This document shows, one piece after another, positions 1 through 54,347 of a DNA stretch of 54,347 nucleotides. Each line of letters begins with the position of its first letter. The first letter of the stretch is position 1. Position numbers and translations under genes: made by a program. Origin of the DNA: Gammaproteobacteria bacterium (lineage in GTDB: Bacteria; Pseudomonadota; Gammaproteobacteria; Thiohalomonadales; Thiohalomonadaceae); assembly GCA_003252455.1 (NCBI GenBank), contig QKED01000083.1, forward strand, positions 1 through 54,347, read 5' to 3'. Under the pieces are notes generated by a model. The model saw only the letters and a program-made list of their open reading frames with translations. It searched no databases and had not been told where the DNA came from.

Positions 1-972
1 GTGGCGATGGTTTGGCTGGAGGGGATGGGGGGGGGCGACGCCCTCTGGCTTACGCTGACCACAGTGACCACCGTCGGTTACGGCGACCTCTCCGCGCACA
101 CCACTGCCGGGCGCGCCGCCACCGTGCTGCTGCTCTATCTGGGCGGCATCTTCGTGCTGGCCAAGAGCGCTGGCGACTACTTTGAATACCGCACCGAGAA
201 GCGCCTGCGCAAGTTGCGCGGCGAGTGGGATTGGGACATGCAAAATCACATCCTCATCATCAACACCCCGACGCACAACGGCGAGCGCTACTTCGCCACC
301 CTCATCCAACAGTTGCGCAGCAGCGAGCGCTTTCGCGCCCACCCGGTGGAACTGGTGACCACCCAGTTCCCCGAAGGGTTGCCCGAGAGCCTCAGCGCAC
401 TCGGCGAGGTGGTGCACTTCCACGGCCTGGCCTCCGACCCGGAGACGCTACGGGTGGTGGATGCGGCGCAGGCGGCGGTGGTCATCGTCCTCGCGCACGA
501 TGAGCACGACCCCGCCGCCGATAGTTGGACCTTCGATATCCTCCACCGCCTGCGCGACGCCCAGGTCGAGGGTACGGTTCTGGCCGAGTGCGTGGATGAC
601 CGCAACCGTGCCCGCCTGCTCGCCGCTGGGGCCGACCTGGTACTGCGCCCGATGCGCTCCTATCCGGAGATGATCGTGCGGGGTCTGGTCGCCCCCGGTG
701 CGGAGCAGATTATCGAAAATATGTTCACCTCGGCGAACGACGAGTACGCCCGCTTCGACCTCACAGTGAGCGGCCTCACCTGGGCCGAGCTGGTGACCCG
801 GGTAGTCCAGGCCGACTGCGGCCTGCCCGTGGCCTACGTGGCGCTCGACCAAGAGTTGGTCACAAATCCCCCTGCCAACCACCCTGTCGACGCCTGCGCC
901 CTGCTGCTCATGGTGCGCGATGAGCATCGCACCCAGCTCGACGAGTTGCGTGCCGCCCTCGCCACCCGCTAG
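1..972 (+). CDS. Potassium channel / RCK-domain protein (5' end cut by window)
   Basis: This is probably the C-terminal part of a two-helix potassium channel. Its frame is open at base 1, so the GTG there is not a trustworthy start and the first membrane helix probably lies outside. Residues 24-29 of the visible part are TVGYGD, the K+ selectivity filter. A hydrophobic second helix follows (about residues 38-56), then a cytoplasmic region resembling a TrkA-N/RCK domain from about residue 78. The usual glycine-rich GxGxxG nucleotide loop is absent: the first strand reads HILIINTPTHNG. The regulatory domain may therefore bind a different ligand or none. It lies directly upstream of a lipoprotein and a DUF350 membrane protein, a combination seen with this type of channel. 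K+ channel identity is firm from the filter; ligand control is inference. Confidence 0.85.
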   Translation: MAMVWLEGMGGGDALWLTLTTVTTVGYGDLSAHTTAGRAATVLLLYLGGIFVLAKSAGDYFEYRTEKRLRKLRGEWDWDMQNHILIINTPTHNGERYFATLIQQLRSSERFRAHPVELVTTQFPEGLPESLSALGEVVHFHGLASDPETLRVVDAAQAAVVIVLAHDEHDPAADSWTFDILHRLRDAQVEGTVLAECVDDRNRARLLAAGADLVLRPMRSYPEMIVRGLVAPGAEQIIENMFTSANDEYARFDLTVSGLTWAELVTRVVQADCGLPVAYVALDQELVTNPPANHPVDACALLLMVRDEHRTQLDELRAALATR

Positions 973-999
973 ATGCCCCGAACCTTAAGGAACCTACCC

Positions 1000-2103
1000 A
1001 TGCAAATGACCCTGCAGACTACCCCTGTCGCCGCCTCGGGACGCGGGCAGCGTTGGGGCCTCTGGCCGCTGACGCTGCTGCTGCTGCTCGCCCTGCTCAG
1101 CGGGTGTACCAACGAGTATCAGCTCGACCTGGACAAACGCCTGCCCGAGACCCGGCAGCGGATCGACGCCCTGGCCAGTCAGCTCGACGGCGCCAAGCTG
1201 ACCAATGTCGCGCTGGTGCGCAGCTATGCCGAGCAACTGAAGAAGCTCAAGCCCGAGCTGCTCGAACCCGCTGAGCTGTTGGCCAAGGAGGCGACCTCGG
1301 ACGGCAATCTCTATACCAGCCTACGGCAGCGTCTGCAGCAGGTACCGACCACCGCGGACAATCGCGACCAGTATCTCCCGGCCTTCCAGGAGTTGCAGTC
1401 GCTGTGGGCCGCCAGCGACCCGGTGGTGTTCAACGACGCCCTGCTCGATGTGGTCAACACCCTCGCCGACCTCTCCGGCGGCGCGCTCGCGCGCATCAAC
1501 GTGCCCAAAGACTCGCGCACCGCGCAGCTGGAGGGGCAGCAAGGGCAGGTGCCCATGAGCTATCTGGTGGGCAACCCTGCCTATGGCGAGTGGAAGACCG
1601 ACTCCTCCGGCCAATCCTTCTGGTCCTGGTACGGCCAGTACCGCCTTATGTCCGACCTCATCGGTGGGACCTCTGGCGGCCGTTACCACTATGGCAGCGT
1701 GAGCTACGACGACTGGTACTCGCGCCCGCGTTATAGCTACTACCACGACTATGGCCGCACCACCTACGGCAGTGTCCGGGACCGCTCCAGTTGGAGCAGC
1801 CAAGGGGCGAAGAAGTACGCCTCGGTCGCGCCACAGAAGAGCTACGCCAGTGTCGCCGGAGAGAAACGTGTGAGCAGTTACAGCACCATGCGCAGTAGCA
1901 CCGGCGGCACCTCCACCAACTACGGCACCATGCGCAGCGGCAGTGCCAGCACTGCCTCCAGTTCCAGCAGCAGCTACGCATCGGGTTCGAGTAGTTCCAG
2001 CTCCAGCTCCAGCTCCAGCAGCGGTGCCAAGCGCACCTCATCCTTCTTCGGCAGTAGTGCGCGCGGTACCAGCAGTAGCCGCAGCGGCTCCGGCGGCAAG
2101 TAA
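1000..2103 (+). CDS. Ser/Gly-rich lipoprotein of the K+ channel-DUF350 locus
   Basis: Predicted lipoprotein of 367 residues. I chose ATG 1000 over the in-frame ATG at 973 because TAAGG sits 9 bases upstream and the protein then starts with a proper lipoprotein signal: basic residues, a Leu-rich core and the lipobox L-S-G-C (Cys at about residue 36). The mature N-terminal half is charged and helical. The C-terminal half is low complexity, rich in Tyr, Ser, Gly and Arg, with a run of 12 Ser encoded partly by a TCCAGC hexamer repeat at about 1996-2019. The basic Ser/Gly tail and a G-N-P-A-Y-G stretch recall YgiB/YjfM-type lipoproteins (DUF1190), which occur near DUF350 genes in enterobacteria. 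That similarity is by eye only. It is likely cotranscribed with the channel, whose stop touches the upstream ATG. Function unknown. Confidence 0.75.
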   Translation: MQMTLQTTPVAASGRGQRWGLWPLTLLLLLALLSGCTNEYQLDLDKRLPETRQRIDALASQLDGAKLTNVALVRSYAEQLKKLKPELLEPAELLAKEATSDGNLYTSLRQRLQQVPTTADNRDQYLPAFQELQSLWAASDPVVFNDALLDVVNTLADLSGGALARINVPKDSRTAQLEGQQGQVPMSYLVGNPAYGEWKTDSSGQSFWSWYGQYRLMSDLIGGTSGGRYHYGSVSYDDWYSRPRYSYYHDYGRTTYGSVRDRSSWSSQGAKKYASVAPQKSYASVAGEKRVSSYSTMRSSTGGTSTNYGTMRSGSASTASSSSSSYASGSSSSSSSSSSSSGAKRTSSFFGSSARGTSSSRSGSGGK

Positions 2104-2137
2104 CTCACCGATTTCAAGCTTTAGGGAGATTATTCAC

Positions 2138-3028
2138 ATGACATACGTAGTACTTCAGGACGCCGCGTGGACCTACTACCTGGTGGACTTCATCGTGGTG
2201 ATGGCCATCATCACCGGCCTGCGCCTCTTCTCGGGTAGCGTCGCCAACGTCTCGCTCAAGGAGGTGCTCACCGAACACGACAACGGTGCCATGGGTATCT
2301 CCATGGCCGGTATGCTGGTCGGTGTCTCCATCATGTTGATGGGGGCCGTGGCCGGTGACGCCGGTGCCACCCTCGGGGCCGAGGCGCTGTTGATGGTGAT
2401 CTACGGTGTGGTCGGTATCTTGCTGATGTGGGTCACACGCCAACTCTTCGACAAGCTCTCCATGCCCGGGCTCTCCATGCATGCGGAGATCATGAAGGAC
2501 AACCGTGCCGCCGGTCTGGTGGATGCAGGCAACATGATCGCCACCGCGCTCATCGTGCGTGCGGTGATGAGTTGGGTCGACGGCTCTAGCTGGCTCGGTC
2601 TCGGTATCGTGCTGGTCGGTTACCTGGTCTCGCAGTTGGTCTTGGTGGCTGCCACCCTCTACCGGCGCAGCGTCTTCCGCCGTCGCCACCCCAATAGCAG
2701 CCTGGACGAGGCGATCAAGGCCGGTAACGTGGCCCTGGCGCTGCGTTTCTCCTGCTACCGTATCGGCGCCGGTCTTGCCGTCACCGCCGCCTCTGGCATC
2801 GTCATCTATCAGCCCGAGACCATCGTCATGACCCTGCTGGTCTGGACCGGTGTGGCCTTCGCCTTCTTCGCCGCCATCACCCTCATCGCCGCCGCTGCGC
2901 GCCACATCCTCCTGCCCGGGGTCAATGTGGCCGAGGAGGTGACCGACCAGCACAACATCGCTATCGGCGCCCTGGAGGGGGCGGTCTACCTTGCCATCGG
3001 CCTGGTGATGGTGGGCCTGTTCGGCTAG
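2138..3028 (+). CDS. DUF350 family inner-membrane protein
   Basis: Polytopic membrane protein of 296 residues with about eight hydrophobic helices in what looks like two similar halves, as expected for proteins with two DUF350 modules (YjfL family). The start at ATG 2138 follows AGGGAG by about 9 bases and removes a long non-homologous extension that overlaps the preceding gene. DUF350 has no settled biochemical role. It commonly sits with K+ channels, YgiB-like lipoproteins and glutathionylspermidine-synthase-like enzymes. Here it follows the channel and lipoprotein in the same direction with a 34-base gap, so one membrane-homeostasis operon is the natural reading. Any enzyme partner would lie to the left of the window. 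The family call comes from helix pattern, length and context. Confidence 0.75.
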   Translation: MTYVVLQDAAWTYYLVDFIVVMAIITGLRLFSGSVANVSLKEVLTEHDNGAMGISMAGMLVGVSIMLMGAVAGDAGATLGAEALLMVIYGVVGILLMWVTRQLFDKLSMPGLSMHAEIMKDNRAAGLVDAGNMIATALIVRAVMSWVDGSSWLGLGIVLVGYLVSQLVLVAATLYRRSVFRRRHPNSSLDEAIKAGNVALALRFSCYRIGAGLAVTAASGIVIYQPETIVMTLLVWTGVAFAFFAAITLIAAAARHILLPGVNVAEEVTDQHNIAIGALEGAVYLAIGLVMVGLFG

Positions 3029-3097
3029 ATGGGGCTATAATCCACCGCCTCGCCGCCCTGCGCGGCGGCCTCACCACCCGACAATAGGACCCCGAGC

Positions 3098-3319
3098 ATG
3101 CTGGACGATTACCTGGTCACCCTCGAAACCAAGGTGCAGAACGCGGTCGAGCTGATTGAGCTGCTGCGGATCGAGATCATGGAACTCAAGGAGGAGAACG
3201 AGTCGCTCAAAGAGGAGCGCGAGGCGTGGAAGAACCGCGTGCTCAAGGTGATCGAGCGCTTCGACGCCATCGAGCGTGAATCGGGCAGTGAAGCCCCGGC
3301 GGCGCCACAGCAAGGCTGA
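3098..3319 (+). CDS. zapB: ZapB-like coiled-coil cell-division protein
   Basis: Short 73-residue protein that is almost entirely one heptad-patterned, acidic coiled coil (about residues 5-60), with a disordered Ala/Pro tail ending in PQQG. Size and composition match the ZapB/cell-division coiled-coil family, in which ZapB bridges ZapA-FtsZ and the division-plane chromosome machinery in the cytoplasm. ATG 3098 is preceded by AGGAC at fair spacing. No zapA or other division gene is next to it. Because coiled coils are degenerate, another small coiled-coil protein cannot be excluded. Confidence 0.6.
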   Translation: MLDDYLVTLETKVQNAVELIELLRIEIMELKEENESLKEEREAWKNRVLKVIERFDAIERESGSEAPAAPQQG

Positions 3320-3387
3320 AACAGGCGGGGCGAGCGCCTGCTCGCTGGCCCGAACCGTCGCATCCGGCGTGCCCCTCAGTGGCTTGG

Positions 3388-3493
3388 TCACGGAGGATAC
3401 AGAGGGGCGAATACAATTCGTTGAAGCGCATCGAGGGCACTGATTCGCTCTCTACTGTGTAACTTATTCTCCGTGTCCTCTGTGCCTCCGTGG
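3388..3493. repeat. Short intergenic repeat with inverted ends
   Basis: The 269-bp gap between zapB and tex holds an element of about 106 bp with imperfect inverted ends. The left arm (3389-3405) is CACGGAGG then ATACAGAGG. The right arm (3477-3492) reads, on the other strand, CACGGAGG then CACAGAGG. A further ACACGGAG extends the right arm inward. Purine-rich CACGGAGGCACAGAGG motifs of this kind recur between genes in many bacterial genomes and often give spurious short ORFs. No protein is encoded and no second copy was seen in this window. Confidence 0.55.
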
Positions 3494-3587
3494 CCTGTTG
3501 TCGTAACCCACCCCTACCAGCTAACGGGTCCGTCATGGACCCGTCGTTCGTACGGCCCCAGCGGCCAACCCCAGCCCGAGGATTATC

Positions 3588-5927
3588 ATGGATATAGTGC
3601 GCACCATCGCCGAAGAGCTCGGCGTGCAACCGGCCCAGGTCGAGGCGGTCATTCGCCTGCTCGCCGAGGGGGCCACCATCCCCTTCATCGCCCGTTACCG
3701 CAAGGAGGTCCACGGCGGCCTCGACGACACCCAGCTGCGCACGCTGGACGAGCGCCTTGGTTACCTCACCGAACTCAACGAGCGTCGCGAGACGGTGCTT
3801 AAGAGTATCGAGGAACAGGGTAAGCTCACCCCGGAGCTGAAGCGCGAGATCCTCGCCGCGGATACCAAGACCCGGCTCGAAGACCTCTACCTGCCGTACA
3901 AGCAGAAACGTCGCACCAAGGCGCAGATCGCCCGCGAGGCGGGGCTGGAGCCGCTGGCCAACAACCTGCTCAGCGATCCGAACCTCACCCCTGAGGAGGT
4001 CGCGGCGAGCTTCATCGACAACGACAAGGGGGTGGCCGATGCCGCCGCCGCACTCGACGGCGCACGCCAGATCCTCATGGAGCGCTTCGCCGAAGACGCC
4101 ACCCTGGTCGGTCCGCTGCGTGAGTATCTGTGGGAGAAGGGCACCCTCAAGTCGACCCTGGTGGATGGCAAGGCGGAGGAGGGGGCCAAGTTCTCCGACT
4201 ACTTCGACTACGCCGAGCAGCTCGATAAGATCCCCTCCCACCGCGCCCTGGCGCTCTTCCGTGGGCGCAAGGAGGGGGTGCTCAACCTCACCCTGGAGAT
4301 GGCCGAAGACGAGGGCCTGAAGCCGATGGAGCCGGGCATCATGGAGCGCAAGATCGCCGCCCACGTCGGCATCAAGGAGCAGGGCCGTCCCGCCGACAAG
4401 TGGCTGCGCGATACCGTGCGCTGGGCCTGGCGCGTGAAGATCCTCACCCACCTCGACACCGACCTCAAAGGGCGCATGCGCGACGGTGCCGAGGAGGAGG
4501 CGATCAAGGTCTTCGCCACCAATCTGCACGACCTGCTGCTCGCCGCCCCGGCGGGCCCGCGCGCCACCCTCGGCCTCGACCCCGGTCTGCGCACCGGCGT
4601 CAAGGTCGCAGTGGTCGACAGCACCGGCAAGCTGGTCGACACCGCCACCATCTACCCCCACGTGCCGAAAAACCAGTGGGAGCAGTCGGTGATGGTGCTC
4701 GCCGCGCTGTGCAAGAAGCACGCGGTGGAGCTGGTGAGCATCGGCAACGGCACCGCCTCGCGCGAGACCGACCAGCTCGCCGCCGACCTCATCAAACGCT
4801 TCCCCGAGCTGCACCTGACCAAGGTGATGGTGAGCGAGGCGGGTGCCTCGGTCTACTCCGCCTCCGAGCTGGCCGCGCGTGAGTTTCCGGAGCTGGATGT
4901 GAGCCTGCGCGGTGCCGTCTCCATCGCCCGCCGCCTGCAAGACCCGCTCGCCGAGCTGGTGAAGATCGACCCCAAATCCATCGGCGTGGGTCAGTACCAG
5001 CACGACGTCTCCCAGGTGCGCCTGGCCAAGACCCTCGATGGCGTGGTCGAGGATTGCGTGAACGGCGTCGGTGTCGATGTGAACACCGCCTCTGCGCCGC
5101 TCCTCACCCGCGTCGCCGGGCTCTCCGCCACCCTCGCCGCCAACGTGGTGAGTTATCGCGACCAGAACGGCGCCTTCAGGAGCCGTAAAGAGCTGCTCAA
5201 GGTGAGCCGCCTGGGCGAGAAGGCGTTCGAGCAGTGCGCAGGCTTCCTGCGCATCCAGGGCGGCGACAACCCACTCGACGCCTCCGCTGTACACCCGGAG
5301 GCCTACCCGGTGGTCGAGCGCATTCTGGCCAAGACCGGCAAGTCGATCCTCGATGTGATCGGCAACAGCCGCCTCATCGGTGGCCTGGCCGCCAACGACT
5401 TTGTGGATGATCGCTTCGGCGCCCCCACGGTGCAGGACATCCTGCGCGAGCTGGAGAAGCCGGGTCGCGACCCGCGCCCCGAGTTCAAGACCGCCACCTT
5501 CAAGGAGGGGGTCGAGACCCTCGCCGACCTAGAGCCGGGCATGGTGCTCGAAGGGGTGGTTACCAATGTCACCAACTTTGGCGCCTTCGTCGACATCGGT
5601 GTCCACCAGGATGGACTGGTGCACATCTCTGCCCTCTCCGACAAGTTCGTCAAGGACCCCCACGAGGTGGTCAAGGCGGGTGACGTGGTCAAGGTGAAGG
5701 TGATGGAGGTGGACATCAAGCGTCAGCGCGTCGGTCTCACCCTGCGCTTGAGTGACGACCCACGTGATGCCGCTGCCAAGGGACAGGAGCGCGGGGCCGA
5801 GCCCCAGCGCGGTGCCCAGCGACGCGGGGGCGCCGGAGCCGACAACCGACAGAACTACAACAAGGGCAGCGCACAGGCTCCTGGTAACAGTGCCATGGCC
5901 GACGCCTTCGCCAAGCTCAAGCGCTGA
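3588..5927 (+). CDS. tex: Tex family RNA-binding transcription accessory protein
   Basis: Full-length Tex (YhgF) protein of 779 residues, the usual family length. Domain order: a helical Tex N-terminal region (about 1-320), a YqgF/RNase H-like fold beginning with the [11 protein letters not shown] motif near residue 326, a helix-hairpin-helix region near 498-556 (VNTASAPLL and following), and a C-terminal S1 RNA-binding domain near 653-723 ([20 protein letters not shown]). A basic, Gln/Arg/Gly-rich tail follows. Tex binds nucleic acids and affects transcription and expression of toxin and stress genes in several species; its exact mechanism is unsettled. It stands alone: a repeat element lies upstream and a convergent porin gene downstream. 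Confidence 0.95.
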
Positions 5928-6038
5928 ACCGACGGTGATCGAGGGTCGCGCTTCGCGTGGCCCTTACCTCTAGCCCTGCCACCACAATTCTGCGACACGT
6001 CGCCCCTGTAGGTGCTAGACGGTCACGACCGCACAACG

Positions 6039-6072
6039 AAAAAAAAACGGGTATCCCGTGAAGGATACCCGT
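6039..6072 (-). terminator. Intrinsic terminator of the first porin gene
   Basis: On the minus strand ACGGGTATCC and GGATACCCGT form a perfect 10-bp stem (6047-6056 with 6063-6072) around a 6-base loop, followed by nine T. It lies 40 bases after the porin stop codon. Confidence 0.9.
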
Positions 6073-6111
6073 CAAACCCCTGGAAAGGTGCCTGAAGCAG
6101 GCTGAAAGTGC

Positions 6112-7164
6112 TTAGAAGCTGTGGATCAGACCCACGCCGATGGCGTTCGGGCTGCCACCGGCAGAGGTGGTGGCCGGGCCGGCGTCGCCGTGGCCACCGT
6201 TGTCGTTCAGGTTGACGCTGGAGGCGTCACCGTTGGCGACAGAGGCGTAGGAGACATACAGGGTGGTCTTCTTGGCCAGCTTGGTGAAGTAACCGATGGC
6301 GAACTTGCTGACGTCGGTGTCGTCGGCGTCGTCCCATGCGGCCATGGAGTAGTACTGGGCGCGGATGTCGCTACCGGCGCCGAGGTCGAGCTTGCCGCCG
6401 ATACCCATGGCGGAGCCGTCCTTGCCGTCGATACCCTTGTGAGCAGTCATGTTCTGCACCAGGGCAGAGACCTCGAAGCTACCGAAGTTGTAGCTACCGA
6501 CCAGACGGGTGGCGGTCTCGGCCTCGCCACCGGTGGCGTCCTTGGAGAGAGACTGGTAGCCGAGGCCGAGCATCAGGGAACCGGCCTTGTAGGTAGCGCT
6601 GAGGCTGGTGGCGGTCTGCTTGCCGTCGTCCTTGGTGTCGTCGGCGGCATCGGTCACATAGGCCAGCACGGCGCTGAAACCGCCCATCTCGGGGGTGGCG
6701 TAGGCGATGACGTTGTCGGGACGCAGATCGTAGTACTTCTTGTCCGGGTTGATCACGGTACGGCTGTCGCCCATGCCGTCACCGAAGTAGTCGACGGAGC
6801 GGCCCACGCCCTTGAAGGGGGTGTCGTGACGACCGGTGAGGATGGTACCGAAGTCACCGGCCAGGCCGACGTAGGTGTTGCGGCTCATGAAGTTGTTCTT
6901 GGAGGTCGCGCCGACGCCCACTTCACCTTCCATCTGGTAAACCAGCTTCATGCCGTTGTCCAGGTCGGAGGAGCCCTTCACGCCGAGGCGGCTGGAGTTC
7001 GTGGAGGTGGCCAGGCCGCTGTCCGGGTCGGCAGCGCTGTTGTCGTTGCTGATGCTCTCGATGGAGACGTGGATCTTACCGTAGACGGTCGGGGCGTCGG
7101 CGTGAGCGGCCAGCGGGGCGGTCAGGGCGCCAGCAACGGCAAGGGCGATCAGTTTCTTCTGCAT
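6112..7164 (-). CDS. Gram-negative trimeric porin
   Basis: Outer-membrane general porin of 350 residues. It begins with a classic signal peptide (MQKKLIALAVAGAL, cleavage after AHA at about residues 20-22). The mature protein starts with the TVYGKIHVSIE strand typical of Neisseria/Burkholderia-like porins and ends in a terminal Phe (IHSF), the signal for beta-barrel assembly. Motifs such as SRLGVKGSSDLDNGMKLVYQ and RNTYVGLAGDFGTILTGR are the usual strand and L3-loop region. It should form a passive diffusion channel. It is monocistronic, with a strong terminator downstream and an AT-rich leader of over 100 bp upstream. A second, distinct porin gene lies at 14895-15974. Confidence 0.93.
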   Translation of the reverse strand: MQKKLIALAVAGALTAPLAAHADAPTVYGKIHVSIESISNDNSAADPDSGLATSTNSSRLGVKGSSDLDNGMKLVYQMEGEVGVGATSKNNFMSRNTYVGLAGDFGTILTGRHDTPFKGVGRSVDYFGDGMGDSRTVINPDKKYYDLRPDNVIAYATPEMGGFSAVLAYVTDAADDTKDDGKQTATSLSATYKAGSLMLGLGYQSLSKDATGGEAETATRLVGSYNFGSFEVSALVQNMTAHKGIDGKDGSAMGIGGKLDLGAGSDIRAQYYSMAAWDDADDTDVSKFAIGYFTKLAKKTTLYVSYASVANGDASSVNLNDNGGHGDAGPATTSAGGSPNAIGVGLIHSF

Positions 7165-7259
7165 GGGGAGTTTCCTCTGTCATTAGGCGAATGCCGGGAA
7201 GTCGACCGCCGTGGGCGGCGAGCGGGGGCATTGTGTAGCCAGAATGTGACAGTAGGATT

Positions 7260-7300
7260 TCCCCTACATTAAAGTTGTAATAAAGCAAATAGCTGTTGCG
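7260..7300 (-). promoter_or_regulatory. AT-rich upstream region of porin 1 with a motif shared with porin 2
   Basis: On the minus strand this stretch contains TTTGCTTTATTACAACTTTA. The 9-mer ATTACAACT (7273-7281) also occurs 58 bp upstream of the second porin gene. TTGCTT could be a -35 element, but no good -10 follows at the right distance, so I call it a regulatory region rather than a defined promoter. Confidence 0.35.
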
Positions 7301-7394
7301 TCATGGCAACAGGCGTGCAGGCGCCTAGGCAGGATTACCTCTACCTAACAGCGCATTGGGGGCCGAGGCAGGATCGGCTCAGGTGACGAGGGGT

Positions 7395-7988
7395 CTAGAG
7401 GCCGTGCCAGTTGCGGCGCAGTGCCGAGAGGACGCGGTTGGGGTAGTCGAGCTTCCCCAGGCTGCCGTTGTAGCGGGCCAGGGCGCGCACCAGATTGCCC
7501 TTTTCCATATCCAGGTAGTAGCGCAAGATGGTGCAGCCAAAGCGCAGATTGGTGTGCGCGTCGAAGAGGTCGTCGCCGGAGCGCCCGATCTCCTTGAGCC
7601 AAAACGGCATGATCTGCATCAGGCCACGGGCGCCGCTTTTGGAGACGGCGAAGCGGTCGAAGTTGCTCTCTACCTCGATCACGGCGAGCACCAGTTCGGG
7701 TTCGAGACGCGCCCTGCGGGCCTCGAAATAGACGTGCCGCAACAGCTCCAGACGCTTCTCCTTATCCGAGATGCGTTGGTCGAGGCGGCTCGACATATCG
7801 AACAGCCACACCTCGGCATCCAGTTCGTTGCCCACGGCCTCGGGGTTGGAGAGGGCACTTACCAGCAGGGTGCGTAGCGCCTCATCCAGCGGCTCGCGGT
7901 CGTCGTCGGCGTGCACCGGGCCCACTGCACTCCACAGCAGGGCGAGGAGGGTGAGGTAACGCAGGAGGGCAGTGAGCGGTGCGGTCAT
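7395..7988 (-). CDS. Exported lytic transglycosylase (SLT fold)
   Basis: Peptidoglycan lytic transglycosylase of 197 residues. I chose ATG 7988 over a GTG 57 bases upstream because it opens directly into a signal peptide (MTAPLTALLRYLTLLALLWS, cleavage near VHA). The SLT domain fills the second half: AVIEVESNFDRFAVS carries the catalytic Glu, followed by GARGLMQIMP, the NLRFG motif and the ALARYNGS motif, all hallmarks of Slt70/MltC/MltE-type enzymes. These cleave the MurNAc-GlcNAc bond to 1,6-anhydro products in the periplasm. There is no lipobox, so it is probably soluble. It sits alone between the porin and the divergent HD-domain gene. Confidence 0.9.
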   Translation of the reverse strand: MTAPLTALLRYLTLLALLWSAVGPVHADDDREPLDEALRTLLVSALSNPEAVGNELDAEVWLFDMSSRLDQRISDKEKRLELLRHVYFEARRARLEPELVLAVIEVESNFDRFAVSKSGARGLMQIMPFWLKEIGRSGDDLFDAHTNLRFGCTILRYYLDMEKGNLVRALARYNGSLGKLDYPNRVLSALRRNWHGL

Positions 7989-8196
7989 GTTGCGGTGTAG
8001 GTCGATGGAGGTCTGGCCATTATAAGGGAGCGCCACACTCCTCACCAGTAAAGGGCTCGCTCGCCTGTCAGCCTAGGATTAGGTGGTTTAAATCACGTAA
8101 TCGTCACTATTCGAGATGGCTCGCCCCCTGCGTATCGTTATACTGTGCGGACGGCGTGGATGGGGGCAGAGGGGTCCCCGCGCCAAAGGAGGATGA

Positions 8197-9072
8197 GTGA
8201 TCAACTTTCAACAAGAGGCGATCGATCGCTTCATTGCCGATCTCAAGCGCAACTATCAAGAGACCTACGGTCTCGATGAGCCCGAGTATGGGAATGTGCT
8301 TGCCTGGGTCGGTCAGTTGGCGCTGGAGAACATCTCCAACACCGATGCCCTCTACCATAACATGGAGCACACCATGCTCGTGGCCCAAGTGGCCCAGGCG
8401 GTGCTACGCGGCAAGCACCTGCGTGAGGGGGGGGTAAAGCCCCTCGATTGGCTCCACTGCATCACCGCCTCCCTGTGTCACGATATCGGTTACGTACGCG
8501 GCATCTGCCGTGCCGACCGTGAGGGGGTCTACGCCACGGGCGTGGCGGACGCCCTGGTGAGCATCCCGGATGGCGGCACCGACGCCTCCCTTACCCCTTA
8601 CCATGTGGATCGCAGTCAGCTCTTCGTGCGTGAGCGTTTTCAGGAGATCAGCATCGCGAGATTCGATGTGGAGCAGGTCTGTCGCTACATCGAGGGGACC
8701 CGCTTTGCCGGTGCTGAGCTGGATGAGAACGAAGACACCTTTGACTATCCGGCCCTGGTGCGCGCCTCCGACTTCATCGGCCAACTGGGTGATCCACACT
8801 ACCTACGTAAGATCCCGGCGCTCTACTACGAGTTCCACGAGTGTGGTTTCAATCAATTGATGGGCTATGCCAATCCCAACCAGATGCGTAGCTCCTATGC
8901 ACGCTTCTTCTGGGCCAGCGTTGCACCACGCATCCAGGGGGCGCTGCACTATCTGGGTATCAGCTACGAGGGGCGGCAGTGGATCAGCTCCCTCTACGCC
9001 CATGTCTTCTCCGTCGAGCATGGCGGCTCGGTACAGACCGTGCGTGAGCGCAAGGCCGTGATCTACGAGTAA
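8197..9072 (+). CDS. HD-domain metal-dependent phosphohydrolase, PDE-like
   Basis: Cytoplasmic protein of 291 residues. Y53-H54-N55-x-x-H58 resembles the metal-binding signature of class I cyclic-nucleotide phosphodiesterases, and H95-D96 in SLCHDIGY gives the HD pair. The rest is helical, with no receiver, GAF or membrane segment. The frame requires the GTG start at 8197. A strong AAAGGAGG (8186-8192) sits only 4 bases upstream, and an ATG at 8193 belongs to another frame. The likely role is hydrolysis of a phosphoester, possibly a nucleotide; the substrate is unknown. It is alone, with a convergent gene 5 bases downstream. Confidence 0.75.
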   Translation: MINFQQEAIDRFIADLKRNYQETYGLDEPEYGNVLAWVGQLALENISNTDALYHNMEHTMLVAQVAQAVLRGKHLREGGVKPLDWLHCITASLCHDIGYVRGICRADREGVYATGVADALVSIPDGGTDASLTPYHVDRSQLFVRERFQEISIARFDVEQVCRYIEGTRFAGAELDENEDTFDYPALVRASDFIGQLGDPHYLRKIPALYYEFHECGFNQLMGYANPNQMRSSYARFFWASVAPRIQGALHYLGISYEGRQWISSLYAHVFSVEHGGSVQTVRERKAVIYE

Positions 9073-9077
9073 GCGCC

Positions 9078-10049
9078 TCAGCGTGCGGTGCGCCCGTTGC
9101 CGCGTTGCTGCTCGGTGCTCTTCAACACATTCGGCACCATCTGCTCCGAGAAGCCGGCGATGAAGGACCAGATGATCAACAGTGCTAGGCTCTTCTCGTC
9201 CATTTGCATCAGCTTGACCGACTTGATGCTCTCCTCACTGCACACCACCTCGGTCAGCCCGGGGTAGGTGATCGCGGGGAACGACGGCAGAAAGGTCCCC
9301 CCGAGCAGCCCTGCCTCCATGAAGTAGTAGAAGATCAGCGAGGCACCCATGCCCACGATTACGCGCGTGAGGATGTAGCTGTAGCGCGAAATCACCTTCA
9401 ACTCCTCGATGTCGCTCTTATCCAGTGTGCTACGTAGGCGCAACAACATGGAGAAGGCCGCCCCCATCCAACCGGCGGAGAGGGCCGTGAGCACATAGTA
9501 GGATTTGGTCCCGACGTGCACGTTGAGTGAGGTGGCGATACTCGGCATGATGAAGGGCAGAAAGAAGAGCACGAAAGAGAGGGCGAAGACCAGACCGGTA
9601 CGGATACGGCAGAGGCCACCGAAGAGGTTGTGTGCCTGCACCACCTCATAGTGCCACTGCAGGTCGTTGACAATGCGTGCGAGCATCGCGCGCTTGCCCT
9701 CCTCACCATAGCTCTCCAGCCCCTGCTGATAGAATTGATGGTTCTCGACCGGGAGGTGTTGGCGCACCTCCAGCAGCCGTCGACCCAACTCCATCTCTAG
9801 CCACTCACCGCTCATAAGCGCCGAGAGGCGCTGCTCCACCTCGTAGGCATGGCGCCAGTTGCGCTCTCCACGCAGCATCTCGTCGATACTACGCAGTGCC
9901 TCGCTGGTGGCCTGATCGGCCTCGGTCCGCGTGCGTGCCAAGTGCTCGTAGGTAGCGTTGAGGGTGATGAAATATTGGTCGATCAGCTCCTGATCGGTGC
10001 GGTGGTCGATGAGACCGAGTAGACCGCGAAGGGTGTGCAGGCGTGCCAT
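9078..10049 (-). CDS. Uncharacterised membrane protein with long helical N-terminus
   Basis: I do not recognise this 323-residue protein. About 150 N-terminal residues form a charged, helical cytoplasmic region. Three to four hydrophobic segments follow, the clearest being GLVFALSFVLFFLPFIMPSI, SYYVLTALSAGWMGAAFSML and VIVGMGASLIFYYFME, plus one near the C-terminus (LALLIIWSFIAGFSEQMVP). The final SFIAGFSEQ-P motif resembles a conserved ending seen in bacterial membrane proteins of unknown function. The start ATG has AGGAG upstream. It diverges from the helicase gene with 89 bp between them and converges on the HD protein. Confidence 0.7.
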   Translation of the reverse strand: MARLHTLRGLLGLIDHRTDQELIDQYFITLNATYEHLARTRTEADQATSEALRSIDEMLRGERNWRHAYEVEQRLSALMSGEWLEMELGRRLLEVRQHLPVENHQFYQQGLESYGEEGKRAMLARIVNDLQWHYEVVQAHNLFGGLCRIRTGLVFALSFVLFFLPFIMPSIATSLNVHVGTKSYYVLTALSAGWMGAAFSMLLRLRSTLDKSDIEELKVISRYSYILTRVIVGMGASLIFYYFMEAGLLGGTFLPSFPAITYPGLTEVVCSEESIKSVKLMQMDEKSLALLIIWSFIAGFSEQMVPNVLKSTEQQRGNGRTAR

Positions 10050-10138
10050 GCTGGGCTCCTGGGCAGGCGAGGTGGTTTGAGTATACGGATGAAAAGCGGA
10101 GGCGGAAACGTGCTACACGGCGCTTGGGGAGGGAGAGG

Positions 10139-12409
10139 ATGACGCGGCTGACCCGCGAACAACTCGCCGTGGTGCACCATGGCCAGGGTCATGCCCGCGT
10201 CTCTGCCGTGGCCGGGTCGGGTAAGAGCAGTACTCTGGTGGAGCGCGTGGCCTGGCTGATGGAACAGGGGGTGGCCCACCAGCGCATTCTGGTGGTGATG
10301 TTCAATGTGGCGGCACGCGAGGGATTCGAACAGCGCCTGCGTCAGCGTTTGGGGGCACAACCGATGCCGACGGTGCGCACCTTTCATGCGCTGGGGCTGC
10401 GCCTCTGCGCTACCCTGGTGAGGGCTGGTGCCTTGCCCGACTGGCGCCTGGTGAGTGAGGCGTGGCCACGCCAGCGCCTGTGTGAGGAGGCGCTCTTGGG
10501 CGTGGCCCCCGAGCTGGCCCGCGCCGGGCGTGAGCAGTTACGTAGCGAGGTAGAGCTTTTCAGCGGGTTTGTCGACCGGGTCGGGGCCGACCTGATCGAT
10601 GCCGCCAGCCAGTTCGAGCGCCTCGACTTCGATGCCGAGCTCCGCCACTTCGTACCGGCCTTCGAGCGATTCCAACGACTGCGCGAGCGCCAAGGGCTGC
10701 GCTTCTTCACCGACCTCATCGGCGATCCGGTCTGCGCGCTGGAGGCTGAGCCGTCTGCGCGTGCCCTCGTCGCCGACCGCCTCGACCACCTGATCATCGA
10801 CGAATATCAGGATATCAACCCGATCCAACAGCGCCTGATCCGCCATCTCGCCGGGCGTCGCGCGGCGGTGATGGCGGTCGGCGACGCCGATCAGTGTATC
10901 TACGCCTGGCGCGGTGCGGAGCCCTCGTTCATGGCCCATCGCTTCGGCGAGGATTTCCCGCGTGCCAGCGACTATCGCCTCAGTTACACCTTTCGCTATG
11001 GGCATCGCCTCTCGCTCGCTGCGAGCCATGTGATCCGCCACAATCACCCCACCACAGAGGGGGAACTCTGCCTCAGTCACCACGCCAATCCCCAGACGCG
11101 TATCGAGTGGATGGAAGAGGGGCGGGCCGACCTGCCCAAGCGGCTGCAGGATTGGCGCGCGGAGGGGAGGAGCCTGCGGGAGGCCGTCCTGTTGGTGCGG
11201 CTCTTCAGCATGAGTGCGCTGCACGAGCTGGCGTTGCTGGGGGCGGGTATCCCTTATCGCCTGGAGGGACGTGAACCGGTACTGACCCAGCCCGAGGTGG
11301 GGGCGTTGTGTGGTCATCTGGGGCTGGCCGCCGGACACCTTTTCGACTTACCGATGACGGAGCGCCGCGAACGGGTCCATCAGATGCTCACCATCCCGCC
11401 CATGGGACTCAGTCGCGAGGTAGTCGAGCGGCTGGAGGGGGCGATCCTGGCCAAGCCCAAGGCGGCCGTGGCCCTATTCGAGGCGGCGATCCCGGCCAAG
11501 GCGCACCCCAAACAGGTCGAGCGTCTGCGCGAACGGGCGGCACTCTGGGGGGCACTGGCCGCAGGTCAGGTGGGGGTGAGCGTGGATGCCTTGCTGCGCC
11601 GGGTGGTCAGTGCCCTCCACATGGACGAAGGGCTCCTCTTTAGCAGTGGACGGGCCGAGTTGGCCGAGGAGCGCAAACTGCTGGTAGAGGCGTTTATCCG
11701 CTTCGCGGCCCAGTGCGGGGAGCCACTGCAGGCCTTCGTCGAACGTCTCGCAGAGTATCGCGCACGACCCACCACCCCGGCGGGCGACGCCCTGCTCATC
11801 ACATCGATCCATCGCGCCAAGGGGCTGGAGTGGCCCCTGGTGATCGTGCCTGGGCTGGAGGAGGGGCGCTTCCCTTTCTATGTGGGCGGGAGCATCGAGG
11901 GGGGTGGAGAGGATGAGCGCCGACTCTTCTACGTGGCGATCACCCGCGCGCAGGAGCGTCTCTGGCTCCTGCACCCGGGTGACACCACCTTCGAGAGTTG
12001 GCGCGAACAGGGCAGCGGCGAGGCGCCTTGGGGCCTTGGTCGGGGGCGGGCCAGCCGCTTTCTCTATGAGAGTAACCTCGCACTGAGCGATGCGGTGGGG
12101 AGCGCACTGGGGGCGGCCACCTTGCCGGAGACCCCGTTGCGCGCGGTCGAGTGTCGCGTGGCTCGGCGTTATCTCCATGCCCTCGGTACCACGCTACCCA
12201 TCGAACACCAACCACCCCGCACACCGGGGGTGGAGAGTTCCGCCACAGGTGTCGCCCCCTGGCGGCGTGGCCAGCGCGTACGCCATGCCCGTTTCGGTAC
12301 CGGGGTGGTGGTCTGTGTCAGCCCGGAGGGGGAGAAGGTGCAGGTGCGCTTCGGCAACGAGGGGCTCAAGTGGCTGATGCTCAGCTACGCCAAGCTCGAA
12401 CCGCTCTGA
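10139..12409 (+). CDS. UvrD/Rep-type superfamily 1A helicase
   Basis: ATP-dependent 3'-5' DNA helicase of 756 residues. ATG 10139 (GGGAGGGAGAGG upstream) gives a start just before the Q motif: REQLAVV at residues 6-12, then Walker A AGSGKS (25-30). Other SF1A motifs are in order: IIDEYQDINPIQ (Walker B/motif II, about 218-229), VGDADQCIYAWRGA (motif III), SYTFRYGHRLSLA (motif IV), TSIHRAKGLEWPLVIVPGL (motif V) and ERRLFYVAITRAQERLWL (motif VI). The last ~45 residues (RVRHARFGTGVV...) form a Tudor-like tail as in PcrA/UvrD. It is longer than Rep and carries a shortened 2B region, so I do not assign it as uvrD or rep. Probable role: repair or replication restart. Confidence 0.9.
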   Translation: MTRLTREQLAVVHHGQGHARVSAVAGSGKSSTLVERVAWLMEQGVAHQRILVVMFNVAAREGFEQRLRQRLGAQPMPTVRTFHALGLRLCATLVRAGALPDWRLVSEAWPRQRLCEEALLGVAPELARAGREQLRSEVELFSGFVDRVGADLIDAASQFERLDFDAELRHFVPAFERFQRLRERQGLRFFTDLIGDPVCALEAEPSARALVADRLDHLIIDEYQDINPIQQRLIRHLAGRRAAVMAVGDADQCIYAWRGAEPSFMAHRFGEDFPRASDYRLSYTFRYGHRLSLAASHVIRHNHPTTEGELCLSHHANPQTRIEWMEEGRADLPKRLQDWRAEGRSLREAVLLVRLFSMSALHELALLGAGIPYRLEGREPVLTQPEVGALCGHLGLAAGHLFDLPMTERRERVHQMLTIPPMGLSREVVERLEGAILAKPKAAVALFEAAIPAKAHPKQVERLRERAALWGALAAGQVGVSVDALLRRVVSALHMDEGLLFSSGRAELAEERKLLVEAFIRFAAQCGEPLQAFVERLAEYRARPTTPAGDALLITSIHRAKGLEWPLVIVPGLEEGRFPFYVGGSIEGGGEDERRLFYVAITRAQERLWLLHPGDTTFESWREQGSGEAPWGLGRGRASRFLYESNLALSDAVGSALGAATLPETPLRAVECRVARRYLHALGTTLPIEHQPPRTPGVESSATGVAPWRRGQRVRHARFGTGVVVCVSPEGEKVQVRFGNEGLKWLMLSYAKLEPL

Positions 12410-12465
12410 CTTGTCACCCCTTTCCCGATGCGCCAGAGTGACACACCCAATATGAGGAGACGACC

Positions 12466-12936
12466 ATGCCAACACCAGAGCCCCTACAGAGCGTCGAGGT
12501 CGTGCTCACCCGGCGAAGTGGCTATCTGTTCGAAGCGCACTTTCCCGCTACCGACCTAGAGCCCATCATTCTGGACGAGCCGCCGCCACTCGGGGGGGGC
12601 GAAGGGCCCAATGCCTCGCGCCTGCTCACCAGTGCGGTGACCAACTGCCTCACGGCGAGCCTGCTCTTCTGTCTGGGCAAGGGGGGGCAGAGTCCATCTT
12701 GGGTCGAGAGCCGTGGCGTGGCGAGCCTGGTGCGCAACGTAGGCGGGCGGCTGCGGGTCGCGCGTATCACGGTGGACATTCACATAAAGGGTGTGACGCT
12801 GGAGGGACCACGCGAACGCCGATGTCTCGACCTGTTCGAGGAGTACTGTGTGGTCAGCGCCAGTGTGCGTCAAGGCATCCCCATGGCGGTGCGGGTATGG
12901 CTCGACGAGGCGCTGGTACACGAGGTGTGCGACTGA
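12466..12936 (+). CDS. OsmC-like peroxide/thiol-stress protein
   Basis: OsmC/Ohr family protein of 156 residues. It has the two family cysteines: one in the long central helix (TNCLTASLLFCLG, about residue 64) and one in the C-terminal EEYCVVSASVRQGI. The N-terminal strand region includes the DEPPPLGGGEGPNASRLL segment that precedes the helix. Family members reduce organic hydroperoxides through this Cys pair in the cytoplasm. The central helix has an extra Cys, so the exact pair needs an alignment. GAGGAG lies 7 bases upstream of the ATG. It follows the helicase by 56 bp on the same strand but looks like a separate function. Confidence 0.8.
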   Translation: MPTPEPLQSVEVVLTRRSGYLFEAHFPATDLEPIILDEPPPLGGGEGPNASRLLTSAVTNCLTASLLFCLGKGGQSPSWVESRGVASLVRNVGGRLRVARITVDIHIKGVTLEGPRERRCLDLFEEYCVVSASVRQGIPMAVRVWLDEALVHEVCD

Positions 12937-13044
12937 CTCGTTGTCCACTACACCGGACTGATTTGCGGGTTATCCCTAATTGTTTCGCCTCATCCCCCCT
13001 CGCATAGTGGGCCCTGACGCAAAAACAACAACTGGGAGCCCGCC

Positions 13045-13575
13045 ATGCACTACACCACACACCTTCGCCAGGCACGCCTTGGATTCGCCCTCATTGTCAC
13101 CGCACTCGCCGCTGCCCCCGTGGCCCAGGCCGAGGGCGAGCAGCCGATCACCGTCAACATCACCCGCCTCTCCATGGAGACGGCCCTGCGCATCGCCAAG
13201 GCGAGTATCGACGCCTGCCGTGCCGAGGGGCTGCAGATCGGTGTCACCGTGCTCGATCGGGGTGGTAATCCCCAGGTGGTATTGCGCGATACCCTGGCCC
13301 CCGACCTGACCCTGACCATCAGTCGTCAGAAGGCCTACACCGCCCTCTCGTTCAACTCTGCGACCTCCGCCATGGAGGATCGCTTCGACAAACCCTTCTC
13401 CGTCGGCAAGGTGCCCGGGCTGGTCTTCTCCGCCGGTGGCGTGCCGATCGCCGCCGGTGGCTCCCTCCTGGGTGGGGTCGGTGTCAGCGGGGCCCCCTCC
13501 GGTGAGCTGGATGAGAAGTGCGCCCAGGCGGGTGTCGATGCGGTGAGTGCCGACCTGGAGATGGCCGGCTTCTAG
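13045..13575 (+). CDS. Exported GlcG/HbpS family haem-binding-like protein
   Basis: Protein of 176 residues with a signal peptide (cleavage after AQA at about residue 30), followed by a complete GlcG/HbpS (DUF336) domain: ITRLSMETALRIAKASIDAC, IGVTVLDRGGNPQVVLR, SRQKAYTALSFNSATS, then GLVFSAGGVPI and the GVGVSGAPSGELDEKCAQAG turn. Relatives bind haem or cobalamin, or are of unknown function. This one is periplasmic. The C-terminal D-E-x-C segment is as expected for the family. It is monocistronic, ending at a strong hairpin at 13592-13635 and converging on rpiA. Confidence 0.85.
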   Translation: MHYTTHLRQARLGFALIVTALAAAPVAQAEGEQPITVNITRLSMETALRIAKASIDACRAEGLQIGVTVLDRGGNPQVVLRDTLAPDLTLTISRQKAYTALSFNSATSAMEDRFDKPFSVGKVPGLVFSAGGVPIAAGGSLLGGVGVSGAPSGELDEKCAQAGVDAVSADLEMAGF

Positions 13576-13591
13576 CGCGACATGCTCCATA

Positions 13592-13635
13592 ACGCACAAC
13601 GCCCGCTGAGGTGGACCTCGGCGGGCGTTGTGCGT
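13592..13635. terminator. Long hairpin between convergent genes (probable bidirectional terminator)
   Basis: ACGCACAACGCCCGC (13592-13606) pairs perfectly over 15 bp with 13621-13635 around a 14-base loop. Only short T runs follow in either direction (TTT on +, TT on -), so termination is likely but not textbook. Confidence 0.7.
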
Positions 13636-13669
13636 TTGCGGCAGTGAGTCGGCGGCAGGGGCCGCGGGA

Positions 13670-14323
13670 TTAGAAGCTCTTCACCCCGTTCGGCGTACCG
13701 ACCAGCATCACATCGGCGGGGCGCATGGCGAAGAGGCCGTTGGTGACCACGCCGGTGATGTGGTTCAGGGTCTGCTCCAGCTTCACCGGCTCCATGATCT
13801 CCAGGCCGTGCACGTCGAGGATCAGGTTGCCGTTGTCAGTGACAAACCCCTCGCGATAGACCGGCTCGCCACCGAGCTTGACCAGCTGACGCGCCACATA
13901 GCTGCGCGCCATGGGGATCACCTCTACCGGCAGCGGGAACTTGCCCAGATAGCCCACCACCTTGCTCTCGTCGACGATGCAGACGAACTTGTCACTGGCG
14001 GCGGCGACGATCTTCTCTCGGGTGAGCGCCCCACCACCGCCTTTGATCAGGTGCCGGTGGTGGTTGGTCTCGTCGGCGCCGTCCACGTAGACAGAGATCT
14101 TATTCACCATATTGAGGTCGAGTACCTCGATGCCATGGCCGCGCAGGCGTGCCGCGCTCGCCTCAGAGCTGGCCACAGTGCCATCGACCTTGTGCTTAAT
14201 CCCGGCCAGATAGTCGATGAAGTAGTTGGCGGTGGAGCCGGTGCCGATGCCGACAATGGTCCCGGCCTCGACATATTCCAGGGCCGCACGGGCGACCGCC
14301 TGTTTCATCTCGTCCTGATTCAT
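13670..14323 (-). CDS. rpiA: Ribose-5-phosphate isomerase A
   Basis: Enzyme of 217 residues (E. coli 219) that interconverts ribose-5-phosphate and ribulose-5-phosphate in the pentose phosphate pathway. ATG 14323 was chosen over an upstream in-frame start because AAGAAGG precedes it and [15 protein letters not shown] aligns with the known N-terminus. [12 protein letters not shown] (25-36) is the phosphate loop. D81, D84, K94 and E103 fall at exactly the E. coli active-site positions within VDGADE and [12 protein letters not shown]. It is a stand-alone gene with a long upstream region shared with the divergent porin. Confidence 0.97.
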
Positions 14324-14894
14324 GCAATAGGCCCCTTCTTTAGATAGGGTGAGTGGGGCGTGGGCGTGCCCACGGTCTACGCGCAGCAGTGGCGCGGTTG
14401 ATGGACGGCAAAGATAGCATAATCGTCTACCTACATTAATCTGGCCTAATGGGGTAGGTGAGGGGCATAAAGCCCCTCTAGTGTCGTATAAAAGCAACAA
14501 CGAAGTGTGACGAACGGGTGGTGATGGGCCAGAACCCTCTACATGGGTAGCGAAGGCGAGGGCACTTTTGTGAAGTGGTGCTCAGGCCGATTGTCGAATA
14601 CCCGCCATATCGTTGGCCGCCGTTGTGTCCTTGAAACGGCCTTGGGTTGCCACTGCAAAAATGATATAAACCGTACAATTAACCTATATTTACAATGTAT
14701 TGATTATGATACCTAAAGTTAATTCTAGGTTGTGTCTGGGTCTGCATGCTCATATCGCTGTTGTGTGGTAGCAACAAGAAAAAATAATTGTGGTTTTTTT
14801 GATCGAAAGTTGTTGCATTGTGATTACATTACAACTAGAGTTTGGGCCGTGAGAGTTGAACACCTCATTTCAAACCCCTAGGAGAGAACACTTT
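14324..14894. other. 571-bp intergenic region between rpiA and porin 2
   Basis: No credible gene. The rpiA-proximal half is GC-rich and contains a perfect hairpin GAGGGGC-ATAAA-GCCCCTC (14460-14478) with no T run. From about 14655 to 14835 the sequence turns strongly AT-rich, unlike its surroundings, with several T and A tracts. It probably holds the porin promoter and regulator sites. ATTACAACT at 14828-14836 matches a 9-mer upstream of porin 1. A weak promoter-like pair is TTGCAT (-35) with TAGAGT (-10) at about 14814-14842. Confidence 0.6.
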
Positions 14895-15974
14895 ATGAAG
14901 AAGAACCTCATCGCTCTGGCTGTTGCCGCTGCTGCCCTTCCTTTCGCCGCTGTCGCTGACGTCACCGTTTCCGGTGGTCTGCAGGCCCAGTTGGTGAGCG
15001 TCGGTGGCGATGGTGCTGCTACCCCCACCGGTCTGTACGCCTCTGACGGTGGCGAGTTCGGTTCCGAGAACGGCGGTTCCTTTGGTTTCATCAAGTTCTC
15101 CGCTTCCGAGGACCTGGGCAACGGTCTGACCGCCCTGGCCATGTGGAACGGTGTTGCCAACGTGGGTGACTCCAACGCCGCCGGTGGTATCAGCGGTCGT
15201 GACGCCTATGTCGGTCTGAGCGGCAGCTTCGGTACCGTTCTTGCCGGTACCCTGGCGACCCCTTACAAGTCCTCCACCGTCAGCTGGGACCCCTTCGTCA
15301 CCACCTTCATGCAGGCTCGTGGTAACTTCGGCATGAGCGACGCCCAGAACGGCTACGCCAGCAACGCCCTGGCCTATGCCAACACCTTCGGCGCCGTCAA
15401 GCTGGTCGCTGCTATGGTCCTCGACGAGAGCGTCGACCCCACCGATGGCACCAAGGCTGCTGGCAAGCACGCCATGGCCTTCTCTCTGAACGTCCCCTTC
15501 GGTCCGGTCGAAGTGGCCCTGGCCATGGTCAATGCCGACGAGTTCACCAACATCGGTAACCTGGGTCTCGGCGCCACCGCCTCCGCACTGGGCAACAACA
15601 CCCTCGACACCCTGACCGCTACCAAGCTGGGTGCCAAGTACTCTGCTGGCGACCTGACCATCGCCGCCCAGACCGAGATGCTGACCCTGGAAGACGCCAC
15701 CGCCGGTGTGACCACCCTGGATATGGACGTCAACTACATGTACCTGACCGGTTCTTACACCGTGGGTGCCAACACCTTCTCTGCTGCCTTCGGCAACCAG
15801 ACCTGGAAGCCCGCTGGCGGTACCGAGACCACCGACACCTACGCCGCTCTGGGCATGAAGCACGCCTTCAGCAAGAAGGTCTCTGCTCACCTCGGCTACC
15901 GTGCCTCCTCCGTCGACACCACCCCGTCTAACGACGAGACCATGGTCGGCGCTGGCCTGGTCGTCAAGTTCTAA
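14895..15974 (+). CDS. Gram-negative trimeric porin, second paralogue
   Basis: Outer-membrane porin of 359 residues. The start at ATG 14895 follows AGGAGAG by 8 bases and gives the signal peptide MKKNLIALAVAAAALPFAAV ending in ADA-like VAD. The mature N-terminus (VTVSGGLQAQLVSVGG) and SGRDAYVGLSGSFGTVLAGT match the porin strand and L3 pattern, and the protein ends in VVKF with the barrel-assembly terminal Phe. It differs clearly from the porin at 6112-7164 and is more hydrophobic and Ala/Gly-rich, so pore properties probably differ. Codon use is strongly biased, as expected of an abundant protein. A UUCG-loop terminator lies 45 bases downstream. Confidence 0.92.
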   Translation: MKKNLIALAVAAAALPFAAVADVTVSGGLQAQLVSVGGDGAATPTGLYASDGGEFGSENGGSFGFIKFSASEDLGNGLTALAMWNGVANVGDSNAAGGISGRDAYVGLSGSFGTVLAGTLATPYKSSTVSWDPFVTTFMQARGNFGMSDAQNGYASNALAYANTFGAVKLVAAMVLDESVDPTDGTKAAGKHAMAFSLNVPFGPVEVALAMVNADEFTNIGNLGLGATASALGNNTLDTLTATKLGAKYSAGDLTIAAQTEMLTLEDATAGVTTLDMDVNYMYLTGSYTVGANTFSAAFGNQTWKPAGGTETTDTYAALGMKHAFSKKVSAHLGYRASSVDTTPSNDETMVGAGLVVKF

Positions 15975-16020
15975 TCTGATTAGAACCTTGACCTAGGGTG
16001 GGTGTTACACCGACCCAAAA

Positions 16021-16052
16021 AAATCGGGGCCTTCGGGCCCCGATTTTGTTTT
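16021..16052 (+). terminator. Intrinsic terminator of porin 2
   Basis: AAATCGGGGCC and GGCCCCGATTT form a stem capped by a TTCG tetraloop closed by C-G, followed by TGTTTTT. A run of A upstream makes it usable from the other strand too. Confidence 0.92.
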
Positions 16053-16188
16053 TGCCACTCGACGCAATCACAACGCTGTCGCACGACTGCACAAGGTGTG
16101 TGCGGCTTATCCGCTAATATTATTTGTCCATTGTTTCTTTGCTCAGCCGCGCTGTGTGTCTGACTTTGCGCCTTGACGAGGGTGTAGC

Positions 16189-16548
16189 TTACCCGCGCCC
16201 ACCCCGACGCAACCGCCCCATCACCTGTTTGAAGATCACCGCACGCAATTCGCTACGCAGTCGGGAGAGCTCTCGCTCCACCGCCATGTCGACCATCTGT
16301 TCGACCAGGGCCTCGAAGCGGCGCTGTGTCTCCGCCTCGGCGGCGTCGAATAGCTGTTCGGCACCCGCGTCGAGCGCTTGACTTGCCTCCGTCCCCTCCA
16401 GGGTGACGGCATCGAGTTCATCCGGCCCCTCTTTGACGTCGATATCCAGCTCACGCAGCATGGCACTGAGGGCGTCCAGCTCTTCGATCAGCTCCAATTC
16501 AAGCTCTTCCCGTTCGCGACCGGCCTGACGGATGTGGCGTTTGCGCAT
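16189..16548 (-). CDS. Hypothetical acidic coiled-coil protein downstream of holC
   Basis: I do not recognise this 119-residue protein. It starts with a basic MRKRHIRQAGRERE segment, is otherwise acidic and almost wholly helical (ELELELIEELDAL, then RRFEALVEQMVDMAVERELS), and ends in a basic RLRRGGRG tail. AGGAG precedes ATG 16548, which is 8 bases after the holC stop, so it is the third gene of a pepA-holC operon. The position normally held by valS in relatives is taken by this gene here. It may be a structural or partner protein; there is no catalytic motif. Confidence 0.65.
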   Translation of the reverse strand: MRKRHIRQAGREREELELELIEELDALSAMLRELDIDVKEGPDELDAVTLEGTEASQALDAGAEQLFDAAEAETQRRFEALVEQMVDMAVERELSRLRSELRAVIFKQVMGRLRRGGRG

Positions 16549-16556
16549 GGGTGCTC

Positions 16557-16991
16557 CTATTCGATCTTGTGGTCAGTGAGGGGGTAGCCACGCTCTTTAT
16601 AGAAGCGATAGCGATGACGGGCCAACTGTAACTGCTCACCGTCACCGGCGGCCACCTCGGCGACCCGAGTAAAGCGGCTGAACCAGTCGGGCACCTGGTC
16701 GGCGAGATTGATTAGCACGTCGTGCTGGTCAGGTGGTGGGACGCCGGTACCGATGCGGATCGGGGTGTCCGGGTCGGCACCTCCGCCCTCGGTGTACAGG
16801 GTGTGGGGAATGAAGCTCTCTTGGCTGTAGGCCCATAGGATTTCGTCGAGCCGGCTCGCCTGGGCGGCGTCCCGGGCGTGTAGATAGATGCGCATCCCCT
16901 GCGCATGGACCTTCTGTACCAGGCGACAGATGAAGGGCAGGGGGTTGCCACTCTGCCCCCCCTGTAAGATGTAGAAGTCGACTTTGGTCAC
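16557..16991 (-). CDS. holC: DNA polymerase III chi subunit
   Basis: Clamp-loader chi subunit, 144 residues, the normal size. The start is GTG 16991, just past the pepA stop (16993-16995), with AAGG upstream. VTKVDFYILQGG at the N-terminus, then RLVQKVHAQGMRIYLHARDAAQASRLDEILWAYSQESFIPH in separate segments, are family hallmarks. Chi binds psi and the C-terminus of SSB to link the replisome to SSB-coated DNA. The pepA-holC order is conserved in gammaproteobacteria. Confidence 0.93.
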   Translation of the reverse strand: MTKVDFYILQGGQSGNPLPFICRLVQKVHAQGMRIYLHARDAAQASRLDEILWAYSQESFIPHTLYTEGGGADPDTPIRIGTGVPPPDQHDVLINLADQVPDWFSRFTRVAEVAAGDGEQLQLARHRYRFYKERGYPLTDHKIE

Positions 16992-16992
16992 A

Positions 16993-18498
16993 TCAACCCT
17001 TCTGTGCGGCTCGACGGCGCAGGAACTCCAGCAACAGCGGTACCGGTCGGCCGGTGGCGCCCTTGTTGGTCCCGGCACTGACCCAGGCGGTGCCCGCGAT
17101 GTCCAGGTGCGCCCAACGGAACTGCTTGGTGAATCGGGCGAGGAAGCAGGCCGCGGTGATGGTACCGGCGCTACGCCCACCCACATTGGCCACATCGGCG
17201 AAGGGGCTTTTGAGCTGTTCGGCATACTCCTCCCACAGCGGGAGTTGCCAGGCGCGGTCACCGGTGGCCTGCCCGGCGGCGAGCAGGTCATGGATGAGGG
17301 CGTCATCATTGCCCAGCAGACCACTGGCCTGATCTCCCAGGGCGACGATACAGGCGCCTGTGAGGGTGGCGATGTCGATCACCAGTTCGGGCTTGAAGCG
17401 CTCTGCATAGGTGAGTGCGTCACAGAGGATGAGGCGACCTTCGGCATCGGTATTGAGGATCTCGATGGTCTGTCCTGACATGCTGGTGACGATATCGCCG
17501 GGCTTGTTGGCATCGCCATCGGGCAGGTTCTCGGAGCTCGGTACCAGGCCGATGATATCGATGGGTAGCCCCTCGGCGGCGGCGGCCTGCATGACACCCA
17601 GCACCGTGGCACCGCCACACATGTCGTACTTCATCTCGTCCATGCCAGCGGCGGGTTTGATCGAGATGCCGCCCGCGTCGAAGGTGAGGCCCTTACCCAC
17701 CAATACGATTGGGTTCTGGGTCTTGCGCCCCGGGCTCCCCTTATAGTGCATGACGATGAGTTTGGCCGGTTGGCGTGAGCCGCGCGAGACGGAGAGGAGG
17801 GAACCCATTCCGAGCTTCTGCATCTGCGCCTCGTCGAGGATCTGCGCGCGCAGGGCGGGGGATGATTTGGCCACGGTACGGGCGGTTTCGGCCAGATAGG
17901 TCGGGGTGCAGACGTTGCCGGGGAGGTTGGCCAGGTCGCGGGTCAGCTTCATGCCGGCAGCCAGGGCTTGGGCACGGATCAAGGCCGCGCCGATGGCGTC
18001 ACCCGCGGCGCGCGTGGCGGTGTAGACGACCAGCTCTGTGAGCTTGCCACCCTTCTTCTCCTCGCTGCTCTTCATCTGGGTGAAGCGGTAGTCGGCGTAG
18101 AGTACCGCCTCGGCCAGGCGCTCGACCTTCCACGCCGTATCGGCGTCTGTCACCTCCAGTTCACTGAGGGTGCTGAGGGCGAGCTTGGCCGGGGTGTTGC
18201 TCAGATGCTGGGCCGCACTGGCACAGAGCTTACGGTAGGCACCTTGGCTCATGGGGGTGTCACCGGCACCGAGGAGCAGTAGACGCTCGGCACTCAGACC
18301 CTGGGGCTGGGGCAGGAGCAAGGTCTCACCGAGGGCGCCGGTGATATCGCCAGCCTTGACCTGCTTGGCGAGCAGACCATCACTCAGCGCGTCGAGCTGT
18401 GCAGTGCTGGGGGCCAGGGTGCCATCGCCGTGTACGGCGCAGAGGAGAATGCCGCAACGCTGTTTGTCGAGTTTGCCGCTCTTGTGCTGAAAATCCAT
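16993..18498 (-). CDS. pepA: Leucyl aminopeptidase (M17), multifunctional PepA
   Basis: M17 leucine aminopeptidase of 501 residues. The di-metal site is complete: K269, D274, D292, D351 and E353, with catalytic K281 and R355 in KGLTFDAGGISIKP and NTDAEGRLILCDAL. The N-terminal macro-like domain covers about residues 1-160. It removes N-terminal amino acids in the cytoplasm; in E. coli PepA is also a DNA-binding accessory protein in recombination and carAB control. It is the first gene of pepA-holC-orf119 and diverges from lptF across 108 bp, the standard gammaproteobacterial arrangement. Confidence 0.96.
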   Translation of the reverse strand: MDFQHKSGKLDKQRCGILLCAVHGDGTLAPSTAQLDALSDGLLAKQVKAGDITGALGETLLLPQPQGLSAERLLLLGAGDTPMSQGAYRKLCASAAQHLSNTPAKLALSTLSELEVTDADTAWKVERLAEAVLYADYRFTQMKSSEEKKGGKLTELVVYTATRAAGDAIGAALIRAQALAAGMKLTRDLANLPGNVCTPTYLAETARTVAKSSPALRAQILDEAQMQKLGMGSLLSVSRGSRQPAKLIVMHYKGSPGRKTQNPIVLVGKGLTFDAGGISIKPAAGMDEMKYDMCGGATVLGVMQAAAAEGLPIDIIGLVPSSENLPDGDANKPGDIVTSMSGQTIEILNTDAEGRLILCDALTYAERFKPELVIDIATLTGACIVALGDQASGLLGNDDALIHDLLAAGQATGDRAWQLPLWEEYAEQLKSPFADVANVGGRSAGTITAACFLARFTKQFRWAHLDIAGTAWVSAGTNKGATGRPVPLLLEFLRRRAAQKG

Positions 18499-18606
18499 CC
18501 GGGGCCTCGTCTTGATTGGTTAGCCTATGGCCTATAGCGTAAACTGAGCGGCGGTCGGGTAGAAGCCCCGCACCGTGCGGTCCGTATCCACTTCGGCGAA
18601 AACCCC

Positions 18607-19731
18607 TTGGTCATCATCGAACGCTACATCCTCCGTGAGGTCTTTCAGACCTTTCTCGGCGTCACGCTGCTGCTGCTGCTCATCTTCTTGAGCGGCACCT
18701 TCGTACGTCTGCTCGCCGAGGTGGCCGAGGGCGATTACCCCGCCAGCATCCTCTTTAGCCTCTTCGCCTTGAAGGGGCTCTCCAATCTCGTGCTCGTGCT
18801 GCCCCTGTCGCTCTTTCTCGGTGTGCTACTGGGGCTCGGGCGGCTCTATAACGACAGCGAGATGGCAGCCATGACCGCCTGTGGCGTCGGCCCACGCCGC
18901 ATCCTACGTGCGGTGGCCTGGGTTGGGGTGATGGTCTGCCTGCTGATCGGTTTTCTCTCCCTCTATCTCTCCCCCTGGGCGGAGGAGAAGGGCCACCAGC
19001 TTCTCGATCAGGCGCGCTCCGAGGCGGAGATCGAGGGTCTCGCCGTCGGGCGGTTCAATGAGCTGGAGGGGGATGGGCAGCTCATCTATGTAGAGGCGAT
19101 CAGTGCCGACAAACGCCGTCTGGCCAATCTCTTTGCCTTCTCTGCGCCGGAGAAAAAAGGGGCTGAGCGGGCGACCGGGCCGGATTCGTTGCAGCTACTC
19201 ACGGCGCAAGGGGCCTATCAGATGGGCGATCGCACCAGCGATGACCGCTTCCTGGTGCTCACCCAGGGCCACCGATACGAGGGTGACCCCGCAGGGGGGG
19301 AGTTTCGTATCATCGAGTTCGAGGAGCATGGCCTACGCATCCGTGACCGTGAGTTGGTGCGCTCGCAGCGTCGGCGCAACGCCATGCCGACTATGAAGTT
19401 GCTCGACAGCCACATCAATGCCGACCGTGCCGAGTTTCAATGGCGTATGGCGATGCCCATCAGTGCGGTCCTGTTGGCGCTGCTTGCCGTCCCCCTGAGC
19501 AAGACCAACCCGCGCCAGGGGCGCTATGGGCGCCTCTTCGCCGGCATCATGATCTACATCATCTACAACAACCTCCTCACCGTATCACGCTCCTCTCTGG
19601 GTAAGGGGGAGCTCGACCCCTGGCTCGGTCTCTGGTGGGTCCATCTGGCACTGGTCGCCGTGCTCATCGCGGTGTTCGTGCGCCAACGCCGCATGCCCGG
19701 TCCGAAGTCGGCCAAGGGGGCGACGGCATGA
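18607..19731 (+). CDS. lptF: LPS export permease LptF
   Basis: Inner-membrane permease subunit of the LptB2FG exporter, 374 residues, with six helices: three N-terminal (about 15-115) and three C-terminal (about 280-360) flanking a periplasmic beta-jellyroll. The start is TTG at 18607, giving M-V-I-I-E-R-Y-I-L-R-E-V as in relatives; I see no better ATG. No convincing Shine-Dalgarno is present. It couples with lptG by an ATGA overlap. Confidence 0.95.
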   Translation: MVIIERYILREVFQTFLGVTLLLLLIFLSGTFVRLLAEVAEGDYPASILFSLFALKGLSNLVLVLPLSLFLGVLLGLGRLYNDSEMAAMTACGVGPRRILRAVAWVGVMVCLLIGFLSLYLSPWAEEKGHQLLDQARSEAEIEGLAVGRFNELEGDGQLIYVEAISADKRRLANLFAFSAPEKKGAERATGPDSLQLLTAQGAYQMGDRTSDDRFLVLTQGHRYEGDPAGGEFRIIEFEEHGLRIRDRELVRSQRRRNAMPTMKLLDSHINADRAEFQWRMAMPISAVLLALLAVPLSKTNPRQGRYGRLFAGIMIYIIYNNLLTVSRSSLGKGELDPWLGLWWVHLALVAVLIAVFVRQRRMPGPKSAKGATA

Positions 19732-20792
19732 GGCTACTCGACCGCTACATCGGCAGCAGCGTGGTCAACCACACTGCTATTGTCATGGGTGTACTGCTGA
19801 CGCTCTATTTCTTCAGCGCCTTCGTCGCCGAGATGGGCTATGTGGGCCGAGGGGATTACGGTATGGCCGAGGCGGTCGCCTATAGCCTGATGCTCATCCC
19901 GCGTCAGGTCTATGAACTCTTCCCGCTGGTCGCGCTACTCGGCAGTATGCTCGGCCTCGGTGCCCTGGCCGGGACCAGCGAGTTGACGGTGATCCGCGCC
20001 GCTGGGGTCTCGGTGCGCCGCGTGGTGCTGTCGGTGATGAAGGTGGGCCTGGTGATGATGTTCCTGGTGGCCCTGGTGGGTGAGGGGATCGCGCCACCGC
20101 TGGAGAAGCAGGCGCGTATCGCCCGGGCCCAAGCGCTCTCCGAGCAGATCCAGGTGAACGCCGAGAACGGCCTCTGGGCACGAGAAGGACAGACCTTCGT
20201 ACACATCGACCGCCTGTTACCGGATGGTCAGGCGAGCGGCATCTCACTCTATCAATTGGGTGAGGAGATGGTGCTGCAGAGCGTGGTGCACGCCCATACC
20301 GCCCAGCACACCGACACCGGCTGGGAGCTCTACGACGTTACCCGCCAGACACTCGGCGCGCTGCCGCTGCGTGAGGAGCGGATGGAGCGGCTCTTCTGGA
20401 GCAGCAGCATGACTCCCGAGGTGGTGAACATCGTCGCGGTACCACCGGAGAACCTCTCCATTCTCGACCTCACCGACTACATCGGCTATCTGCACGAAAA
20501 CAACCTGGAGGCGCGCCACTACGAGCTGTCGCTCTGGGTGCGCGTGGTCGCCCCTCTGGCCACCGGTGGCATGATGTTGCTGGCAATCCCCTTCGTGGTC
20601 GGCTCCCTGCGTAGCGTCTCGCTCGGCAAGCGGGTGATGACCGGCGCGCTACTCGGGATTGGCTTCTACCTCTTCAATGGCATCTTCAACCGCATCGGCC
20701 TGGTGTATGAACTGCCCCCGCTGCTGAGCGCGTTGATCCCGACCCTGTTCGTCTATGGGCTCTGGTTCTGGTTGATGCGACGCGTCGCCTGA
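19728..20792 (+). CDS. lptG: LPS export permease LptG
   Basis: Partner permease of LptF, 354 residues. ATG 19728 overlaps the lptF stop (ATGA), implying translational coupling, and gives the usual MRLLDRYIGSSVVNH start. It has six membrane helices with a central jellyroll (about 130-265) and the conserved C-terminal membrane motif RIGLVYELPP. It extracts lipopolysaccharide from the inner membrane to the periplasmic LptC-A bridge. Neither lptA/B/C nor lptD is in the window. Confidence 0.95.
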   Translation: MRLLDRYIGSSVVNHTAIVMGVLLTLYFFSAFVAEMGYVGRGDYGMAEAVAYSLMLIPRQVYELFPLVALLGSMLGLGALAGTSELTVIRAAGVSVRRVVLSVMKVGLVMMFLVALVGEGIAPPLEKQARIARAQALSEQIQVNAENGLWAREGQTFVHIDRLLPDGQASGISLYQLGEEMVLQSVVHAHTAQHTDTGWELYDVTRQTLGALPLREERMERLFWSSSMTPEVVNIVAVPPENLSILDLTDYIGYLHENNLEARHYELSLWVRVVAPLATGGMMLLAIPFVVGSLRSVSLGKRVMTGALLGIGFYLFNGIFNRIGLVYELPPLLSALIPTLFVYGLWFWLMRRVA

Positions 20793-20822
20793 CCTTGGTC
20801 CGATCAGCCAGGAGAAGAGCGG

Positions 20823-21920
20823 ATGAGCAAACGTCCCCGCATCGACCACAACCACGCCCACCAACCCCCCATCGGGGTAGTGTTGACCAATCTCGGCACC
20901 CCCGACGCACCGACCGCCACGGCCCTGCGGCGCTACCTCAAGGAGTTTCTCTGGGACCCACGCGTGGTCGACCTGCCGAGGCCGCTCTGGTGGTTGATCC
21001 TCAACGGTATCATCCTGCGTACCCGCCCGGCGAAATCGGCGGCCAACTACCAGAAGGTGTGGGCCGCCGACGGCTCACCGCTGCTCCTCACCAGCGAGGC
21101 TCAGCGCGCCGCCTTGCAGGTTTGGCTTGAGAACAGCCTCGGACGCAAGGTGGTGGTGGCACTTGGTATGCGCTACGGCAACCCCTCCCTTGCCACCGCC
21201 CTGGCCCACCTGCGGGCAGAGGGCGTGCGGCATCTCCTCATTCTCCCCCTCTATCCACAGTATTGTGATGCCACCACCGCCTCGACCTTTGACGCCGTGG
21301 CGGCGGCGCTCAAGGGGGAGCGCGGCCTGCCCGAGCTGCGCATGGTGCATCACTACCACGACCACCCGCGCTACATTGCCGCCCTGGCCGAGTCGGTCAA
21401 GGCGCAGTGGGCCGAGACGGGTCGCGCGCAACGCCTGCTCTTCTCTTTCCACGGTACACCCGAGCGCTATCTGCACGAGGGCGACCCGTACTTCTGCGAG
21501 TGTCAAAAGAGTGCACGCCTGGTGGCCGAGGCGCTCGACCTGGAGGATCACGAATGGCTGGTCGCCTTCCAGTCACGCTTTGGCAAGGAGCCGTGGTTGC
21601 AGCCCTACACTGACGAGACGCTGCGGCAGCTACCACGTCAGGGGGTCAAGCACTTGGATATCCTCTGTCCGGGCTTCTCTGCCGACTGCCTGGAGACGTT
21701 AGAGGAGATCGCCGGTGAGGGGCGCGAGATCTTTCTCCACGCCGGGGGCGAGCAGTACCACTACATCCCCGCGCTCAACGCCCGGGCCCACCACATCGAG
21801 ATGATGGGGGAACTCCTATTGGAACAGATGCATGGCTGGGGGCTGCCTACACCGCAGGAGTGTGCCCGCCTCGCCGCGGAGCGGCAGGAACGCGCCACGG
21901 AGCTAGGGGCGCCGCACTGA
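20823..21920 (+). CDS. hemH: Ferrochelatase
   Basis: Terminal haem-synthesis enzyme inserting Fe2+ into protoporphyrin IX, 365 residues. GVVLTNLGTPDAPT near the N-terminus, SFHGTPERYLHEGDPY with the active-site His, and CPGFSADCLETLEEIA with the catalytic Glu are all present. It is cytosolic or membrane-associated. It follows lptG by 30 bases on the same strand, so cotranscription is plausible, though the pairing is not a standard functional unit. The haem demand fits the five-haem cytochrome elsewhere in the window. Confidence 0.96.
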   Translation: MSKRPRIDHNHAHQPPIGVVLTNLGTPDAPTATALRRYLKEFLWDPRVVDLPRPLWWLILNGIILRTRPAKSAANYQKVWAADGSPLLLTSEAQRAALQVWLENSLGRKVVVALGMRYGNPSLATALAHLRAEGVRHLLILPLYPQYCDATTASTFDAVAAALKGERGLPELRMVHHYHDHPRYIAALAESVKAQWAETGRAQRLLFSFHGTPERYLHEGDPYFCECQKSARLVAEALDLEDHEWLVAFQSRFGKEPWLQPYTDETLRQLPRQGVKHLDILCPGFSADCLETLEEIAGEGREIFLHAGGEQYHYIPALNARAHHIEMMGELLLEQMHGWGLPTPQECARLAAERQERATELGAPH

Positions 21921-21963
21921 GGCTTGGTGCGTGACCTGACCGACAAAAGCAGGATAAAGTCTG

Positions 21964-21992
21964 TTGACAATATAGGTATATGCGCAAATACT
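21964..21992 (+). promoter_or_regulatory. Sigma-70-type promoter for the small membrane protein
   Basis: A perfect TTGACA (21964-21969) is followed after exactly 17 bases by AATACT (21987-21992), in an AT-rich stretch, 59 bp before the ATG of the 67-codon gene. Confidence 0.7.
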
Positions 21993-22051
21993 AATATGCA
22001 CACAGAGTTGTGATGAGGTCTCTCCTGTTTATTCAATGAGGAGCTACCACC

Positions 22052-22255
22052 ATGCAACAGTTGCACATCAGTAAAAAACAGCGCGGCTTTATCGAGCCGG
22101 TCACCTTTCTGCTGCTCTCCCTGGCCATCGGCGGTAGTGCCGTGATGGTCGGTGCGATGGACGATGAGCGGGCCTTCGCCGAGGCCCCCACTCAGAGTGC
22201 CCCGCTGGAGGTCTCGCTGCAGGAGAAGGCCGAAGGGCTCGAAGCGGGCCGCTGA
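22052..22255 (+). CDS. Small single-span membrane protein, unknown
   Basis: A 67-residue protein with a short basic N-terminus (KKQRGF), one hydrophobic segment (about 17-36) and an acidic tail with QSAPLEVSLQEKAEG. It has GAGGAG at good spacing, its own sigma-70 promoter and its own intrinsic terminator, so it is an autonomous gene rather than noise. Family unknown. The R-G-F-I-E stretch faintly recalls a prepilin N-terminus, but the Glu is at +3 and not +5, so I do not call it a pilin. Likely inner membrane with the tail in the periplasm. Confidence 0.65.
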   Translation: MQQLHISKKQRGFIEPVTFLLLSLAIGGSAVMVGAMDDERAFAEAPTQSAPLEVSLQEKAEGLEAGR

Positions 22256-22273
22256 ACCGCTCAGCGGTACATG

Positions 22274-22306
22274 AAAAACGGGGAGGGTGACCTCCCCGTT
22301 TTTTTG
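22274..22306. terminator. Bidirectional intrinsic terminator
   Basis: ACGGGGAGG and CCTCCCCGT form a 9-bp stem (22278-22286 with 22291-22299) with a 4-base loop. It is flanked by five A on the left and seven T on the right, so it can serve the 67-codon gene (+) and the convergent barrel gene (-). Confidence 0.92.
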
Positions 22307-22336
22307 TTTGGGCGCAGGGGATCGCTGTGTCGGCCG

Positions 22337-23644
22337 TCAGTAGCTGAAGCCGATCTGCAGTGCGGCCCCCTTCTCCACCTTGCTGTAGGCGAAGGCCACG
22401 TCGATCGCGGTGCCGATGTCGAAGCCGATGGAGGAGACGTTGCGTGAGGTGTCGAAGGTGTTGACGCGGTAGCCGACGCGCAGTGCCCCCCAGCGCATGT
22501 AGTAGAGTTCGGCACCGAAGGCGATGAAGCGGGTCTCCTCTTCATAGGCCACCGAGTCGTTGACCGTCAGGTCCATATCCATCGCCAGTAGATACCAGGT
22601 GCTCATCTTGGAGACGCCGAGGCGCACCTGCGGCTCGATGCTCACCCGGGTGCCGTTGGGTGCGGTGTAGTCCTGCTTGAAGATGTTGCGCATCACCACG
22701 CCGGTGCGCCAGCCGTTGGCATAATCCTTGGCCATGCCCACGTCCAGATTGAAGTTCTGGTACATGATGTTGACGTCGGACCACTCGGGCAGGTCGTCGT
22801 TGGCCCCCGACTTGATGCTCTCGTGGTAGTCGAAGACGATCGCGGTCACCGCCTTGGGCTGGATCCCCACCGACATACGGTGGTTGAACAGCGTCACCTC
22901 TCGGGCGAACGAGAGCCCCACCTCACTCACCACCAGCCCCTCGAAGGCGATCTCCGACTCCATCATGGTGGTGGGGTCGTCGATCTCGTCGTCGTTGTTC
23001 ATATCACCGAGGCTCTCGTACATGGTCAGCGTGTCGGCGATGCTGCCCTGGCTATCGGCGTAGGTGTAGAGCACGTCCATGTAGTTCTGCACCAGGGCGG
23101 CGTCTTTGTAGCGCATGTAGCCGGCACCGGCGGTCCAGCCGCTGATGGAGAGGGCCATGCCGTACTTGCGGCTGGGGATGCCGATCACCGTAGCCCCGGC
23201 CAGCTCCACCTGGATGCGCCGTCCACTCAGCACCTGCAGACCCGAGGAGAGGGCGAGGATCTCGTCGGCGGCCTTGCGCGCCTCGGCGCGGGTCTGACCG
23301 TCGTAGTTGAGTTCGTCGAAGGCATCCTCCACTCGCCCGATATAGTCCTCGTCGATGAAGTGGTTGAGGTTATCGACAAACTCATCGGGGTCGTAGACTC
23401 GGGCGCCGATGATCGGCAGTTGTACCGAGAGGTCATCGTCATCGCGTGAGGCGGCGAGTAGCGCCGGGTTGTAGAAGGGGGCGATACCGGGCGAGGCGAC
23501 CGCGACACCGACACTGCCCATGCCCATCGAGCGGGGGTCGAAGGAGAAAAAGGGGATCGCCTCGACCGCCGACGAGCCGAGTATCAGGCCTAACAGGGCG
23601 GCGATGGCCCGCAGTGGGCGGCGGGAGGGGGGCCAAGAGCTCAT
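22337..23644 (-). CDS. TraF-like (TraF_2) outer-membrane beta-barrel protein
   Basis: Exported protein of 435 residues. ATG 23644 was chosen because it opens a signal peptide (PLRAIAALLGLILGSSAVEA) and an upstream ATG gives an unlikely extension. The mature part begins PFFSFDPRSMGMGSVGVAVASPGIAPFYNPALLA, split here across the N-terminal hatch motif seen in OmpP1/FadL-like and TraF_2 (PF13729) barrels. Many amphipathic strands follow, and it ends in IGFSY with an aromatic terminus. The 'conjugal TraF' label is historical; there is no conjugation gene nearby. A substrate or structural role is unknown. It shares orientation with the PEPCK-like gene 131 bp upstream. Confidence 0.75.
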   Translation of the reverse strand: MSSWPPSRRPLRAIAALLGLILGSSAVEAIPFFSFDPRSMGMGSVGVAVASPGIAPFYNPALLAASRDDDDLSVQLPIIGARVYDPDEFVDNLNHFIDEDYIGRVEDAFDELNYDGQTRAEARKAADEILALSSGLQVLSGRRIQVELAGATVIGIPSRKYGMALSISGWTAGAGYMRYKDAALVQNYMDVLYTYADSQGSIADTLTMYESLGDMNNDDEIDDPTTMMESEIAFEGLVVSEVGLSFAREVTLFNHRMSVGIQPKAVTAIVFDYHESIKSGANDDLPEWSDVNIMYQNFNLDVGMAKDYANGWRTGVVMRNIFKQDYTAPNGTRVSIEPQVRLGVSKMSTWYLLAMDMDLTVNDSVAYEEETRFIAFGAELYYMRWGALRVGYRVNTFDTSRNVSSIGFDIGTAIDVAFAYSKVEKGAALQIGFSY

Positions 23645-23775
23645 GAAAAACACCGGGCATTGGCTGCGAGCGTGCAAACGTACCACAGGTTTGGGTCCGT
23701 GGGTGGTGACGAACGTCTGTTTCACCCACGCCAGGCAGGGATATCGCCGCGCGCGGCCTCGCCCTGGCCGTCGGG

Positions 23776-26700
23776 TCAGGGCCGACCGTTGGCCGCCGGG
23801 TCGGCGCCCAGGGTGCCGGTGAGGCTGCGCAGATAGTCGGCGGAGGCGACATAGGCGAGGCGCTCACGACTAGCCACGATCTTCGCCTCGATGGCCTGAC
23901 ACTCCTGGGCGCTGTAACGCGCGCTGGCATGCTGCCCCTCCAGGTAGGTGAGGTGCTTTTGCCACAGGTCGATGTTGCGCTGCTGTTTGAGCCGTAGGCG
24001 CGCCTGATACCAGTCGCTCTGGAGCAGGTAGTGGCGGGTAAAGAGGGCACGGATCGACGGGTCGTCGAGCCCCTTACCCTGGTAGTGCCCCTCGGCCATG
24101 ATGTAAAGCAGGGCGCGCAGGGGCGGGCAGGCGTCCTCCACCGTACCGTCCTTGAGGTAGGCCGCGGCGACGCGCTGCTGGGCCTCGACGATGTTGTGGA
24201 TGCCGTCGACATAGGCCTCCAGGTCCTGCAGCTCGGGCTTGAGCATCGGTTCGTCGAACACCGCCGTGGCATTGTCGAACAGCTTACCGAGGTAGGCGTG
24301 GACGAATCCCTCGGTGATGCGGTAACCGAGGCGTGAGGCGAGCACGCGGCGCCCCTGGTGGTCGAAATCCTCCAGTCGCTCCAGGTAGCCACGTTCGATC
24401 ATGTAGCCCGGGTCGCGGTCGGCCACGTTGAGGCGGCACCAGATCTCCGGGATGAGCAGGCTCACGTCGTGGTCGATGCGCCGTGAGGTGCCGATGTAGC
24501 CAGCGGCAGAGCTGAAGCCGTGATAGCCGGTGAGGATGTAGCTGACCAGGGCGTTGTTCAGGTCGATGGCCGGCGAGAGGGCGTTGAACGGCCCCTTGGT
24601 CAACGCCCCCTCGGAGCCTGCCCCGGTGGTGGAGGGGGACTTGCCGGTGAGACTGGCGATCATATCCATGAAGAGCTCAGGCAGCTCTTGGTAGTGGATT
24701 GGGTTGTAGACCGCCAGCGGGCGGATCCCCTTGTCGTATTCGGGTGGGTTGTTGCGCCGTCCGGGCAGTACGGCGTTGACCGGGAAGTGGACCGGGCTCG
24801 CCGCATCGACCTTACGGTAGAGGCGGGTGCCGAGCTCGGCCACCAGACGCCCGTAAGGGTCCTCGATGTCGGGCCGAAGTTGCAGGTAACGCACGTTGGG
24901 ACTCGGTTTGCCGTCGACCAGGCGCGGCTGGGCGGAGTCGACCACATAGCCGTGGCCCTGCTCGGCGCCACGGCGCAGGAGCGCCTGCATCGGCGCGGTG
25001 TAGCGACTGAAGGTCATCACGTCGTCGAGGCGATCTTGCGCCTGCGCCGGGGTGAGTGGCTCGAAGTTGGAGATGAAGTTGTCCGCCTTGGCCAGGTCCG
25101 CCTCCGCCTGGGTGTCGAAGCCGGGGGTGATCGCCTCGTCTGGGCGTTGAAACAGGCGCGTCTCGCAGTTGTCCACCAGCTTTACACTGGGGTTGGTGTA
25201 GGCCGGGTTGAGGTGGCTGAGCTGCTCGGCGGGGACCACGGTGGAGACGGAGATGTCGTCCTCCATCTGCACCTTGTCGGCGCCGATGAAGTCCTGGCGC
25301 AGTTTGAACAGGCGCCAAGAGCCATCCTCCTGACGCCCCACGCGCAGGTAGCTGGCCACCAGGGTGCGACCGTCGTACTTGATCTCGTGGTCCGGGTGAC
25401 CGTTGACCAGGTCGACGCTGAAGTGACGGCGCCAGTCGTCGCCCCACTCGGGGCGGTAGAAGCGTTTGATCAGGAACACCAGGGCGCGGATGTGCTGCGA
25501 GACGCTCTCCAGCCAGGCGTTGTAGGCGTCGCTGTACTCGCTCTCGGAGGGGGTGAGGAGCTTGATCACCGAGCCGAGGGTGCGCGATTCGCTGAGCACC
25601 TTGCGCTTGTCCACGCCGTTGCGCTTGGGGTCGCGAAAGCGCTGTGAATAGTCGCGTTCGAACAGTGCCTCGACCTCGTCCAGGTCGCTCTTGAGGTCAC
25701 CGACGAAGAAGGTACCGGCGATGATGGCATCGGAGATCTCCTTGGAGATCTCCGACTTGCCGCCCCCGGAGACGGTACTGGGTTTGTGGCAGAAGGTCCC
25801 CTCCGCCTCGACCCCGGTGAGGTGCCAGGTGGGCGCCACGGGGTGCTTCTCCATACGCACCTTATAGCCGCAGGGGTAGATGTAGGTGTGGGTGTGCAGC
25901 AACGTGATCGACTGTACCCCCTCCCCTTGAGGCCAGAATACACGCCGTGCGTGCATGTCGATCTCCGCCGCAGTGGGGAGGTAGACGATGCGTGGGTAGT
26001 GGCGGTCGACCGCGTAGCCCTCGGCGCGCACCTCGACACGCTCACCGAGCAGTGCCATGGCCTGATCGAAGTGGTGTTCACCGGTGAGTTGGCGTGAATC
26101 GAGGCGGAAGTACTCACCGTAGTTGTAAGCGGGGAAGGCGAGGGCGCCGCCTGCGTGCTCCTCTTCGCAGCCACCGAAGAGGTTGGTGCTGTAACTGAGT
26201 TGGGTCTTGATCTCTTTTTTCGAGTAGCCGAAGTAGTTGTCGGCGATGAGGGTAACGATCACGCCGCGATGGTCGCGACACACCACCTTGAATGCCTGGC
26301 CCTCGTTGTAGCGTTCATCCTCGCGCTCCCAGCACATACCATCGTGGCGCTGGCGCTCGGATGCCTCGCTCACATGCGGCAGGCCGAGCGCCTGTTTACT
26401 CAGTTGGGTGAGGTGTGGGGCGAGGATCACGCAGCCGCTGTGGCCGCTCCAGTGCAGCACATCGAGCCCCGCGTCGTTCTCGAGAAGATAGGGGTCGCCG
26501 GCATTGCCGAAGATCGACTCGACAAAGTCGCAGTTGGAGACCAGCCCCCCGGGGGCGAAAAAGCGTGTCTCCATATACTTCGGCTTGCATACCCCGTCGG
26601 CGTCTGGGCGGTTGTGCGGATGCATCATCAGCGAGACCCACACGTGCGCCGGTTCCGCCTGGCCATCGGTGAAGGGGAGCGCCTGCAGCGCGTCGGGGGG

Positions 26701-27237
26701 CTGCATGGCCGCCTCGAAGAGGCGGGCGAAGGTGGCGACGGGCACGGCCTTCTTGTCGCAGGGGATGGGCAGACCGCCCTCGACGATGTGGAACACGCCC
26801 TTGGTGGTGCGCCGGTCGCTCACCGGGTTGTGCAGCACCCCCTGCACCACGCGATAGGAGTCGAGGTAGGCATTGCGGAAGTGGTCGCGGTTGGGGGCGA
26901 GGGAGAGCTCACGTGCCAGCCCCTTGGCGTCGAGGATGAAGGTATCCTCCGGCAGGCGGGCACTACACACGACCCCCTGTTCGGCGAAGAAGCGGTCGAG
27001 AAAGCCTTGGATACGCTGGTCGGCGGGGCAGTGGCGGCCATCCATCAGGCGTCGGAGTTGGCTGTAGTGACGCAGGAGGTCGCGGGCGATGCTGATCTGC
27101 TTGTCGCTGTCCTCGTCGGCGTAGATGGGTTGCCCCATCGCGGCCAGCTGGAGATTGATACGGGCGATGCGCCTTTGGCGGTCATCCTGCGCCTGTTCAT
27201 CCCGGGTAGCGGTGGCCGAGCCGTGCGTCAAGGACAT
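23776..27237 (-). CDS. Probable PPi-type phosphoenolpyruvate carboxykinase family protein
   Basis: A very large cytoplasmic protein of 1,153 residues, with no signal peptide or membrane span. Length and motifs agree with the PPi-dependent PEPCK family (EC 4.1.1.38) described from Propionibacterium and Entamoeba (about 1,100-1,200 aa), which interconverts oxaloacetate + PPi with PEP + phosphate + CO2. A P-loop-like STVSGGGKSEISK has its Lys at residue 494, just after a His-rich strand (LLHTHTYIYPCGYKV). A second Gly-rich motif, TGKSPSTTGAGSEG, lies near 863-877, followed by LTKGPFNAL. The start ATG 27237 has AGGGGGA upstream; the longer reading frame to 27654 looks non-coding. The assignment rests on recalled family features. 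An uncharacterised relative is the main alternative. A structured leader lies upstream. Confidence 0.6.
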   Translation of the reverse strand: MSLTHGSATATRDEQAQDDRQRRIARINLQLAAMGQPIYADEDSDKQISIARDLLRHYSQLRRLMDGRHCPADQRIQGFLDRFFAEQGVVCSARLPEDTFILDAKGLARELSLAPNRDHFRNAYLDSYRVVQGVLHNPVSDRRTTKGVFHIVEGGLPIPCDKKAVPVATFARLFEAAMQPPDALQALPFTDGQAEPAHVWVSLMMHPHNRPDADGVCKPKYMETRFFAPGGLVSNCDFVESIFGNAGDPYLLENDAGLDVLHWSGHSGCVILAPHLTQLSKQALGLPHVSEASERQRHDGMCWEREDERYNEGQAFKVVCRDHRGVIVTLIADNYFGYSKKEIKTQLSYSTNLFGGCEEEHAGGALAFPAYNYGEYFRLDSRQLTGEHHFDQAMALLGERVEVRAEGYAVDRHYPRIVYLPTAAEIDMHARRVFWPQGEGVQSITLLHTHTYIYPCGYKVRMEKHPVAPTWHLTGVEAEGTFCHKPSTVSGGGKSEISKEISDAIIAGTFFVGDLKSDLDEVEALFERDYSQRFRDPKRNGVDKRKVLSESRTLGSVIKLLTPSESEYSDAYNAWLESVSQHIRALVFLIKRFYRPEWGDDWRRHFSVDLVNGHPDHEIKYDGRTLVASYLRVGRQEDGSWRLFKLRQDFIGADKVQMEDDISVSTVVPAEQLSHLNPAYTNPSVKLVDNCETRLFQRPDEAITPGFDTQAEADLAKADNFISNFEPLTPAQAQDRLDDVMTFSRYTAPMQALLRRGAEQGHGYVVDSAQPRLVDGKPSPNVRYLQLRPDIEDPYGRLVAELGTRLYRKVDAASPVHFPVNAVLPGRRNNPPEYDKGIRPLAVYNPIHYQELPELFMDMIASLTGKSPSTTGAGSEGALTKGPFNALSPAIDLNNALVSYILTGYHGFSSAAGYIGTSRRIDHDVSLLIPEIWCRLNVADRDPGYMIERGYLERLEDFDHQGRRVLASRLGYRITEGFVHAYLGKLFDNATAVFDEPMLKPELQDLEAYVDGIHNIVEAQQRVAAAYLKDGTVEDACPPLRALLYIMAEGHYQGKGLDDPSIRALFTRHYLLQSDWYQARLRLKQQRNIDLWQKHLTYLEGQHASARYSAQECQAIEAKIVASRERLAYVASADYLRSLTGTLGADPAANGRP

Positions 27238-27343
27238 AGATCCCCCTGTGCTGAGAAAGATGGGTAATAGGTGTAAGGGTGGTCGGTGGCGTTCCAGGGT
27301 GACGCCGACGGGCATGGAGCGGGTCTTCAGACCTCTACTTGTT

Positions 27344-27369
27344 ACCGGGGCACGCTCGCGCGCCCCGTG
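27344..27369 (-). other. Hairpin in the leader of the PEPCK-like gene
   Basis: On the minus strand CACGGGGCGCG and CGTGCCCCGGT can form a stem of about 9-10 bp with a GCGA/CGAG-type loop, roughly 110 bases before the start codon. No T run follows, so it is a leader structure and not a terminator. Confidence 0.5.
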
Positions 27370-27516
27370 CACAATACACAAAACCCGGTACGAGGTGAAT
27401 GATCCCCGCTGGTCGATAAGTGACTGCTTATGCAGTGAGTCAGGGCGCGAGCGGGAGCCCGGTGCAGGCCTGGCGGGCGGGGAGGGGGCGCTGAGCGGTG
27501 GGGAGGGTGAGCCGGT

Positions 27517-27690
27517 GGTCGCTTCAAGACAAAAAAAAGCCGCCCGCAAAAGCAGGCGGCTGGAACTTGCGACCCAGGTCGCATCCATCCGAAGCGACCG
27601 CGTATCCAGGCCGTGGGGCCAAGCTGCGCGGTAGAGTGTGCTGTACCGGAGCACTACGGCACCTCACGCTCTGCAAATAATCTATCCGCT
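27517..27690 (-). ncRNA. Candidate structured leader or small RNA upstream of the PEPCK-like gene
   Basis: Read on the minus strand, this stretch contains in order: a hairpin GTGCT-CCGGTAC-AGCAC (27638-27654), a GGCC-CCAC-GGCC hairpin (27609-27620), then four alternating complementary hexamers GGTCGC (27594-27599), GCGACC (27577-27582), GGTCGC (27569-27574), the terminator, and GCGACC (27517-27522). Copies 2 and 3 extend to a 7-bp hairpin (27568-27583). Copies 1 and 4 extend to GGTCGCTTC/GAAGCGACC (9 bp) enclosing the terminator. Mutually exclusive pairings are therefore possible. A promoter-like TAGATT near 27680 would start the RNA. It could be an attenuator for the gene at 27237 or a free-standing small RNA. 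I match it to no known RNA family. Confidence 0.5.
27531..27561 (-). terminator. Strong intrinsic terminator within the 600-bp gap
   Basis: On the minus strand AGCCGCCTGC and GCGGGCGGCT (27552-27561 with 27538-27547) form a 10-bp stem with one G-T pair and a TTTT loop, followed by eight T. It lies 294 bases before the PEPCK-like start codon with no gene directly upstream, so it ends a leader or small RNA. Confidence 0.88.
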
Positions 27691-27706
27691 TATCCATTGT
27701 GAAGTC

Positions 27707-27723
27707 AGTTACAGTTTGTAACT
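27707..27723. promoter_or_regulatory. Palindromic operator candidate between divergent genes
   Basis: AGTTACA-GTT-TGTAACT is a perfect 7-bp inverted repeat with a 3-base spacer. A half-site GTTACAG recurs at 27751-27757, and a second palindrome GGCAA-TAT-TTGCC lies at 27770-27782, about 55 bases before the response-regulator start. These are plausible transcription-factor sites; the regulator is unknown. Confidence 0.5.
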
Positions 27724-27836
27724 ATTTCCTACACGTTTACTTTGGATAGGGTTACAGGTTCCTTGCCCGGGCAATATTTGCCATGATGGGGCGTGATACC
27801 ACAGCAAGACACTGAGCACACAGTGCGGACGACTCC

Positions 27837-28586
27837 ATGACACAACAGCAAAATACCCCCAACCAAGGGGGAGAGCACATCCTGGTGGTCGACGACGATG
27901 ACGCGTTGCGCAACCTGTTGCAGCGCTACCTGAGTCAGAACGGTTACCGCGTAACCACGGTTCACGACGGTCGGGCGATGGATGCGGCACTGGCACAGAC
28001 ACCGGTCGACCTGCTCATACTCGACCTGATGCTACCGGGGGAGGATGGTCTGAGTCTGGCTCGACGCATCAGCCTCACGCGTACCCTGCCGATCCTCATG
28101 CTCTCCGCGCGGGGCGAGGACGTGGACCGCATCGTCGGCCTGGAGATGGGCGCCGACGACTACCTAGCCAAGCCCTTTAATCCGCGTGAACTGCTGGCCC
28201 GTGTGCGCGCCCTGCTGCGGCGTAAGCAGCAGGAGAGTACACCGAGGGAGAGTCAGGCACCCTCCGAGCAACTCTTCTTGATCGGTCCCTATCAGTTCGA
28301 CCTCCAGCGCCACACCCTGAGCCGTGGAGGTGAGGTGTTGCAGCTCACCGCAGGCGAGGTGTCGCTGCTGGAGGTGTTCGTGCGCCAGCCGGGCAAGGTG
28401 CTGAGCCGCGACGAACTACATCAGCGACTGCGTGGCTTCGAGCAGGCCCCCTTCGATCGCAGCATCGATGTGCGCGTTACGCGCCTACGGCGCAAGCTCG
28501 AACCCGACCCCGCCAAGCCCATCTACCTGCGTACCGTGTGGGGCAAGGGCTATCTCTTCACCCCGGACGGCAACAACCCGTGCTGA
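27837..28586 (+). CDS. OmpR-family response regulator
   Basis: Transcriptional regulator of 249 residues. Receiver domain about 14-125: acidic pocket HILVVDDDD, phosphorylation site D63 in LLILDLMLPGEDG, and Lys in AKPFNPREL. A winged-helix Trans_reg_C domain (about 150-245) ends with RSIDVRVTRLRRKLEPDP and YLRTVWGKGYLF, the DNA-binding helix and wing. It resembles OmpR more than PhoB because of the kinase gene that follows. ATG 27837 has only a weak Shine-Dalgarno. It overlaps the kinase gene. Targets are not shown by the sequence; the window's two porins are tempting but unproven. Confidence 0.93.
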   Translation: MTQQQNTPNQGGEHILVVDDDDALRNLLQRYLSQNGYRVTTVHDGRAMDAALAQTPVDLLILDLMLPGEDGLSLARRISLTRTLPILMLSARGEDVDRIVGLEMGADDYLAKPFNPRELLARVRALLRRKQQESTPRESQAPSEQLFLIGPYQFDLQRHTLSRGGEVLQLTAGEVSLLEVFVRQPGKVLSRDELHQRLRGFEQAPFDRSIDVRVTRLRRKLEPDPAKPIYLRTVWGKGYLFTPDGNNPC

Positions 28587-29968
28587 GAGTCTGGTTCAGG
28601 CGCGGCTCGCTGTTTCAGCGTACCGCCATGACCATTGCCGGGGTCTCACTGCTGTTTCTTGCTATCACCCTCGCGGGTATCGCCTACTTCATCCTCATCC
28701 CCACCGGGCAACGCTCCGCCAGTGAGTTGGCTGCGATGCTGCAGTTGGCCACCGAGAGCTGGCAGGCACTCCCCGATGAGCGCTTGGCGCTGTTTCGCCA
28801 GCGCCTGGAGCAGGATTACCAGATCCGCATCCACCAACACCCCGATGGTATCGCCCCGCTACATGCACCCATGCCCTTCATCCAGTTCGTACAGCAGCGA
28901 CTGAGCGAGCGCCTGGGTGAGCCACTGGAGTTCTACACCACCGAGACGTCGCCCGGTTGGTACTGGGTGGAGATCCCCCTGCGTGGGCATTCCGGCACGG
29001 TGTGGGCCGGGTTTCACTACGTACACGAGGGGATCGAACCGCCCCATCTCTTGCTGGTGTTGGTGCTGCTGGGGGGACTCTTCACCATGCTCACCTCCCT
29101 GGCCCTGGCCCACCGCGTGCTCAATCCGCTGGAGCGCCTGACCCTGGCCGCGCGTGACATCGGCTCGGGAGGCCAGCCCAAGCCACTACCGGAGCAGGGT
29201 CCCATCGAGCTGGCCGAACTGGCTCGCACCTTCAATCAGATGGCCACCCAGGTGCAGGAGCTGCTGGCCAACCGCACCACCCTGCTGGCCGGTATCTCGC
29301 ACGACCTACGTACCCCCATGGCGCGTATTCAGCTCGCCCTGGCGATGTTGCCGTTGGAGGAGGATCACGAGATGGTCGCCGCCATCCGCCACGACCTACA
29401 GCAGATGGACCGCCTGGTCGGTCTGTTTCTGGAGATCAGTCGTGGCCTGCAGGCGGAAGAGGGGGAGTCGGTGGAGTTGATGGGGTTGCTGGATGAGATC
29501 GTCACCGATGCACGCCGCAGCGGCCACCCCATCCAGTGGCAGCCGATGTCGCTCTGCAGCCGTCACCTGAGGCCGCTGGCGTTATCGCGCATTGTCACGA
29601 ATCTACTGGAGAACGCCATCCGTTATGGTGGCAGCGCGCCCATCGAGGTGCACTGTACCGACCACAGCGACGGTCTGGTGGTGATCGAGGTGTTGGACCG
29701 TGGGCCGGGCATCCCCCCGGATGAGAGCGAGGCGGTGTTTCGCCCCTTTCATCGCCTGGAGCGCTCGCGCAGCCAGTCGACCGGGGGGAGTGGGCTCGGT
29801 CTGAGCATTGCCCGCCAGTTGGCGGATGCCAACGGCTATCGGCTGGAACTGCAGATGCGCGAAGGGGGCGGGACCCGTGCCCTGCTGGCGATCCCGGCCC
29901 CGGCGCTGGGGTTGTGTGCCCCCCATGCGGAGGGGGGTCAGGGCATTGAGTGGGCGCGTAAGGACTAG
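28580..29968 (+). CDS. EnvZ-like sensor histidine kinase
   Basis: Membrane histidine kinase of 462 residues using GTG 28580, which overlaps the regulator's end by 7 bases. Order: TM1 (TIAGVSLLFLAITLAGIAYF), a periplasmic region of about 115 residues, TM2 (LLLVLVLLGGLFTMLTSLAL), a HAMP domain, the H-box LLAGISHDLRTPMARIQ with the phosphorylated His, the N-box VTNLLENAIRYGG, and the G boxes VLDRGPGIP and GGSGLGLSIARQLA. The short periplasmic domain and the H-box resemble EnvZ. It phosphorylates the preceding regulator. Its 3' end shares a CTAG with the convergent small gene. Confidence 0.93.
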   Translation: MLRVWFRRGSLFQRTAMTIAGVSLLFLAITLAGIAYFILIPTGQRSASELAAMLQLATESWQALPDERLALFRQRLEQDYQIRIHQHPDGIAPLHAPMPFIQFVQQRLSERLGEPLEFYTTETSPGWYWVEIPLRGHSGTVWAGFHYVHEGIEPPHLLLVLVLLGGLFTMLTSLALAHRVLNPLERLTLAARDIGSGGQPKPLPEQGPIELAELARTFNQMATQVQELLANRTTLLAGISHDLRTPMARIQLALAMLPLEEDHEMVAAIRHDLQQMDRLVGLFLEISRGLQAEEGESVELMGLLDEIVTDARRSGHPIQWQPMSLCSRHLRPLALSRIVTNLLENAIRYGGSAPIEVHCTDHSDGLVVIEVLDRGPGIPPDESEAVFRPFHRLERSRSQSTGGSGLGLSIARQLADANGYRLELQMREGGGTRALLAIPAPALGLCAPHAEGGQGIEWARKD

Positions 29969-30159
29969 CTGTGGAACTCGGGGGCGTGCTCGGTGTTGCC
30001 CTCGTGGCCATCTTCGTAGCCCGCCTGGAAGGCGTCGGTAGAGGTCTGCTCCTCGCGGTCGGGATTGTGCAGGAAGCCTGCCGCCCAGCCCGCGATGTAC
30101 TCGTTGCTGATACCTTCGGAACGCAGACGTTTGCAAGTCTCGGTGTAGAACGCGGTCAT
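29965..30159 (-). CDS. Small soluble protein, possible sulfur-oxidiser family
   Basis: A 64-residue cytoplasmic protein without signal or membrane span. It starts MTAFYTETCKRL behind AAGGAG, then has GISNEYIAGWAAGFLHNP and, near the end, AFQAGYEDGHEGNT. The G-W-A-A-G-F and A-G-Y-x-D-G pattern reminds me of short proteins from purple sulfur bacteria annotated as Alvin_2107-family, linked to sulfur-globule oxidation. I cannot verify this. The stop overlaps the kinase stop in a shared CTAG. Confidence 0.6.
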   Translation of the reverse strand: MTAFYTETCKRLRSEGISNEYIAGWAAGFLHNPDREEQTSTDAFQAGYEDGHEGNTEHAPEFHS

Positions 30160-30272
30160 TTCAGTCTCCTTGGGTAATAACCAACTGCTGTGGTCGGATA
30201 CTATTTATGGACGACACTCTCGGATTCAACAAGGTGAAGAGAGAATTTTTTTCCACGCCCCAAGGAGGCCCC

Positions 30273-31199
30273 GTGTCTAGACCCTTAACCAGCCTGACTG
30301 CACACCTCCTGTCGCTCGCCCTCGTACTGGGGACGGTCACACCGGTGTGTCACGGCGGCGCGCTCGGCGACTTCGAGCAGAAGGTCGAGACGCAGAACGC
30401 CGAGCGTTCGAAGGAGAGGCACCGCGCCCAGCACGATGACGATGACGATGACGAGGGGTGTGGCCTCAATCTCCTCTGCCATCTCATCACCGGGCTGGTG
30501 GAGGTGACCGTCGAGGTGGGGGCGGACCTGGTCAGCGACGCCGTCAGACGCGGCGGGGTGGTCACCACGGTCGAGTTTGCCACCGAGTACCCGGATGAGG
30601 GGCGTGACACCGAGGCGGCCCTTGAGGCCGACCCGCTGCACGGTGCCATCCCGGTCGATGAGGCACGCCTCACTGAGGGCGCCGCGCAGACTAGTGCGGC
30701 GGTGGCGCCCCTGATCACCTTCGGTCACCTTCATCTCGCCACCCAGCAGCTTGACGACGGTGTGCGCGGGGAGCGGCTGGAGCTGCTGGCCGGCCTCGAA
30801 TTTCTCCACGCGCGACTACGCCAGAGTCGCTTCGTCGAACACAGTGCCGGCGCCACCGACCGCCTCGCCCTGACGCAGATGGATGCCGGTTTCAACCTCG
30901 GAGCCCTGGGCCACAAGGGGGGGGCTGTGGGGTTGGGCATCGGGCTGGTACAACTCAAGGGCGACCAGGAGCACTGGGGTTCTGAGGTCACTCTACCCCT
31001 CACATGGGGGGCGAACGACCTGCTCGGGGTCGCTCTGGAGGGCGATTACATCACCCTTGGCGAGGCCCATCTGGTCGACCTGGATGCCGCGCTGAACCTG
31101 CGCCGGGAGCACCTCCTGCTACGCTTGGGTTACCGCAGCCTACGCAACGGTGACGAGGTGTTGGAGGGGCCCTACGTCGGGGTCGGTCTCACCTGGTAG
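30273..31199 (+). CDS. Exported outer-membrane beta-barrel candidate with Asp-rich linker
   Basis: Unrecognised protein of 308 residues. GTG 30273 lies 4 bases after AAGGAGG (30262-30268) and begins a signal peptide (TAHLLSLALVLGTVTPVCHG); a longer frame upstream lacks a ribosome site. The mature part has a charged helix, a run of six Asp (DDDDDDEGCG, from a GATGAC repeat), a Cys pair (CGLNLLC), then from about residue 140 alternating strands with aromatic girdles ending GLTW, suggesting a small barrel of perhaps 8 strands. No family assigned. It could bind a metal through the Asp run; that is speculation. Confidence 0.55.
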   Translation: MSRPLTSLTAHLLSLALVLGTVTPVCHGGALGDFEQKVETQNAERSKERHRAQHDDDDDDEGCGLNLLCHLITGLVEVTVEVGADLVSDAVRRGGVVTTVEFATEYPDEGRDTEAALEADPLHGAIPVDEARLTEGAAQTSAAVAPLITFGHLHLATQQLDDGVRGERLELLAGLEFLHARLRQSRFVEHSAGATDRLALTQMDAGFNLGALGHKGGAVGLGIGLVQLKGDQEHWGSEVTLPLTWGANDLLGVALEGDYITLGEAHLVDLDAALNLRREHLLLRLGYRSLRNGDEVLEGPYVGVGLTW

Positions 31200-31290
31200 C
31201 GGGGGCGGCTTCATCCCCCTGTCATTCGAGCTTCACCCCACTGCAAACGGGCCTCACTACCCTGTTTCAAACCTCAACGGGAGACGCAGT

Positions 31291-31566
31291 ATGGACCCTG
31301 CAGATATGGCCGATCGTCACATCGAAGAGTATCTGGCCCAGGCGATTGCCGCCGCGCGTGGTATCTACCAGACCCAGAGTGTAGCCAAAGGGGTAAGCAT
31401 GCACCGCTGTGTGGAGTGTGGCGAGCCGATCCCCGAGGCGCGTCGCGTGGCCCTCCCCGGCTGCACCCTTTGCATCAGCTGTACCGAACACCTGGAGCGG
31501 CGGCGTGCGGTCCACCGCCACCCCATGACCCTGGCACTGGGCATGGCCATGGCGGGTATCGACTAG
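31291..31566 (+). CDS. DksA/TraR-type C4 zinc-finger protein
   Basis: A 91-residue TraR-like regulator. Its zinc finger is C-x2-C (CVECGEP) followed after 17 residues by C-x2-C (CISC), as in DksA/TraR. The N-terminal helix starts MDPADMADRHIEEYLAQAIAAARG; an acidic DxxDxA-like motif at the tip is only partly matched (D2 and D5). It probably binds RNA polymerase in the secondary channel like TraR, which lacks the long DksA coiled coil. CGGGAG lies upstream of ATG 31291. The stop overlaps hypF in a shared CTAG. Confidence 0.8.
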   Translation: MDPADMADRHIEEYLAQAIAAARGIYQTQSVAKGVSMHRCVECGEPIPEARRVALPGCTLCISCTEHLERRRAVHRHPMTLALGMAMAGID

Positions 31567-33848
31567 GACCTGGCTGTACGCGCCTGTGCCTCCACTAGCT
31601 GGCCGAAGGCGAGCCCAGCGTCGTTGCAGGGCACCTGGTTGGCCAGGTAGGTGGGGCGCGCGCACGCCACCCTGGCCAGTCGCTCTAGGCAGAGTTCGGT
31701 GAGCAAGCGGTTTTGGAACACCCCGCCGGTGAGCCCCACGGCGGCGATCGTCCCATCAGATGCCAACTGCTCGACCAGTGCCACCAGACTCTCTGCCAGG
31801 GTGGCGTGAAAGTGCCAGGCCTGCACCTCTGGCGCGTCGCTACTGGCCACTAGACGGTGTACCAGTGGGGCCCAGTCGAGCATCCACAGCCCATCCGCGC
31901 CGAGGCCCCACGGCAGTGGCCCGGGCGCGTGTCGAACGGCGCTGCGCCGTGCCAAGGCCTCCAGGCGTAATCCCGCCTCGCCCTCGTAGCCGACCCGCTG
32001 TTGGCCGGTGATGAGCGTCGTTACACCATCGAAGAGTCGCCCAATCGCATGGCTCTCGGTACAGTTGAGCCCCCGCTGCCATGCCTGTGAGGCGAGTGCG
32101 CCCTCGGGCGGGGCATCGGGTAGTCCCAACCCCTCGGCCCAACAGAGTGCCGCGGCGCTGCGCCACGGCTCGCGCCCCGCCTTATCACCTCCGGGCAGGC
32201 GCAACGGGCGTAGGGTGGCGACCCGCCGCCAGTGCCCCGGGGCGCCGAGTAGCGCCTCGCCACCCCACAGCCCCCCCTCCTCGCCGAGCCCGACACCGTC
32301 CCAGGTGAAGACCAGCCACTCACCCTGCCCGGCATGTTCTCCATAGAGCGCCGAGGCGTGCGCAGCGTGGTGCTGTACCTGCACGAGCGGTAGCCCCTGT
32401 GCCTGGGCCCAGCGGCTGGCGTGGTAGCCCGGGTGGCGGTCACACACCAGGCGCGTCGGGACGATGCCGTAGAGCGCTGGCAGTTCGCGGCAGAGCCGCT
32501 CAAAGAGTGCGAGCCCTTTGGGCGTGTGCAGCTCGCCGATGTGTGGACCGAGCAGGGCGCGGTCGTCCCACGCCAGGGCGATGGCCCCCTTCATCTCGCC
32601 CCCCACGGCCAGGGTCGGCTCTGTCATGCGCAGCGCGAGGCGCAGCTCCAACGGGGCGTTGCCGCGCCCGAGGCGCAGTGGTCGCGGGCGCCCTCCGAGG
32701 GTGCGATAGACCGGGTCGTCCGCGGGACGCAGGATCGGTCGGTCATGGTGTAACCAGGCGTCGGCGATGTGTGCCAGGCGCCCCTGTGCCTCGTGGTTCT
32801 CCGTTAGCACGGGTTCGCCGCCGAGATTGCCCGAGGTGGCCACCAGTGGGGCGTCGAAGGCGTCGGCCAAGAGGTGGTGTAGCGGGCTATAGGGGAGCAG
32901 CGCGCCCACCTCGTCGAGCCCAGGGGCGATGAGCTCGGGGAGGCGGTGGTCGGGTCGCTTGGCGCAGAGCACGATGGGACGCATGGGGTCGCTGAGCAGT
33001 GCCGCCTCGGTGGGGCTCGGGGCGAGGTCCTGGCGCAGGCGTCCGAGTCCATCGTCACCGCGCCAAGGGTAGAGCAGGGCGAGCGGCTTACTCGGGCGCG
33101 GCTTGCGCTCGCGCAGGCGCGCCAGGGCCGCTGTATCGTGCGCCGCACACATCAGGTGGTAGCCACCGATCCCCTTGACCGCCACAATCGCCCCAGCGTG
33201 CAGGGCGTCGAGGGTCGCGCGCAGTGGGTCGGCAGCGCCCGCCGCACCGACGAATTGCAGACGGGGCCCACACACCGGGCAGGCGAGGGGTTGGGCATGG
33301 AAGCGGCGGTCGCTCGGGTCGGTGTATTCGCGTGTGCAGTCGGGACAGAGCGGGAAACCGGCCATCGCGGTGTGCGGGCGGTCGTAGGGCATGCGCGCGA
33401 TGAGGGTGTAGCGCGGTCCACACTGGGTGCAGTTGGTGAAAGGATAGCGGTGGCGCCGCTCGTGGGGGTCGTAGATCTCCGCCAGGCAGTCGTCGCAGGC
33501 GAACTGGTCCGGGGGGATGTGGATCCGGCGCGACGCCTCGGCGCGGCTGTGCAGGATGTGAAACGGGGGGGCATCGGCCGGTCGCGTCGGCAGGGCGTAG
33601 GGGGCATCGTCGAGCAGTTGCGGGCGGGCCAGTGGTGGTGCGGCGTGGATCAGGGTGTGGGCCAAGGCGTCGATGTCCGCCGGGCGGCCACACACCACCA
33701 CCTCGACCTCTCCTCCCAGGTTGCACACATGGCCGGTGAGGCCGAGGGCGTTGGCGCTGCGCCAGACGAAGGGGCGAAAGCCGACCCCCTGGACCCGCCC
33801 GCCGATGAGGATGCGTCGGCAGTAGGGTGGGGAGGGGGTCTGGGTCAT
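31563..33848 (-). CDS. hypF: [NiFe]-hydrogenase maturation carbamoyltransferase HypF
   Basis: HypF of 761 residues, which makes the carbamoyl group used by HypE to build the cyanide ligands of [NiFe] hydrogenase. Domains: acylphosphatase (GGRVQGVGFRPFVWR at about 16-30), two C4 zinc fingers (CDDC...CTQC and CPDC...CPVC), a YrdC-like domain (AVKGIGGYHLM), and a Kae1-like carbamoyltransferase with GGEMKGAIAL and HHAAHASAL motifs. Its start lies one base after the thioredoxin stop (TAG-C-ATG), so it is coupled to that gene. No other hyp or hydrogenase gene is in the window. Its presence implies a hydrogenase elsewhere in the genome. Confidence 0.95.
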   Translation of the reverse strand: MTQTPSPPYCRRILIGGRVQGVGFRPFVWRSANALGLTGHVCNLGGEVEVVVCGRPADIDALAHTLIHAAPPLARPQLLDDAPYALPTRPADAPPFHILHSRAEASRRIHIPPDQFACDDCLAEIYDPHERRHRYPFTNCTQCGPRYTLIARMPYDRPHTAMAGFPLCPDCTREYTDPSDRRFHAQPLACPVCGPRLQFVGAAGAADPLRATLDALHAGAIVAVKGIGGYHLMCAAHDTAALARLRERKPRPSKPLALLYPWRGDDGLGRLRQDLAPSPTEAALLSDPMRPIVLCAKRPDHRLPELIAPGLDEVGALLPYSPLHHLLADAFDAPLVATSGNLGGEPVLTENHEAQGRLAHIADAWLHHDRPILRPADDPVYRTLGGRPRPLRLGRGNAPLELRLALRMTEPTLAVGGEMKGAIALAWDDRALLGPHIGELHTPKGLALFERLCRELPALYGIVPTRLVCDRHPGYHASRWAQAQGLPLVQVQHHAAHASALYGEHAGQGEWLVFTWDGVGLGEEGGLWGGEALLGAPGHWRRVATLRPLRLPGGDKAGREPWRSAAALCWAEGLGLPDAPPEGALASQAWQRGLNCTESHAIGRLFDGVTTLITGQQRVGYEGEAGLRLEALARRSAVRHAPGPLPWGLGADGLWMLDWAPLVHRLVASSDAPEVQAWHFHATLAESLVALVEQLASDGTIAAVGLTGGVFQNRLLTELCLERLARVACARPTYLANQVPCNDAGLAFGQLVEAQARTARS

Positions 33849-33849
33849 G

Positions 33850-34200
33850 CTAGCTCGGCAGGTGCTGGTCCAGGAAGTCGCGGATCACTTGGGCCGGCTG
33901 CGCGCTGGTGAAGCGGGCCACCTCGACCGCGTCGATGAACAGTAGCACAGTGGGGAAGCCGCGCACACGGTAGTGTCCGGCGAGTTTCATGTTGTCGTCT
34001 TCGTCGACCTCCAGCTTGGCCAGTCGCACGCGCCCGGCATACTCGGGGAGCACGCGCTGCATCACCGGGTCGAGCACCTTACACGGACCGCACCACTCGG
34101 CCCAAAAGTCCACCAGGATCGGCTGTTTACGCGAGGCCTCCAGCACGTCATGCTGGAAGCGATGGAGGTCGGTATCGAAGATCTGCGTGCTCTGAGTCAT
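33850..34200 (-). CDS. Thioredoxin family protein upstream of hypF
   Basis: Cytoplasmic thioredoxin, 116 residues, active site W-C-G-P-C-K in [18 protein letters not shown], with the cis-Pro of [10 protein letters not shown] present. The N-terminus is slightly longer than E. coli TrxA, so it may be a thioredoxin-2-like or CnoX-like form, but the CxxC and cis-Pro are complete. It immediately precedes hypF and is transcribed with it, hinting at a redox role in hydrogenase maturation. Not assigned to trxA because another thioredoxin is expected elsewhere. Confidence 0.88.
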
Positions 34201-34287
34201 GGAGTTTTAGTGAATGGTTATATTCTGCTGGATTGTCACGTGCGCGCGAATGAAATGCAAGCGCCTCTCCGTCAGGGGGGCGCCACG

Positions 34288-34959
34288 ATGGGCATAACGT
34301 CCCACTCACTCCACTCTTGGCCGTCGACGACAACCGAGGCGCGAGCGCTCCAAGATGAGCTGCGCCCACGCCTGCTGCTTGAGGATCAACTACCGACAGC
34401 GGTGCGGTACGTGGCGGGGGTGGATGTGGGCTTCGAGGCGCAGGGGCGCATCACCCGTGCCGCCGTGGCCCTACTCGACTACCCGTCACTGACCCTGCAT
34501 GAACAGGCCATCGCCCGTGCGCCGACACGCTTCCCCTACGTACCGGGTCTGCTCTCCTTTCGTGAGGTGCCGGCGATCCTCGCCGCCCTGGCACAGCTGC
34601 AGACGCCCCCCGACCTGCTGCTCTGTGACGGTCAGGGTATCGCCCACCCTCGGCGCCTGGGCATCGCCGCACACCTCGGGCTCCTGTGTGACCTGCCCAG
34701 CATCGGTGTGGCCAAGAGTCGACTCATCGGTACCTATGAACCCCCGGGGGGCGAGCGGGGTGACTGGTCACCCCTGCTCGACAAGGGTGAGCGGGTCGGT
34801 GCCGTCTTGCGCACGCGCGCTGGGGTCTCGCCACTATTCATCTCGCCTGGGCACCGCATCGGCCTACAGAGCAGCATCGACTGGGTAATGCGCTGTACCA
34901 CCCGCTACCGCCTCCCGGAGACCACACGCTGGGCCCATCGACTCGCCTCCGGTCGCTGA
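34288..34959 (+). CDS. nfi: Endonuclease V (deoxyinosine 3'-endonuclease)
   Basis: Endonuclease V family enzyme, 223 residues, which nicks DNA or RNA near inosine. AGVDVGF carries the first metal-binding Asp; [31 protein letters not shown] and [11 protein letters not shown] are the standard later motifs including the second Asp and the loop that reads the lesion. ATG 34288 was chosen because AGGGGG precedes it and it is about where relatives begin. It diverges from the thioredoxin gene by 87 bp. Confidence 0.92.
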
Positions 34960-35074
34960 GGCCCTGGCGAGCCGTACGACCACCTCTCGACACCGATCGA
35001 CCCTCCCGCTTGGGCGGGCAAAGCCGTAGAATCTGCCCGCATAACCTAAGGTAGAGAACACACGGGAGTCGCGC

Positions 35075-35458
35075 ATGAATCTGGAAAAGGTGGTCTTCGG
35101 CTTTTTCATCGTCTTCGCCTTGACCCTCAACTTCGGCTTCTTCGTCGGCGAGTTCGACAATCCCGACCATCACAACGTCTACGAACTCTTCGCCGTCATC
35201 ATCGTCAACCTCATCGCCACCGTGCTCAAGTTCGGTGACCGGACGCAGATGGGGGCGGTGCTCCTGGCCACCTCGCTGGTAGCCGACCTGCAGCTCATCG
35301 CCGCGGCCATGGTCTGGGGGGTGGCGGTCAACGTCACCCAGGTGGGGCTGGTACCGCATGTGATGGGGTCCATCGTCTCGCTCGCCGGGGGGGCTATGCT
35401 CGCCAACGTCACCTCTGTGGTACTGCTCATCATCGAGACGGTCAATCTGCGCCGCTAG
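35075..35458 (+). CDS. DUF6394 family four-helix membrane protein
   Basis: Integral membrane protein of 127 residues with four hydrophobic helices. VFGFFIVFALTLNFGFFVGE and NPDHHNVYELF, then LKFGDRTQMGAVLLATSLVADLQLIAA, resemble what is annotated as DUF6394, which is usually found beside a K+ channel/RCK gene. GGGAG precedes ATG 35075. It is 17 bases before the twin-RCK channel and clearly in its operon. Function unknown; possible channel accessory subunit. Confidence 0.8.
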   Translation: MNLEKVVFGFFIVFALTLNFGFFVGEFDNPDHHNVYELFAVIIVNLIATVLKFGDRTQMGAVLLATSLVADLQLIAAAMVWGVAVNVTQVGLVPHVMGSIVSLAGGAMLANVTSVVLLIIETVNLRR

Positions 35459-35475
35459 CGCCCAAACGACCGGCC

Positions 35476-37197
35476 ATGAACAAGGTCACCTCACTCATCC
35501 TCAGGCGCATGCGCGCACCCCTGGTGGTGCTCATCGTCGCCTATGCCGTCTCCATCATCGGCCTGGTGCTGATCCCCGGGGTCGATGCCCATGGCAACCC
35601 CACACGTATCGACTTCTTCCACGCCTTCTATTTCGTCAGCTACATGGCCACCACCATCGGCTTCGGCGAACTGCCCGATGGCTTCACCGCGGCGCAGCGC
35701 ACCTGGGTGTTGGTGGGGATCTATCTGAGCGTCGTCGCCTGGCTCTACGCCATCGGTAAGATCCTCGCGCTGATGCAGGACCAAGGCTTCAAGGAGACGC
35801 TCATCGTCGACGCCTTCAGCAATGCCGTACGGCGCCTCACCGAACCCTTCTACATCATCTGCGGGTATGGTGAGAACGGCTCGCTGCTGGTCAAGGCGCT
35901 GACCCGGCGTGGGACCCGCGCCGTGGTGCTGGACCTGGACCAGGAGCGTATCAACGAGGTGGAGCTGGATGAGCACATGGTCTCGGTGCCGGCCCTGCGT
36001 GCCGACGCCTCGCTCACCGAGAGCCTGCGTCGTGCCGGGCTCTACCACGCGAAGTGTTGCGGTGTGGCGGCGCTCACCAACGACGACCAGATCAACCTGC
36101 ATATCGCCATCACCAGCAAACTGCTCAAGCCGCAGATGCAGGTGATCTGTCGCGCCGAGACCCTCGACGCCAAGGCCAACATGGAGTCGTTCGGTACCGA
36201 CTTCATCATCAACCCCTATGAGACCTTCGCCGAACAGTTCGCCCTGGCGGTGCACGCACCCGGCACCTACCTGCTCCACGAGTGGCTCACCGCCGTGCCC
36301 GGGACCGAGCTGCCCAACCCCCTCTACCCGCCCCGGGGCAAGTGGATCCTCTGTGGTTATGGGCGCCTTGGGCGTGCGGTGAAACGGCGTCTGCAGCAGG
36401 AGCGTGTCGAGACGGTGATTGTGGAGGCGCAACCGGACAAGCACGGCTGTAGTGACTTTTGCGTCGTCGGTCGTGGTACCGAGGCGCAGACCCTGCTCGA
36501 TGCCGGCATACAAGATGCGGTCGGGATCGTGGCGGGTACCGACAACGACGCCAATAATCTCTCGATCATCATCACCGCGCGCGAATTGAAGCCGGAACTC
36601 TGTCTGGTGGCGCGTCAGAACCGCCGGCACGATTGGGAGATCTTCCGTGCCGCCAAGCTCGACCTGGTGATGCAGCGCTCGGAGATCATCGCCCGCGACA
36701 TCTTCGCGCTGATGACCTCGCCGCTGCTGCCACGTTTTCTCGAACGGGCACGCGGTCTGAGTAACGACTGGGCCAACGAGGTGATCAGTCGCATCAGCGC
36801 CGTGACCGATAACCAGGTCCCCGAGGTGTGGGCCGTGGAGGTCGACCTCGATGGCGCGCTCGCCCTCAGCAGCCTGCTTGCCGCCGGGGGTGAGACGCTG
36901 CCCGTCGGCCTGTTGTTACGCCATCCGCGCGAGCGTACGCAGACGCTGCCCTGTATCGCGTTGATGCTGGAGCGTGGGGGGGAGTGCTGGCTGCTGCCAC
37001 GAGAGGATGAGCCACTCAAAGAGGGGGATCGGCTGCTCTTCTGTGGTCAGTTACGCGCCTGGCGCGACATGCAGTGGACGCTGCAAAATCACAACGTGTT
37101 GCACTATGTGCGCACCGGTGAGGAGCGTCCGGATGGCTGGGTATGGCGCTGGTTGCACCGCTATCTACAGGCGCGTGCCGAGCGTAAGCACCCCTGA
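35476..37197 (+). CDS. Potassium channel with two RCK domains and an atypical filter
   Basis: Cytoplasmically gated ion channel, 573 residues. TM1 (about 14-36), a pore loop with filter T60-I-G-F-G-E65, TM2 (about 75-99), then RCK1 (GxGxxG, G130-Y-G132-E-N-G135) and RCK2 (GYGRLG from about 294), each with a Rossmann fold, and a C-terminal TrkA-C-like domain. The filter TIGFGE differs from the TVGYGD found in the channel at the left end of this window: Asp is replaced by Glu and Tyr by Phe. Both RCK glycine loops are intact. It is partner to DUF6394. Its stop is 2 bases from the convergent cytochrome stop. Confidence 0.9.
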   Translation: MNKVTSLILRRMRAPLVVLIVAYAVSIIGLVLIPGVDAHGNPTRIDFFHAFYFVSYMATTIGFGELPDGFTAAQRTWVLVGIYLSVVAWLYAIGKILALMQDQGFKETLIVDAFSNAVRRLTEPFYIICGYGENGSLLVKALTRRGTRAVVLDLDQERINEVELDEHMVSVPALRADASLTESLRRAGLYHAKCCGVAALTNDDQINLHIAITSKLLKPQMQVICRAETLDAKANMESFGTDFIINPYETFAEQFALAVHAPGTYLLHEWLTAVPGTELPNPLYPPRGKWILCGYGRLGRAVKRRLQQERVETVIVEAQPDKHGCSDFCVVGRGTEAQTLLDAGIQDAVGIVAGTDNDANNLSIIITARELKPELCLVARQNRRHDWEIFRAAKLDLVMQRSEIIARDIFALMTSPLLPRFLERARGLSNDWANEVISRISAVTDNQVPEVWAVEVDLDGALALSSLLAAGGETLPVGLLLRHPRERTQTLPCIALMLERGGECWLLPREDEPLKEGDRLLFCGQLRAWRDMQWTLQNHNVLHYVRTGEERPDGWVWRWLHRYLQARAERKHP

Positions 37198-37199
37198 AC

Positions 37200-39242
37200 T
37201 CACTGTCCGGGCGTCACCACCGGGGCGCGTTCGCGCAGCGGGATGACGCTGTGATCCTCGGCCAGGTCGGTGATGGGCTGCTCGTGGTCCAGCTCACCGA
37301 GGGCCCAGGCGGCGTAGCGTGGGTTGAGCTTGCGATAGCGCAGGGTGGCGTGCAGGGTGATAGGTGACTTGGCCCAGTAGGGGATGGGGAAGTGGTACTC
37401 CACTACATCGCTGCCACCCGAGGGGATCACCCGCTTCTCCATATCACCGGTGACGCGGAACAGGTCGTGGCGCCATACCGCACGGCCCTGGCGGTCCACC
37501 GGGATGGAGCGGTAGAAGACCGCCGCCGGGTCGACGCGCCCATCCACCTCCAGCTCACCGCTACGGAAGAGCCGCCGCCCCTCGGCATCTTGCACACGAA
37601 AGTCGACCCACGCCTCGTTGATATCGGTGGTCCCGCCGGGGAAGTTGTGTCCCACCAGGTTGTTGCTCACGCTGAGCTGGATGGTCGCCTCTTCGCCCAG
37701 GTAGAAGTAACTGGGCGTGTCATGCGCACTGCGCAGTTGTTCGTCGACGAACTGCCCGGAGCGGTTGGCGTCTTGGCGCAGGGGGCGGTCGATGGCGATG
37801 CGCAGTTTGTCTTGCTGCAGCATGCGCAGCACGGCGGCCTCCTGCTCGGCATCCCCGCTCAGGGTGGCCAGGAGTCGATTGGCCCCTGGTGCGCGGTGGT
37901 CCACCACCTGGCCTGCGGCATTGGCCGAGGGGTCACTGCCCGGGCGTGTGGGCATGTGACACGCCTTGCAATCCTGCCGCTGAGGGTGGCTGAAGCGGCT
38001 CTCGTTGAGCCCGGAGAAGGGGCTGGCGAGCCAACTGCTGTAGTCGTTCTGCATCTTCACCCAACCCCAGTGATTCATCTCCGGGGCCATGTACTGCTCG
38101 TGGCAGGTGGCGCAGAGCTCGGCGCTACGACTGATGGGGTAGCTGACCTCGGCGCGGTGCTCCTGGGGGTGGATGCTGATGAGGAAGTTGCGCAGCAGTT
38201 GCGCAGTCCGACCGGGCCACCCCTCGAAGAGGTAGGCACTCGGCGTCGCCACCTCGTAACTGCCGACCCCATTCAGGTGCACCGCGCCACGGATGGCGTG
38301 GCAACCGAGGCAGCCGACCCCCTCACGGTTGGCCAGGGTGCCGGGGACGCCACCGTGTTTGCCCCCGGGAGTCAGCTCGCCCGAGAGGAGCGCCACCGGC
38401 GCGTGGCACCCCTCGCAATAGCGCGTGGCATCGGTACCTCGACTCTTCTCTAGGAGGTTGACATTGGTGACGTAGGCCGGGTCCTTCGCCGCTAGGGCGT
38501 GCACCGAGGCCTGCCACTGACGGTAGATATCGGCGTGGCAGGTGGCACACTCCTGGGAGTTTCCAAGCCGCCTTGGGTCGATGAACTCGCCCTTGGCCAG
38601 GCGCGCCTGGCTCGGGTAGAAGGGCGAGTCACCGTAGCTGTACTGATAGTCGGCCACCTGGGGGGCATCGACGAAGGGGGAGGGCTGTGCCTCATAGAGG
38701 CGGGTGGCGCCGTAGCCGAAGAGGAGCACGCCGAGCAGGGCCAACAGGCTCACTCGGTTAAACGCCCACGGGAGGGTGAGCCAGGGGCTGCGCTGGTCCA
38801 TGGGTGGCAGACGGTGGAACAGCAGGTGCAGTACTAGCAGGGGGGCGAGCAGGTAGCCACCGACGATGTGCCACTGGTAGAGCCCGCGTAGTGCCTCCTG
38901 CTGGCCGAACAGGGTTACCTGTAGGCCGCTACCGGCGAGCCAGAGGGTGGACAGGGTGAGCACCAGGCCGGTGCCGATGGCGATGAGCCGTCGGCGACTC
39001 AGGACGCGTCGGATGTGGCGTAGCAGGTAGAGTGGCAGGGCCAGTACCAGCGCCACGCCGAACAGGGTGTGCAGCAGATAGGTGATCTGGCGCCACACCC
39101 CACCTGCATCGCTGCCGAGCGTCTCGCTCAGGTGGGTCGCGAAGCCGGAGAGGGCGGCGATGAGCGTCACCAGGGTGAGGGTGTGCAGCGCACGGCGCTC
39201 AAGCGCCAGGCGGGTCGGGTCGAGTGGTGGCGTCTCACTCAT
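37200..39242 (-). CDS. Five-haem cytochrome c fused to a cytochrome-b-like membrane domain
   Basis: Membrane cytochrome of 680 residues. The N-terminal part (about 20-180) has four or five helices with His pairs placed like a b561-type bundle: H58/H75 and H125/H139. The rest is periplasmic with five CXXCH haem sites at 232-236, 276-280, 311-315, 377-381 and 425-429, followed by about 250 residues of beta-rich domain without haem motifs. The pattern of W-x-x-S-x-H after the first site (WQASVH) recalls cytochrome c554-type multihaem proteins. It should pass electrons between the quinone pool and the periplasm. Its start overlaps the VCBS/HEAT gene by 8 bases. The b-haem assignment is inference. 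Confidence 0.85.
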   Translation of the reverse strand: MSETPPLDPTRLALERRALHTLTLVTLIAALSGFATHLSETLGSDAGGVWRQITYLLHTLFGVALVLALPLYLLRHIRRVLSRRRLIAIGTGLVLTLSTLWLAGSGLQVTLFGQQEALRGLYQWHIVGGYLLAPLLVLHLLFHRLPPMDQRSPWLTLPWAFNRVSLLALLGVLLFGYGATRLYEAQPSPFVDAPQVADYQYSYGDSPFYPSQARLAKGEFIDPRRLGNSQECATCHADIYRQWQASVHALAAKDPAYVTNVNLLEKSRGTDATRYCEGCHAPVALLSGELTPGGKHGGVPGTLANREGVGCLGCHAIRGAVHLNGVGSYEVATPSAYLFEGWPGRTAQLLRNFLISIHPQEHRAEVSYPISRSAELCATCHEQYMAPEMNHWGWVKMQNDYSSWLASPFSGLNESRFSHPQRQDCKACHMPTRPGSDPSANAAGQVVDHRAPGANRLLATLSGDAEQEAAVLRMLQQDKLRIAIDRPLRQDANRSGQFVDEQLRSAHDTPSYFYLGEEATIQLSVSNNLVGHNFPGGTTDINEAWVDFRVQDAEGRRLFRSGELEVDGRVDPAAVFYRSIPVDRQGRAVWRHDLFRVTGDMEKRVIPSGGSDVVEYHFPIPYWAKSPITLHATLRYRKLNPRYAAWALGELDHEQPITDLAEDHSVIPLRERAPVVTPGQ

Positions 39243-42200
39243 GCGCGGGTGCTCTCTCGGTGATGGGCGTCAACAGTGTGCGGGCACGGGTCGGGTCGAG
39301 TCGCATCAGAGCGGAGATGGCGGCATAGCGCTGTGACTCGGGCCGTGTGGGCTGCAGATAGACCTGTTCGAGCAGTGGGCGCAGCGCTTCAAGGGGCAGG
39401 GCGTGTGGGTAGTCGAGCAGGTCGCTCCAGAGGGACCCGTCGGGCTCGACCATCAGTTTTACCAGACTCCAGCGCACGACGGGGTCTGCGGGGTTGGCGG
39501 CCGCGAGCTGTAGGAGGTAGCGCCGGTCAGCGAGCGGGGCCGCCTCCGACAGCAGGCGATTGCGCCAGGCCAGTCGTGCCCAAGGGCGGGGACTGTGGAA
39601 TAGGGCGCTGAGGAGTGTCTCGGGGAGGGGCGCCGGCTCGTTCAGGGCCGCAGTGAGCGCGGGGGAGGCGCTCTGTGCCACTGCCTGCAGACTCGCATCG
39701 TCCGTCTGTGACGTGACTCGGGGCAGCCCCTCGCTCTGACAGGTCGAGGGGGCGGCTAGAGTGTGGCGCTGCAGACTGGCCACGATGCTCGCTTGGCCGA
39801 ACAGTAGACCGGCCTCTGTGTCGCACAGCAGTGTGGAGGCCAACGGGTCTCGCCCCTCTTCGGGCGTAGCGATGAGCAGGCGTTCGAGTAGCTCGTCGCC
39901 AGGCGCTGCCGAGAGGCGCCTGAGCGCCCCCATGGCGGCCACGCGCAGCGCCGTCGGTGCCGTCGCCTCGTCGAGAACACCCTCCAACGCCGGGATGGCC
40001 TCCCCCTCGCGCACGCTACCCAGGGCCTGGGCGGCGGCGCGGCTCACCTCGGCGTCGCGGTCGTGCAGGTGGGCGATCAGGGGCACCACCGCACGATGAT
40101 TCTCCGCCTCGGCCAGGGCGGCGATGGTACACATGCGCACGCTCGGTCGTGGGTCGTCGAGCAGGCGGATCAGTTCTGGTAGCGCCTGGTACTTGCGCAG
40201 GGTGAGCGCCTCCTCTTCACGATAGAAGTGGCGATAGGCCTCGGCCAGGGCACAGCGCACCTCGGCGTCGGGGTCACTGAAGCGCGCGAGCAGCCAGGGT
40301 GCGGCGAACTCCGACTCGTATTGGGCCAGGCCCTCAACGGCGAGGCGGCGCAGTGGTGCGCGTGCCTCACTGAGGCCGTCGATGAGGGTGCGTAGGCCAG
40401 AGTAACCGGGGTGTTCACTGGCGATCTTCAGCAACTGTTCTCGGGCATCGAGGTCATCCCACGCTTGGGCCAGCGCCGCCGCGGCAGCTGCGCCCCGAGC
40501 CGGGTCGTCGAGTAGCCAGCCCCATGCGCTGCGCGCATGACGCGGGTCATTGAAGAGCGGGGGCAGTGGCGGGATGGCGTGGGTCGCAGGCGGGGCGATG
40601 GGCGTCGCCTGACCGGTATCCTCCAGGCGATAGAGCTGATTGACCGCGAGGTCGGTATACCGCGAGGTGGTGCCGTCACGCCAGGTGACGAGGAGTTCAT
40701 CGATACGCTTGGCGGTGCCGAGGCCAAAGTGCTGGCGTAGGGGGGCATGACCCAGGTGGCCAGCGAGTTCCACCTCCCTTCTTTGCCACTGCGCGCCGAT
40801 GCGTAGGTCGAGCCGTGCGCCGATGGCATCGCGGTTGCCACGCGTCGCGCGAAGGTCGAACTCGACCCAGGCGCCGTCCGGATCGCCACTACTGAGGAGT
40901 TGAGGGGCACTGTTGTTATTGGCGAAGAGCAGCTCCAGGCTGCCGTTTTGGTCCAGGTCGGCGGTAACCACGGCGCGTGACGATGCGGGTGCGCGTGCCG
41001 TGTCGAGTGGCAGCGAATCGAAGCCGCGCCCCGCTCGATTGAGTAGCAGTGTGTTGCCTTGCGCCTGGGTCAGGCGTGGGGCCAGGGTGTCGGGGGTGAG
41101 TAATCCGTTGGCCTGCGCCAGGTCGAGCCAACCGTCATTGTTCAGGTCGCCCGCCACCATCGCCTGGGTGAATTGCCCGAGTAGTGGCTCATCGGCCAGG
41201 CCCCAAGGGCGTGTGAGATTGCCGTAGGGGGGCTTGGCGCTAAAGAGTTGGTTGGGCCGGGCGTCGCCACTCACCAGGAGGTACTCCGCTTCACGGTCGT
41301 TATCGAGGTCGAGGATCAGCATCTCCGGGGTATCGAGGTTGCTGATGAGCGGATGCGGTAGCGATTGTTCGACAAACCCCTCGGGTAGGCGGTTGAGCCA
41401 GATGCGGTTGGGCGAACCGGCAGAGTTCGCCACCAGTAGGTCGGGGCGACGGTCACCGTCCAGATCGTGCCAGCGGGCGCTCTGACCGCGACCGCTAGGG
41501 TTGTCCAGATGCAACGCCTGGGCACGATCCTCGAACCTCAGGCCGCCGAGGTTGTGGAGTAGGCGATTGGGGCTGCCGTCGTAGAGGTCGGCGGCAAAGC
41601 GATAGTCTCGGCTCGCCTCGAAGCCGCTGCCACGTTCATAGGCGAGGGCCCCTTGGCTAAAGCGCAAATAACCAACAACGTAGAGATCGAGCAGGCCGTC
41701 ACCGTCGTAATCGGCGATAGCCACTGAGCTGCTCCACCCCGTGGCGCCAAGACCCGCATCGAGCGAGATGTCAACAAAGGTCCCATCGCCCTCGTTGCGA
41801 TAGAGGTGGTCCTGGTCGAGTGTGGTGATATAGAGGTCGGTATCGCCGTCGTTGTCCAGGTCTGCCGCAGCACAGCCCATACCCCAGAGGGGTTGGGTGA
41901 GGCCGGCAGTCGCGCCCACCTCCCGAAAGCGGTTGGCGCCGAGATTGAGGTAGAGCAGGGGGTGGGTCGGTCGACTCCACCAGGCGTGGCGACCGAAATA
42001 GCGGTTCTCGCCACTACCTGCGACCTGCAGGATGTCGAGACGTCCATCACCATCGGCATCGAAGAGGCAGACGCCGGCACCATAGCTCTCGGTGATCGCC
42101 TTGAGTGGGTCACTACCCTGCAGGTGTGAGGTGAAGAGGCCGGCATGGTGGGTGATGTCGACCATCGGTGGGATGGTCACCACAGGGCGTTGCACGGTGG

Positions 42201-42351
42201 GTCGGGAAAATTCGGGCTGCGCCACCGGAGGCTCCCCCGGGCCGACACGCCACAGGGCTGCAGCGATGAGCAGAGGCAGGCCGATGAGCGTGAGGGTCTG
42301 GGTCGGAGACAAGGTGGTGGGCAGCGAGTAGGCGAAGGGTGAGAGGCTCAC
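39235..42351 (-). CDS. Exported VCBS/FG-GAP + ASPIC/UnbV + HEAT-repeat protein
   Basis: Protein of 1,038 residues with an N-terminal hydrophobic segment (about 18-35) as signal or anchor. Seven FG-GAP/VCBS repeats lie at about 90-480, each with a calcium-type loop such as DADGDGRLD, DLDNDGDTD and DYDGDGLLD. An ASPIC/UnbV-type domain (about 510-590: IGARLDLRIG, HFGLGTAKRIDELLVTWRDG) follows, as in CRTAC1-family proteins. HEAT-like helical repeats start near 640 (AEVRCALAEAYRHF, PRPSVRMCTIAALAEAE, DAEVSRAAAQALGSV). It is predicted to be a periplasmic or surface scaffold. Translational overlap with the cytochrome implies joint use. Confidence 0.85.
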   Translation of the reverse strand: MSLSPFAYSLPTTLSPTQTLTLIGLPLLIAAALWRVGPGEPPVAQPEFSRPTVQRPVVTIPPMVDITHHAGLFTSHLQGSDPLKAITESYGAGVCLFDADGDGRLDILQVAGSGENRYFGRHAWWSRPTHPLLYLNLGANRFREVGATAGLTQPLWGMGCAAADLDNDGDTDLYITTLDQDHLYRNEGDGTFVDISLDAGLGATGWSSSVAIADYDGDGLLDLYVVGYLRFSQGALAYERGSGFEASRDYRFAADLYDGSPNRLLHNLGGLRFEDRAQALHLDNPSGRGQSARWHDLDGDRRPDLLVANSAGSPNRIWLNRLPEGFVEQSLPHPLISNLDTPEMLILDLDNDREAEYLLVSGDARPNQLFSAKPPYGNLTRPWGLADEPLLGQFTQAMVAGDLNNDGWLDLAQANGLLTPDTLAPRLTQAQGNTLLLNRAGRGFDSLPLDTARAPASSRAVVTADLDQNGSLELLFANNNSAPQLLSSGDPDGAWVEFDLRATRGNRDAIGARLDLRIGAQWQRREVELAGHLGHAPLRQHFGLGTAKRIDELLVTWRDGTTSRYTDLAVNQLYRLEDTGQATPIAPPATHAIPPLPPLFNDPRHARSAWGWLLDDPARGAAAAAALAQAWDDLDAREQLLKIASEHPGYSGLRTLIDGLSEARAPLRRLAVEGLAQYESEFAAPWLLARFSDPDAEVRCALAEAYRHFYREEEALTLRKYQALPELIRLLDDPRPSVRMCTIAALAEAENHRAVVPLIAHLHDRDAEVSRAAAQALGSVREGEAIPALEGVLDEATAPTALRVAAMGALRRLSAAPGDELLERLLIATPEEGRDPLASTLLCDTEAGLLFGQASIVASLQRHTLAAPSTCQSEGLPRVTSQTDDASLQAVAQSASPALTAALNEPAPLPETLLSALFHSPRPWARLAWRNRLLSEAAPLADRRYLLQLAAANPADPVVRWSLVKLMVEPDGSLWSDLLDYPHALPLEALRPLLEQVYLQPTRPESQRYAAISALMRLDPTRARTLLTPITERAPAHE

Positions 42352-42374
42352 CCTTCGCGTGGGGCCAGATGCGC

Positions 42375-44417
42375 TTAGGGTGCCGCGGGTGGCACGTAGG
42401 TGGCGAAGGCCTGGAGTTTTCCGAGGCCGGCAGGGATTGTCGCCGTGGCGGTGGCGTTGCCGCTGGCGTCGGTCGGGCTACTCTGTACCACGCTCAGACC
42501 ACCGGCAGACATGATCCGCACATCGATCACCGTACCCGTCGGGAGCTGCGGGGCGGAGAGGCCGATGGCCACCTCACCACCGTTGTTGAACACCACATCG
42601 ACCTCGCCCAAATCACCCTGTGGGGGGGCCGCCACCGCCTGACCGTCGACAGTGGTGATGGCGATGCTGGCCAGCTTGGGGGCCTGGTCGTCGGTGAGTG
42701 TGGTGGGTTGCATGGAACCCGTGATGCTGCCGGAGCTGGCGTACATGTTGAGGTTGCCCGCCTGATAGAAGGCCTCGGTGCGGATGCGACCGAAGGAGTC
42801 GGCGCGCAGTGTACCGCCACCAGCGATGCGACCGGCCACCAGGCGGATGGAGCCGCCTGAACCGTTACCACTCGGGCCCGAACCGCCGCCACCGTTGGCA
42901 GTGATGGAGCCGTTGAGGGTGATCTGGGTATTGGAGGCGATGAGGATGGCGCCACCACCGGCACCGCCGTTGTAACCGTCACTGGTATCGGTGGAGGCCG
43001 AACCACCACCACCTGAACCACCGAGCACCGGACGCACGAGACGGTTACCGTAGGTGGTTCCGTTCATGGCCACGGTACGCCCGTAGCTGGTATTGGTCGA
43101 TTTGTTGGCGTGAGCGGCGTGACCACCGCCCTGGCCATTGGTCACACCCGGCGCACCGCCGCCGATGCCCTCGCCGGGCTGAGCGGCGTAGCTGCCACTG
43201 ACCGAGAAGCGCCGACCTCCTAGCCCACCATGACCACCGCCAGGCCCAGGAACGGGCTCATTGCCGGGCATGGGGGCGGTGCCGCTGCCATTGTAGTCTT
43301 GCCCATTGAGGTTGATGGCGCCACTGATGGTCACATCGTCGCTGGCGAGCCACACCACGGGGGTGTTGTTGGCATTGCCCTTGAAGCGCACCTCGACCCC
43401 GACAGGAATGTCGATGGTGGTGAAATTGAAGGTCCCGTCGGCCCTACTCGTCATATCGAAATACATTACCGGGTTGGAGTCGCTCGGTCGCTTGAAGCCG
43501 TTGGCCTCGTCCCAGTAGTAGGTGTAGATGCCGTCGGTGAGCAGGACCTTGCCCCTGGCGGCATCGTAGACCGCCGGGTCGTTGGTCATGTTGGGGTTAC
43601 CGCTGGAGATCTGCTCCCAGGTCGAGCCGTTCCAGTATTTCACCGTTGTGGCGTCGAAGGCGACGATCTTCTGGAGCTTGGGATCGTAGATGATAGGGTC
43701 ATCGGCAATGCTGGGGTAGGAACCCGGTGCACCACGGGCACTCCAATCGCTGCCGTTCCACTCGTAGGTGTAGGCACCGAGTACAGCCACGACTAGACCA
43801 CGACTCTCATCGTAGGCCATGCAATGGTCGTTCGAAGCGGGCAGGTTGGTGGTGGTGGGGATGACGGCGGTCCAGCTCGTACCGTTCCAGGCCCACATGT
43901 CGTTGCGGTCGCTGGTGCCATCGTGGCCACCGATGACCAAGAGCTGCTTGCGCGCACCGTCATAGACCATGGAGGGCTCACTGCGCCCGACCGGCCCAGC
44001 GGCACCGCTCTTTTGTGTCCAATCGACGCCGTTGAACTCCCAGACGTCGTTGTTGCGCAGCCCGTCGCTGTCGACACCACCAAACATCACCACCACCTGT
44101 CTCTGCGGGTCGTAGGCGAGGGCAGTACCGACGCGGGGGCCGGGGCTGTGTGCGGTCTCTTTCGGCAGCCACCTCGAGCCATCGAAGAGGTAGGTGACCC
44201 CTTTGTCAGCCTGATAGCGCACCACCACCTCTCGGGCGGCGTCGTAGGCCATGATGCGGTCGTCGTTCACATCGTCCGGGACCGGGGCGTAGTAGATAAG
44301 TGCGCCATCTGTCCCACTCGAACCGCTGTCGATCAGCGCTTCCGCGGCCATGGCATCCGTGCGCCAGAGCGCCCCCATCAGGGAGACGACCAGCAGTGAG
44401 CGATTAAAGGGCTTCAT
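42375..44417 (-). CDS. Exported kelch-like and Gly-rich surface protein
   Basis: Protein of 680 residues with a signal peptide (SLLVVSLMGALWRTDAMAAE). Residues about 50-320 are kelch-like repeats in which AYD or VYD starts each blade and N-G-x-x-W closes it, giving a probable beta-propeller. About 330-560 is a beta-helix-like stretch interrupted by a Gly-rich region (GGGHGGLGG, GGSGGGG, GGGGSGPSGNGSGG). The C-terminus has an Ig-like domain with GTVIDVRIMSAGG. Such proteins are usually on the cell surface or secreted. There is no catalytic motif. It lies 23 bp upstream of the VCBS protein start and 63 bp after the giant gene. Confidence 0.75.
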   Translation of the reverse strand: MKPFNRSLLVVSLMGALWRTDAMAAEALIDSGSSGTDGALIYYAPVPDDVNDDRIMAYDAAREVVVRYQADKGVTYLFDGSRWLPKETAHSPGPRVGTALAYDPQRQVVVMFGGVDSDGLRNNDVWEFNGVDWTQKSGAAGPVGRSEPSMVYDGARKQLLVIGGHDGTSDRNDMWAWNGTSWTAVIPTTTNLPASNDHCMAYDESRGLVVAVLGAYTYEWNGSDWSARGAPGSYPSIADDPIIYDPKLQKIVAFDATTVKYWNGSTWEQISSGNPNMTNDPAVYDAARGKVLLTDGIYTYYWDEANGFKRPSDSNPVMYFDMTSRADGTFNFTTIDIPVGVEVRFKGNANNTPVVWLASDDVTISGAINLNGQDYNGSGTAPMPGNEPVPGPGGGHGGLGGRRFSVSGSYAAQPGEGIGGGAPGVTNGQGGGHAAHANKSTNTSYGRTVAMNGTTYGNRLVRPVLGGSGGGGSASTDTSDGYNGGAGGGAILIASNTQITLNGSITANGGGGSGPSGNGSGGSIRLVAGRIAGGGTLRADSFGRIRTEAFYQAGNLNMYASSGSITGSMQPTTLTDDQAPKLASIAITTVDGQAVAAPPQGDLGEVDVVFNNGGEVAIGLSAPQLPTGTVIDVRIMSAGGLSVVQSSPTDASGNATATATIPAGLGKLQAFATYVPPAAP

Positions 44418-44480
44418 ACTTAACCTCTTCTCTCTTGTCTTCGGTGGTACGCAAACGTTCCTTACCCGCTAGGGTCAGGG

Positions 44481-47400
44481 TCAATAGAGGGGTTCGATGA
44501 GAGTCGAACCATCGGTCTGTCGGGTCAGGCGCCAGGCGCGGGTTGCGTTGTCGGCCAGATCGGCCACACCGCCACTGGGGATGACCAGCACCAACGGTCT
44601 GTCCGCCAGGGGTTCCGCCGCCAGTGTCAGTACGAGCGTGTTTGGTGTCAGTGCCAGCGCGGCGCTGATCACCTGTGGCGCACCCTCACCCTCCAGGATG
44701 TAGTGGGCGGCGTCGAGCTGTAGTGGGTCGAGCGCTTCATCGAAGAGGACGCTCAGCTCAGCACCGACGCGTGTCAGCCCCAGGGGGCGTGGAGCGCTGA
44801 TGTCGGTAGCCAAGGTGGCACCAAACTGGACAACACGCCGCTCGGCACGATTGCCGGCGAGGTCCTCGATGCCGTCCAGCGTGAGACGACTGGTACTGCC
44901 CTGCAGGAGGGGGGCGGCAGGGTCGAGGCGCAACTGTTGATAGCCCCGGTGGAAGCTGGGGTGATAGGCGATGGGCTGGCCCTGTGCGTCGATCCAGGCG
45001 AGCGTGCTCGGGGTGACGCTCAGGGGGTTGATCGGCTCGTCGAAGCGCAGGGTCAGGTGACCGTTACTGGCGAGGCCTGCCGCCTGCCACTCACCCGATT
45101 CACTCGCTACCGCCACTGGTAGGAGTTGCACGACATCGGGGGCCTGGTAGTCGGCGGGGCTCTGGGCGGTGAGGCTGTGCACCGCAGCGGTGAGGGCCTC
45201 ACCCTGTAGGTCGTGTACACCCTCGCTGACGGCGGCTAGCACGGGTTGCTGCAGTGGCAGTAGGGTTCGCGGTGTGGCGCGCAGGGCGGTGTCGCCGTGT
45301 GTGGCGCTGATCAGGCTGTCGAGTAGGGTGGCTCCCGCCTCGGCAGGGCGCAGGGCCACATTGGCCGGGGTGGCATCGGTAGGATTGAGGGGCTCACTGT
45401 AGCCACTCTCTACGGCCACGTTTTGCGGCACCGTCTCGACACTACCAGGCGGATTGACGGCCACCAGCTCGGGGGCCGTCGTGCCTGCTTCGGCGGGGAG
45501 TCGGAACGAGCCCTGGTAGGTGAGGAAGTGGGCCCCATCCGGGCTTTGTGCATCGGCCAGGGTCACCTCCACCAGGGCGTCCTGAGGCCAGGCTTGGTGT
45601 GGGGTGAAGACAATGATGCGCCCCTCGTCGTGCAGGGTGAGTTCGCCGCTTACCGGGACGCCACCGACACTCACCTGTAGCCCTCGTGCGACGCTGTCGG
45701 CGTCGAACGCTAGGGTGCCGAAGAGGCTCAGTTCGCCCTGCGGTGAGGCCAGCGTGGCCGTGTCGGCGGGACGTTGGGCGATGACCTTGGGCGTCGGGCC
45801 CGTGCCCTCATCCCAGGTGGTGAAGATCGCCGATGAGTAGGGTAGACGATTACCGGCCAGATCCTCGGCGCCGAGCACCGCCACACTCACCAGTGCATTG
45901 GGCGGCAGGGCCGTGAGTAGGGTGACAGCGTGGTTATCCGGGCTCAACAGCATCTGGTAGGGGATGGGGACGCCATTGCTGCTCAGCAGCACTGTATCGC
46001 GGTTGAGCGTCGCGCTCGCCATCGCCTCGGAGAAGGTGAGGGTGACACGGCTGTCGGTCGGCACGTCGAGGCTCTGGTCTCGCGGGGTGACCAGCAGCAG
46101 CGTCGGTGCCTGCTCATCCAGTCTGGACTGACTCCCCAACTGCTCCAGTAGCGAGGCCTCCAACGGCGCTAGCTCCACCGAGAAAGTGCTAGAGGCACTT
46201 TGGCTCACGGCCGTGGTGATGACCAGGCTCTCGTCATTGGCATAGGCGACCACGAGCGAGTGATGCGTGATACCGATGGCCGATTGGGCGTTGTTTGGGT
46301 CACTGCCCAGCTGTGACTCGTCTTGATCGGAGATGCCATCGCCGTCACTGTCGCTGATCTGCTGATTGAGGAATGCGATCAGGGTCGATTCGATGCTGTT
46401 GCGTATGGGTTGCGAGCTGGCCAGGGCCGGGTCGGTGCCGGTCTGCTCCTCGTCGATATCGGAGAAGCCGTCCTGATCGCCGTCGGCGATATACTGGTTG
46501 AGGTAGGCGGCGAGGTCCGACTGCAGGGTGTGGCGTGCAGGCATGGAACTCGCGAGTAGGGCGTCGGTACCCACCAACGCTTCATCGGCGTCGGCGAAGC
46601 CATCTCGATCGCTATCGGCGATGTGCTGGTTGAGGTAAGCGGTATCCAAGCCGTGCACCGCGAGGGGGGGGCGTGAGCTGGCGTCGCCAGATTCGGTACC
46701 GAGTTGCGCCTCGTCGGCGTCGCTGACGCCATCGAGGTCGAGGTCTGCGATAGACTGATTGAGGTGGGCCACTAGTTGGCTGATCGTCTGCAGCTCGACG
46801 GTGGAGTCACGGCTGTCGGGGTTGGTACCGAGGAGCACCTCGTCGTTGTCGGTCAGCCCATCGCCATCACGGTCGCGCAATTGGCGGTTGAGGTAGGCGA
46901 CCCGCAGGCTATCGGCCTTGCCTGGGAAGCCGTTGGCACTCACCGGGTTGGTGCCGAGCTCACGCTCCAGGGCGTCGTCGAAGCCGTCGCCGTCGCTATC
47001 GGCCAGGGTCGGATCGGAGCCGAACAGGTACTCCTCGCGGGCACTCAGGGTGTCGCCATCGTAGTCGCGCAGGGCGTCACTCGGGTTGGTCGGATCGAGA
47101 TTGAGCGGTGCGCCACGCAGTGCCACCTCATAGCCGTCGGGCAGGCCATCGCCATCGGTATCGGCCATGCGTGGCTCGGTGATGAAGCCGTCGGCACCCG
47201 AGACCATCTCTTCGCTATCGTCGATGCCATCACGGTCGGTGTCGGCAAGCAGCGGGTCGAGGTAGTTCTCCACCTCAAAGCCGTCGGCGAGGCCGTCGCC
47301 ATCGCTGTCGGCATTGTTCGGCAGGGTGCCGAAGACGTTCTGTTCGGCACTGTCGCCGAGGCCGTCACCGTCACTATCTGCCTCGATGGGCAGTTCGAAG

Positions 47401-49775
47401 GTGGCGATGCCACTCATATTGCCGCCGAGGTCGAAGGCCTCGACCCCCACGCTGACACTGCTGCTCCCTGTCGGTAGGGTGAGTGTCTGGCGATAGGGGG
47501 CGGCGTTGTCGGTGGCGACGCGCACGCCGTCGACATAGAAGTGCACACCGGAGACGAGGATGTCGTCGCTGGCCAGGGCACTGACACGGACCTTGCCACC
47601 GTCGACACCCGTCATACCGTTGACCGGCTCGGTGAGGGTCACCTGAGGGGCGATGCCCTCGTCGTCGCGTAGCATGCGGTATTGGCCGATGAAGAGCCGT
47701 GAGCGACTGGATACCATGTAGATATAGGCGCCGTCGGCCGTGACGCCGTTGCCGTTGTCATCGCCATAGCGACTGAAATCGAGGATTAAGCGCGGGGCGA
47801 GCTGCGTCGGATCGGTGACGTCGGTGACAGGTACGCCATTGACGAAATAGACGTCGCTCGCAAAGGTGAGGTTGCCGACACGGGTCAGGTCGTTGATGCG
47901 GCCACCGTTGATCGCCGGGGTGGTGTCCTGCACCAGCGGTACAGAGGGGTTGCTCAGGTCGACGCTGGTGAGCGAGTTGCTGTAGTCCGCCACCAGGGCA
48001 TACCCATCGCCCATGACGACGGCGCGTGGGTCACCGGTGTCGATGACGCCATAGGTCTGTACTTGAGCGAGGTCCTCAATGCCGAACACCTCCAAGGCAT
48101 CGGTGATCACCCCGAGGCGGTCGCCCGCCGGGGCGACGGAGAGCGCGCGTGCACTCCCTCGGGTGCGTATGGTGGTACGTAGCTTGGGGCTACCAGGCTG
48201 ACTGATGTCGAATACCTGTACACCGGCATTGCTTACCGCTACCCAGAGCAGGTTGTCGACCACCTCGACGGCAGTGGCGTTGCCAGCGGTGGCGATCTGG
48301 GTGATGAGGGCGACGTGACCCGGGTCGGAGACATCGAGCACCTGCACCCCCGAGGCACCTTCGGCGACGAAGGCGAGGGTGTTGTGGGCCGCCACATCGA
48401 GGGCTGAACCCGGCGTGGGGTAGCTGGTAACGAGTCGTGGGGCACTACGGTCGCTGACGTCGACCACCTGGAGTCCACCGGTCTGCGCCGCGACGAACAG
48501 GGTGTTACCGAGCACGTCGAGGCGGATCGCGCTGTTTGGTAGCTGGAGCACGGAGAGTGCACTGGCCTCGAAAGTAGAGACGCTCACAGAGAGCTTTGCC
48601 TCGTGCCCGCTGTTGCTCACGGTTACCTCGGCGGTGCCGGTCTGGCCGCCATAGATTCGCCCTGGTTCACTGCCGAAGCTGGCGACGCTCAGGTCGCTAG
48701 AGCTGTAGTTGGTGCCGAGCGCGGAGGCGGTGAGGTCCAGCTCACTACCGTCAATCAGGCGTCCGAAGACCTGCACCGTCTCGCTGGTCTCGGTATCGAT
48801 GGAGTTGAAGACGATTGAGAGGGTGTCGGGGACGACGCGCAGTGAGTCGATGGCAGCACTGTAGTTTGCCTCACTGGCGTTGTTGGGGTCGGAGCCGACC
48901 AGGATTTCTACATAATCGTTGAGGCCATCGTTATCGCTGTCTGCTTGATTAGGGTCGGTGACGAAACCATCCTCACCGGCCATCACCTCTTCGCCGTCGG
49001 GGATGCCGTCGTCGTCGGTGTCTGCGTCCATGGGGTTGGTACGTGCCTGGAACTCCTCCAGGGCACTGAGACCGTCGCCATCCTGGTCCTCGAAGGCATC
49101 CAGCGGGTCGTTGGGGTCGAGGCCGTAGATCAGCTCTACATCGTCGGGGATGCCGTCGTTGTCGCTGTCACCGATATCCACCACCTCGATCGTGGCCACC
49201 GCCACCACACCCTGATGACGCACTGTAAGTAAGGTCGTGCCGACGGCCAATGCCGTGAGGGTTCCGCTGTCGTCGATGGCGACGATATCGGGGTTGGCGA
49301 TGCGGTAGTTGGTGCCGGGTTCGGTCACGACGTCACGCTGATTGCCACTGGGGAAGGTAGCTGTGATGGCGATGTCTTTGGTGCTCCCGACGCCGATCAT
49401 CAGCAGGTTCGTGGCGGGCACGATGCGCAGTGCTGTCGGGACCTCATCCTTCTCGGCACCGAACTGACCCACCTCGACGGTGTCGTTGGTCTGCACCACG
49501 AAGAAGTCGGTCTGCCCCGAGGTGGTCTTGCCATCTTTGCTGCAAGTGGCACGGGCGCGCACACGACCCATGAACGAGGGGACATTGCGCAGGTAGAAGT
49601 GGCCATCGCTATCGACAAAGGTGGTGCGGTTGAGGATGTTCACCACACACCCTTCGGAGAGCGCGAACTCGGCCTGGGCCGCGCCCGGGTTGAGCCAGAC
49701 GGCGCCGAGGATGGCGACTGCCAGGGGGCTCTTGTGGAGGCGACGATATCCTATCAGAGGCTTCTTCTGCATCAT
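44481..49775 (-). CDS. Giant exported Ca-repeat, beta-propeller and Ig-domain protein
   Basis: Protein of 1,764 residues with a signal peptide (KSPLAVAILGAVWLNPGAAQA). Order: Ig-like (about 110-195); thrombospondin-3-like Ca repeats (about 203-297); a second Ig-like domain (about 310-400); LVIVD-type beta-propeller repeats (about 409-615, each with V-x-D-V-S-D); an Ig-like domain (about 710-790); a long block of DxDxDGxxD Ca loops (about 794-1165) whose end is a distinct 43-44-residue repeat array; then five or more SbsA-type Ig-like domains to the C-terminus. It probably folds as a long Ca-stabilised fibre. It begins 4 bp inside the upstream gene (ATGA). Only a function in the cell envelope or outside can be claimed. 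Confidence 0.85.
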   Translation of the reverse strand: MMQKKPLIGYRRLHKSPLAVAILGAVWLNPGAAQAEFALSEGCVVNILNRTTFVDSDGHFYLRNVPSFMGRVRARATCSKDGKTTSGQTDFFVVQTNDTVEVGQFGAEKDEVPTALRIVPATNLLMIGVGSTKDIAITATFPSGNQRDVVTEPGTNYRIANPDIVAIDDSGTLTALAVGTTLLTVRHQGVVAVATIEVVDIGDSDNDGIPDDVELIYGLDPNDPLDAFEDQDGDGLSALEEFQARTNPMDADTDDDGIPDGEEVMAGEDGFVTDPNQADSDNDGLNDYVEILVGSDPNNASEANYSAAIDSLRVVPDTLSIVFNSIDTETSETVQVFGRLIDGSELDLTASALGTNYSSSDLSVASFGSEPGRIYGGQTGTAEVTVSNSGHEAKLSVSVSTFEASALSVLQLPNSAIRLDVLGNTLFVAAQTGGLQVVDVSDRSAPRLVTSYPTPGSALDVAAHNTLAFVAEGASGVQVLDVSDPGHVALITQIATAGNATAVEVVDNLLWVAVSNAGVQVFDISQPGSPKLRTTIRTRGSARALSVAPAGDRLGVITDALEVFGIEDLAQVQTYGVIDTGDPRAVVMGDGYALVADYSNSLTSVDLSNPSVPLVQDTTPAINGGRINDLTRVGNLTFASDVYFVNGVPVTDVTDPTQLAPRLILDFSRYGDDNGNGVTADGAYIYMVSSRSRLFIGQYRMLRDDEGIAPQVTLTEPVNGMTGVDGGKVRVSALASDDILVSGVHFYVDGVRVATDNAAPYRQTLTLPTGSSSVSVGVEAFDLGGNMSGIATFELPIEADSDGDGLGDSAEQNVFGTLPNNADSDGDGLADGFEVENYLDPLLADTDRDGIDDSEEMVSGADGFITEPRMADTDGDGLPDGYEVALRGAPLNLDPTNPSDALRDYDGDTLSAREEYLFGSDPTLADSDGDGFDDALERELGTNPVSANGFPGKADSLRVAYLNRQLRDRDGDGLTDNDEVLLGTNPDSRDSTVELQTISQLVAHLNQSIADLDLDGVSDADEAQLGTESGDASSRPPLAVHGLDTAYLNQHIADSDRDGFADADEALVGTDALLASSMPARHTLQSDLAAYLNQYIADGDQDGFSDIDEEQTGTDPALASSQPIRNSIESTLIAFLNQQISDSDGDGISDQDESQLGSDPNNAQSAIGITHHSLVVAYANDESLVITTAVSQSASSTFSVELAPLEASLLEQLGSQSRLDEQAPTLLLVTPRDQSLDVPTDSRVTLTFSEAMASATLNRDTVLLSSNGVPIPYQMLLSPDNHAVTLLTALPPNALVSVAVLGAEDLAGNRLPYSSAIFTTWDEGTGPTPKVIAQRPADTATLASPQGELSLFGTLAFDADSVARGLQVSVGGVPVSGELTLHDEGRIIVFTPHQAWPQDALVEVTLADAQSPDGAHFLTYQGSFRLPAEAGTTAPELVAVNPPGSVETVPQNVAVESGYSEPLNPTDATPANVALRPAEAGATLLDSLISATHGDTALRATPRTLLPLQQPVLAAVSEGVHDLQGEALTAAVHSLTAQSPADYQAPDVVQLLPVAVASESGEWQAAGLASNGHLTLRFDEPINPLSVTPSTLAWIDAQGQPIAYHPSFHRGYQQLRLDPAAPLLQGSTSRLTLDGIEDLAGNRAERRVVQFGATLATDISAPRPLGLTRVGAELSVLFDEALDPLQLDAAHYILEGEGAPQVISAALALTPNTLVLTLAAEPLADRPLVLVIPSGGVADLADNATRAWRLTRQTDGSTLIEPLY
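46281..46910 (-). repeat. Five tandem 43-44-residue EF-hand-like repeats in the giant protein
   Basis: Each unit has a helix ending A-Y-L-N-Q-x-I-x-D, then a 12-residue loop of the form DxDxDGxxDxDE, then G-T and a Ser/Pro linker. Units start 43, 43, 44 and 44 residues apart. Positions 1, 3, 5, 9 and 12 of the loop match an EF-hand/TSP3 Ca-binding loop. Spacing is protein-level; the DNA copies have diverged. Confidence 0.75.
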
Positions 49776-50887
49776 GGCTGGCCCTTGCCCGGCTGGGTGT
49801 TGTCGATGAAGCGATGGATGATTGCGGAGGAGAGGAGTTCGCCTACGGCGCTACCGTAGAGATCCCAGTCGAAGAGGCGCTCCTCACCAGCGTGCTTGAG
49901 CGGTAACAGGACGATAGCGTCGGGGTCGGGGGCTATACGTTTGAGCCGTACCACATAGAGGGTATGTTGCTCGGTCTCCAGTTGCAGGAGGCCCTCGACC
50001 GTCTGCGTTTGTCCGAGCAGGGCAACGAAGGCGTCGACTGAGTACCAGTTCTTGGTCCAGCTCTGATCGAGGAGGGTTACCGGGATGAGGGCGTCGACGT
50101 CGGTGTTGACACTACATTGGTCGATGACCCCCTGTACGTCCGCCTGGATCTCCTCCAGGGTCCGCCCGTGGAAGTTGATCCCCTGGATCGACGCCCAGCA
50201 CTGCTGGGCGCGCTCATTCGGTGCCCTGAGTCGTGCCGCGACGTCGGTGGTAAAGAGCGATTCGGCGAAGTGGAATTTCAGGGGGTGGAGTCCCTTGAAG
50301 TCCACGGTCGGTGAGACCGACGCAGTGACTTCAGCACTCGGACATGGGACCTGGCGGCGCGCACTGTTTTGCGACAACAACAGATAGCGAGACAGCAGGT
50401 CCTCTGGCTCGTTGGGGCGTTCAAAGAAATTACTCACCTGGCAGAGCGAGGTGCAGAGCAGGGGTTCGGCCAGCGTCAGACTGTTGCCAGCCTGGGTAAA
50501 ACGGGTCATGAACAGGGCATAGTCACCCCATTGATAGCGCTGCGCGGTAATCTCGGCACTCATGCTGCCGAAGTCGGCAAACTTGTCGGGATACTCCTTG
50601 AGACGCTGTTCGATGTCGCGCTGGCTCGCATCGAGTTTGGAGTAGAGGCGGGTGATCTTCTGGCTGTCGCCGCTTCGGGCAACCGCGAGGAACTGTTCCA
50701 GAGTGGTGAGCGCCATGGCGCTGCTCGCGTCCTGTGGCGCCATCCGCTCCAGCTCAGCGACCACGGAACCCTGGGGGTCGTAGCGCATGCAGAGGCTCTC
50801 TGCTTGCAGAGGCGACGCTGATGTGGCAGCGACGCCGAGGAGCAGCGAGAGCCTGATTTTGAGGGTCGTAATTGACTGCTTATGCAT
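49772..50887 (-). CDS. Unknown exported protein between the two giants
   Basis: Protein of 371 residues with a signal peptide (KIRLSLLLGVAATSASPLQA). It has several Cys, two close together in PLLCTSLCQVSNF, and single ones in RRQVPCPS, QQCWAS and DQCSVNT, which could form disulfides in the periplasm. No domain is recognised. ATG 50887 is 13 bp after the upstream giant stop, and its own stop overlaps the 1,764-aa gene (ATGA). This sandwiched position implies a dedicated partner such as a chaperone or assembly factor. Start and frame are secure; function is unknown. Confidence 0.75.
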   Translation of the reverse strand: MHKQSITTLKIRLSLLLGVAATSASPLQAESLCMRYDPQGSVVAELERMAPQDASSAMALTTLEQFLAVARSGDSQKITRLYSKLDASQRDIEQRLKEYPDKFADFGSMSAEITAQRYQWGDYALFMTRFTQAGNSLTLAEPLLCTSLCQVSNFFERPNEPEDLLSRYLLLSQNSARRQVPCPSAEVTASVSPTVDFKGLHPLKFHFAESLFTTDVAARLRAPNERAQQCWASIQGINFHGRTLEEIQADVQGVIDQCSVNTDVDALIPVTLLDQSWTKNWYSVDAFVALLGQTQTVEGLLQLETEQHTLYVVRLKRIAPDPDAIVLLPLKHAGEERLFDWDLYGSAVGELLSSAIIHRFIDNTQPGKGQP

Positions 50888-50900
50888 GGCTCACGTCTCC

Positions 50901-53900
50901 TTAGTTGCAGTTGCCGAAGCTGCCGCCTTCCATGATGGTGTACTTGAAGACGTTGTGCGTGTAGCTGTAGCTGAAACCCAGGATCTTGAAGGTAACGCTG
51001 AGGTTGGCCGTCGCCGTCACCGGGTCGAACTTTGCCTCGGCGCAGGATTTACCGCACTGTTCACCCGATGAGTAGGTGGCGGTGACCGAGGCGGAGACGT
51101 TGACCGTCGCCTCACCTTTACCTGCTACCTTCACCACGTCGCTGGTGTCCTTACAGTCGGGGTTCGCATCCAGATCGCACTTGACGATGCTGATATTGGC
51201 ATCGATCTGTGGACCGATCTTGGCCTTGATGGGGGAGCTGAGGCTCAGGGTGCCGCAGTTCTCGTCAGGGCAGTCGATGATGGTGTAGGAGACACTGCCA
51301 GTGGCATCCAGGGTGATGGAGGCACCGAGACCGGTCACCAGGATGTCGGCCTTGACTACATAACCGCCACCCACGGACTTGTTCGGGAATTTTTTCGCCA
51401 GACCGAGTCCGGGGACAGAGAGCTTTACCGAGCCGCCGACACCCGCACTACCCGTCACAGTCACGTAGTCGCGTGGGCCGGGGGTTTCGCAGCTGAGGCA
51501 GCACTTCTCGCCCTTGGTGCCCTTGAGGCTTACTTTGGTCTTGAGGTCCACGGCGAGCCAGGGGATGTCATTGACCTTTTTCTTGAACTCATAGAGTGCC
51601 TTGTTCACGAAGTCGGGTACCGGGGCCTCGACTGTGTAGGTGGCCGGGTCGGCATCACAGTGGTTGCCACATTTGCCGTCTTTGCAGGTGTAGCAGGCCT
51701 TCTCTGGGGTGCCGTCAGAGCAACCCTTGCCCTCGTCACCGGGGGCAGGGCTGCCGTCCTTGCACACCTTACAGATGTTGGCACGGTCCGCCTGCAGTGC
51801 GCTGGTCTCATCCTTGGGGTTGAAACCACCGCCGCAGAGCAACTCCCGACAGTCGTTGGGCTGCTGCTGTTTGAGCGGGCGGTCCTTGTCGATGATGGGA
51901 TTGCCGTCTTTACAGTCGCCGCACTCGGCCGGTGGCTTGTCGCCGTCGTCCGGTTTGGAGCCGCTGCAGAGCTCCTGGCGGCAATTGCCCAGCACCTGAT
52001 TTTCGGCCACGCGTGTCGGTACCAACTCACAATTTCCAGGGCAGCTTCCGACCTTGTTGTAGCAGTAGCCGCAACTGGCCTCGCCTTCACAGCAGCCACT
52101 GCCGCCGGGTTGACTGCCACAGTGCCAACCGGCCTTGATCACCCCTACACCCACATTGGAGCTGATGGTCGAGGCATCGGCACTCACCGTACCCAGGCCG
52201 ATGGTGACGAACTCCTCCAGGTCGTGGTCGTAGGAGTACATCTCCACCTCGGCCCCTGGGGCGTGACCGTCGACATTGGGCAGGGTGAGACGTGCCGGGG
52301 GATCGAAGCGTGCACCGTGCGGCTGGATGGTGACGATGAACTGCGGTTGCATGCCGTTGGGGGGGGGCATCGGGATCTTGTCGGCATTCACAGGGGTGAC
52401 CGAGAGCCAGCCCTCTTTGGCACCATCCGGGAAGGTGACTGAACCGGCCTTCACCTCTAGCTTGAAGCCAGGTACCTCGTCGAGGGTGAGGACCTGGTCC
52501 TCCTTGCCCACATAGAGGGCCCCTTCGGTGTCGAGGCGGACCAGGTAGATGGGGGAGGCGAGTGGGTTATCGACACCGGCAACGGTCACCAGGTTGTAGG
52601 AGAGGGTCGGCCACTCGCCCTCGATGGTGGTGGTACTCCCGTCGGCCAATAGGTGCACCGGCCCGACCGGCGCCTCGCTGATGGTGAAGCGTCCCTCCTC
52701 ATCGGTAACTGCCTGGCGATTGTGGGCATCCAGGTGGATGGTTACACCGGGCATCGGGTTATCCTGGTTGTCCAACACCACGCCACTGATGCGTGTCAGG
52801 CCCGGGTCGGCAGGGATGAAGGCGGAGGCGGTAAATCCGGCGTTGGCACTCGTGCCGCCCAGTTCTGCCACCACTTGCTGGCTATCGAGTCCGGCCAGGT
52901 CACCGAGGATGAAGAGTACGGAGGCGCGTCCATCCTTATCGGTAGTGACCATCCGTTCGCTACTACCGTCGGCGAAGCGACCACCGCCGGCGCGCACCTT
53001 GAACAGCACCTCGGCACCCTCGATGAGGTTCGAGCCGTTGTCGGTGACAGCCACCACGAAGGGCTGAGGCAGTGGCTGACGGATGGCCCCACGCTGATTG
53101 TTACCCGCGATGACGCCGATCTTGTCGCCCTGTTGTGGTGTGGCCGAGGCATAGAAGAGCGCCTCCCCCTCGAAGCCGACGGCACGTGCACGTACACGGT
53201 GGGTCGCCTTGCCGGCACGTGAGCCGAGGCGGAACTGCACCTGGGCCAGACCCTCGGTGTTGGTGGTGACCAGGGCCGCCTGCGCCTCCTCGTCGGTGTC
53301 GGGCTGGAGCAGGCCATCACCCTCGACTACACGGAATACTACCGCCTTGTCGACTACAGGTACGCCGTTGTGGCTCAGACGCACCACCAAGGGTTGGGTG
53401 AGGTCGCTGTAGATGGTCCCAGTCTGTTGCTGGCCGGAGATCAGCTCGATGCGGTTGTCCTCCAGCGGGGCTCGGTAGGTGACCTGGATGCGTGTCTCGC
53501 CCACGTTACCGACGGCATCAGAGGCGGTCACCTCGATGAGGTTATTGCCCTCGACCAGCGGGATGTCCTGGGCCAAATAGGTCCGGTTGCTCACCTCGGC
53601 ACGCACGCCGTTGACCATGACGATGGCGTCTTGATCGGCAACCGTACCGCGTACGATGTCGTTGACCAGACCGGAGACCGTGATGCGGTCGCTCAGCACC
53701 ACTTCGCCGTCGAGTGGTGACTGTACCGTCACGTAAGGCGGGGTCTTGTCCAGAGAGATACTGACAGTGGCGGTGCCCTCGTGGCTCTGGCGGCTGATGG
53801 CGCGCACCACGATACTGTTGGCCCCCTCTTCGAGCGTCACTTGTGCCTCGAAACTGCCGTTACTTTGCGCCACGGCCACCTCGTTGACCAGGACGGTGGC

Positions 53901-54347
53901 CTGGGTGTCGTCGACGGTACCGCGCACCGTGACCGGGGAGACACCGACCGTGCTCAGGCTGCTCGGTGAGCTGATGATCACCGCCGGGACGCTGCTCGCA
54001 TTGCGGTCGTCGGGAAAGTAGTCGTTGGCGTTGTCGACATTGTCGCCATCGCGGTCGGGGTCGCTGTTGTCGCCGATCCCATCACCGTCGAGGTCGGATT
54101 GCTCTGTCGCGTCGTCGGGGAAGGCATCGCTGTCGTTGGGGCGGCCATCGCCATCACGGTCGGTGTCGGCGTTGTCACCGATACCGTCACCATCGAGGTC
54201 GGACTGTTCGCTGGGGTCGTCGGGGAAGGCGTCCACGCCATTGTCACGGCCATCACCATCGCGGTCTACGTCGAGGCTGTCCGGGGTGCCGTCGTTATCG
54301 AGGTCGCTCTCGTGACGTGTGGGATCGTCGGGGTAGGTATCGACGTC
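50901..54347 (-). CDS. Giant exported Ca-repeat, Ig, Cys-rich protein (5' end beyond window)
   Basis: An open frame that runs through the right edge; at least 1,148 residues are visible and the N-terminus is missing. Order: thrombospondin-3-like Ca repeats (about 1-112, 35-residue period); two or more Ig-like domains of the FPxTV/VxVNGV type; Big_1-like domains (VVFRVVEGDG and VLFKVRAGGG); a carboxypeptidase-regulatory-like domain (SGVVLDNQDNPMPGVTIHLD); then about 155 residues with about 20 Cys and three C-x-x-C-K-D-G motifs; then a beta-rich C-terminal region (about 250 residues) with further Cys. No CXXCH is present in the Cys region. Presumably it is anchored at or released from the cell surface, as first or early gene of the cluster. 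Confidence 0.8.
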   Translation of the reverse strand, partial: DVDTYPDDPTRHESDLDNDGTPDSLDVDRDGDGRDNGVDAFPDDPSEQSDLDGDGIGDNADTDRDGDGRPNDSDAFPDDATEQSDLDGDGIGDNSDPDRDGDNVDNANDYFPDDRNASSVPAVIISSPSSLSTVGVSPVTVRGTVDDTQATVLVNEVAVAQSNGSFEAQVTLEEGANSIVVRAISRQSHEGTATVSISLDKTPPYVTVQSPLDGEVVLSDRITVSGLVNDIVRGTVADQDAIVMVNGVRAEVSNRTYLAQDIPLVEGNNLIEVTASDAVGNVGETRIQVTYRAPLEDNRIELISGQQQTGTIYSDLTQPLVVRLSHNGVPVVDKAVVFRVVEGDGLLQPDTDEEAQAALVTTNTEGLAQVQFRLGSRAGKATHRVRARAVGFEGEALFYASATPQQGDKIGVIAGNNQRGAIRQPLPQPFVVAVTDNGSNLIEGAEVLFKVRAGGGRFADGSSERMVTTDKDGRASVLFILGDLAGLDSQQVVAELGGTSANAGFTASAFIPADPGLTRISGVVLDNQDNPMPGVTIHLDAHNRQAVTDEEGRFTISEAPVGPVHLLADGSTTTIEGEWPTLSYNLVTVAGVDNPLASPIYLVRLDTEGALYVGKEDQVLTLDEVPGFKLEVKAGSVTFPDGAKEGWLSVTPVNADKIPMPPPNGMQPQFIVTIQPHGARFDPPARLTLPNVDGHAPGAEVEMYSYDHDLEEFVTIGLGTVSADASTISSNVGVGVIKAGWHCGSQPGGSGCCEGEASCGYCYNKVGSCPGNCELVPTRVAENQVLGNCRQELCSGSKPDDGDKPPAECGDCKDGNPIIDKDRPLKQQQPNDCRELLCGGGFNPKDETSALQADRANICKVCKDGSPAPGDEGKGCSDGTPEKACYTCKDGKCGNHCDADPATYTVEAPVPDFVNKALYEFKKKVNDIPWLAVDLKTKVSLKGTKGEKCCLSCETPGPRDYVTVTGSAGVGGSVKLSVPGLGLAKKFPNKSVGGGYVVKADILVTGLGASITLDATGSVSYTIIDCPDENCGTLSLSSPIKAKIGPQIDANISIVKCDLDANPDCKDTSDVVKVAGKGEATVNVSASVTATYSSGEQCGKSCAEAKFDPVTATANLSVTFKILGFSYSYTHNVFKYTIMEGGSFGNCN
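51640..52130 (-). repeat. Cys-rich segment with repeated CxxCKDG motifs
   Basis: About 155 residues with about 20 Cys. Two imperfect copies of a block C-R-x-E-L-C ... C-x-x-C-K-D-G-x-P occur (GDCKDGNP and KVCKDGSP), plus a third CxxCKDG near the end (YTCKDGKCG). Even numbers of Cys suggest disulfides or metal sites; no haem motif is present. Confidence 0.7.
54000..54347 (-). repeat. 105-bp tandem Ca-loop repeats at the right edge
   Basis: The block CGAGGTCGGA/CT recurs at 54089, 54194 and 54299, exactly 105 bp (35 residues) apart. Each unit encodes an F-P-D-D motif and two DxDxDG-type loops (for example SDLDGDGIGD and DTDRDGDGR). The array continues past the window. Confidence 0.85.

Follow-up and report, generated by a model that had tools for sequence, protein, structure and literature searches.

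Results

The window analysed here, a stretch of 54,347 nucleotides, is an entire contig; the six-gene array that it carries is genuine and lies where the earlier note had placed it. All six genes are on the minus strand, and the spacing originally described for them (gaps of 13, 23 and 63 bp, overlaps of 4 and 8 bp) is reproduced from the frame coordinates. The first gene encodes a stalk giant (50901–54347), a frame of 1148 amino acids (aa) open at the contig end. It is followed by an open reading frame for an orphan protein of 371 aa (49772–50887), by a giant of 1764 aa with TSP3, LVIVD and Ig-type domains (44481–49775), and by a kelch and Gly-rich protein of 680 aa (42375–44417); both the 371-aa and the kelch protein have a signal-peptide-like N terminus, judged by eye for the former. 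Next come an FG-GAP/UnbV_ASPIC propeller with C-terminal HEAT repeats (39235–42351; 1038 aa, GTG start) and a predicted five-haem inner-membrane b/c cytochrome of 680 aa (37200–39242), which is last in the array and overlaps the preceding ASPIC/HEAT frame, as had been claimed. Because the contig ends within the stalk giant, the 5' part of this first gene is missing and the cluster may exceed six genes; when the window's genome was searched for the missing end, the last 128 bases matched this contig only. No match to a sigma-70-like promoter was found in 36900–54347, a result of little weight since shuffled sequences average only 2.1.

The cytochrome matches the Pfam family Cytochrome_C554. Its five haem motifs and its membrane bundle, both proposed from the letters alone, are borne out: CxxCH occurs at residues 232, 276, 311, 377 and 425 (37956–38549), and five hydrophobic segments form a bundle at residues of about 9–185 (38688–39218, limits taken from a low-confidence model). 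The five CxxCH are invariant across the 20 sequences of an alignment made without three soluble relatives (L030, L031, L032). In the alignment used for histidines (without L030, L031, L032 and L054, and with G707 added), His 58/125 are kept in 20 of 20 membrane-bundle sequences, and His 76/139 in all 15 gammaproteobacterial and none of the five acidobacterial ones. The pairs 58/125 and 76/139 are likely ligands of two b haems. Five membrane helices, two His pairs and five CxxCH fit a periplasm-facing, quinone-linked carrier, a description in which haem ligands, topology and quinone link are all predictions. The protein scores 29.9 bits against TIGR03507 (OmcA/MtrC family), below the curated cut-off of 209.3. 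An AlphaFold model built on six sequences (mean pLDDT 44.6) was unfit for fold searches. In the window clade His 447 is replaced by Val, Arg and Arg; we considered whether this leaves a haem site open for catalysis and dropped the idea, as the clade's own invariant His 296, 322 and 592 could substitute.

In a tree that retains all 24 sequences, the cytochromes of the window and of two other genomes, G055 and G707, form one clade (100/100). They are 45% (G055) and 46% (G707) identical to the window's protein, and 45–48% among all three. The tail is longer in the other 17 membrane-bundle relatives, and every one of the 15 that are complete carries TPR repeats there. Matches to the cytochrome in plasmid records are remote only, none reaching 80% coverage.

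The 1038-aa protein had been described as a VCBS/ASPIC/HEAT protein, and Pfam agrees, with FG-GAP (123.3 bits, cut-off 26.9), UnbV_ASPIC (57.3 bits, cut-off 23.4) and HEAT matches; by eye it also has an N-terminal hydrophobic stretch. UnbV, after which the domain is called, takes its name from enediyne clusters, and our literature search combining UnbV, UnbU and enediyne returned no paper. The domain, at 40630–40827, is the sole match to its family in the window's genome. Identity to the window's ASPIC/HEAT protein is 40% in G055 and 32% in G707, and HEAT repeats are fused behind UnbV_ASPIC in all three members of the window clade, compared with none of the seven whole ASPIC proteins scanned beside TPR-type cytochromes. 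An ASPIC gene adjoins the cytochrome in 10 of 14 genomes of the class (three are without it and one locus is cut by the contig end), as well as in G707, and in four of five Acidobacteria loci, the fifth being cut. This tally leaves out the four soluble relatives L030, L031, L032 and L054, near which no ASPIC match was found in the stretches fetched. Because the three cytochromes linked to giants form one clade while their other relatives are TPR-tailed and mostly ASPIC-adjacent, we conclude that, in this clade, an old cytochrome/ASPIC cassette of Gammaproteobacteria and Acidobacteria became joined to giant exported proteins.

The giants themselves, which are probably exported, differ in composition. 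The 1764-aa protein matches TSP3_bac, LVIVD, Big_5 and Big_7; the 5'-cut stalk giant matches Glucodextran_B and CarboxypepD_reg, with Big_1 below its cut-off. The earlier note saw two giant Ca-repeat proteins, which fits the 1764-aa giant (13 aspartate-rich Ca-type repeats by a loose pattern) and less well what remains of the stalk giant, where the same pattern finds three. The stalk ends in a variable, Cys-rich tip (50904–52142; 413 aa, 30 Cys). Stalk identity to the window is 59% in G055 and 48% in G707; that of the TSP3 giant, whose N-terminal module is conserved, is 46% in G055, over the first 330 residues only, and 39% in G707. Outside this contig, the G055 giant finds only short, weak matches in the window's genome, mostly to repeat or Ig-type parts.

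The stalk is also found in other company. Strong relatives occur in G161, G282 and G362, in none of which a cytochrome of this kind is matched at E <= 1e-30 (their membership of the sample is taken from equal sample size and handle numbers). The G161 protein, 38% identical over about 595 residues, carries RHS_repeat and PT-HINT on the same chain. Tips diverge far more than the stalk among the window's genome (G000), G055, G707 and G362, and contain 30, 12 and 22 Cys in the first three. In G362 two stalk/tip genes stand in tandem and a small gene follows each of them; the two small proteins are 31.8% identical. Among plasmids, 12 records have stalk matches, five of them annotated as RHS core proteins, and three short matches fall at the start of the TSP3 giant. 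These properties speak for a reading in which the stalk giant would be a contact-dependent polymorphic effector, the 371-aa protein would be exported as its cognate partner or as an immunity protein, and the redox pair would aid tip folding. We find this improbable. Against it, Pfam detects neither RHS_repeat (E <= 0.1) nor HINT nor any known effector domain in the 5'-cut giant of the window, and no homologue of the 371-aa protein was found, for which reason an immunity role for it is a guess.

The 368 other sampled genomes of the class yield no match (E <= 0.001) to the 371-aa protein, which may be the partner of the variable tip. That it is a degenerate parvulin was rejected: its best Pfam match (E 0.054) is to an unrelated family, its best PDB match has E 1.1, and blastp gives no match at E <= 0.1 to the parvulin encoded in the G055 cluster. 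Its structure predicted alone (39.9) was unfit for use. The 680-aa kelch protein matches a kelch model in Pfam, and neither the G055 nor the G707 stretch contains a match to its gene; its Gly-rich half adjoins RHS-type giants in other genomes.

The original proposal of a six-gene unit thus holds for four genes, the 371-aa and kelch genes lying outside the conserved core. At least four of the six genes together, the recurrence to which the earlier note looked for support, are found in G055 and G707, both of other families, so the link between cytochrome and giants is no accident of this contig. The core (cytochrome, ASPIC/HEAT protein, stalk giant and TSP3/LVIVD giant) is accordingly present in three families. 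The redox pair is adjacent to the giants throughout; it reads in line with them in the window, whereas in G055 and G707 the two are divergent. Each carrier is the only one in its group (G707 one of nine in its family, all of one genus; G055 one of three in its order; G000 one of 20 in its family), and the cluster may therefore have moved as one block. The genomes searched were samples, 369 of the class and 378 of the phylum, and absences hold for these samples. The G055 and G707 clusters also encode thioredoxin-fold CPxC proteins with signal-like N termini, that of G707 barely above the Pfam cut-off (27.6 against 27 bits).

Discussion

The four-gene neighbourhood, recurring in three families, suggests a new envelope system that would combine an electron-carrying membrane protein with very large exported proteins. 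The explanation that we prefer, tentatively, is a patchily distributed cluster of two modules, in which the giants are no electron wire and the redox module supports their assembly, disulfide state or function in the envelope. Module A would consist of the inner-membrane b/c cytochrome and an FG-GAP/ASPIC propeller with HEAT repeats, probably anchored in the membrane. Two putative b haems of the bundle and five c haems beyond it could carry electrons between quinone pool and periplasm, with the propeller/HEAT protein perhaps docking the cytochrome to its partner. Module B would comprise the two exported giants, namely the RHS-type stalk, which ends in the variable Cys-rich tip, and its TSP3/LVIVD/Ig companion. 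The two modules stay together in one cytochrome clade. This explanation is built on gene anatomy, recurrence and the cytochrome clade, which are observations, and from these we infer that modules A and B are functionally coupled. Against coupling, only three genomes carry the cluster, the window's included, and no bridging protein between the cytochrome/ASPIC pair and the giants is seen in it. That the Cys-rich tips have a role in thiol redox is one guess. A stronger version, in which a quinone-linked b/c cytochrome and an ASPIC/HEAT adaptor power or redox-control giant RHS-stalk surface proteins, for example through tip disulfides via the thioredoxin-fold proteins of the cluster, appears to us distinctly unlikely.

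The main rival treats the cytochrome/ASPIC-HEAT pair and the giants as two modules without relation to each other, which travel together on a single accessory island and whose proximity is functionally meaningless. TPR-type cytochrome/ASPIC pairs have no giant matches in the stretches fetched, RHS-type stalk giants occur in genomes without the cytochrome, and the distribution is patchy, all of which speak for such a passenger. Yet the pair stays next to the giants despite its changed orientation, and the link is present in all three HEAT-type cytochromes found, whose 45–48% identity implies long divergence; we consider this rival rather unlikely.

The earlier note favoured extracellular electron transfer or a redox-coupled adhesin, the cytochrome feeding the surface along or beside the giants. 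In favour of this, a study of Geobacter describes CbcL, a combined b- and c-type inner-membrane cytochrome, as starting an extracellular electron-transfer chain (PMC6148476), and a separate MtrCAB set lies on another contig of the window's genome. However, an electron path to the surface via the cluster is not borne out: the giants of the window, G055 and G707 have no CxxCH, MtrB_PioB has no match in G055 or G707 (two of the three carriers), Pfam recognises no outer-membrane conduit in the cluster genes scanned, and the G055 and G707 stretches listed contain no further gene with at least five CxxCH. We regard this proposal as improbable.

If the link of the two-module explanation is functional, the respiratory quinone pool would be tied to how very large surface proteins are made or used, and we are aware of no published system of this kind. 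The cytochrome(-TPR)/ASPIC pair of Gammaproteobacteria and Acidobacteria offers a redox setting for the ASPIC/UnbV domain. Helical repeats are swapped between the two types of pair, with TPR on the cytochrome in one and HEAT on the propeller in the other, which allows the pair to be tested as a single complex.

Compared with known systems, the MtrCAB porin-cytochrome conduit lies elsewhere in the window's genome and not in the cluster, and MtrB is matched in one of the three carriers. As in RHS and polymorphic toxin stalk proteins (PT-HINT, DUF6531), there is a homologous stalk, a variable C-terminal tip and a small signal-bearing gene behind it, but the window's giant is without RHS repeats, HINT or a recognised effector domain. 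The cytochrome resembles Geobacter CbcL-type proteins, as an architecture, in its predicted b- and c-type haems on one inner-membrane protein, likely at the quinone pool; it differs from CbcL in its five c haems, its C-terminal beta-type domain and its ASPIC partner. A gene for CRTAC1 (FG-GAP) lies beside hydrazine-synthase-like genes in the loci described in PMC12758564, so that CRTAC1-type proteins are near redox-enzyme genes in both cases; the enzymes are of another family, which makes this a neighbourhood analogy only. The window's propeller shares FG-GAP and UnbV_ASPIC with CRTAC1/ASPIC-UnbV proteins, and a five-haem cytochrome adjoins in most membrane-bundle relatives; unlike the ASPIC proteins beside TPR-type cytochromes, those of the window clade have HEAT repeats fused behind the domain.

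Gene array and its linkage

The window is one complete contig (G000:C112) within a genome of 4.58 Mb and 118 contigs. The six minus-strand frames that an earlier note had described there, with their gaps and overlaps, are as stated, except that the first giant (50901–54347) is incomplete and runs off the contig end; no contig continuing it was found in the genome with the last 128 bases of the window as query. This stalk giant matches Glucodextran_B and CarboxypepD_reg (Pfam here and below) and is followed on the same strand by an orphan 371-aa gene (49772–50887), a second giant with TSP3_bac, LVIVD, Big_5 and Big_7 matches (44481–49775), a kelch protein whose second half is Gly-rich (42375–44417), a gene for FG-GAP repeats, UnbV_ASPIC and HEAT repeats (39235–42351), and lastly a cytochrome with a Cytochrome_C554 match, five CxxCH motifs and five hydrophobic segments (37200–39242). 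All statements on export of the cluster proteins were judged by eye from the sequence, and the c haems of the cytochrome are placed in the same way, from positive charges, on the putative periplasmic side. The window also carries a hydrogenase maturation gene, HypF (31563–33848), a ferrochelatase gene (20823–21920), and a 1292-aa minus-strand frame (23776–27654) that adjoins a TraF_2-type gene and has no Pfam match at E <= 1e-8.

Four of the six genes, those for the cytochrome, the ASPIC-HEAT propeller, the stalk giant and the TSP3/LVIVD giant, recur together in genomes G055 and G707; the three carriers belong to three different families. In G055, a one-base overlap joins the cytochrome and ASPIC-HEAT frames, which diverge from a set composed of the stalk giant, a 149-aa gene, a thioredoxin-fold gene, the TSP3/LVIVD giant and a parvulin-type gene. 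G707 keeps this divergent layout, with the stalk giant, three small genes, a 3442-aa TSP3/LVIVD/Big_5 giant, a 162-aa gene and a thioredoxin-fold gene (27.6 bits, cut-off 27). Both giants therefore lie beside the cytochrome in all three HEAT-type cases found. Strong stalk matches (E under 1e-90) occur in five of 369 class genomes (G000, G055, G161, G282 and G362), and the probability of finding both of that sample's HEAT-type genomes among these five is 1.5e-4. This figure is a guide only, since it includes the window and takes no account of relatedness or adjacency. Against a linkage of giants and cytochrome, G161, G282 and G362 have the stalk without a cytochrome match at E <= 1e-30, the stalks of G282 and G362 sitting on short contigs, and the spread is patchy: G707 is the one carrier among nine genomes of its family (all of one genus), G055 the one among three of its order, and the window's genome the only one of 20 in its family with a full-length cytochrome match. 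Since the cytochrome was matched in only one of those nine genomes, the G707 cluster looks like an inserted island. It lies at about 176900–201000 of contig G707:C2, between a methyltransferase-like gene and two other genes followed by rnhA- and dnaQ-like genes (by eye); six tRNA-Asp genes are found further on.

Giant proteins and their tips

The giants are related to RHS proteins. In G161, a related stalk is continued by RHS repeats and a PT-HINT domain; the gene for this protein is followed, after two small genes, by one for a TSP3-giant relative that shares the N-terminal module. Among plasmids, about 40% of the stalk stretch is matched by 12 records, and in five of these the annotation is RHS repeat-associated core protein. 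For the kelch protein, the Gly-rich half has matches in six other class genomes and the kelch half in a seventh; a stalk-like giant stands beside the Gly-rich match in five of the six (E 1e-33 to 3e-9), and in the sixth, G029, the contig start truncates the adjoining frame, which gave no match. A conserved module containing VNxLNR or INILNR, possibly for export or assembly, stands at the head of the TSP3-type giants in four genomes (window 49356–49667; loci L027, L107 and L091). Other giant frames of about 1970–2780 aa occur in the window's genome on contigs C111, C17, C84 and C87 (L099–L102); three of these show matches to the part of the G055 giant with calcium-type repeats, and these three have 29 to 88 Cys.

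Behind the conserved stalk the tips diverge, with 30 Cys in the window, 12 in G055 and 22 in G707. In G362 (L094, contig G362:C49), two genes stand in tandem; they share the stalk end, and their tips, of 28 Cys each, are 38% identical. A small signal-bearing gene follows each of the two, and both show, by eye, an HExxH-like motif; the arrangement looks like an exchange of polymorphic tips. In its first part, the window tip resembles that of G362 (38–42% over 114–149 aa); the whole window and G707 tips have 24% in common over 381 aa, a figure that may be inflated by the many Cys. Lying directly behind the tip, and with no match for its product in the 368 other class genomes, the 371-aa gene would fit a tip-specific partner.

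The tips of G055 and G707 are Cys-rich, and the thioredoxin-fold proteins of these clusters carry CPFC and CPYC motifs and signal-like N termini; the corresponding part in the window may lie beyond the contig end. Together, these features offer no more than a lead towards a possible thiol-redox role.

The cytochrome and its ASPIC partner

In a search of 56 genomes close to the window's own, 16 gave cytochrome matches at E <= 0.001, of which 12 were partial, around the haem stretch. At E <= 1e-30, 14 of 369 sampled class genomes match, the window's counted, and two of 378 in the phylum sample (the window's and G707); Acidobacteria gave five loci. The tree, built on 24 sequences, unites the window with G055 and G707 in one clade (100/100); the other gammaproteobacterial membrane-bundle cytochromes, 12 in number, make up a second clade and the five acidobacterial ones a third (100/100 each). 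The latter two are joined at 93/94, a value too low to count as a firm fork by the program's standard. Of their 17 cytochromes, 15 are whole (904–1018 aa in the frames listed), L026 and L028 being cut by contig ends, and all 15 have TPR matches behind the haem part, in G264 with a best score of only 25.8 bits (cut-off 24.4). Window-clade cytochromes are 672–680 aa long (676 in G707), without the longer tail, and no TPR was found by Pfam in those of the window and G055.

His 58/125 are conserved in all 20 aligned membrane-bundle cytochromes, and His 76/139 in 15/15 gammaproteobacterial and 0/5 acidobacterial ones; this distribution suggests that the former have two b haems, stacked across the membrane, and the latter one. 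The distal-type His 248, 362, 449 and 532 are invariant (20/20). His 447 is present in 17/17 sequences of the TPR clades and absent from the three of the window clade, which have their own invariant His 296, 322 and 592 instead.

ASPIC neighbours were sought by six-frame search of fetched stretches, and by Pfam in G024, where FG-GAP scores well above its cut-off and UnbV_ASPIC, at 22.4, slightly below (cut-off 23.4). An ASPIC gene adjoins the cytochrome in ten of the 14 class genomes (G000, G055, G024, G034, G214, G264, G281, G343, G359 and G376), in G707 and at every acidobacterial locus but one (four of five), which is cut. None was found beside it in G136, G382 or G317, whose contig stops 1.5 kb downstream; the G081 locus, also among the 14, is cut by a contig end. 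HEAT repeats are on the propeller in 3/3 of the window clade, and in none of seven whole partners scanned from the TPR clades (L048, L023, L025, L045, L050, L051 and L053). At five of the 12 TPR-type loci from Gammaproteobacteria, an ASPIC gene is followed by a related TPR gene; in G359 this ASPIC gene is a second one. At L029, L045, L047, L050 and L053 (Gammaproteobacteria), a cytochrome-TPR, an ASPIC/FG-GAP and a TPR protein are grouped, with no giant matches in the stretches seen. The only UnbV_ASPIC match in the window's genome is the cluster's own, and none was found in 14 control genomes.

Comparison with known systems

No description of the gene set came up in literature searches on multiheme cytochromes with CRTAC1, FG-GAP, ASPIC or UnbV, on TSP3 adhesion with RHS, or on polymorphic toxins (the subject of PMC3482391); nor was literature found that pairs VCBS with multiheme, UnbV with UnbU and enediyne, or bacterial CRTAC1 with cytochrome c and tetratricopeptide. 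CRTAC1 genes have hydrazine-synthase-like genes on their flanks, according to PMC12758564. As to electron transfer to the outside, no CxxCH was found in the other five window genes or in the G055 and G707 giants. Among the three carriers, only the window's genome has an MtrB_PioB match, adjoined by an OmcA/MtrC-family decahaem (469.8 bits, cut-off 209.3) and a DmsE/MtrA-type one (290 bits, cut-off 192.2), at a contig end (G000:C58:82000–94715; 7182–12714 of locus L112). Given this separate MtrCAB-type set, the organism's exchange of electrons with its surroundings may well take place, through genes other than those of the cluster. The cytochrome itself would fit a quinone-linked carrier with five c haems, for which the comparison is CbcL, the b- and c-type inner-membrane cytochrome of Geobacter (PMC6148476).
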